Virus record (IMG/VR): IMGVR_UViG_3300018892_000011
Span: 1 to 27,565 of that record
DNA: 27,565 nt
Source: a virus
Strand: one strand, 5' to 3'
Notes under the pieces: generated by a model
What the model was told of the DNA's origin: nothing
Databases searched by the model: none
The model's input: the letters and a program-made list of their open reading frames with translations, nothing else
Made by a program: the position numbers and the translations under genes
Part shown: piece after piece, positions 1 through 27,565 of the stretch
Numbering within the stretch: position 1 is the stretch's first letter
Layout: each line of letters begins with the position of its first letter

Positions 1-1
1 A

Positions 2-1477
2 ATATTAAAAAGTAAAGGTATTAGTTTACCGTTTAAAAAAAAGCCTACTGTCAGTGTAAGAGAAGCATTAGTTAATGCACCAAATAAAGTAAAAGAACTA
101 CCTGACCCGTGGTTAGACAATACAGTTACTAAGAAAGTAGTATCTGCTCCAGTAGCAAGTAAAGTTAGTACTAGCAGTCCTCAGAAATTATTACCACCAG
201 CTAAGGTAGATATTCCGTCTGTACCAGCTACCCCTACCAAAGTAGAAGCTCCAGGACTTGTACTTGAAGGTAAACAACTAAATGGTGTAAATAGGGGGCA
301 TGGAAGACTAAGGGTAGTACACAAAGGTAAGACTGCTTGGGACAAAAAATTAGTTACTGACAACAATGTATTAGAATTAGCACAATCTAAAGGTACTGGA
401 AGTATATCTGATAATCAACGTGCTTTAGGTTTAATTAAGCAACAACAATCCCAGCGCCAGCTTTATCGCCGTACCCTTAGAAAAGCAAAGAAAGTAAGTT
501 CTAATATAGAAAAAACTGTAGGTGTTGGTAGTAAAAAGAAAGTTACAGTAAATGTTAAAAAGAATTTAGATAGCTTTGTTGATAATTTTAATAGTACTAA
601 ACCTAAAGGTAAAACTGAAGATTTAAATTTAGAAACCCGTATAGCTAAAGCTGCTAAAAAAGTTGGGGAAATACGTAGTAAAGCTGAAGCTGCAACAGTA
701 AAAAAAGTTAAAGGTAGTAGAAGAGATTTATTAACTCTTTTTATCCCTAAAACTCTAAAAGATGCAGAACTCCCAGATGTTACATCTACTATACAAAAAG
801 CAGAATCAACAGCTAGACGAGTTATTAAAAATAATAGTGACACTATATCTAATGCCGGAAATGCAGTTAAAAAACAAGTCGGCGTAGCCAAAGATGCTGT
901 TGAAAAAGCTAAGAAAACAGTAGGCACAAACATAGATAATGAACTAAAAAAAATAGTACCTAAAAATGAAGCTGCACAAAACCTTACTAAAGCCGCGAAA
1001 AAAGAAGCTAAAAAGAATACCGAAATACAAGCATTAAACAAAGTAAATCCACTGTTAGGAAAAATCCACTACGTTAAAGAAGATATTAAAAGCCGTGCCG
1101 AACAACTTACTAGATACTCTGATGAATTAGAAAATAGTGGTAATGATGTTTTAGGCAGAAGACAATTATTTAAAGAGACTACTCAAAAAGTAGTTAAAGA
1201 AGTTACCAAGAAACCCAAAGATGGTTTGTATGCTGCTAAAGGAACTATTGGTAAAACAAGAGTAACAGTTAGAACTGCAAGAAATACTCCAAATAGTATT
1301 GTTCAAAATATATCTAGCATGGAACAACAAGGAGGTAAGTTCTATGGCAAGAAAGGTGATTTAGGAGTATATGTAAGCAGAACTAAACCAGCTTATCGTC
1401 CTTCTAGAGGTTTGTTACGACGTTTATCACAATCAAATGAGAGGTTTATGAGATGGAAGTCTGGGAATCTAGATTAG
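2..1477 (+). CDS. Lys-rich phage protein, 5'-truncated by window edge
   Basis: The frame beginning at base 2 is open without a stop to the TAG at 1475-1477, giving at least 491 residues. The only start-like codon near the 3' end is an internal TTG at 1226, so the real start lies left of the window. The protein is very rich in Lys, Ala, Val and Thr, with an early Pro-rich linker (VPATPTKVEAPG around residues 75-86), long Lys/Ala/Glu stretches that look like coiled coil (around residues 205-375) and an Arg/Tyr-rich C-terminus. The composition resembles the basic virion-like proteins elsewhere in the window, but I see no leader because the N-terminus is missing. No enzymatic motif is recognised. 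It is the only large plus-strand gene. Reality of the gene is well supported by its length and codon pattern; the function is unknown. Confidence 0.8.
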   Translation: MLKSKGISLPFKKKPTVSVREALVNAPNKVKELPDPWLDNTVTKKVVSAPVASKVSTSSPQKLLPPAKVDIPSVPATPTKVEAPGLVLEGKQLNGVNRGHGRLRVVHKGKTAWDKKLVTDNNVLELAQSKGTGSISDNQRALGLIKQQQSQRQLYRRTLRKAKKVSSNIEKTVGVGSKKKVTVNVKKNLDSFVDNFNSTKPKGKTEDLNLETRIAKAAKKVGEIRSKAEAATVKKVKGSRRDLLTLFIPKTLKDAELPDVTSTIQKAESTARRVIKNNSDTISNAGNAVKKQVGVAKDAVEKAKKTVGTNIDNELKKIVPKNEAAQNLTKAAKKEAKKNTEIQALNKVNPLLGKIHYVKEDIKSRAEQLTRYSDELENSGNDVLGRRQLFKETTQKVVKEVTKKPKDGLYAAKGTIGKTRVTVRTARNTPNSIVQNISSMEQQGGKFYGKKGDLGVYVSRTKPAYRPSRGLLRRLSQSNERFMRWKSGNLD

Positions 1478-1557
1478 CGTTTACTGGCATATCGCGTCGA
1501 CAATTTTTGGTGTTGAGTAGAAAGTTAGTTTTTAAGTGGGTTAGAAATAGTAACAAG

Positions 1558-1573
1558 AGTCCGAAATAATAAG
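1558..1573 (+). repeat. dispersed repeat copy, forward
   Basis: AGTCCGAAATAATAAG lies in the gap between the Lys-rich gene and the 147-residue gene, about 16 bases before the ATG at 1590. It exactly matches the consensus of the dispersed family. Confidence 0.75.
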
Positions 1574-1589
1574 ATTACTTAGGGAAAGT

Positions 1590-2033
1590 ATGAAACCAAT
1601 TAACTATTTAAAGCGCGAAATACTGTTGTTAGTTGACGAAGATGATTTAATAGACAACTTAGAAATATATGAAGAGTATTTAAAACTAAGCGACATGAGC
1701 TTTATGCCCAGCAATAAACCCGCTGAATTTATTGAAGAGTTATGGGATAAGTGTGTTGAGTTAGATATACTTGACCCTTATATTTCGGACTACAGATATT
1801 CAGGTATAGACACAGGGTTACTTGAAAGATATAGTGACCGTTATTACGAATCTAAAGAAGTTGCTAAACAGATTACAAGGTCTGATAAGTGGATTGGTTG
1901 GACGTATTGGTATGGTGGTGGAAAACATGGAGAACCTGAAGCTGTAGACTGGATGAACGATTGTTATTTGTTGGAAATAGAAGTAGCAATGAAGCCTGTT
2001 ATGGAGTTTAAGGTGGTAGGAAGTAAAGAATAA
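1590..2033 (+). CDS. hypothetical protein, 147 aa
   Basis: An acidic protein of 147 residues starting at an ATG preceded by AGGGAAAGT, a fair ribosome-binding site. The C-terminal half has an aromatic and glycine-rich block, WIGWTYWYGGGKHGEP (around residues 106-121), followed by a Trp-Met-Asn-Asp segment. This gives the impression of a compact conserved domain, but I do not recognise the family. A copy of the dispersed repeat lies inside the gene at 1775-1791 and is read as PYISDY, in the same frame that yields the ISD of the leader peptides on the other strand. The gene is followed within 15 bases by a strong bidirectional hairpin, so it ends its transcription unit. Function unknown; an accessory early gene is a guess. 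Confidence 0.7.
   Translation: MKPINYLKREILLLVDEDDLIDNLEIYEEYLKLSDMSFMPSNKPAEFIEELWDKCVELDILDPYISDYRYSGIDTGLLERYSDRYYESKEVAKQITRSDKWIGWTYWYGGGKHGEPEAVDWMNDCYLLEIEVAMKPVMEFKVVGSKE
1775..1791 (-). repeat. dispersed repeat copy, reverse, inside CDS
   Basis: CCCTTATATTTCGGACT is the reverse complement of the family consensus. It is embedded in frame in the 147-residue gene and forms an inverted pair with the forward copy at 1558-1573, about 200 bp away. Confidence 0.65.
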
Positions 2034-2041
2034 AAGATAAT

Positions 2042-2080
2042 AAAAAGCCCTTCTAGCTAATAACTAGAAGGGTATTATAT
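2042..2080. terminator. bidirectional rho-independent terminator
   Basis: A perfect 9 bp stem, CCCTTCTAG (2048-2056) with CTAGAAGGG (2064-2072), closes a 7-base loop. It sits between the convergent genes ending at 2033 (+) and 2091 (-). Reading the minus strand, the stem is followed by CTTTTTATT, a good U-tract. Reading the plus strand, the tract TATTATATTTG is weaker. It probably serves both genes, best for the minus strand. Confidence 0.85.
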
Positions 2081-2090
2081 TTGTGTTTGT

Positions 2091-2846
2091 TTATTTGTAG
2101 TAGGTATCTAATTTAGACCATTTACGATCAAGTCTTAGGGGGTTACTAGCGTCACAGAAGTTGTATAGCCAACCTATATTATCTTTTCCTTGCATTGAGA
2201 TAACACCGTAGATTTCATTGCGTTTGCGATAACAGATAGTACCTGGGTAATTAAAGGATTCTAACTTTTGTTTTAACCAGCTTAAAGCATCTAAGTTGCC
2301 AGTAATTCCTACGGTGTAACAATTATTTTTGGGAGTGATACTGATATGCCCATCTCCATCTATCCAGCCTCTTAAACAGTGCCCAAATAATTCGTCTGGT
2401 ATTTCTGGAGTTTTAAAGTTATAGGTCTTGTTAGGGACAACACCGTATTTGTCTACCCACACATTTAAATTAGGAGAACTAAAAGATAAGATAGCTTGTC
2501 CTTCTCGTTTAACTTCTTTTCCCATAATCTGATGGTTAGATACTTTCTCAAACTTAATAGTACAACGGTCTGCTTCAATAAAATCTCGTAGCTTTTGTAT
2601 TATTTCTACATCACTTTTCTTGAGCGATAAAGTAAATCGTGGATAAGATTCATGTTCAAAATGCATTGAGCCATCGGCTAAAGCCATGCCTATCCAATAC
2701 ATTAATTCAGGGGTTTCTTGTATTAATTTGTTGTGGCTAATAGTTAGATATGGAAATCTTTTACGTTCAATATTATTTTGATCAAGAATATACCGGATTC
2801 CGACATGAACTATATTGTATTTACGACTAATTGCACTAATAGACAT
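2091..2846 (-). CDS. LAGLIDADG homing endonuclease (C-terminal part, downstream of in-frame amber)
   Basis: Two LAGLIDADG motifs are visible: WIGMALADG at residues 51-59 and CLRGWIDGDG at 157-166, each with the acidic residue needed for metal binding, about 107 residues apart. This is the layout of a single-chain monomeric homing endonuclease. The first 30 residues (ISAISRKYNI...) look like a helix-turn-helix cut at its start. Directly upstream and in the same frame, TAG CAG GGA precedes the ATG, so this reading frame continues the HTH protein at 2853-3197 and the two were probably once one chain. The GGGA abutting the ATG is too close to be a good ribosome-binding site, so translation of this part alone is uncertain. 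It is free-standing: I see no intron around it. The catalytic domain looks intact. Confidence 0.85.
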   Translation of the reverse strand: MSISAISRKYNIVHVGIRYILDQNNIERKRFPYLTISHNKLIQETPELMYWIGMALADGSMHFEHESYPRFTLSLKKSDVEIIQKLRDFIEADRCTIKFEKVSNHQIMGKEVKREGQAILSFSSPNLNVWVDKYGVVPNKTYNFKTPEIPDELFGHCLRGWIDGDGHISITPKNNCYTVGITGNLDALSWLKQKLESFNYPGTICYRKRNEIYGVISMQGKDNIGWLYNFCDASNPLRLDRKWSKLDTYYK

Positions 2847-2852
2847 TCCCTG

Positions 2853-3197
2853 CTAAAAGTCAGCAATAATATTATCATTTCTTTCTTTTTGTTGGGCTGA
2901 CCTTAGTTTTTGAGTAACGTCATTTACAACATCACGAGATAGTCCTCTTTTTTCCATTATTTCTGTAGTAGTTAAACCAGCTAAAAAGTCAGCTTTTATT
3001 TGTTCATTACGTTTAGCTTTTTCTGCACGGCTACCACTACGTATTTCTCGTGTAGGCACACTAGCTGCATTTAAATATTTAACTATAGTTGTTCCTGTCA
3101 GACCATAAAAAGAAGCTAAGTCCTTAAGGCTTTCACCTGACTGGTACTTAGCTACTATTTCTGCTATTTGTGTTTCGGACAATTTGTTTCTTGGCAT
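2853..3197 (-). CDS. tandem HTH protein, N-terminal part of the split LAGLIDADG endonuclease
   Basis: The 114 residues consist of two resolvase-like helix-turn-helix units. The first covers about residues 5-50 (LSETQIAEIVAKYQSGESLK and what follows). The second covers about 63-97 (KADFLAGLTTTEIMEKRGLS). A third unit begins at the C-terminus with IIADF, hits TAG, then continues in frame into the next gene as QGMSISAISRKYNI. Alignment of ADF-L-AGLTTTEI with ADF-stop-QGMSISAI places the stop where unit two has Leu, so a single-base change such as TTG to TAG explains it. The HTH units would supply target-site binding for the endonuclease. The gene has its own -10-like element just upstream. Confidence 0.75.
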   Translation of the reverse strand: MPRNKLSETQIAEIVAKYQSGESLKDLASFYGLTGTTIVKYLNAASVPTREIRSGSRAEKAKRNEQIKADFLAGLTTTEIMEKRGLSRDVVNDVTQKLRSAQQKERNDNIIADF

Positions 3198-3225
3198 GAT
3201 AGAAAAGTTTTTGGCTTACCTCTCT

Positions 3226-3231
3226 ATTATA
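3226..3231 (-). promoter_or_regulatory. candidate -10 element for the homing endonuclease
   Basis: The minus strand reads TATAAT here, about 29 bases upstream of the ATG at 3197, in an otherwise gene-free 110 bp gap. No convincing -35 box is seen at 15-19 bp, so the call rests on the -10 and its position. Confidence 0.4.
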
Positions 3232-3308
3232 CTAGATTATCCGTTCTTGTGATGGTTTGTTTTTGCTAGATTTTTAGTAAAGCTGAAACCTATACTGAGT
3301 AAGGGTTT

Positions 3309-4109
3309 CTAACAACTTACATACCTGTTTAGATAGTCAAGTTGGTACGGTTGGCAGCTGCCTGCGGTAGAGTTGATGAAAAAAGGTAGCTCAATTGTCT
3401 CTGCTCCAGTATCAAAACCACTACCCTCAAAGTTAGGGGTAACTTTGTTGCAAGTAAACACAACAATTTCACCTTCGTTAGTAACCATAGTTGCAAACAA
3501 GCTATGTGGACCAACAATCTCTCCACCAATACCATAAGTATTAATGGTATAAGGAATTAGTAAGGATACTCTTGCTCCAGCAGCCTTTAGATCATCGCTA
3601 AACTTCATTGCTCCAGCATCACCAATAGCAAAGCTTAGTGGTGTGGTAGGAGAGAAACCAGCGAAAGGTGATTGAGTCAACATAACACTTTGGTTATCTT
3701 GAACTACACTAGCTTGGCTAGGTTCATCAGCGACGATTTCAAAACCAAGCTTAGTAGCGTTTGTAGCACCTGGATACTCGGTCTGAAAAACGTCTACTGA
3801 TTTTGATAGTGCTAGCTCAGTATTAGATTTGGCGGTAAAGTAGTTACCAATCTTAAATTGCAGAATCTCAGGCTGAATACTACCATAACTCAAACGTAGT
3901 GTGGGCATACGTCCAGAGATATAGCTACCAGCACGGGTCATCTCACCTAACTGGTTTCTGGTGGTTTGCATCTTTTGCTCGATACCGTTGTCTACAGAGA
4001 ATGTAGACGGGGTAGGTAGGCACCACACTAAACCATCACTCAGACGCTTAAGACGCAAATCTGCAAGCCCCTTGAACGTCCGGTTAATGTCATTAAATTT
4101 AACTGCCAT
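3309..4109 (-). CDS. candidate major tail (tube) protein
   Basis: A 266-residue protein rich in Thr, Gly, Ser and Phe with no hydrophobic leader. Features include MPTLRLSYGSIQPEILQFKIG (about residues 68-88, in shortened form MPTLRL...PEILQFKIG) and a long stretch of alternating beta-like sequence. The PE-hydrophobic-F-x-x-G segment and the overall size resemble phage tail tube proteins. The position fits too: it is the last structural gene after an adaptor-like protein (6036-6704) and a terminator-like protein (4759-5265). It ends in TAG, one of few amber stops here. It could instead be another virion protein; the tail-tube assignment rests on context and general character rather than a diagnostic motif. 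Confidence 0.5.
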   Translation of the reverse strand: MAVKFNDINRTFKGLADLRLKRLSDGLVWCLPTPSTFSVDNGIEQKMQTTRNQLGEMTRAGSYISGRMPTLRLSYGSIQPEILQFKIGNYFTAKSNTELALSKSVDVFQTEYPGATNATKLGFEIVADEPSQASVVQDNQSVMLTQSPFAGFSPTTPLSFAIGDAGAMKFSDDLKAAGARVSLLIPYTINTYGIGGEIVGPHSLFATMVTNEGEIVVFTCNKVTPNFEGSGFDTGAETIELPFFINSTAGSCQPYQLDYLNRYVSC

Positions 4110-4131
4110 AACAGATTTAGTTCCTTTTTAT

Positions 4132-4719
4132 TTAACTATTGCTACGAGGTTTACGGGCTTTAGACAAGTAATCGTCTAAATTCAAAGTTGATGCATTAAG
4201 GTCTACCAAATTAGCATTTGGACTAGTAATACTTGCATCATCTGATCCACTACCAGTATCTTTAACTTGAGTACCGTCAAATTGATACAACCTAGGGACA
4301 ATCCTAAGTTGACTTCCATTCACAATATGATCGATACTCAAGATATACAGTGTGGCATCTACGGGTGGTTGTGTAAATGTAAGATCGGGCGTTCCAGTTT
4401 CACTAGCATTTGCCGTTAAAACTATACTAGAACCATTAACAGTTACACTTAAAACTTTGGTATTCGCGGGAATACCAGTTCCAGTTACACTATCTCCAGG
4501 TCGCACACTTTTAAATGCATCAACTGCTTTACTTACAGTTGCAGTACCGCTAGTTGTAGTACAGCCAGTAATAGTAAATGGATCTACACCTAAATCAGTT
4601 AATACAACTGGCAAATTTACTTTATTACCAGTAAGAATTGCTTCTTTAATGTCTAAAGTAATCGGTACAGTTGTAGTAGTTGCTAATTTAGGTCGGCTAA
4701 TATTAGCAGAAATTGGCAT
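4132..4719 (-). CDS. Thr/Val-rich beta-structured virion protein, 195 aa
   Basis: The protein is dominated by Thr, Ser, Val and Gly with alternating hydrophobics typical of beta sandwiches. A central segment (TATVSKAVDAFKSVRPGDSV and following, about residues 58-100) has a GDSVTGTGIP turn that resembles the beta-hairpin repeats of tail or fibre-associated proteins. The C-terminus (NLDDYLSKARKPRSNS) is helical and basic. It lies 22 bp upstream of the tail-tube candidate and downstream of the terminator candidate, so it is likely a tail component or minor tail protein. No family is recognised. Confidence 0.55.
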   Translation of the reverse strand: MPISANISRPKLATTTTVPITLDIKEAILTGNKVNLPVVLTDLGVDPFTITGCTTTSGTATVSKAVDAFKSVRPGDSVTGTGIPANTKVLSVTVNGSSIVLTANASETGTPDLTFTQPPVDATLYILSIDHIVNGSQLRIVPRLYQFDGTQVKDTGSGSDDASITSPNANLVDLNASTLNLDDYLSKARKPRSNS

Positions 4720-4758
4720 TGTTGTTATTTTTTGAATTTAGATTAATTATACTATTTA

Positions 4759-5265
4759 TTAATTATTAAAAGTAATATAAAAATTAAGGTGTTCAAAACT
4801 AGGACTACCCGCTTCTGTAATATATTCAGCGCTACGTCCAGTCTCACTAATAAAAATACCAATACGTTGATAACTGTCTATTAAGTAGTAATTAATCTCG
4901 TAACTTACCCATTGCAAAATAGGTGTTAATGCAAGTTGATTAGGCATTATTAGTGAATAACTAATAACTCCACTTGTTTCTCGCATTGTTTTGTTGCTTT
5001 GAAAATTATCTCTAATACGATAAACTTTTAGTAATGGGTATTCCATGTTAGGTACACTACGATCTTTCCAACTACGAATACCATTAACAATTTGGAAATT
5101 ATCAGTAATAGGAATTTCGTTACTTGCACAATCGTAAATAGCAGGTTTAGTATTGGAACGGACTACTGCTTCGTTTAGTCGTTCTTTTAAAAACACTGCT
5201 ATTTTCTGACAAGGTTCGTCAAAAAAGATATTTGGTTCATTAGGTAAACGATTGTTGTTATCCAT
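4759..5265 (-). CDS. candidate tail terminator / head-tail joining protein
   Basis: A 168-residue soluble protein. An N-terminal helix (about residues 15-37) precedes a beta-rich core with PLLKVYRIRDNF (about 78-89) and GVISYSLIMPN (about 99-109), then a helix ending in ILQWVSYEINYYL. This helix, strands, helix order and the position between adaptor and tail-tube candidates match tail terminator or completion proteins. The start ATG at 5265 directly follows the stop of an 18-codon reading frame on the same strand (5266-5322), which suggests translational coupling. No diagnostic motif is present. Confidence 0.5.
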   Translation of the reverse strand: MDNNNRLPNEPNIFFDEPCQKIAVFLKERLNEAVVRSNTKPAIYDCASNEIPITDNFQIVNGIRSWKDRSVPNMEYPLLKVYRIRDNFQSNKTMRETSGVISYSLIMPNQLALTPILQWVSYEINYYLIDSYQRIGIFISETGRSAEYITEAGSPSFEHLNFYITFNN

Positions 5266-5322
5266 TTAAATTAGATTAGCTTGAAAGTCCACTGCACGGT
5301 AGTCCGAAATAAAATAGTACAT
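5266..5322 (-). CDS. 18-residue leader-only peptide, likely remnant of the leader family
   Basis: The ATG at 5322 opens MYYFISDYRAVDFQANLI and then TAA. The first seven residues are the family leader (compare MHYFISDF and MYYLSDF elsewhere), but the basic GSKDK patch and hydrophobic tail are missing. The stop codon is immediately followed by the ATG of the next gene. It is either a decayed family member or a short upstream frame that couples translation. Confidence 0.4.
   Translation of the reverse strand: MYYFISDYRAVDFQANLI
5301..5317 (+). repeat. dispersed repeat copy, forward
   Basis: AGTCCGAAATAAAATAG; on the minus strand this encodes the FISD of the 18-residue leader-only peptide. Confidence 0.65.
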
Positions 5323-5326
5323 TTGT

Positions 5327-6031
5327 TTATAATCCCCTTCTTGGTTTTAAACCAAGTTTCTTATTAAAATTTTTAGCACTTAAATAACCAGCCGTTCCTG
5401 CAAGACCAGCTCCAATTATCATACTTTTAGCTATAGGATTTTTAATTTTAGTTCCCATATTATCTAAATCATTACCTACCAGCATTCCTCCTGTTAAACC
5501 TAATAAACTAGTTGCACCTCCGATACTAATAGGATTTAAACCAGCATAAGTTTTTCGTTTGCGTTTGTCTTTACTTCCTAGTTTCCTGGCAAATAATACC
5601 AAGTTAGTAAGACTTGAACTAAAATTTATTTTCTTAGATTTCTGTCGCCTTATTTTGCTACCTTTACTTCTTTGAATTCCCCTTTGAACACTGTTAAATA
5701 ATCTACCAGCTTTTACTTGTTTGTAACCTCCTTGTACTAAATTATCTATTTCAGATGTTGTTTTATTATTTAATTTTTTAGTAGTTACTCTAGGATATTG
5801 TTTAACACTTAATCTAATTGGTTTAGGTTTAGATACAGGAACACCAATTGATGAAGTAGGTAAAGTTGGTTTCTTTTTATTTCTTAAAGCTAAATAAGCT
5901 CCTCCTCCTAATATTGCGGTTGTACCTAATGCTGCTATTCCTATTCCTAACTTGGATTTACGTTTAATTTTATCTTTAGATCCTTGCTTTCTAGCAAACT
6001 TAGTATCAAAGTCCGAAATAAAATAATGCAT
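5327..6031 (-). CDS. leader-bearing basic Gly-rich protein with two FARK-GSKDK units (putative internal head protein)
   Basis: The N-terminus MHYFISDFDTKFARKQGSKD is the family leader plus AT-hook-like patch (residues 1-25). It is followed by a Gly/Ala hydrophobic segment (about 29-50), a basic Pro/Lys-rich linker and then a second unit: VLFARKLGSKDKRKRK (about 145-160) with another Gly-rich hydrophobic stretch (165-185) and a third near 200-218. It looks like two family members fused head to tail, the second lacking the FISD leader. If the Phe-Ala junctions (F12-A13, F147-A148) are head-protease sites, it would be processed to two DNA-binding, membrane-active peptides. The function is inferred from the family pattern only. 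The gene lies 4 bp from the adaptor candidate. Confidence 0.7.
   Translation of the reverse strand: MHYFISDFDTKFARKQGSKDKIKRKSKLGIGIAALGTTAILGGGAYLALRNKKKPTLPTSSIGVPVSKPKPIRLSVKQYPRVTTKKLNNKTTSEIDNLVQGGYKQVKAGRLFNSVQRGIQRSKGSKIRRQKSKKINFSSSLTNLVLFARKLGSKDKRKRKTYAGLNPISIGGATSLLGLTGGMLVGNDLDNMGTKIKNPIAKSMIIGAGLAGTAGYLSAKNFNKKLGLKPRRGL
6010..6026 (+). repeat. dispersed repeat copy, forward
   Basis: AGTCCGAAATAAAATAA overlaps the start region of the 234-residue protein, where the minus strand encodes YFISDF. Confidence 0.65.
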
Positions 6032-6035
6032 TTAT

Positions 6036-6704
6036 TTAATCATTTTTATCTAAACTGTTTTCTTCGCCGCCAATTACTCTTAGATTAGGGTCAGTAAGTT
6101 GTGAATCGTAGTTATGATAATAATCGGCATTAGCTCCTAAAGCAACACCACGATTAAATCTAGGATCAATAGTAAAATCAGTGACTTCTTTGCTACGAAC
6201 ACTTTGTCTAACTATTGTTTCATTATTTACCAACACTTTAGTTTGAGCCACACTAACTGGTATTTCACCCATCAACTCAACACGTTTAGGTGGCATCATA
6301 CCTGGACTAACAGGTTGTGTTATTACTCCAGGTATTTGAAAATTAAGCCCCGCAGTAAGCATACCTAATAACATATAAGCGTGATTCTTTAGTCCTTGAG
6401 TCACATCAGTTGGCATAGTAGATGTATTGTCCCAATAACTAAAACTAACTAAATCACTTACTATTAATGCTTCTACTATTTCAGTAATAATAATGTGAGT
6501 ATTACGTAATGGTAAGACATAAAGATTACTTAAAATAATATCTACAAAAGCTTCTTTTTCATTAGCAATATCTTGTATTAGTAATGCCGATACTGGAGTA
6601 GTGGGATTATTAATTGGATAAGGTGTATTGGTAGTAAGCCCCGCAATAAGAGATAATCGTCCTCTTACTTTTTCAGCTAATTGTTCTATTGTTGTGTATT
6701 TCAT
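6036..6704 (-). CDS. head-tail adaptor-like protein (DUF1320/gp36-like pattern)
   Basis: The N-terminal 110 residues are helical, with an opening YTTIEQLAEKVRGRLS, an IQDIANEKEAFVDIILSNLY segment and LPLRNTHIIITEIVEALIVSDL. This order (short helix, a helix carrying an acidic/aromatic pattern, then a hydrophobic helical bundle) resembles the DUF1320/Mu gp36 class of head-tail connectors. The C-terminal half (110-222) is extended and ends in a very acidic tail. It sits between leader-bearing proteins and upstream of the tail-terminator candidate, consistent with neck assembly. The assignment is a pattern match by eye. Confidence 0.5.
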   Translation of the reverse strand: MKYTTIEQLAEKVRGRLSLIAGLTTNTPYPINNPTTPVSALLIQDIANEKEAFVDIILSNLYVLPLRNTHIIITEIVEALIVSDLVSFSYWDNTSTMPTDVTQGLKNHAYMLLGMLTAGLNFQIPGVITQPVSPGMMPPKRVELMGEIPVSVAQTKVLVNNETIVRQSVRSKEVTDFTIDPRFNRGVALGANADYYHNYDSQLTDPNLRVIGGEENSLDKND

Positions 6705-6710
6705 GTTTTT

Positions 6711-6724
6711 CTTATTTTCGGACT
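6711..6724 (-). repeat. dispersed repeat copy, reverse, just after a stop codon
   Basis: CTTATTTTCGGACT lies 1 base downstream of the TAA that ends the 142-residue gene on the minus strand. The copy at 10881-10897 has the same placement relative to its gene. Confidence 0.7.
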
Positions 6725-6725
6725 C

Positions 6726-7154
6726 TTACAATATTCCGTATCTTTTGCTCAATGAAATATATCCCCTCAGCTCTTGGGATGTTCTATTGCCTGTGCTAAC
6801 AATACGTCTTCCTTCTTGTAACTGCTCACCATTAGCAGTAGCACCCGCAGTAGCACCCAAAGCAGCTCCACCTAACACAATAGCTTTACGGTGTTTTTTC
6901 AGCATGGCTAATCTACTTGCTGCTTTTAAATCTCCTAATGCACCTGCCGCAGCACCTACACCAGCTTTTTTAGCTAAATACATTCCGGCTATACCAACAC
7001 CTGCTGTGGCTAAAGCTCCTCCTCCAGCAGCACCAACACCTGCTCCCACTAATCTACCTATAGTTGATCTATCTTTTCGTTTAGTTTTGTCTTTACTACC
7101 TTTTCTTCTAGCAAAACTAGCAGTTTGAATGTCCGAAATAAATAGTGTTTGCAT
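6726..7154 (-). CDS. leader-bearing basic Gly/Ala-rich protein (putative internal head protein)
   Basis: Residues 1-27 are a textbook family leader: MQTLFISDIQTASFARRKGS followed by KDKTKRK. Then come two Gly/Ala-rich hydrophobic helices (about 35-60 and 91-108, AIVLGGAALGATAGATA) separated by a basic amphipathic stretch. The C-terminus is soluble. The putative processing junction is F14-A15. Nothing enzymatic is seen. The proposal is a packaged DNA-binding protein that can insert in membranes, based on composition and family context. It lies between the adaptor-like gene and the HNH gene with a 1 bp gap to the latter. Confidence 0.7.
   Translation of the reverse strand: MQTLFISDIQTASFARRKGSKDKTKRKDRSTIGRLVGAGVGAAGGGALATAGVGIAGMYLAKKAGVGAAAGALGDLKAASRLAMLKKHRKAIVLGGAALGATAGATANGEQLQEGRRIVSTGNRTSQELRGYISLSKRYGIL
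7131..7145 (+). repeat. dispersed repeat copy, forward
   Basis: GTCCGAAATAAATAG; the minus strand encodes LFISD of the 142-residue protein. Confidence 0.6.
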
Positions 7155-7155
7155 A

Positions 7156-7491
7156 TTATATTTGATTACTGATACTAAAATTATATTCTTTTAGTTGTAC
7201 TAAGAGTTTTTCGCTAATTAAATCTGTTTCTGTTTTACTACCTTGTTTCAAATTACAAGTCTTACAACATACAGTTAGATTATTTATATTAGTAGCTAAA
7301 CAAAACGCTTTGTATTTATCTAGTGTTTTACAGCTAACTATATGTGAACAGTGTGCTGTGGAAATATCTAAATTAGTTAAACACTTAGGACAAAGGTATT
7401 TACTTTCTCGCAGTAGTACTGTAATTACACTTAAATATTCACTTTTATTGCGTTTCCATTTCTCGAATAACTTACGACTAGTAATTTGCAT
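7156..7491 (-). CDS. HNH endonuclease-like zinc protein
   Basis: A 111-residue protein with CPKC at residues 34-37, AHCSHIV (46-52), NINNLTVCCKTCN (68-80) and K-Q-G after it. Two Cys pairs plus His-Asn spacing match the HNH/McrA-type fold, where the second His-containing strand, the Asn and the terminal CxxC create a metal site. The N-terminus (SRKLFEKWKRNKSEY) is basic. Phage HNH genes of this size are usually homing endonucleases or packaging-associated nucleases. Here the gene sits inside the structural block and overlaps the next gene by 14 bp, so it is read as a free-standing homing-type nuclease. The target is unknown. Confidence 0.7.
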   Translation of the reverse strand: MQITSRKLFEKWKRNKSEYLSVITVLLRESKYLCPKCLTNLDISTAHCSHIVSCKTLDKYKAFCLATNINNLTVCCKTCNLKQGSKTETDLISEKLLVQLKEYNFSISNQI

Positions 7492-7861
7492 TTATGTATT
7501 GCTTATAAAAACTAACTATTATCCAAACACTACGAGGTACTGTATTTAGATTTAAAATATTATCTATTTCTGTATTTGTTTTTTCTTGCTTACTAATAGT
7601 AGTAATATAGTCTTTTAGTGTTTGACTATCTAAATTACTGTTAATAAACTCACATATATAATCACTAGTAACAACTCCATGTAAATCTGCACTAGTACAA
7701 TGTTTTAATACTCCATTTGTGGATAGTAGTTTAAGTCGCGTACTGCAACCTCCACTACGAAATATTTGTGCTTCTGCATTATTGAGTAATGTAGAGTCCG
7801 AAAATAAAAGGTGTTTGTAGCGTTGCACTATTTTAGGTGTGTAACTATCTTTTATATCCAT
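7478..7861 (-). CDS. hypothetical protein, 127 aa
   Basis: A soluble 127-residue protein with mixed composition and scattered Cys (C39, C55, C70). A dispersed repeat copy is read here as LLFSDS (residues 18-23), in the frame giving FSDS rather than FISD. The C-terminus is aromatic (WIIVSFYKQYINANY) and its coding sequence overlaps the HNH gene. No family recognised. The start ATG lies just after a terminator-like hairpin, so it may begin a new unit, though no promoter is obvious. Confidence 0.55.
   Translation of the reverse strand: MDIKDSYTPKIVQRYKHLLFSDSTLLNNAEAQIFRSGGCSTRLKLLSTNGVLKHCTSADLHGVVTSDYICEFINSNLDSQTLKDYITTISKQEKTNTEIDNILNLNTVPRSVWIIVSFYKQYINANY
7795..7811 (+). repeat. dispersed repeat copy, forward (AAAA variant)
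   Basis: AGTCCGAAAATAAAAGG inside the 127-residue gene; the extra A shifts the reading, so the minus strand encodes FSDS. Confidence 0.65.
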
Positions 7862-7889
7862 AATAAAAAGGAGCCAATTTAGCCCCTTA
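7862..7889 (-). terminator. rho-independent terminator
   Basis: On the minus strand AAGGGGC and GCTCCTT pair (one G-U) around a 7-base loop, followed by TTTATTATGG. It lies 19 bp after the stop of the Pro/Glu-rich gene and touches the start of the 127-residue gene. Confidence 0.65.
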
Positions 7890-7907
7890 ATTAATGTTTA
7901 TCTGTTT

Positions 7908-8267
7908 TTAGTTAGAGTGCTTAATTACTTTGGCTTTAATTGTTTTATTACCAGACGGTGTTAATTCCCGAACTTCACTTGGTTCTGTTATTTCTAAATC
8001 AATAGTTGGTTTTGGCTCTGGCTCTACAAAAACTTCAACTTGTGGTTTATTAGTAATAGTAACATCAGGCTCCGGTACTAAAGCCTTATTTTCGATCTCT
8101 ACTTTTACTTGTTCTGTATACTGAATACTATATTGAAATTCCCAAGCATCTGTAGTAATTTCACCTGGATAGTAAGGTGTTTGTTTAGCGGGGTAATAAT
8201 TACCTCTAGAATTATGAAAAGAACGAGTAAGAATAATAGGTTTAGTTGTATCTAGTTGTTTGTTCAT
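7908..8267 (-). CDS. Pro/Glu-rich protein, 119 aa
   Basis: I take the ATG at 8267 (MNKQLDTTK) as start because a -10-like TATAAT lies about 25 bases upstream and would leave a short leader; GTG at 8300 and ATG at 8276 are alternatives. The N-terminal half has aromatic Asn/Tyr-Pro content (RGNYYPAKQTPYYPGE). The second half is a Pro/Glu/Val-rich extended region (PEPDVTI, EVFVEPEPKPTIDLEIT) and the end is basic. It looks like a small tail-associated or chaperone-like linker protein located just after the two adhesins. No family recognised. Confidence 0.55.
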   Translation of the reverse strand: MNKQLDTTKPIILTRSFHNSRGNYYPAKQTPYYPGEITTDAWEFQYSIQYTEQVKVEIENKALVPEPDVTITNKPQVEVFVEPEPKPTIDLEITEPSEVRELTPSGNKTIKAKVIKHSN

Positions 8268-8291
8268 AAATATCATCTCGGTTGCATTTAC

Positions 8292-8321
8292 ATTATACAC
8301 ATAAATAAATTAAGGTCTGAA
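8292..8321 (-). promoter_or_regulatory. candidate promoter for the Pro/Glu-rich gene
   Basis: Minus-strand TATAAT at 8297-8292 with TTCAGA (four of six matches to TTGACA) 18 bp upstream. It would start transcripts about 18 bases before the ATG at 8267. Confidence 0.4.
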
Positions 8322-8358
8322 ATTGTTTTTTCACTAAGTATATTAAAATTTAAAAACA

Positions 8359-8838
8359 TTAGTTTTTATACAAAAAAACATCATCTATGTATACGGGATT
8401 AGTATTTGTGGCGTTATCTATTCCAAAGCCGATTTCTAAAGTTCCAGCATCTGTTGAAAACGTAAAAGCTATTTGCAAGTATGTTGTACTTAATGTATTA
8501 AGTAGTACTAAGCTATCTGCCCCATTTGTTCTATTTTTTCTATACATATAAATATTACCAGAAGGACTGCTATTTAAATACCAACAACCCAAGGTATAAC
8601 TGCCTGTAGCTACGTTATTTATAGTTCTAAAAGTGTATGTATTTGGGGATATTCCCCCAAATTTAAATGCTTTAAGTCCTGAATGAACAGGACTATTTAC
8701 AATATCTAGGTTATTTGAACTATAATCCCCAGAAAAACGTGACCAACCCGTAAAATCTTGTTCAAAGCCTGCGTTTGTAGAAATAAGATTTATAGGGTTA
8801 AAAATTGGAATACCAAAAACACTTATTCCTATACTCAT
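8359..8838 (-). CDS. CBM4/9-like carbohydrate-binding adhesin with tail-docking N-terminus
   Basis: Residues about 21-159 have the CBM4/9-like signature order: NAGFEQDFTGWSRFS near the start, VHSGLKAFKFGG in the middle, TGSYTLGCWYLN, and IDDVFLY at the end. This family forms jelly-roll sandwiches that bind glycans. The first 15 residues (MSIGISVFGIPIFNP) closely match the start of the neighbouring discoidin-like protein (MSLGLIVCGTPLFS), so a shared docking peptide is likely. Both follow the repeat-rich tail protein. Role inferred: recognition of host surface glycans. No catalytic residues are expected. Confidence 0.65.
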   Translation of the reverse strand: MSIGISVFGIPIFNPINLISTNAGFEQDFTGWSRFSGDYSSNNLDIVNSPVHSGLKAFKFGGISPNTYTFRTINNVATGSYTLGCWYLNSSPSGNIYMYRKNRTNGADSLVLLNTLSTTYLQIAFTFSTDAGTLEIGFGIDNATNTNPVYIDDVFLYKN

Positions 8839-8872
8839 TTTTTATTATTCTTCTTTAGTGTTTGGCATACCA

Positions 8873-9343
8873 CTACACAGCCTTATAAGCTTGGAATTCA
8901 AAGAAGCTTAACCAATCCCCAAAAGATTGCGTAATTTCTAGTTTAATTTTTCTAACTTCGATAGGAGAAAACTGAATTTTTTGAGTAGGTATAACACTAG
9001 GATTTATACCTGATCCAGAAAAAATTTGAGTATTATAATTTACCCCATCTACAGAGGGTAACAACCTAAAACCTCTAGCCCAATGATTTCCGCTCCATTG
9101 AATTTCTATTTGTGCAATAGAAATCAAAGCATTGAAATTAAATTCAACCCACATTCCTACATATTGATTTGTCTGAGATAAATAGCGACTGCCAGTATCT
9201 GAGTCTATTGATGCTTGAGCTTTAATAAATGAGTCTGAGCTTTCATTAGAAGCTGTTGCAGTCCAGCCATTTCTATTTAAAAGAGTGTAGGTATATGTAA
9301 CAGAAAATAAAGGGGTTCCACAAACAATAAGCCCTAAACTCAT
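8873..9343 (-). CDS. F5/8 type C (discoidin-like) adhesin with tail-docking N-terminus
   Basis: Residues about 18-156 fit the F5/8 type C fold: TATASNESSDSF near the start, ASIDSDTGSRYLS, then WVEFNFNALISIAQIEIQW, SVDGVNYNTQIFSG and the closing KIQFSPIEVRKIKLEI with a terminal aromatic FFEFQAY. Such domains bind glycans or lipids. The N-terminal peptide MSLGLIVCGTPLF parallels the CBM-like neighbour. The ATG overlaps the TGA of the tail protein upstream (ATGA), indicating translational coupling. Role inferred: receptor-binding accessory of the tail tip or fibre. Confidence 0.7.
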   Translation of the reverse strand: MSLGLIVCGTPLFSVTYTYTLLNRNGWTATASNESSDSFIKAQASIDSDTGSRYLSQTNQYVGMWVEFNFNALISIAQIEIQWSGNHWARGFRLLPSVDGVNYNTQIFSGSGINPSVIPTQKIQFSPIEVRKIKLEITQSFGDWLSFFEFQAYKAV

Positions 9344-10830
9344 TTTGTAATGCTCCGAACACGCAAAGTGACAGCCGTAATTGATACTGAACTAATAAAT
9401 CTAAAGGCATTTGTCAACCCAAAAGCTCCAGATACTTTGGCTAACGAGTCTGCTTCAATTAGTTTCCAGTTACTCGCATCTGCTAGTAACGCCACACTGG
9501 TATTCGCCCAATTTGTTCCATCAAAGCTAACTTGTAAAGTTAATGTTGGTGCGCCAGTTATTGGTGGACAAAAAATAATTGCTAATCTGTTATCAATAGT
9601 AAAAGTGTTAGATGTAGTACCTGCCGGAAAGGTTATTGTTGCACTAACTAAATTACGCGACTGGTCTACATTTTGGGGTATACCCGAAGTATGTCCTTGT
9701 ACTGTGATAACGTTATTGTTTGGAGTACCTGCTACACCTTGGAAATAGCTAGTAAGTTTTGTTAAAAGTCGTTTAAATAACGATATATAACCTGTATCGG
9801 CAGTATCACTAATAGCTTGTACATCATTCCTAGCGCCAAACGCTACGGCAAATATACCATCTGTTGCCAAAGTTACAGGCAGACTATTTGCAACTACGTT
9901 ACTTCCTAGATTGGGTGGTAATCTATTTTTAATGTTATTTGAGGTAGTCTCAGTCGCAGCTCCTGTTGGTAACGGTAGACTACTAGCAGTTACTGGTTGA
10001 GTAACTCCACTGCCATCAACAATTAATCTACCACCGCTACTAAGTTCACTAGGTAGCTTGCCAACAAGGTTTAATAACGTAGTTTCAGTAGCTGCATTAG
10101 TTGGCAATGGTATTGAGGGCAATGCTGTGACGCTAACACTTTGATTATTAGGAAAGTTACTAACTGTTACACTGCCGATACTATTGTTTCCAGCTGGTAA
10201 ACTAGGTAAACTAACTAAACTTACGGGTTGTGTGTTTGGAAAATTGCTAACAGTTACTGACCCACTTACTGGTTGCGTTACTCCACTACCATCTATCGAC
10301 AATCTCCCCCCAGACAAATTGGTTGGTAATTTAGTAAGTAAATTACTTAAAGTCGTTTCTGTTGCAGCTCCGGTGGGTAAAGGTAAACTACTTGCACTAA
10401 CTGGTTGTGTAGTAGGAAAATTTCCAATATTTACAGTACCATTTACAGTCTGGTTTTCTGGTAAATTAGTGATACTGATATTGCCAGAAACAGCTTGGGT
10501 ACTTGGGAAGTTGCCAATATTAACTGTGCCATTAACAGGTTGTGTTGTGGGTAAATTACTAACACTAACAACACCAACTACTGCTTGTGTTTCTGGAAAA
10601 TTATTTACACTTACATTACCAGATATTGTTTGATTACTAGGAAAGTTACTAACACTAACACTATCCCCAACAATTCCACCGTCGCCACCAGAACTATTAC
10701 TATTTAAATGAATTAATATACTTAAAGCTAATTCTTCAAAAGGTATTTTGTCAAAGTCTGTGTATCTATTAACGCCATAAAAAGTATTTAAATTATCAAT
10801 AACATCTTGTTTACTGGGTAGACTAGCCAT
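9340..10830 (-). CDS. repeat-rich tail/fibre protein
   Basis: A 496-residue protein in three parts. Residues 1-50 are helical and acidic (a possible virion-anchoring domain). About 57-310 is a series of short units of the type VSNFPxxQxVxGxV/xIGNFPxTQ, interleaved with two to three copies of a longer unit (LPLPTGAATETTL... LxxGGRLxxDGSGVTQPV). About 311-496 is a beta-rich tail containing TLTLQVSFDGTNWANTSVAL and ending LRVRSITK. NFP-Q-V-G repeats of this kind are seen in phage structural proteins and form extended beta structure. The gene is followed by two adhesins, the first overlapping by 4 bp, so I infer a fibre or tail-tip protein to which they dock. Confidence 0.7.
   Translation of the reverse strand: MASLPSKQDVIDNLNTFYGVNRYTDFDKIPFEELALSILIHLNSNSSGGDGGIVGDSVSVSNFPSNQTISGNVSVNNFPETQAVVGVVSVSNLPTTQPVNGTVNIGNFPSTQAVSGNISITNLPENQTVNGTVNIGNFPTTQPVSASSLPLPTGAATETTLSNLLTKLPTNLSGGRLSIDGSGVTQPVSGSVTVSNFPNTQPVSLVSLPSLPAGNNSIGSVTVSNFPNNQSVSVTALPSIPLPTNAATETTLLNLVGKLPSELSSGGRLIVDGSGVTQPVTASSLPLPTGAATETTSNNIKNRLPPNLGSNVVANSLPVTLATDGIFAVAFGARNDVQAISDTADTGYISLFKRLLTKLTSYFQGVAGTPNNNVITVQGHTSGIPQNVDQSRNLVSATITFPAGTTSNTFTIDNRLAIIFCPPITGAPTLTLQVSFDGTNWANTSVALLADASNWKLIEADSLAKVSGAFGLTNAFRFISSVSITAVTLRVRSITK
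9901..10662 (-). repeat. coding repeat array (NFP-Q units) in the tail protein
   Basis: About ten short units of 14-17 residues with conserved Asn-[FL]-Pro and Gln-[PAS]-Val, mixed with longer TGAATETT / DGSGVTQPV units. At DNA level the copies are diverged, so this is an old protein repeat rather than a recent tandem duplication. Confidence 0.75.
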
Positions 10831-10880
10831 AAATATTAGTATTGTATAGTTAATTTTATTTTAAACGATAAACACCTAAA

Positions 10881-10897
10881 CCCTATTATTTCGGACT
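10881..10897 (-). repeat. dispersed repeat copy, reverse, just after a stop codon
   Basis: CCCTATTATTTCGGACT lies 1 base past the TAA of the 113-residue gene; intergenic. Confidence 0.7.
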
Positions 10898-10898
10898 C

Positions 10899-11240
10899 TT
10901 ACCATAAATCCCGCAAAGAGTGATATGCGGGTTGTAATGGATTATCTGTAGCTCGACTACCATCTTTTAATTTAATACCTTTGTGTCTAGCATGATAGTT
11001 ATCTCGACGTTTGTCGTTTTTATTTTTTCTAAAATCAGAATAACCTTTAGCACCGTATGCTACTGTTTTTGTTCGTCCAGTACTTGTGTTGCGTACAGTT
11101 ACTTGTTTTTTCTTACCTTTTTGTGTAGCTGATTTTGGTCTACTTATTTCAAAGGTTTGTCCTTTGTATTTTACTCGTTTGTTTTTACTTCCTAGTTTTC
11201 TACTAAATGTAATGCAGTCCGAAATAAATAGTGTGGTCAT
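10899..11240 (-). CDS. leader-bearing basic protein with prohead-core-like C-terminal domain
   Basis: Residues 1-21 are the family leader (MTTLFISDCITFSRKLGSKN). The rest differs from its Gly/Ala-rich cousins: KKQVTVRNTSTGRTKTVAYG (about 45-64), then DKRRDNYHARHKGI (about 76-89) and a C-terminus AYHSLRDLW. The layout of a strand pair ending in [FY]G, an R-R-x-x-[FY]-x-A-R-H segment and a terminal Trp resembles small domains found with T4-like prohead core or protease genes of other phages. I recognise the pattern but not a name. The processing junction would be F12-S13. It overlaps the ADP-ribosyltransferase-like gene by 4 bp, so the two are co-translated. Confidence 0.65.
   Translation of the reverse strand: MTTLFISDCITFSRKLGSKNKRVKYKGQTFEISRPKSATQKGKKKQVTVRNTSTGRTKTVAYGAKGYSDFRKNKNDKRRDNYHARHKGIKLKDGSRATDNPLQPAYHSLRDLW
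11216..11232 (+). repeat. dispersed repeat copy, forward
   Basis: AGTCCGAAATAAATAGT; the minus strand encodes LFISD of the 113-residue protein. Confidence 0.6.
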
Positions 11241-12244
11241 TTCTTTTTCTTTTTACGTGAATAACCTTTTACTTTCTTCCCACGTCTAAAAAAGTCTTTT
11301 ACTTTAATTTCCCCAATACTATTGTCAATAGCACGTTTAGCTAAAATACCCGTACCTAAGCCACCAAGACCTGTTATTGCTGCTCCTGCTAATACTCGTT
11401 TAGGATTACCTTTCATCAGTTTTAGTAAACCTTCTTTTTTAATTGCTGCTGCTGTGGCTTTTAAACGATTACCATACACTTTTACTTTTTCTTCAGAATA
11501 CATTGCTCTAGGATCGTCAAAGTCAGGTTTAAAGTTTTTATTAAAAAACTCGTCACTACCACCAATATATAAACTGCGACCTGTTGTGGGTAGTTGTCCT
11601 TTTAATACGGCTTTACTACGCTCACCTGCAAGTCTTTCTTGATTACCTTTTAATATATTTGTGTACTCATCAGCTAATTGCTGATTAGGTAACGATTTTC
11701 CAAAAGGTGTTTGAAAAGTTTGTTTATCTAATTCTTGAAACCTTTTAGAATCTTTATTAACAAAATCCCAATCAATAGTGCTTTGACCTCTATAACCTCT
11801 ACGTTGGTCTGCTCGGTTAATAACTTGCTGAAGCGGGTTTTCTTTTTTGGCATCAACAGTAACAGTACCAAATCCCATAGGAGATGGCATTTCACGGGCA
11901 ATAGCATTTTTGTGAATACCAGTTATGTATACTTTATTTTTTGCCTTATTAATATCAGTCCCCACACCTGCGGCATTAGATTCTAAAGCACGTATAGCTC
12001 CGCTACCACTTTTATTTGGATCTAAAATACCACCATTTTTAAGTATTTCTTTAGCAGTCTTTTTACTAGTACTATGAGACTCTAAACGTACACCTAACAA
12101 ACGAGGTATCCCTGATCTTATTGTTTTTTGTCCTAAGTAAGCTGCACCAATACCGCTAGTTATAGCTACTCTGTTGTTTTTCTTTTTTTCTTTAGTCTTA
12201 AAATTAGCTATTTTATTGTTTTGAATATTAGAAATAAAATACAT
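11237..12244 (-). CDS. ADP-ribosyltransferase-like leader-bearing virion protein
   Basis: A 335-residue basic protein. The N-terminus MYFISNIQNNKIANFKTKEK is a diverged leader with a basic patch. Residues 53-75 read RLESHSTSKKTAKEILKNGG, matching the H-[GS]-T-S...A...IL..G pattern that opens many ADP-ribosyltransferase folds; KVYITG (104-109) fits the second conserved Tyr strand. I cannot point to the catalytic Glu with confidence. A Gly-rich hydrophobic segment lies near 283-305, and the C-terminus (VKDFFRRGKKVKGYSRKKKK) carries the RKGKxVKGY motif shared with the proteins at 20490 and 22093. By analogy with T4 Alt, a packaged transferase is possible. The alternative is a structural protein with chance similarity. 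Confidence 0.5.
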   Translation of the reverse strand: MYFISNIQNNKIANFKTKEKKKNNRVAITSGIGAAYLGQKTIRSGIPRLLGVRLESHSTSKKTAKEILKNGGILDPNKSGSGAIRALESNAAGVGTDINKAKNKVYITGIHKNAIAREMPSPMGFGTVTVDAKKENPLQQVINRADQRRGYRGQSTIDWDFVNKDSKRFQELDKQTFQTPFGKSLPNQQLADEYTNILKGNQERLAGERSKAVLKGQLPTTGRSLYIGGSDEFFNKNFKPDFDDPRAMYSEEKVKVYGNRLKATAAAIKKEGLLKLMKGNPKRVLAGAAITGLGGLGTGILAKRAIDNSIGEIKVKDFFRRGKKVKGYSRKKKKK

Positions 12245-12341
12245 ACATTATTTAAACACTAGTAATACTTATATTTTAGTTATTAAAATAGCAAAAATTA
12301 ACTGTTGTTTTTTTAGCTAGCTAGATGGCTAGATACTTTGC

Positions 12342-12347
12342 TATACT
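12342..12347 (+). promoter_or_regulatory. candidate -10 element for the plus-strand island
   Basis: TATACT lies 24 bases before the ATG at 12371 in the divergent gap at 12245-12370. The -35 region is a TAGCTAGCTAG run rather than a consensus box. GAGG at 12361-12364 is the ribosome-binding site. Confidence 0.4.
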
Positions 12348-12370
12348 TGTTTTAAATTAAGAGGTTTATT

Positions 12371-12681
12371 ATGCCAGATTATACTTGCAACAGAAACAAC
12401 AACACTATTTATTATTCAGGCAGAATATGTCAAGAAGGAATAATGTATTTAAAACAGTGTCTAGATAATTTAGACACTGAAAAGAAAAGTACATTTTATA
12501 TTACTTCGGGTGGTGGCGAAGTTTATGTAGGTTTATTTTTATATGATTTAATTGCACAACAAGATCCAGCACTTTTTTCTATTGTTGTGTGTGGATTTTG
12601 TCGATTGGTTGGGAAAATAAAGAAGTTTATATTAACGCTACACAAGCTTTAGAGTTAGGTATTGTTAAGGAAATTATTTAG
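12371..12681 (+). pseudogene. ClpP-like protease remnant with internal deletion and frameshift
   Basis: The first 75 residues follow ClpP: IYYSGRI, a helix LKQCLDNLD, FYITSGGGEVYVGLFLYDLIA and FSIVVCGF. Then the frame runs into unrelated residues and TAG at 12652. The ClpP ending resumes in another frame: WENKEVYINATQALELGIVK with a stop at 12679-12681. About 60 residues are missing between the two parts, including the segment that follows the oxyanion region and the catalytic Ser and His, so it cannot be an active protease. The next gene starts at the base after the second stop, as if the original gene had been tightly coupled to it. A good ribosome-binding site remains. Confidence 0.75.
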
Positions 12682-13029
12682 ATGACTATCAGTGTTGAAG
12701 ATTATTTGGAATCTATAGAATCAGAAATTTCAAGAAATACATATATTAATGCAGCTAGATTATACGGCAGAGTATGTGGATACTTTTTAGTAAAAAACTT
12801 AGAACTACAAATCCCAGATGCTTGTATAGGAGAAAATGATAATTTAATGTACGTTTGGGAAACCGTAGAACACTATCTAGAATCTGAGATATTTAATGAT
12901 GGAAAAATAGAATGGTTTTATCGAAATAAAAATACTGAAGAAAACTGGGGAACAGACAATTCTATTAATGAAGATAATTGGTCTGAAGATATTTGGTTCT
13001 TTTTAAGTTTGTTTTTAAATAAGGAATAA
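12682..13029 (+). CDS. acidic hypothetical protein, 115 aa
   Basis: An acidic, aromatic-rich protein. The central part, DNLMYVWETVEHYLESEIFN (about residues 53-72) with GKIEWFYRNKNTEENWG (about 74-90), is a recognisable conserved style: beta strand Tyr-x-Trp, then HYLE-x-EIF-x-DG-x-x-E-W-F-Y-R. I have the impression of similar small proteins in cyanobacterial genomes but cannot name a family. The ATG abuts the stop of the ClpP remnant. Possible roles such as an immunity or inhibitor-like protein are guesses. Intact. Confidence 0.6.
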   Translation: MTISVEDYLESIESEISRNTYINAARLYGRVCGYFLVKNLELQIPDACIGENDNLMYVWETVEHYLESEIFNDGKIEWFYRNKNTEENWGTDNSINEDNWSEDIWFFLSLFLNKE

Positions 13030-13031
13030 AG

Positions 13032-13139
13032 ATGATTAACAAAGAAAATCCCACCAAAGAACAAGTAAAAGAAGTTACCCGTAAGACAGAAGAAATGGTT
13101 AAAAGGATGAAAGAAAAATCAATTTTTAAGCAGTCTTAA
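13032..13139 (+). CDS. small Lys/Glu-rich peptide, 35 aa
   Basis: ATG at 13032, two bases after the previous stop, opens a 35-codon frame ending TAA at 13137-13139. The product (MINKENPTKEQVKEVTRKTE and onward, ending SIFKQS) is a single charged amphipathic helix. Tight spacing and the terminator that follows support a real third gene of this unit. Function unknown. Confidence 0.5.
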   Translation: MINKENPTKEQVKEVTRKTEEMVKRMKEKSIFKQS

Positions 13140-13159
13140 TTAGAATATATTAGATAGTA

Positions 13160-13190
13160 AAAAGAGATAGTTTAATAGCTATCTCTTGTT
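13160..13190. terminator. bidirectional terminator
   Basis: AAGAGATAG (13162-13170) pairs with CTATCTCTT (13179-13187), 9 bp with an 8-base loop. T-rich GTTTGTTTTATTT follows on the plus strand; AAAAA precedes it, giving a U-tract for the minus strand too. It separates the convergent plus-strand island and the gene ending at 13199. Confidence 0.8.
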
Positions 13191-13198
13191 TGTTTTAT

Positions 13199-13498
13199 TT
13201 ATTTGCCTAATGAGGTAGTATACTTATTCCCATTTTTCATTTCTTGTCTAGTTTTTAATCCAACTAATCCACCTACACCTAATCCCCCAATTGCAGCTGC
13301 TAGCTTGTATTTTGCGGGTACACGCTTTAGTTTATTAATATCCTTATCCATTAAACCAATCATTGTTGGAGTAGCAGCTACTAATCCTCCAGTAATTAAG
13401 CCTGCTTTTAATGGATTTTTTAAAGTTCTTTTCTTTTTATCTTTAGAACCCTTTTTTCTAGCAAAATTAGCAGTGTTAAAGTCAGATAAATAATACAT
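13199..13498 (-). CDS. leader-bearing basic Gly-rich protein (putative internal head protein)
   Basis: I start at ATG 13498 (MYYLSDFNTANFARKKGSKD) because the residues match the family leader; a GTG at 13549 would add 17 residues and lies inside the preceding terminator. After the basic patch (GSKDKKKRTLKNP) come a hydrophobic Gly/Thr-rich segment (about 31-50) and a second one, KLAAAIGGLGVGGLVGLKT (about 64-83). The processing junction is F12-A13. Here the leader is encoded with TCTGAC instead of TCGGAC, showing that the peptide is conserved beyond the DNA repeat. 99 residues, no enzymatic motif. It lies downstream of the GIY-YIG gene, behind that gene's terminator. Confidence 0.7.
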   Translation of the reverse strand: MYYLSDFNTANFARKKGSKDKKKRTLKNPLKAGLITGGLVAATPTMIGLMDKDINKLKRVPAKYKLAAAIGGLGVGGLVGLKTRQEMKNGNKYTTSLGK

Positions 13499-13527
13499 AT
13501 TATTTTTTAGTTTTAATTTAATTGTAG

Positions 13528-13557
13528 TAAAAAAAAAGAGGGAGTCCACCCTCTTTA
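13528..13557 (-). terminator. rho-independent terminator of the GIY-YIG gene
   Basis: Minus strand: AAAGAGGG, 6-base loop, CCCTCTTT, then an unbroken run of seven further T-type bases. Stem 13535-13542 with 13549-13556. A very strong terminator 29 bp after the endonuclease stop. Confidence 0.85.
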
Positions 13558-13585
13558 AATTGTAGGTAGTTAGTATTAAAAGTTT

Positions 13586-14659
13586 TTAGGAGGTTTGTAG
13601 TTTAAGTATTGGTTTGTTTATTTTGTTTATAGTGAGGTAGGTGTTAAGCGCCCTTGCTGCTTCTAGTTCTGTTTGGAACCCAGACTTACGATATTTATTA
13701 ATTTCAAATGCCCATTTGTTTTCTCGTTTTTGGTAAAAGATATAAGGATATTTAGATGTTTGGGTGTCGGATAAACCTTTTAGCTGCCTGCTTATTATTC
13801 GGACTTCCTCAATAGATAGTGCTTTATTACTTTTATCAGGAAAATTAAGCTTAGGCTTATCTGGGTTATAGTATAATTCCAAGCTATCTCGATACATAGC
13901 AGCTACTTCTTCTGTATCAAAAGTACCTACCTTAGTCTTTTTGTTGTCGAAAGAACAACTAACTGCCCAAAGATTAGATTTTTTAATTAAAGTAACACCT
14001 CTGTATAGGGACGTTTGATTTACTAGTGCTGTTCTAGTTTTTTTGATCTCATCGATACTTAAAGGGACAACACTATCTGGAAAATTAAATATCTTGTGGT
14101 CTGGAAAGTAATAAGCCATAGCACTGTCCCAGGCTCGTGCTGCCTCTTCGGGGTTATCCCATTGACCTAGATGATGTCTTACTGTTTTAATACGAAGGGA
14201 TGCACGATAAGGTACATTTGAGTTCTTAGCATGAATGTGTACTCCGTGATAAGAAACTGCACGAGTTTTACTATTGCGACTTAACTGACGTTCTGGGTTA
14301 ACCTGTACTTCAGAGTCAGTTTGAGGGCGATTCAAGCAAGGTGTTTTTGCAGGAGCCTCTGTATTTAGTATTCTGTGGTTTTTATCCTGGTAATACTTAA
14401 TCCAAAAATCTTCTTGATTATGTCCTATTTCTATTTCACAAGTTTCCAGTAGTTTCTGAATAGGCTCTAATTCTTTACTAAGTAAGCCCTTAATCCAACA
14501 AGCCTTATGATTACGTTCTCGTCCTGTTCTAGCTAGAGATATATGGCTTAGTAACCTTTTGCGTGGATTTTTAGTTTGACCTACATATCTCACTTCAGAT
14601 GTGATTGGGTCGAGTAATGCATAAATATACAGAATCGGGCAATGTTCGTAAATAATCAT
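13586..14659 (-). CDS. GIY-YIG homing endonuclease with three AP2-like DNA-binding repeats
   Basis: Residues 11-29 hold the GIY-YIG signature: YIYALLD then RYVGQT. R35 and E82 (QEDFWIKYY) are candidates for the catalytic Arg and Glu. Three AP2-like units follow: YHGVHIHAKNSNVPYRASLR with AARAWDSAM and IFNFP (about 137-194); YRGVTLIKKSNLWAVS with VAAMYRDSL and LNFP (about 219-275); and a degenerate third, YIFYQKRENKWAFEI (about 305-343). GIY-YIG plus AP2 is a known arrangement of phage and cyanobacterial homing endonucleases. It has its own extended -10 promoter and terminator, so it behaves as an autonomous insertion between the capsid gene and the small internal-protein gene. A variant of the dispersed repeat lies at 13791-13806. 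Confidence 0.9.
   Translation of the reverse strand: MIIYEHCPILYIYALLDPITSEVRYVGQTKNPRKRLLSHISLARTGRERNHKACWIKGLLSKELEPIQKLLETCEIEIGHNQEDFWIKYYQDKNHRILNTEAPAKTPCLNRPQTDSEVQVNPERQLSRNSKTRAVSYHGVHIHAKNSNVPYRASLRIKTVRHHLGQWDNPEEAARAWDSAMAYYFPDHKIFNFPDSVVPLSIDEIKKTRTALVNQTSLYRGVTLIKKSNLWAVSCSFDNKKTKVGTFDTEEVAAMYRDSLELYYNPDKPKLNFPDKSNKALSIEEVRIISRQLKGLSDTQTSKYPYIFYQKRENKWAFEINKYRKSGFQTELEAARALNTYLTINKINKPILKLQTS
13791..13806 (-). repeat. dispersed repeat variant, reverse
   Basis: CTTATTATTCGGACTT differs from the consensus by one missing T; inside the GIY-YIG gene, coding for RIISR. Confidence 0.4.
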
Positions 14660-14692
14660 GTTCTTTCAGTACTTGTCTTGTTACCTACCTAT

Positions 14693-14701
14693 ATTATAAC
14701 A
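14693..14701 (-). promoter_or_regulatory. extended -10 promoter for the GIY-YIG gene
   Basis: The minus strand reads TGTTATAAT, a perfect TGn extended -10, 34 bases before the ATG. The same nine bases occur before the HU-like gene. No -35 is needed with an extended -10. Confidence 0.6.
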
Positions 14702-14702
14702 A

Positions 14703-14737
14703 AGAAAAACCTCTCTGGAATAATCTAGAGAGGTTCA
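14703..14737 (-). terminator. rho-independent terminator after the major capsid gene
   Basis: AACCTCTCT (14708-14716) and AGAGAGGTT (14727-14735) form a 9 bp stem with a 10-base loop. On the minus strand it is followed by TTTCTTTG. It lies 28 bp past the capsid stop. Confidence 0.85.
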
Positions 14738-14763
14738 TTTGGTAACAAGAAACTGAAAAAGAA

Positions 14764-15921
14764 TTATGCTTTGACTTGTCTAGAAAACAGCTTCTTTGGA
14801 TCTCCCACAAAAGGTACGCCAGTCATAATTGCAGTAGTACAATCAATCGGAGGCTCTTTGTTTACTTCCCTTGTAGACACATAAACACCGGATTTAGGAT
14901 TCAGGTCCAATGCTCCGTTTGCCGATTCCAAAGTTGGTCCCACTGCCCTAACTCCAGCATTTTCTACCAAGAAACAGTAGCGATTATCATTCAAAAACCG
15001 CCCCTTAGTAATCTGCTTATTAACATTCTCAATCTGATATAGTTCATCAAAGGTTTTAATCTCTGGTAACTCTCTAGCGCTAAGAATGTTCTTCAACATA
15101 TCTGGAGACACCGTACCCACCTGAGTACTAGCCATCATCTGCCTTGCAGCTTCCTTGGTAGTCTTTTGATTCAGTAAATCATTACGCGCTCTACGGCTCA
15201 TTACAATGAGGTCAGGGGGATTACCATTAGTATCTATAAAGGTATCTACATCCAAGAACAATCGCTGTAGTCCGTTAGCATACTCATAATCACTCCAAAC
15301 ATTATCTTGGGGATTAGCATTAGCTCCTGTTTGTACTAATGTTTCAGGAAAATGATTGTAATCAGCTTGTGGGTCTACAAAGTTAATTACAGTAGTAGTC
15401 TCTGTTCGAGTATCTGTAAAATTAACAGTACCAGTCTGTAATAACTGCCATGTCATTACATTTAAGGTATCCATACACGATTTAACTAGTTGCTCAATAC
15501 TTCCCCAAAGGTAATTAGCTAAATCGTTGTTAGTACCTTTAACAACACTACCGTCAGACATCTTTTGGTCTTGTACTGTAACAGCTGCTCCCTTAGCAAA
15601 CATCATACTGTCACGCATATCCCACTGAGTAGGCTCGTCGTAAACCCTACTCAATGCAATCTTGACCATCTGAATAGTCAGTTTCTGAATTGCATTATGT
15701 CGTGTGAGGGGAATATTAGACCCATAAGCAACGACACTTGCAATAGTGTTAATCTGCTCTACAACATAAGCCAAGAAGTTTCTAGAATCGTATTGCTTGA
15801 TAGGCATATACGGGTCAAGAATACCTGACCGTTGTTTAAGAGTCGTGAGTGTTGACTCAATAATCCAGTCAGCTTCTTTAGCTTGTTGTTTATCATTTAG
15901 CCAATTGGCAATGTATCCCAT
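14764..15921 (-). CDS. major capsid protein, lambda gpE-like family
   Basis: 385 residues, a normal length for the gpE-type capsid family. Family-like elements: GTVNFTD and INFVDPQADYNHFPETL (about 164-196), then W(S)DYEYANGLQRLFLDVDTFI, PDLIVMSRRARNDLL (about 238-252), YCFLVENAGVRAVGP near 320 and a VSTREVNKEPPIDCTTAI C-terminal strand where gpE-like proteins typically end. It follows protease, scaffold and decoration-like genes, which is the lambda order, and is followed by a strong terminator. The last ten residues KKLFSRQVKA resemble the FS-R junction of the leader family, so the tail could be trimmed by the same protease; this is speculative. Forms the capsid shell. Confidence 0.85.
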   Translation of the reverse strand: MGYIANWLNDKQQAKEADWIIESTLTTLKQRSGILDPYMPIKQYDSRNFLAYVVEQINTIASVVAYGSNIPLTRHNAIQKLTIQMVKIALSRVYDEPTQWDMRDSMMFAKGAAVTVQDQKMSDGSVVKGTNNDLANYLWGSIEQLVKSCMDTLNVMTWQLLQTGTVNFTDTRTETTTVINFVDPQADYNHFPETLVQTGANANPQDNVWSDYEYANGLQRLFLDVDTFIDTNGNPPDLIVMSRRARNDLLNQKTTKEAARQMMASTQVGTVSPDMLKNILSARELPEIKTFDELYQIENVNKQITKGRFLNDNRYCFLVENAGVRAVGPTLESANGALDLNPKSGVYVSTREVNKEPPIDCTTAIMTGVPFVGDPKKLFSRQVKA

Positions 15922-15955
15922 ATTCTTTATTTAGTGTCCTAAATTATTACTTTGA

Positions 15956-16792
15956 TTAAAAACGTGAACGGAACAACATCTTGGGGAATCTATCCTTAAT
16001 CTCATCATCAAGATAAGGTAATGCACTTTGATACACACCAATTGCTCCAGTCAAGCCATTAATGTGTTTAGACAGCGTGGTAGAGAAATCGTGAGAATGT
16101 ACATTCAAACCAAGGATATCCTCTACAGGGCTTCCTACATGGCTACCAACAGGTAATACATACCCAGCATTACCAGTCAAAGTAACCTCTTTGGTAGTTG
16201 GATTAATTGACTGAATAGTGCCCAACTCAGATGCAGGTGTAGTCAATTTGCTGTCACTAGCAGATGCAGTTGCCGTACCAGTAACAGTTAGTGGATATTC
16301 ACTCTTGTTTTTAGAGAACAAATACAACTTATTGTTAGTGGTATCTGGAACTGCCCGGACTTGGCTATTAAGTAATGCTTGTGCTGCTAGATTAATCAAA
16401 TCAGAAATAGACGTTGTGGTAGCAGTAACTGTAGTGGCACGACCATTAACTGTGATAATTAATGTTTGTCCTACACTAACGCCTGTAACACTCACACTTG
16501 CGTAAGGTTCAATCACATACAACTTATCGCCCGGAACAAAAGGAGCAATAATGTTGAGTCTGAGTGTGTTTGAATTAGTGTCTGTAGCTTGAGTTGTGGT
16601 CGCACGAGGTAAAAAACATAGTTCAGCGCTACCCTTACGACGAGCAATCCACATACCCGCAGGTACATTTTTACGTCCGTCTAGGTCTGGAGAAATAAAA
16701 GTAGCATTTACAGTTGCACTCACTGGGGCTTCTTGCATATCTGCAAAAGCAATGATTTGTGGGTCACTGTTGTATCTAACACGGTTTAACAT
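15956..16792 (-). CDS. candidate head decoration protein
   Basis: 278 residues, Thr/Val/Ser-rich and beta-like. LDGRKNVPAGMWIARRKG (about 37-54) resembles the GRKxVPAGTxVA block of phage head decoration/stabilisation proteins. A central TVNGRATTVTATTTSISDLI region (about 114-133) and a C-terminal helix-rich part (NVHSHDFSTTLSKHINGLTG) follow. Its place immediately upstream of the major capsid gene, 34 bp apart, is where lambda gpD sits. It is more than twice the size of gpD, so extra domains are present. Capsid exterior location is inferred. Confidence 0.6.
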   Translation of the reverse strand: MLNRVRYNSDPQIIAFADMQEAPVSATVNATFISPDLDGRKNVPAGMWIARRKGSAELCFLPRATTTQATDTNSNTLRLNIIAPFVPGDKLYVIEPYASVSVTGVSVGQTLIITVNGRATTVTATTTSISDLINLAAQALLNSQVRAVPDTTNNKLYLFSKNKSEYPLTVTGTATASASDSKLTTPASELGTIQSINPTTKEVTLTGNAGYVLPVGSHVGSPVEDILGLNVHSHDFSTTLSKHINGLTGAIGVYQSALPYLDDEIKDRFPKMLFRSRF

Positions 16793-16807
16793 TTGTGGGA
16801 GTCCTTT

Positions 16808-17767
16808 TTAAATTAAGTTGTGACTACGGGCTTTACGTAACTCAAAATTACGTTTTGCTTGTGCTTCAATTTCAGCGTCTTCGTCGGTGACTTCTGTGGC
16901 AGTACCAGTCGAATAAGACTGAAACATTGCTAATTTGTTGAGTCCACTTTTCTCGAACAATTCAATGGTTTTTTGCATTGCATAAAGTTCTTCTGCAACA
17001 CCTACACCATTAAGATCTGCTGTACGAGAAAATGCAGCAACACGATCGCTCTCAAGCTGAAAATCGCCAAACAATACTTTGACTGCACTCGGAGGCATTA
17101 CTTGTTTGGCTTTTAGTTCTAGTTCATTTAAAGCATCACGAATTTGTTGGTTTTGCTCAAATTCAGCAATACGGTTATTTAGTTCCGTAACTTGAGAATA
17201 TTCGGCGTCTTCCTCGTCTTCATCTTCATCACTGTCTTCGTAATCTTCTAGAGTTTCACCACGAGCTTCCATAGCTGCCAAACGAAGATCTGTAGTATAT
17301 TCTTCGTCAAGCTCAAAGCAACGAGCTAGGTAAATGGCTAAATTATCGTCCGGTTCGCTGTCCCCAGTAATTAGTCCTGCAATGTCTTCAGGGTCATTTT
17401 CTGTGAGTTCGGCTATGTCATACACCAATGACTCTATATCGTCGTAACCTGCTTGTTCGCCTAATTCAATTAATGCAGCCCCAAAACGATTACCAATACT
17501 AAAATTAGCCACACCTTCATCACCTTGCGAATATTCTGAGTCGCCGTATATTGCTTGTAGTTCTTCTTCATCAATATTTTCGGACTCTAACAAACGGTTA
17601 TTAAGGTCAATAATTGCTTGTGCTTTATGAGCTTTAGCTGTTGCTTCATCCATAACTCCAGCTTCAACAGCATTGTCAAGATTCTCAATTAACTCTTCGT
17701 AAAGTCCCATGTGATACTGAATATCAGTAATCTCTTCAGTATTTTCTAGTTGTCGTAAACCTGCCAT
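16808..17767 (-). CDS. acidic scaffold candidate with an embedded HTH-like domain
   Basis: A 319-residue very acidic protein in the scaffold position between protease and decoration/capsid genes. Residues 1-70 and about 180-220 are helical and coiled-coil-like, with an Asp/Glu run near 177-189. Residues about 95-153 resemble a Cro/CI-type helix-turn-helix: an ALIELGEQAGYDDIESLVYD helix pair, IAELTENDPEDIAGLITG, then LAIYLARCFEL. An HTH in a scaffold protein is unusual. Putative protease junctions occur at VANFS (86-90) and VAAFS (243-247), as expected if the scaffold is degraded during maturation. A dispersed repeat copy is read as LESENI. Scaffold role inferred from position, acidity and helicity. 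Confidence 0.6.
   Translation of the reverse strand: MAGLRQLENTEEITDIQYHMGLYEELIENLDNAVEAGVMDEATAKAHKAQAIIDLNNRLLESENIDEEELQAIYGDSEYSQGDEGVANFSIGNRFGAALIELGEQAGYDDIESLVYDIAELTENDPEDIAGLITGDSEPDDNLAIYLARCFELDEEYTTDLRLAAMEARGETLEDYEDSDEDEDEEDAEYSQVTELNNRIAEFEQNQQIRDALNELELKAKQVMPPSAVKVLFGDFQLESDRVAAFSRTADLNGVGVAEELYAMQKTIELFEKSGLNKLAMFQSYSTGTATEVTDEDAEIEAQAKRNFELRKARSHNLI
17574..17586 (-). repeat. dispersed repeat copy, reverse (AAAA variant)
   Basis: ATATTTTCGGACT inside the scaffold gene; the minus strand reads it as E-S-E-N-I, a different frame from the FISD copies. Confidence 0.6.
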
Positions 17768-17780
17768 AATCTTTGATTCC

Positions 17781-18068
17781 TTATATTGCTTTTATCTTTT
17801 TAGGTTTGGGTATTTTGGGTGTCTTAGGTTTAGTGGATTTAAGCTTTTTAGCTATACTCATACCAGCTCCTATTGCTGCTCCTGCTGCTGCAGCATTACG
17901 TTGAAAACCACTATTACTATGTTTAGCTAGTAGCCCTACTAATGCACCCGTACCACCTCCAGAAATAGCCCCACTAGTTGCAGCACTTCCTAACCCAACT
18001 AGTTTCTTTTTGCGGGGTTTGGTAATACCTAAAGTTGATGTGGCAAAAGTAGCTTCACTTAGTAACAT
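17781..18068 (-). CDS. small basic Gly/Ala-rich protein (putative internal head protein)
   Basis: 95 residues. The N-terminus MLLSEATFATSTLGITKPRK has a shortened leader with a Phe-Ala junction at 8-9 and a KPRKKK patch, a variant of the family arrangement. Gly/Ala-rich hydrophobic segments follow (about 26-47 and 59-72) and the C-terminus is a run of Lys-Pro (KPKTPKIPKPKKIKAI). Between the scaffold gene (13 bp) and a second family-like protein (3 bp). DNA binding through the basic tail and membrane insertion are plausible but unproved. Confidence 0.6.
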   Translation of the reverse strand: MLLSEATFATSTLGITKPRKKKLVGLGSAATSGAISGGGTGALVGLLAKHSNSGFQRNAAAAGAAIGAGMSIAKKLKSTKPKTPKIPKPKKIKAI

Positions 18069-18071
18069 TAG

Positions 18072-18662
18072 TTATTTCCTTTTTTTACGGCTACGTAATG
18101 CGGCAGCACCAGCTCCACCTACAGCAGCAGCAGCTAATAAACCAGCTCCAAGTTTGCCACCTTTAGTACTTAATCCACCTTTGGCAGCATTACCTAAACG
18201 GTTTAGTGGTTCACGTAGCTTACCTGCATTAGTTCCACCTGCTCCTGTTGGAGTTTGTAAACCGGACTTAGCCGCACCTCCGGCTCTTTTTAATGAGTCA
18301 AGTAAACGTCCACCAGCTTTACCCACTTGTCTGGGCATATTTTTTAAAGCTGACACATCTTGATTTAATCTGTTTTTACCAACAAATGCTCCTACATCAC
18401 GAGCAGATTTGGCAGCTTCTTTACGACCTACACCACCTTTTCTTAATCCACCATAAACTTTAGCAGCAGCACCTCCACCATATCTAGCTCCAGCAGCACC
18501 TAAAGCACCCGCTCCGGCTAAACCAGCAGCAATGCCCCCTTTACTCATTCTTTTCTTTTTATCTTTGCTACCTTTTTTACGAGCAAAGTTAGCCAGATGA
18601 GAATAACCATTAAGGTTTTCTAAATCCGACATACTAAATGCTGCAACAACTGACTTTGACAT
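18072..18662 (-). CDS. basic Gly/Ala-rich protein with leader and FARKKGSKDK patch (putative internal head protein)
   Basis: 196 residues. The leader is longer here: VVAAFSMSDLENLNGYSHLA followed by NFARKKGSKDKKKR (residues 25-38). The VVAAFSM segment matches VLAAFTL in the protease's C-terminal region and VAAFSRT in the scaffold, so it is a second possible processing site. The body is rich in Gly, Ala, Arg and Lys, with hydrophobic stretches (about 42-58 and 172-189) and a basic end RSRKKRK. It lies 24 bp downstream of the protease, whose C-terminus has the same composition. Confidence 0.65.
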   Translation of the reverse strand: MSKSVVAAFSMSDLENLNGYSHLANFARKKGSKDKKKRMSKGGIAAGLAGAGALGAAGARYGGGAAAKVYGGLRKGGVGRKEAAKSARDVGAFVGKNRLNQDVSALKNMPRQVGKAGGRLLDSLKRAGGAAKSGLQTPTGAGGTNAGKLREPLNRLGNAAKGGLSTKGGKLGAGLLAAAAVGGAGAAALRSRKKRK

Positions 18663-18686
18663 ACTGTTTATCCTTTATTTTGTAAA

Positions 18687-19937
18687 TTAAAATTTGGGTT
18701 TTTTGGGTTTACGTAGTTTATTTACTCCCATGGCTGTTCCTCCTACTGCGGCTACACCTAAACCACCAGCAGCAATTTTCCCACCTGTGGTACCATAAGC
18801 CGCTTTAGCCGCACCACCAATACCAGCTAGATTAGATTTCAGTCTACCTTTTCCTGACAGAGAGGCTTTGGCTTTGGAAATACCAAAACCTAATTTAGAC
18901 ATATTTTTAGTTTTGCTGGCTTCAGTAGCTACTTTTTTAGCAACACCTCCTAAAGCTGTCCGTGCTGTTTTAAATGCACTACCAATACCAAACTCAGCTA
19001 ACTTCTCCATTTCATCTAGAGTAAAAGCTGCTAATACTTGGGAGCTTTCGTATTGTGCTGTACTACCACGTTGAGAAAGTGTTCTAGGCATACCCGCACT
19101 TTGTTGAGCTTTTATATCTTCTTGAACTGGAGTGGTAGGTTGTTGCTCCGATTCTTCGTCTTCAGGTTGTACACCTAATACTTCTAACAGTCGAGTTTCA
19201 AAATCATCTAATGCTTTTTCCATTAATTGACTTTGATCTTGACCATTTAGTGCTTCGTCAGTTGCAGTAAGAATACTTGCCAAAACCAACCACAAATCCT
19301 CAGTAAGTTCGTCGTATTGCTGTTTTACTTGATCTACTTGATCGTCACTATTTTCTAGTTCGTCAAACGATAAAGCAAATGTAGCTAACCCAGTATCATG
19401 ACCTTTAAATAGTCTTAGACCAACAATTGCCGGAGTACTAGTAGCACTAATTTCTCTAATACAGTCCGAAACAATATCTATACCAGGACTAATAGTTGAT
19501 AGTAGCTTATCTCTGTACTGTTCTATGGCTTGCCGGGATTTAATTGTTATTTGATTAGCAAAAGCACCAAATTTTCCTACTAAATGATTGTATCTAGAAT
19601 CTCCAATATCTTCTGGTGTAATTACACGAGTTTCGATAGAGCCATCTAAATCACCATAAGTTTTGTCTTGAGCTTTAATATGATCAGCTAAAAAAGGTAC
19701 TCGTGTACCCATTTGTAGTAAGCGATTTGTATTGTCTGCTATTTTTTGAATTCGATCTGCTGAGAAAATATGCTTACGTTGTTTACTGTCAATATGTTCG
19801 CCTTCGACTAATATCAACGCACTAGTCTGAATATGTCCATCTGCTTCCTTAAATTCGGCAGATAATGGTTGTGCCTCAAAATGTGTGACTGGCACTGTAT
19901 TATTAATATTTCTTTTTTTACTTGTGCGTGTAGTCAT
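18687..19937 (-). CDS. head maturation protease (Mu-I/S78-like) with Gly/Ala-rich C-terminal extension
   Basis: Residues about 20-180 follow the Mu-I/S78-like prohead protease plan: HIQTSALILVEGEH, VPFLADHIKA (His86 candidate), GDLDG, LLSTISPGIDI (Ser147 or Ser150 candidate) and REISATSTPAIVG, where such proteins usually read SLT-x-PA. Then an acidic helical linker (about 190-290) and a C-terminal region 300-416 that begins VLAAFTLDEMEKLAEFG and turns basic and Gly/Ala-rich, ending NKLRKPKKPKF. That region looks like an internal-head-protein domain attached to the protease. Processing sites LATFALS (184-190) and VLAAFT (301-306) could separate the three parts. Gene order (protease, scaffold, decoration, capsid) supports the call. 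A dispersed repeat variant lies at 19463. Confidence 0.75.
   Translation of the reverse strand: MTTRTSKKRNINNTVPVTHFEAQPLSAEFKEADGHIQTSALILVEGEHIDSKQRKHIFSADRIQKIADNTNRLLQMGTRVPFLADHIKAQDKTYGDLDGSIETRVITPEDIGDSRYNHLVGKFGAFANQITIKSRQAIEQYRDKLLSTISPGIDIVSDCIREISATSTPAIVGLRLFKGHDTGLATFALSFDELENSDDQVDQVKQQYDELTEDLWLVLASILTATDEALNGQDQSQLMEKALDDFETRLLEVLGVQPEDEESEQQPTTPVQEDIKAQQSAGMPRTLSQRGSTAQYESSQVLAAFTLDEMEKLAEFGIGSAFKTARTALGGVAKKVATEASKTKNMSKLGFGISKAKASLSGKGRLKSNLAGIGGAAKAAYGTTGGKIAAGGLGVAAVGGTAMGVNKLRKPKKPKF
19463..19476 (+). repeat. dispersed repeat variant, forward
   Basis: AGTCCGAAACAATA, one substitution from consensus, inside the protease gene where the minus strand encodes IVSDC. Confidence 0.5.
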
Positions 19938-20010
19938 AATTTAATTCACTATATATCCTAAATACTAAACACAGATATATTAAAATAAGGATACTTAATT
20001 ACTTGCTGCA

Positions 20011-20256
20011 ATGTATAAAAAACAAATAAGCTTAAACAAAAGAGTGGGAATTAAGCTTAAAAAAGCCAGAGAGAAATGTGGTTATTCTCAGGGAGAATTT
20101 AGCAGAATATCTGGGTATAACCAAGGTGGTTTAAGTTTACTAGAAACAGGTAAACGTAATTTGACTATAGATAATCTTATTTATTTCAGTAAGTTGTTAA
20201 ATGTAAGTCCTATGTATTTTTTAAGTAACTTTGATGATGAAGGTAAAGATAGATAA
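20011..20256 (+). CDS. Cro/CI-type (XRE) HTH transcription regulator
   Basis: 81 residues, almost all an XRE domain: RVGIKLKKAREKCGYSQGEF (helices 1-2), SRISGYNQGGLSLLETGKRN (recognition helix and turn) and DNLIYFSKLLNVSPMYFL (helix 5). This is a typical phage or plasmid repressor/antirepressor of minimal size with no effector domain. It lies on the plus strand, divergent from the protease gene, with a 73 bp gap that could hold overlapping promoters and operators, though I see no clear palindrome. The stop overlaps the start of the macro-domain remnant (TAATG), so they form one unit. Confidence 0.85.
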   Translation: MYKKQISLNKRVGIKLKKAREKCGYSQGEFSRISGYNQGGLSLLETGKRNLTIDNLIYFSKLLNVSPMYFLSNFDDEGKDR

Positions 20257-20484
20257 TGCTTAATGTTATAAATGGAGATTTATTAGACATAACAAAAGGC
20301 TTAATTGCACATCAAGTTAATTTAAAAGGTGTAATGGGAGATGGTTTAGCAAAACAAATTAAAGATAAATACCCTAATGTTTATAGCCAATATGTTTTAG
20401 GAGTCCGAAAATAATAGTCTTAAGTTGGGTGTCACCCAAATAGTGCAAATAACAAATACAACAATAGCTAAATACATACACTAA
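20256..20484 (+). pseudogene. macro-domain protein remnant, frameshifted at a dispersed repeat
   Basis: The ATG at 20256 opens LNVINGDLLDITKGLIAHQV then GVMGDGLAKQIKDKYPNVYSQY, a clear ADP-ribose-binding macro-domain N-terminus. The frame stops at 20412-20414 within the repeat. One base over, the domain continues: ESENNSLKLGVTQIVQITNT to the stop at 20482-20484, matching the next macro-domain strand. So there is one extra base near 20400. The remaining half of the domain (about 75 residues) is missing, because the convergent gene ends 5 bp further. It is a decayed gene; the macro domain could once have reversed or read ADP-ribosylation. Confidence 0.75.
20402..20417 (+). repeat. dispersed repeat copy, forward, at the macro-domain frameshift
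   Basis: AGTCCGAAAATAATAG (AAAA variant). The macro-domain reading frame breaks immediately beside it. Confidence 0.7.
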
Positions 20485-20489
20485 TTTTA

Positions 20490-21698
20490 TTATTTGGATT
20501 TGCGGTTTGCATCTACTTTATCTTTTACAGCTTTTTTACTATTGTTATAAATATTTTGTGCATTAACTAGTTTCTTTTTGGCAGATTTTAATGCTGCTTC
20601 TTTTTTGTCTTCTGGGATATTGGTGTTACTAGCTGCCTTATCGTATTTAGCTTTGATTTCTTTTAGATTCTTACCACTTTGCTTTATTTGCTGTATTTCA
20701 TTTGCTAAAGGTTTTTCACTATTTACAGTTACTGTGGGTTTAGGTTTTACTGTAATTAGTTTAGGTGCTACGTAATCTTTAGGAATAACAAAATCTTTAA
20801 CTAATTTATTACTTTCGTCATTGGATAAGTAGTGGTAAGCTCCGTGGTCAGACATATATCTATCCACAAATTTACCGGGTTTCTTTTTATTATTTTTATT
20901 AATAATTACAGCACCTGGAAACTTAAATGGTCCTGCTTGCCAATCGTTTTTATCTAGTATGTGTAGCGAATTTTTAGCTGGTGGTAAAATACCATGGCTA
21001 TTTGCCCCATAAGTTACTTGTTTTAATTTGTTAGTGTCTACACCCATTTGTTTTAGGATATGCATAGCTTCATTAGTTACGTATCCCCCAGAACTGTGTC
21101 CATGCAAAGTTTGTATTTTATCAGGATACATATCCATATTGGCTTTGACAGTTGCCGCTAATTCTCTAGCTGTTGGATTATAGCCTTTTAAAATGCCTTT
21201 TTTAGCCGCAGTTGTTGTTAAGTCAAATAGTTGTCTAGCACTATTTCCAGGTGGAGTATCTGGAAGGTCATTCATACTTCGAGTATCAACAGCTATAGTA
21301 TGTCCCTTTACTTTACTGTGAATGTATTTAGAAAGCTGACTACTACTTTTTGCTTCTGCACCATAATTAAGCCCAGCAACCGCATAATTTATATTCGGAC
21401 GATTAAGCTCTGCTGTAGATAATTGAGCAGGTTTTATTTTTTTAGATAATTCTAAAGCTTCTTTGGCAGATATTTTTATATTTAAGTTATATCTTGCCTT
21501 TAAAATCCCGTAAGTACCTAATCCTAAACCAAGTAAGGCTGCACTACCTATACCTGCAACTTGGGCATTGCTAATTAATTTCTTATCTTTTCCTTTACGA
21601 ATATGTGCTTTAACAACCTTTCCTTTGCGTATACTTGATTTAACTTTTATTTCTCTCGCGAAATTGGTGTTTATATCTGAAATAAATAATGTTTTCAT
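20490..21698 (-). CDS. leader-bearing alpha/beta-hydrolase-like (lipase/esterase) virion protein
   Basis: 402 residues. The leader MKTLFISDINTNFAREIKVK (junction F13-A14) runs into SSIRKGKVVKAHIRKGKDKK (21-40). A Gly/Ala/Leu hydrophobic segment at about 46-65 could cross a membrane. Then a hydrolase-like domain, about 100-310: TIAVDTRSM, and LHGHSSGGYVT at 198-208, which is a classic G-x-S-x-G nucleophile elbow (Ser202). HILDKNDW (about 246-253) and SDHGAYHY (283-290) offer acid and His candidates in the right order. The C-terminus (about 330-402) is a Lys-rich coiled coil. It overlaps the 133-residue gene by 4 bp. Possible role: an ejected lipase/esterase. The triad is inferred. Confidence 0.65.
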   Translation of the reverse strand: MKTLFISDINTNFAREIKVKSSIRKGKVVKAHIRKGKDKKLISNAQVAGIGSAALLGLGLGTYGILKARYNLNIKISAKEALELSKKIKPAQLSTAELNRPNINYAVAGLNYGAEAKSSSQLSKYIHSKVKGHTIAVDTRSMNDLPDTPPGNSARQLFDLTTTAAKKGILKGYNPTARELAATVKANMDMYPDKIQTLHGHSSGGYVTNEAMHILKQMGVDTNKLKQVTYGANSHGILPPAKNSLHILDKNDWQAGPFKFPGAVIINKNNKKKPGKFVDRYMSDHGAYHYLSNDESNKLVKDFVIPKDYVAPKLITVKPKPTVTVNSEKPLANEIQQIKQSGKNLKEIKAKYDKAASNTNIPEDKKEAALKSAKKKLVNAQNIYNNSKKAVKDKVDANRKSK

Positions 21699-22096
21699 TC
21701 TGTTTTTTTCTTATCTAAATGCTTAGATATTAAGTTGTATGCTCCGTAACCTGCCCCAGATAATACTGCACTAGTTAATGCACTTTTTCCCGCTCTACCG
21801 CTTAACTTCTTGATGTAAATTTGTTTTAATTTGGCTTTACTTGGATAAATTATATTTGCGTGAGGATTTCCTGACTTAATAGCTTTTTTAAAATTATCTT
21901 CATTATTAGCTAAGACTAAATTAAATCCTTTTCTCATTTTTAAATGTGCAACCAAAGCACCTCTAGTTCCACCTGCAACTGCACTACCCGCCAACACTGA
22001 ACTTAACCCGATTCTTTTTTTACGAGGGGTTTTGTCTTTGCTTCCTTTAGGTCTGGAAAATAATATATCTATGTCCGAAATAAACAGTGTTTTCAT
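21695..22096 (-). CDS. leader-bearing basic protein with AT-hook-like patch (putative internal head protein)
   Basis: 133 residues. Leader MKTLFISDIDILFSRPKGSK then DKTPRKKR (to residue 28). RPKGSKDK with flanking Arg/Lys is the best AT-hook-like match of the family. A short Gly/Ala-rich hydrophobic segment (about 31-50) follows, then a soluble mixed region and a second hydrophobic stretch (SALTSAVLSGAGYGAYNLI, about 106-124). The processing junction is F13-S14. It overlaps both neighbours by 4 bp (ATGA), so it is translated in one polycistron with the two-unit protein and the hydrolase. Confidence 0.7.
   Translation of the reverse strand: MKTLFISDIDILFSRPKGSKDKTPRKKRIGLSSVLAGSAVAGGTRGALVAHLKMRKGFNLVLANNEDNFKKAIKSGNPHANIIYPSKAKLKQIYIKKLSGRAGKSALTSAVLSGAGYGAYNLISKHLDKKKTE
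22073..22084 (+). repeat. dispersed repeat copy, forward
   Basis: GTCCGAAATAAA; the minus strand encodes LFISD of the 133-residue protein. Confidence 0.55.
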
Positions 22097-23709
22097 TTAA
22101 TTTTTCTGCTGCGACGATTATTTATTACTTTCCTAACACTGTTAACAGTGCCTATTCCTACGGTTGTGCCAATTAACCCTGCTAAACCTATTGCGGTAAC
22201 TTTATTGCTTATTTTCGGTATCTTACCTATATTCTTAATATATTTATTAGCAGCTTGTTGTTCTAACTTAACAGCAACTTTTGCACGTCTACCTTGTGTG
22301 CTAGCAACTTCATTTACTTTGTTTTGCAATAATACTTTTTTTACATCATCAGTTAAAGTGTTTTGTGTATCTCGGATAGCTAAACTACTTATTTTACTAT
22401 TTGGTTTAATTGTCCCTGGATCAATTACATCTGTAATATTTTTTGCACTATCTAATTTACGTTTGTATTCATTTAATTGTTGTAATCCTTTGTTTTTGTA
22501 GTTATCTTTAATCGCATTAGCTTTATTGCTTACTACAGTAGGTTCATTAAAGTAATTTTTTTGTTGTCTTAAAGAATCTGTGTAAGGTTTATTAGCCAGC
22601 TCTGTAGTTGTATTTAAATAAGACTTTATTCCTTTATAAGCTAATCCTGTTCCTATAGTTGCAGCACCTACATCTATTACTCCGTTTACTCTAGAACGTT
22701 GATCTCTGTCATATCCTTTAACTATTTTTCCTTTACGAATAGAAGATTTAACAGTAACACGCTTTGTACTAAATTCTGCTAAATGATTGGGGATGGTTAC
22801 TTTATTAAATTTTCTTTCTAACTTATATTTTTTGTTATTATCTTTTGTTTTTAAGTAAGTTTTAATAGCACTGTATGTTCCTAACCCAACAGCTCCCACA
22901 ACAGCTGCTTTACGTGCTTTGATTGCTACTTTTGCTAAATACTTATTAGTAAATCTTTTATTTAGATTTTGAGGAGATATTTGATTTACTTCCCCCAACT
23001 TTAGCTTATTTTGGCTAACATAATTTTCGATATTGTCTGTGGTATTCCATATTTTATCTGCTTTAGGGGTTTGCTTTGTGGCTTCCCACACCTTTATACC
23101 TTTTTTATTAAAATTATCATCTAATTCTCCACCCATTTTTGAATAGAGCTTATTATCCATTTTGGATAAATCAGGTGCTGTAACAGTGGTAGCTCTGTAC
23201 CTGTTACCTGCTGAAGGTTCAAAATTTACTATTTTCTTTTTATCCCCTCCACCTACTAAGCTTCTTAAATAACCTCCTGATTTTTTATCCGACAAAGTTA
23301 AAGATATTCCCCCAGCTATAGTACCTCCCAAGATAGCTTGATTGATTCCACTTTTAGCTGCTTGTTGTATAGGGTCTTTAAATCCTTGAGCTTTAATCTG
23401 CGTATATTGTATTTTGTTTAATTGTTGTTTTTGTTGTTTCTTTTGTTCTTTATCTAAAAATAAAGTACTGGATAATTTGTTTGCAGCAACAGTCCCTGCA
23501 ATAGTACCACCTATAGTGCCCATTAGTCCGCCAATTAATGGGTGACTAGCCCCTAATTTGCTACCCGCTACAAAACCACCAGCAGCTCCAGCTAATGTAG
23601 ACAAACCTACTAAACTAGCTCTAGTATTTTTACCTTTACTACGGTTGTAACCCTTAACAATTTTTCCCTTACGTACTGAAGCTTTTACTTTTATTGTTTT
23701 ATCTGCCAT
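22093..23709 (-). CDS. two-unit basic Gly/Ala-rich virion protein
   Basis: 538 residues built as two units. Unit one starts IKVKASVRKGKIVKGYNRSK (6-25), followed by Gly/Ala hydrophobic segments (about 33-80 and 121-140) and a soluble region to about 300. Unit two starts after LAEFS (310-314) with TVKSSIRKGKIVKGYDR (319-335), then GAATIGTGLAYKG and a helical region ending in a third hydrophobic stretch near 510-525. The second unit begins exactly like the hydrolase protein after its FA junction, which suggests a polyprotein cut at LAEFS. No leader on unit one. It overlaps its neighbours by 11 and 4 bp. Probably a packaged or pilot-like protein; no catalytic motif seen. Confidence 0.65.
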   Translation of the reverse strand: MADKTIKVKASVRKGKIVKGYNRSKGKNTRASLVGLSTLAGAAGGFVAGSKLGASHPLIGGLMGTIGGTIAGTVAANKLSSTLFLDKEQKKQQKQQLNKIQYTQIKAQGFKDPIQQAAKSGINQAILGGTIAGGISLTLSDKKSGGYLRSLVGGGDKKKIVNFEPSAGNRYRATTVTAPDLSKMDNKLYSKMGGELDDNFNKKGIKVWEATKQTPKADKIWNTTDNIENYVSQNKLKLGEVNQISPQNLNKRFTNKYLAKVAIKARKAAVVGAVGLGTYSAIKTYLKTKDNNKKYKLERKFNKVTIPNHLAEFSTKRVTVKSSIRKGKIVKGYDRDQRSRVNGVIDVGAATIGTGLAYKGIKSYLNTTTELANKPYTDSLRQQKNYFNEPTVVSNKANAIKDNYKNKGLQQLNEYKRKLDSAKNITDVIDPGTIKPNSKISSLAIRDTQNTLTDDVKKVLLQNKVNEVASTQGRRAKVAVKLEQQAANKYIKNIGKIPKISNKVTAIGLAGLIGTTVGIGTVNSVRKVINNRRSRKIK

Positions 23710-26700
23710 TTACCGTAATCCTTTTCTTAGGTTGTTTTATTTGAATTAATTCTGTATTAAAAACACTTTTAAAATAAGCATTATCTATTTGTTGTTTTTG
23801 TGTGTTCAGTTCATTAATTAAATTACTAATTTCATTGTACCTAGGGTTAGTAGGATTTAAGCTTTGTTGCTCATACACCAAACTACCCATCTGCCGTGTA
23901 ATATTGTTTAACAGTGCTTCTTTATTTAATTGTCTTGGATTAATACCTGTTTGATCTTTTGCTTTAGGGCTATTCTCTTTTAACTGTTTTAGTTGTACTT
24001 GCAAATTATTACTTTCTACTTCTAATTGCGACAATCTATCGAGCTTCTCTTTTACTACTTGAGCTATTTGCTGATTACTATTACTTACAACACCATTCAC
24101 ATTTATAGTTGGACTATTAGCTGCACGGTTTAGTAGTTCCATATCTAAATTAAAACTATCTGTACTACTACGCACTAAATTTAGTTGCTCTACTGCATTT
24201 TCTAAGTCTGTCAAACTTTTGTTGTAATCTCTGGGGTTAGTAGCCGTCTGATTTACTACTCTTTGACGTACTACATTTATATATTCTTCTGCTATAGATA
24301 AATTAGTTTCTAAGGTACTACGACCTAAGTTATCTGTAAGTATTTCATTTAGATAGTTCAATTCTTTTGATTTATTCTGAAGATACAACTGTGACATACT
24401 AGTGTCATTTATTAAACTGTTTTTAGTATTTAATAAAGTATCTTTAAATTCATTACGTTGTTGTTGTGTATTATTTATGTTGTTATAAAGTCTATTACTT
24501 TGATCATTAAGTACTTTAACAGAATTAGTATTATTAACTAAATCATCTGCATTTACTAAACCCGGTGACAAAGCATCTACAGCTCTGTATCTTTGCATTG
24601 TTTGTTTGGTTTCTTCTAATGCATTATTTGCACTGGTATATGCATTAACTAATTTAATTTGACTAATATCTAAACTGTTAATAGTTTTGTTTAAATCACT
24701 AATGTATTTACTGTATTGATTTAATAGTTGGTTTTGTAATTGCACATTACCTTCTGCCGCTTGAAACCTTTCCTTGAATAATGCTCTTTTATTTTCGGAC
24801 TCCCTGATTAACTGTTGTGCTTTGTTTATAGTCTGAATGTCATTTCCTAATGCACGTTGTCCTTCAGTTAATACACGATTATTACGACCTTTAATTGTTT
24901 GCCCAATACTATATTTTGACTTAGCATTAACAATAGGTTTTTCTAAATCTTCTATTACACGATTAGCGGTTAGTATATCTTCTTCATTAGATAAACGTAT
25001 AGGTTGTGAAGTGGGACTTGGAGCTTGTAGTTGTATATTTAAGTTTTCTTTATGTTTAACAGTCAATACATTATAAAGATTTTGGGTAGGAACAGTAAGT
25101 TCTTGTAGTACAGATCTAGGAACATCTTCTAGTAAGTCATTTAAAGCTGCTCTAGCTACACTAGGTCGAGTACGATTAAACATTCTATTTAGTAAACCAA
25201 TACTAGCTAACGCCACACCTCCCAGAATTGCTGCACTAGCCAATTGTCCACCTGATAATAAACCTTTATTTCTTTTACCTTCAACAGGTTCGAGATAACA
25301 ATTACAGTTAGGGTGAATTGGTGGAGGTATCATCCGGTCAGTCCGAAATAATAAGGTATCATACACCCCTTGACCATATCCTGTATCCCTATCTGCCATA
25401 CCCACACACATTTCACACACCACTCCTTGCCCACTGTATGGCTTCTTAGTTTGTCTTTCCATACGTAAGTGTTCAACGCTAACTACCCAACGCACTAGTT
25501 CTATGCCGTCTGCTTCGTAGTGTGCAAAGCGTCCATAGTTGTAAGCTGCTGACAACTCTGTTAATGCTGTACGTTTTATGCGCGGCAAAACAGATTTCTT
25601 TTTAGATAGTTGTTCTAGATCTCTTTGGCTTATTTTGTTGCTGGTAAGACCTAATCGTCTTGCTTGGTCTTGACTTAATGTAATACCTTGAGACAAATCT
25701 CTGTCTAGTTTTTCTTGCAACGCACGTTTTTCTCGCGGGTTAAAAGTATTATTAATAATCTCTTGCTGGGCTTGTATTTCTTTTTTAGTTAACAGACTAT
25801 CTTTCTTTTCTTTAATAATCTTCCTTGCTTCAGCACCATAGTCTGGATACAGTGGACTTAAAGCTTGTAACAAATTACGCTCTCTCTTCTGCTCAGTACT
25901 CGATAAATAGGTGGCAATTTTATTTTTAGTATTTCCAATTAAACTTTGTATATTTTGTTTAGTTGATTCACTAACATCGTCACTTAGTTTTTTTGCAATA
26001 TATTCATACCTTTTATCTAAGTATTTACCAAACTCAGTTTCATCTTTTAAACTAATTGGCTGCTTCAATTGATTGCTAACATCTCTGTTACGTTGCGATT
26101 CTAGTATCCTACGATTACGAATATCTTTTGTAACTTGGGATGCCAAAGATTTATTACTTTCTAATGGCACAAGTAATTGTTGTTGACGTTCTAATTCTTT
26201 ATTACTTTGTCTTTCATTTCTTTGTAATTGTTGACGCTGTTTTTTGTCTCTCCTTAGTTGTTGTATTTCTTCTTGACTAAGTACAGTTGGTTGTTGTGTA
26301 TTAGTAAGCGGTTGATTATTAGCAACTTTGGTCAATTGATAACGTGCAAATTCTTCTTGTTGTTTAAGTGCTTCCGATTGTTTATTTAATGACACTTTCT
26401 CAGCATTTAATTCAGTTAATCTACTAGATAAAGTATTTCTAATAGTTTCTTGTTCTTCAGGACTAAAATTTCTTTCACGATTAATATTGTTTTTAGCGTA
26501 TTTAGCAGGGTTGTTTATACCTTGTTGTAATTTAGAAATACTACTATCTAAGTCTTCTTGTTTTCTGCCAACTTCTTGTTGTTGTTTTATTGCATTTTCA
26601 ATTTGTTTACTTAAACGCCCAATTAAACCATCGTTCTTTTGTGTAGCGAAAGTAGCTAAACTTAGTTGTTCATTAAACCGTTTAACTTTGTTTTTCTTGT

Positions 26701-26986
26701 AGATAGATAAAATATCTTCTCTACCATGATCACTACCTACACTCCAAGCTTCGCGCCAAAGCTGACTAATGTGGTTATATATTAGTGGCTTTAATTTTTT
26801 ACTATCTAAACCACTAATAGCATCGTCCCAAGTCTTATTACTGTTACTAGTAACGTGGTGTAGTAACAGTTTATTTATTTGATTAACGATACTACTAGTA
26901 AAAATATCTGTAACTTCGTCTAATTCTTTTAATATATTTTTAGTCTTAGTAACTGGATTTAAGTTCTCTAAATTATAAACAGGCAT
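23699..26986 (-). CDS. minor head protein (SPP1 gp7 / MuF-like) with long helical extensions
   Basis: 1095 residues. The MuF core lies at about 471-563: RTALTELSAAYNYGRF, W500-VVSVEHLRMERQT, GVVCEMC (C524, C527) and PPPIHPNCNC (His558, C561, C563). This is the signature of head morphogenesis proteins located near the portal. The N-terminal 470 residues are long Gln/Arg/Glu-rich helices with a LATFATQ junction at 110-116. After the core, a hydrophobic segment (576-600) precedes another 490 residues of coiled coil, far longer than usual for the family. It overlaps the next gene by 11 bp. Repeat copies lie at 24789 and 25340, the latter coding for LLFRTD inside the core. Portal and terminase are not in the window. 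Confidence 0.85.
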   Translation of the reverse strand: MPVYNLENLNPVTKTKNILKELDEVTDIFTSSIVNQINKLLLHHVTSNSNKTWDDAISGLDSKKLKPLIYNHISQLWREAWSVGSDHGREDILSIYKKNKVKRFNEQLSLATFATQKNDGLIGRLSKQIENAIKQQQEVGRKQEDLDSSISKLQQGINNPAKYAKNNINRERNFSPEEQETIRNTLSSRLTELNAEKVSLNKQSEALKQQEEFARYQLTKVANNQPLTNTQQPTVLSQEEIQQLRRDKKQRQQLQRNERQSNKELERQQQLLVPLESNKSLASQVTKDIRNRRILESQRNRDVSNQLKQPISLKDETEFGKYLDKRYEYIAKKLSDDVSESTKQNIQSLIGNTKNKIATYLSSTEQKRERNLLQALSPLYPDYGAEARKIIKEKKDSLLTKKEIQAQQEIINNTFNPREKRALQEKLDRDLSQGITLSQDQARRLGLTSNKISQRDLEQLSKKKSVLPRIKRTALTELSAAYNYGRFAHYEADGIELVRWVVSVEHLRMERQTKKPYSGQGVVCEMCVGMADRDTGYGQGVYDTLLFRTDRMIPPPIHPNCNCYLEPVEGKRNKGLLSGGQLASAAILGGVALASIGLLNRMFNRTRPSVARAALNDLLEDVPRSVLQELTVPTQNLYNVLTVKHKENLNIQLQAPSPTSQPIRLSNEEDILTANRVIEDLEKPIVNAKSKYSIGQTIKGRNNRVLTEGQRALGNDIQTINKAQQLIRESENKRALFKERFQAAEGNVQLQNQLLNQYSKYISDLNKTINSLDISQIKLVNAYTSANNALEETKQTMQRYRAVDALSPGLVNADDLVNNTNSVKVLNDQSNRLYNNINNTQQQRNEFKDTLLNTKNSLINDTSMSQLYLQNKSKELNYLNEILTDNLGRSTLETNLSIAEEYINVVRQRVVNQTATNPRDYNKSLTDLENAVEQLNLVRSSTDSFNLDMELLNRAANSPTINVNGVVSNSNQQIAQVVKEKLDRLSQLEVESNNLQVQLKQLKENSPKAKDQTGINPRQLNKEALLNNITRQMGSLVYEQQSLNPTNPRYNEISNLINELNTQKQQIDNAYFKSVFNTELIQIKQPKKRITVNGR
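24789..24801 (-). repeat. dispersed repeat copy, reverse (AAAA variant)
   Basis: TTATTTTCGGACT in the minor head gene; the minus strand reads R-E-S-E-N-K. Confidence 0.6.
25340..25356 (+). repeat. dispersed repeat copy, forward, within the MuF core
   Basis: AGTCCGAAATAATAAGG, a full-length match; the minus strand encodes LLFRTD immediately before the conserved PPPIHPNC. Confidence 0.7.
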
Positions 26987-27036
26987 AAATAATAAACACT
27001 AGTATATTTACTAATACTAAATCATTTGTATTTACC

Positions 27037-27045
27037 TGTTATAAT
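27037..27045 (+). promoter_or_regulatory. extended -10 promoter of the HU-like gene
   Basis: TGTTATAAT, a perfect TGn extended -10, 37 bases before the ATG at 27083; identical nine bases precede the GIY-YIG gene. AGGGCG at 27070-27075 is the ribosome-binding site. Confidence 0.65.
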
Positions 27046-27082
27046 TACGACTATCCCAGATTACTATTTAGGGCGATGACCA

Positions 27083-27430
27083 ATGAACATTAACTCAAAG
27101 ACAATTGACGATTTAGTATGTATGTTGCAAGAAAAAACATACCGCGAGTATGGAGAAAAAATTGCACGGCACAAGATTAAGTTTATTTTGAATTCTTTTT
27201 TAGATATGATTCATACCACTGTGGCTAGTGGTGAACGTGTAAGTATATGGGGGCACGGTACTTACGATAGCTATACGTTTAAAGAACGCAATGGTAAAGA
27301 CCCTATCAAGAATCAAAGTTACTATATTCCTAGTCACCAAGTTCCCACATTTCGTAGTGGAGAAAAGTTTAAACAACTAGTAGAAAAAGGAGGTGTTAGA
27401 CAAGAAAATAAAGATATATTGGTTGATTAG
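27083..27430 (+). CDS. HU/IHF-like nucleoid DNA-binding protein
   Basis: 115 residues, close to the usual 90-110 of HU/IHF proteins. An N-terminal helical region (KTIDDLVCMLQEKTYREYGE, then KIKFILNSFLDMIHTTVASG) leads to GERVSIWGHGTYDSYTFKER, equivalent to the GExVxIxGFGTF strand pair. The arm contains NGKDPIKNQSYYIPSHQVPT (with Pro for DNA intercalation) and FRSGEKFKQLVE closes the fold. It would bend or coat DNA during replication or packaging. It is on the plus strand with its own promoter, divergent from the minor head gene, and is followed by a hairpin built from two inverted copies of the dispersed repeat. Strong call. Confidence 0.85.
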   Translation: MNINSKTIDDLVCMLQEKTYREYGEKIARHKIKFILNSFLDMIHTTVASGERVSIWGHGTYDSYTFKERNGKDPIKNQSYYIPSHQVPTFRSGEKFKQLVEKGGVRQENKDILVD

Positions 27431-27450
27431 GAAAAACTGAATATAGTTAG

Positions 27451-27517
27451 AGTCCGAAAATATAAGGGGTAACAGTTTAATTGGTAGCTAAACCCTTATT
27501 ATTTCGGACTATTTTTT
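27451..27517 (+). terminator. hairpin of two inverted dispersed repeats followed by a T-tract
   Basis: AGTCCGAAAATATAAGGGGT (27451-27470) pairs imperfectly with AACCCTTATTATTTCGGACT (27491-27510): 9 bp, two mismatches, 7 bp, then a 20-base loop. ATTTTTT follows on the plus strand, so it can end the HU transcript. It also spans the stop codon of the convergent partial gene. Confidence 0.65.
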
Positions 27518-27565
27518 AGCTTTTATTTCGTAGCGCTTAACATCTTTTAAAGTATTTTTTCTACC
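27509..27565 (-). CDS. C-terminus of a minus-strand gene, cut by the window edge
   Basis: The minus strand is open from the window end to TAG at 27511-27509, giving 18 residues rich in Lys (GRKNTLKDVKRYEIKAKK). It is short, so chance is possible. The convergent position facing the HU gene with a shared terminator hairpin, and the Lys-rich style of its neighbours, support it. Confidence 0.4.
   Translation of the reverse strand, partial: GRKNTLKDVKRYEIKAKK

Follow-up and report, generated by a model that had tools for sequence, protein, structure and literature searches.

The locus raises the question of why some ten distinct proteins, most of them strongly basic, carry one common short N-terminal tag. 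A preliminary description had taken them for packaged internal head proteins. The window (the whole stretch of DNA analysed, 27,565 nt of IMG/VR record IMGVR_UViG_3300018892_000011) was compared with a 127-kb sister contig (177 ORFs), a 111-kb relative (182 ORFs; protease 68% identical) and the cultured, more distantly related phages Pam2 (187 ORFs) and PA-SR01 (165 ORFs). The uncultured phage group represented here is related to cyanobacterial phages. A near-DNA search across phage records yielded no match.

Leader and basic tail

The genes concerned are given below, with a slash at the predicted cut. Their coordinates and peptides had been described correctly, as had a leader-only remnant of 18 codons; a second, internal tail copy in 5327-6031 (F at 5593) was missing from the earlier list.

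21695-22096, minus strand: candidate cargo gene, MKTLFISDIDILF/SRPKGSKDK; leader 22058-22096
20490-21698, minus strand: candidate cargo gene, MKTLFISDINTNF/AREIK, alpha/beta-hydrolase (lipase)-like payload, GHSSGG; leader 21660-21698
18072-18662, minus strand: candidate cargo gene, two-site N-terminus VVAAF/SMSDLENLNGYSHLANF/ARKKGSKDK; leader 18585-18662
17781-18068, minus strand: diverged member, MLLSEATF/AT; leader 18045-18068
13199-13498, minus strand: candidate cargo gene, MYYLSDFNTANF/ARKKGSKDK; leader 13463-13498
11237-12244, minus strand: diverged candidate cargo gene, MYFISNIQNNKIANF/KTKEKKK; leader 12200-12244
10899-11240, minus strand: candidate cargo gene, MTTLFISDCITF/SRKLGSKNK, DUF5754 payload; leader 11205-11240
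6726-7154, minus strand: candidate cargo gene, MQTLFISDIQTASF/ARRKGSKDK, Gly/Ala-rich; leader 7113-7154
5327-6031, minus strand: candidate cargo gene, MHYFISDFDTKF/ARKQGSKDK, with internal module VLF/ARKLGSKDK; leader 5996-6031, F codon 5591-5593
5266-5322, minus strand: leader-only ORF, MYYFISDYRAVDFQANLI; also present in the sister contig

The formula first given for the N-terminus, M-x-x-[LY]-F-I-S-D, holds literally in 6726-7154, 10899-11240, 20490-21698 and 21695-22096 but not elsewhere: 5327-6031 begins MHYFISD, 13199-13498 MYYLSD, 11237-12244 MYFISN and 17781-18068 MLLSEATF, and 18072-18662 has no FISD start but reads MSKSVVAAFSMSDLENLNGYSHLANF/ARKKGSKDK. Leaders in the window are 8-26 residues long, usually of the form [YF]-[IL]-S-D-x(n)-F, and end in F/[ASK]. 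A relaxed pattern, M-x(0-4)-[YFL]-x-[IL]-S-[DNE]…F-[ASKQ], was composed after the leaders had been seen. It was found in 10 of 177 ORFs of the 127-kb contig (500 shuffles: mean 0.04, maximum 1) and in 7 of 182 ORFs of the relative (shuffles: mean 0.05, maximum 1), as a short N-terminal peptide common to unrelated payloads. Past residue 45 it occurred three times in the contig and once in the relative. The N-terminal likeness is genuine and goes well beyond what chance would give. Conservation of the leader in related phages was borne out in the relative but not in Pam2 (0/187) or PA-SR01 (0/165). Two extra members lie in the sister contig, just past the right end of the window.

GS[KR][DN]K occurs 17 times in ORFs (10 in the contig, 7 in the relative), and all 17 copies are directly preceded by F-[ASG]-R-[KRP]-x; Ala stands at P3 in 9/17 of the GSK-type sites. 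Leader and tail are both retained in a relative, and the L018 ortholog of 21695-22096 (8012-8416, 62% identity) reads INF/ARKKGSKDK. Leader/tail proteins make up 11 of the 16 most basic proteins among 177 (rank test p 3e-7; p 2e-7 in the relative), a charge to which the tail itself contributes. Most members had been said to have one to three hydrophobic stretches. By Kyte-Doolittle (>1.4 over 19 residues), 6 of the 9 listed genes have one or two apiece, never more, and genes 10899, 17781 and 21695 have none.

The tail had been likened to an AT-hook. One AT-hook type is described with a GSKNK extension (RGRP...GSKNK; PMC12430185); the present tails resemble it in GSK[DN]K beside Arg/Lys but differ in having RGRP in 0/17 cases and RP in 1/17. 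Strict AT-hook membership was rejected, and that reading is weakened, because the RGRP core is missing from 17 of 17 tails. The likeness to the extension stood, with GS[KR][DN]K in 17/17 tails by design of the search. Separately, the peptide ARKKGSKDKKKRK is a candidate DNA binder.

Head-gene block

The family sits within and below a head-gene block with MuF-like, head maturation protease, acidic scaffold-like and capsid genes.

23699-26986, minus strand: large MuF-like minor head protein, site SLATF/ATQ, which is lost in the L018 ortholog
22093-23709, minus strand: basic protein, net charge +65, internal site HLAEF/STK, S(S/A)(I/V)RKGKIVKGY-like motifs; without leader
18687-19937, minus strand: predicted head maturation protease, putative self-cleavage sites SAEF, LATF, LAAF and LAEF; phrog_976 E 4e-4
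16808-17767, minus strand: putative acidic scaffold/core-like protein, net charge -55, sites VANF, IAEF, VAAF and LAMF
15956-16792, minus strand: conserved head-block protein between the scaffold-like and capsid genes
14764-15921, minus strand: major capsid protein, phrog_29 E 1.7e-15; 31% identical to the Pam2 and PA-SR01 capsid proteins

The name MuF-like for 23699-26986 is our assumption from a Cys pattern; the protein had no PHROG match and no Pfam match over the cut-off. The window protease had no direct Pfam match. Its homologs in Pam2 and L019 matched phrog_976 (E 2.5e-5 and 1.5e-5), and HHpred is reported to match the PA-SR01 ortholog to PF10123 (E 4.5e-18; PMC10286775). In an alignment of three sequences (proteases 30% identical), A27/F29 and A314/F316 are invariant, as are His and Ser columns, e.g. 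H86 and S147, that are candidate catalytic residues. Sequence similarity places 18687-19937 among the head maturation proteases typified by gp21 and Mu gpI.

A-x-F as a candidate protease site

The refined motif A[NESTQMA]F[ASTGQ] was picked after the window and Pam2 had been inspected. It was counted 11 times in the window head block (10 proteins; 1.2 expected), 14 times in that of Pam2 (8 proteins; 1.9 expected) and 11 times in that of PA-SR01 (9 proteins; 1.7 expected), each count being reached by 0/400 shuffles. The remaining Pam2 and 127-kb genomes showed no enrichment (24 versus 23.1 expected). Among 14 further loci the count was reached by 0/300 shuffles in 11, the weaker loci being L019 (10/300), L026 (6/300) and L030 (24/300); control ORFs were raised in 4 of the 14 (L021 2/200, L026 10/200, L028 9/200, L031 5/200). 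A blind scan of residue pairs ranked A-x-F second in both Pam2 and PA-SR01, seventh in the window (z 3.1) and 23rd in the window with five downstream leader genes (z 2.9). Single proteins were also ranked by A-x-F excess. Head genes came near the top, and tail and other genes also stood in the top rows, so this ranking was not counted as proof.

Both residues of A-x-F sites were kept at 9/13 sites in L018, 5/12 in L019 and 3/8 in Pam2; control A-x pairs were kept less often (116/277, 25/170 and 3/71, respectively). Phe alone was kept at 11/13, 6/12 and 3/8 sites, no better than other Phe residues (59/80, 26/42 and 9/17). In the scaffold-like protein both residues were kept at 4/4 sites in L018, 3/4 in L019 and 1/4 in Pam2. 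The major capsid protein has no A-x-F site, nor has the L018 ortholog of 17781-18068, which reads MLLSEFTAPK.

Leader ends coincide with this motif, which is spread over the protease, scaffold-like and accessory head genes, and the N-terminus of 18072-18662 resembles the protease tail LAAF/TLDEMEKLAEF. We read A-x-F as the predicted site of the head protease, with P1 = Phe and the leader ending at such a site. The predicted cut is placed after F instead of F-A/S because the constant residue is Phe. A search of the open literature found no Phe-specific head protease; absence from print is not claimed. Virion mass spectrometry was likewise not found in the accessible text of the literature on PA-SR01 (SDS-PAGE) or Pam2.

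The motif and leader could instead be docking motifs for the scaffold or the inner face of the capsid, left uncut in packaged proteins. Like docking motifs, A-x-F is short, repeated many times per protein and variable in its flanks, and single sites are gained and lost between relatives. However, sites lie near the protease N-terminus, behind its presumed catalytic domain (LATF) and repeatedly in the scaffold-like protein, a placement that resembles T4 gp21 substrates as described (PMC9026906). We consider docking unlikely.

Dispersed DNA element under FISD

A dispersed element, TATTTT?CGGAC, is present in 69 copies in 127 kb, and as TATTTCGGAC it occurs 10 times in the window against 0.05 expected. 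In 8/17 leaders the FISD codons are a copy of it, a correction to the preliminary description. The likeness of the leaders might thus be a by-product of an element lying behind start codons, the peptide itself being functionless; an out-of-frame copy in the relative (YYFGL), just before an internal LLAEF/ARKKGSKDK, fits this. That account is partly right, but it was rejected as a full one because 9/17 leaders have the peptide but no copy of the element. These use TCA, TCT, AGT or AGC for the serine of [IL]S[DNE]. Nor does the element span F/ARKxGSKDK, the DNA copies of which are 64-79% alike (family D1). An origin from the element alone is held to be improbable. That the leaders use both serine codon families is a sign of selection acting at the peptide level. 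Paired DNA elements were found in 12 stretches of species genomes (varied bacteria and one archaeon); these were judged, by rough estimate, to be chance, and no host was found among them.

Payloads

The payload of 20490-21698 looks like a lipase-like hydrolase. Lipase_3 was matched at E 0.02 by the window protein and at E 6e-4 by an ortholog (20.2 bits, below the cut-off of 22). The GHSAG(G) domains of Aphanizomenon phage CL131 gp048 and gp047 were matched at E 3e-13 and 1e-9 in a three-sequence comparison, and at E 3e-5 when searched against all phage records. Matches to lipases in PDB sequences were weak (E 0.3-0.6), and a fold search with a low-confidence model (pLDDT 48) gave no match at E <0.001.

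The payload of 10899-11240 matched PF19058 (DUF5754) at E 2.2e-8, over the cut-off, and phrog_220 (minor head protein and DNA pilot) at E 3.5e-9. The DUF5754 payload also matches a segment of CL131 gp012, and ORF012 is reported among proteins detected in CL131 virions by LC-MS/MS (PMC6293099). A DUF6496 payload is present in a relative, and glycine-zipper-like hydrophobic segments occur among the payloads. For 11237-12244 neither the window protein nor its core had a family match in Pfam or PHROG. A T4 Alt-like ADP-ribosyltransferase, an assumption of ours from a presumed resemblance of HSTSKKTAKEILKNGG, found no support for this gene: searches of Pfam, PHROG and PDB sequences gave nothing relevant, and the model (pLDDT 37) was unusable.

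Downstream, several members are interspersed with other genes, homing-endonuclease-like ones included. This would suit late intracellular DNA-binding or membrane proteins that are not part of the virion and are merely encoded amid head genes, as would the basic tail and hydrophobic segments. The match of leader ends to the motif of the protease and scaffold-like protein argues against such proteins, as does the occurrence of DUF5754 in virion minor head proteins, and we regard a non-virion role as quite unlikely.

Proposed capsid cargo model

T4-like capsid-targeted cargo with a different predicted protease specificity is the best explanation. The probability that the gene products are capsid cargo, or internal head proteins, with leader-targeted, protease-cut, DNA-held and ejected payloads, is put at roughly 0.6. 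The original internal-head-protein reading is upheld in part, by head-block position, the phrog_976 protease, the leader-end motif, basic charge and the retained leader and tail, and loses its strict AT-hook. The tag looks made for cutting inside the young head by a protease with a predicted, unusual preference for cutting after Phe, and the tagged proteins are therefore probably packaged alongside the DNA and carried into the host cell.

Targeting, cutting, packaging, DNA holding and ejection are proposed from the observed leader and tail, tail-Phe coupling, motif enrichment in head genes, charge and neighbourhood. The short N-terminal peptide would direct its protein to the prohead's acidic scaffold core. 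The protease encoded in this head block, with predicted site A-x-F and P3 less strict in cargo (A, I, T, V, S), would cut after Phe, removing leader and scaffold. Cutting would expose the strongly basic tail A/S-R-K-x-G-S-K-D-K-x-K-R as a new N-terminus, which would hold the payload on packaged DNA. The modular payloads (a lipase-like hydrolase and DUF5754 here, DUF6496 in a relative, and hydrophobic segments of glycine-zipper-like type) would exit with the DNA and may act at the host membrane or across it. A wider version is doubtful: an Ala-x-Phe head protease and a modular code (leader, cut, DNA-gripping tail, any payload) by which about a dozen effectors are loaded, with payloads recruited by recombination at the dispersed 10-18-nt element, the in-frame translation of which is the tag core.

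If true, the capsid cargo model would provide a sequence code for reading packaged, ejected proteins from genomes of poorly known phages, a capsid-loading tag beyond T4, and a predicted head-protease specificity that is checkable in cultured Pam2 and PA-SR01. Lipase-like enzymes may then accompany phage DNA.

Comparison with known systems

Pam2-like phages differ from the window in having no FISD leader. In CL131, gp047 and gp048 have GHSAG(G) hydrolase domains related to that of the window and lie within a block of structural genes, but neither sequence has a FISD leader or GSKDK tail; CL131 has a repeated Cys-rich tag of its own, CKxGxxCGxxCI, at 5 places in its first 50 kb. DarA of phage P1 is described as packaged and DNA-contacting, with an N-terminal piece removed by the prohead protease Pro (PMC12810830). 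It differs in its propeptide of ~75-90 residues, and the available text of that source describes no such tag family. Prohead proteases are reported for phiKZ (gp175) and SPN3US (gp245), the SPN3US site being AXE (PMC10052503, PMC9026906). The likeness, as far as these accounts go, is in Ala at P3, several substrates and packaged proteins that enter the cell; the difference is in P1, Glu there and predicted Phe here. T4 IPI-III and Alt are described as carrying a capsid targeting sequence that is cut by gp21 inside the prohead, the proteins then being ejected (PMC9026906). The T4 site is L/I-X-E, against predicted A-x-F here; the tag sequence differs, and in the window family the residues after the site form a basic GSKDK tail. 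Neither L/I-X-E nor a homologous CTS was seen, the leaders end in Phe, not Glu, and homology of tag or payload is not claimed. What the window family has in common with T4 IPI-III and Alt is a short N-terminal peptide on unrelated payloads, for which targeting, cutting and ejection are predicted here.

Window, relatives and head-gene block

Head genes nearly identical to those of the window, an uncultured-virus record of 27,565 bases, were found in two other IMG/VR contigs of 127,110 and 53,403 bases, at 100% identity for the capsid protein and 97% for the protease. The protease was 68% identical in a 111,188-base contig (head locus L018; the 111-kb relative) and 37% identical in a short contig, L019. 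The nearest capsid proteins among cultured phages were those of the Pseudanabaena phages Pam2 and PA-SR01 (31% identical), which points to a cyanobacterium as the probable host. Genes are named by their start coordinate in the window.

Head block of the window in order of transcription, followed by other genes of the window
Minus strand: large protein, presumably MuF-like from its Cys pattern; no family match above cut-off
Minus strand: basic protein
Minus strand: leader genes 21695 and 20490
18687-19937, minus strand: head maturation protease (phrog_976, E 4e-4)
Minus strand: leader-type genes 18072 and 17781
Minus strand: acidic scaffold-like protein, net charge -55
Minus strand: conserved protein
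Minus strand: major capsid protein (phrog_29, E 1.7e-15)
Minus strand, after the major capsid protein: five further leader genes, interspersed with other genes
13586-14659, adjoining the capsid gene: GIY-YIG plus AP2-like protein
2091-2846 and 7156-7491: LAGLIDADG-like and weakly HNH-like genes
12371-12652, opposite strand: short ClpP-like gene, 93 aa
9340-10830: protein with many SNFPxxQxVxG-like repeats, direct DNA repeats at 10140 and 10629; no Pfam match
27083-27430: HU-like DNA-binding protein (PF00216, E 2e-12)

The genes at 13586-14659, 2091-2846 and 7156-7491 are probable homing endonucleases within the structural region. In the L018 contig the protease and the 18072 ortholog are each split by a frameshift or stop (9956-11247; near 11300), either an assembly error or real, and a 167-aa ORF (18854-19357) has a start resembling that of the ClpP-like gene. 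Two Pam2 genes (L005 2064-3905 and L007 7601-8398) are annotated as botulinum neurotoxin, most likely by mistake.

Leader proteins and payloads

The leader is a short N-terminal peptide ending in Phe, followed by a basic tail. ORFs were searched for it with a relaxed pattern, drawn up after leaders had been seen. This matched 10 of the 177 ORFs of the 127-kb contig and 7 of the 182 of the 111-kb relative, where none of 500 shuffles of the N-termini gave more than 1 match, and none in Pam2 (0/187) or PA-SR01 (0/165). Outside N-termini the pattern occurred three times in the 127-kb contig and once in the relative. A second pattern, which also picks up chance matches, added members in the relative and, in L019, one or two candidates. 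The tail motif GS[KR][DN]K was present in ORFs at 10 places in the 127-kb contig and 7 in the relative, preceded by F-[ASG]-R-[KRP]-x in all 17. Such a module can be internal, as in 5327-6031 of the window and in other proteins of the two large contigs, and hence need not follow a start leader. The residue after the final F of the window leaders is A, S or K.

Gene 20490-21698 contains GHSSGG with a weak Lipase_3 match and resembles hydrolase-like domains found in Aphanizomenon phage CL131; its structure model was too poor to test the fold. The ortholog of this gene has the same MKTLFISD and F/ARE (slash, predicted cut), with an intervening spacer of another sequence and length. Gene 10899-11240 carries DUF5754 and is also matched by PHROG 220 ('minor head protein and DNA pilot'). 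A segment of CL131 gp012 matches this payload as well, and gp012 has been reported from CL131 virions (PMC6293099). DUF6496 was found on one leader protein of the relative (E 9e-7), and no identity was obtained for the payload of 11237-12244. When the proteins of the 127-kb contig are ranked by basic charge, leader or tail proteins fill 11 of the top 16 places (p 3e-7; relative, p 2e-7), a ranking to which the tail itself contributes charge; 12 proteins were flagged, one of them, at rank 138, probably by a chance pattern match. CL131 gp047/gp048 contain five copies of CKxGxxCGxxCI (L045 41788, 42756, 44583, 45573 and 46575), most after an [RL]xDA-like stretch, perhaps an equivalent tag.

The preliminary description had proposed these AT-hook-like proteins as candidate packaged, trimmed internal head proteins, by comparison with T4. 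The family with its shared leader is retained, and its members are, judged from sequence, probably packaged and trimmed cargo; the AT-hook label does not hold in the strict sense.

Dispersed DNA element under the leader

The 127-kb contig and the 111-kb relative each contain 69 copies of TATTTT?CGGAC; the window has 16 and Pam2 none. For TATTTCGGAC the count is 66 in the relative and 10 in the window, against 0.05 in shuffles of the window.

Copies of TATTTCGGAC in the window
1559, 1781, 5302, 6011, 7131, 10887, 11217, 22073, 25341, 27500

The element has the rough form (C)CTTATTATTT(T)CGGACT and is found on both strands, enriched between genes: 32/69 and 28/69 copies in the two large genomes are intergenic by the ORF calls used here, against about 10-13% intergenic DNA, the remaining copies lying within genes on either strand. 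When the pattern was relaxed slightly, 15 pairs (7 and 8) had a spacing below 80 bases; every one is inverted, with 15-60 nt between cores, and could form a hairpin. Among viral contigs the paired form is confined to these two phages. At 27452-27509 of the window an inverted pair, followed by TATTTTTT, could form a long hairpin. The element is a candidate operator, promoter, hairpin or recombination site.

FISD is the element read in frame in 8 of the 17 leaders matched by the relaxed pattern, and the element explains the DNA identity of several leaders. In the other nine the peptide is encoded with Ser codons TCA, TCT, AGT or AGC, and in L019, an 8.8-kb fragment in which no element was found, a protein starts FFLSNTSNF/ST. 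On both counts the leader peptide itself seems to be under selection.

A-x-F motif

Residue pairs were scanned blind in head-block genes and in the rest of the genome, and counts are given as observed vs expected. A-x-F was about twofold enriched in the window (17 vs 7.8, rank 7), Pam2 (27 vs 12.8) and PA-SR01 (26 vs 11.1; rank 2 each), with no enrichment outside the head block in Pam2 (120 vs 121) or the 127-kb contig (52 vs 55). Adding the five downstream leader genes lowered its rank in the window to 23. The contrast became sharp with a refined motif in which the middle residue is polar or small and Phe is followed by a small one: 11 vs 1.2 (window), 14 vs 1.9 (Pam2) and 11 vs 1.7 (PA-SR01) in head-block genes, and 24 vs 23.1 elsewhere. 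Because it had been chosen after viewing the window and Pam2, it was tested on 14 other loci, which do not count as independent since the sites of 12 are Pam2-like. The count was reached by 0 of 300 shuffles in 11 loci and by 10, 6 and 24 of 300 in L019, L026 and L030, respectively. Control ORFs were themselves raised in four loci (L021, L026, L028 and L031), perhaps through further structural genes outside the stretch designated head.

Two protease sites, near the N-terminus and in the tail, lie in aligned columns of the window, Pam2 and PA-SR01 proteins, which are 30% identical. A third site follows the presumed catalytic domain, in a comparable place that is not aligned. The L019 protease is without the N-terminal site. 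Sites in the scaffold-like protein were kept at 4/4 in L018, 3/4 in L019 and 1/4 in Pam2. Across 13 protein groups both A-x-F residues were kept at 9/13 (L018), 5/12 (L019) and 3/8 (Pam2) sites, and other A-x pairs less often (116/277, 25/170 and 3/71). The site Phe by itself was kept no better than other Phe, and conservation thus supports A-x-F less than enrichment does. No A-x-F site was found in the window capsid protein; that of Pam2 has one close to its C-terminus. Ala was at P3 in just 9/17 GSK-type sites (the remainder I, T, V or S), so cargo sites are looser than scaffold sites.

The protease tail (LAAF/TLDEMEKLAEF) and the start of 18072-18662 (VAAF/SMSDLENL...LANF) have a common segment, which has similar counterparts in the L018 and L019 relatives and is possibly a second type of targeting peptide.

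Comparison with known systems

A-x-F, with its Phe as P1, is the predicted site of the head maturation protease; which bond is cut, and the cutting itself, are assumed by analogy with T4 and SPN3US. Their sites are described as L/I-X-E in T4 and AXE in SPN3US (PMC9026906, PMC10052503), against a predicted A-x-F for the window phage. The leader cargo would be a new form of the T4 principle, cut by a predicted A-x-F protease.
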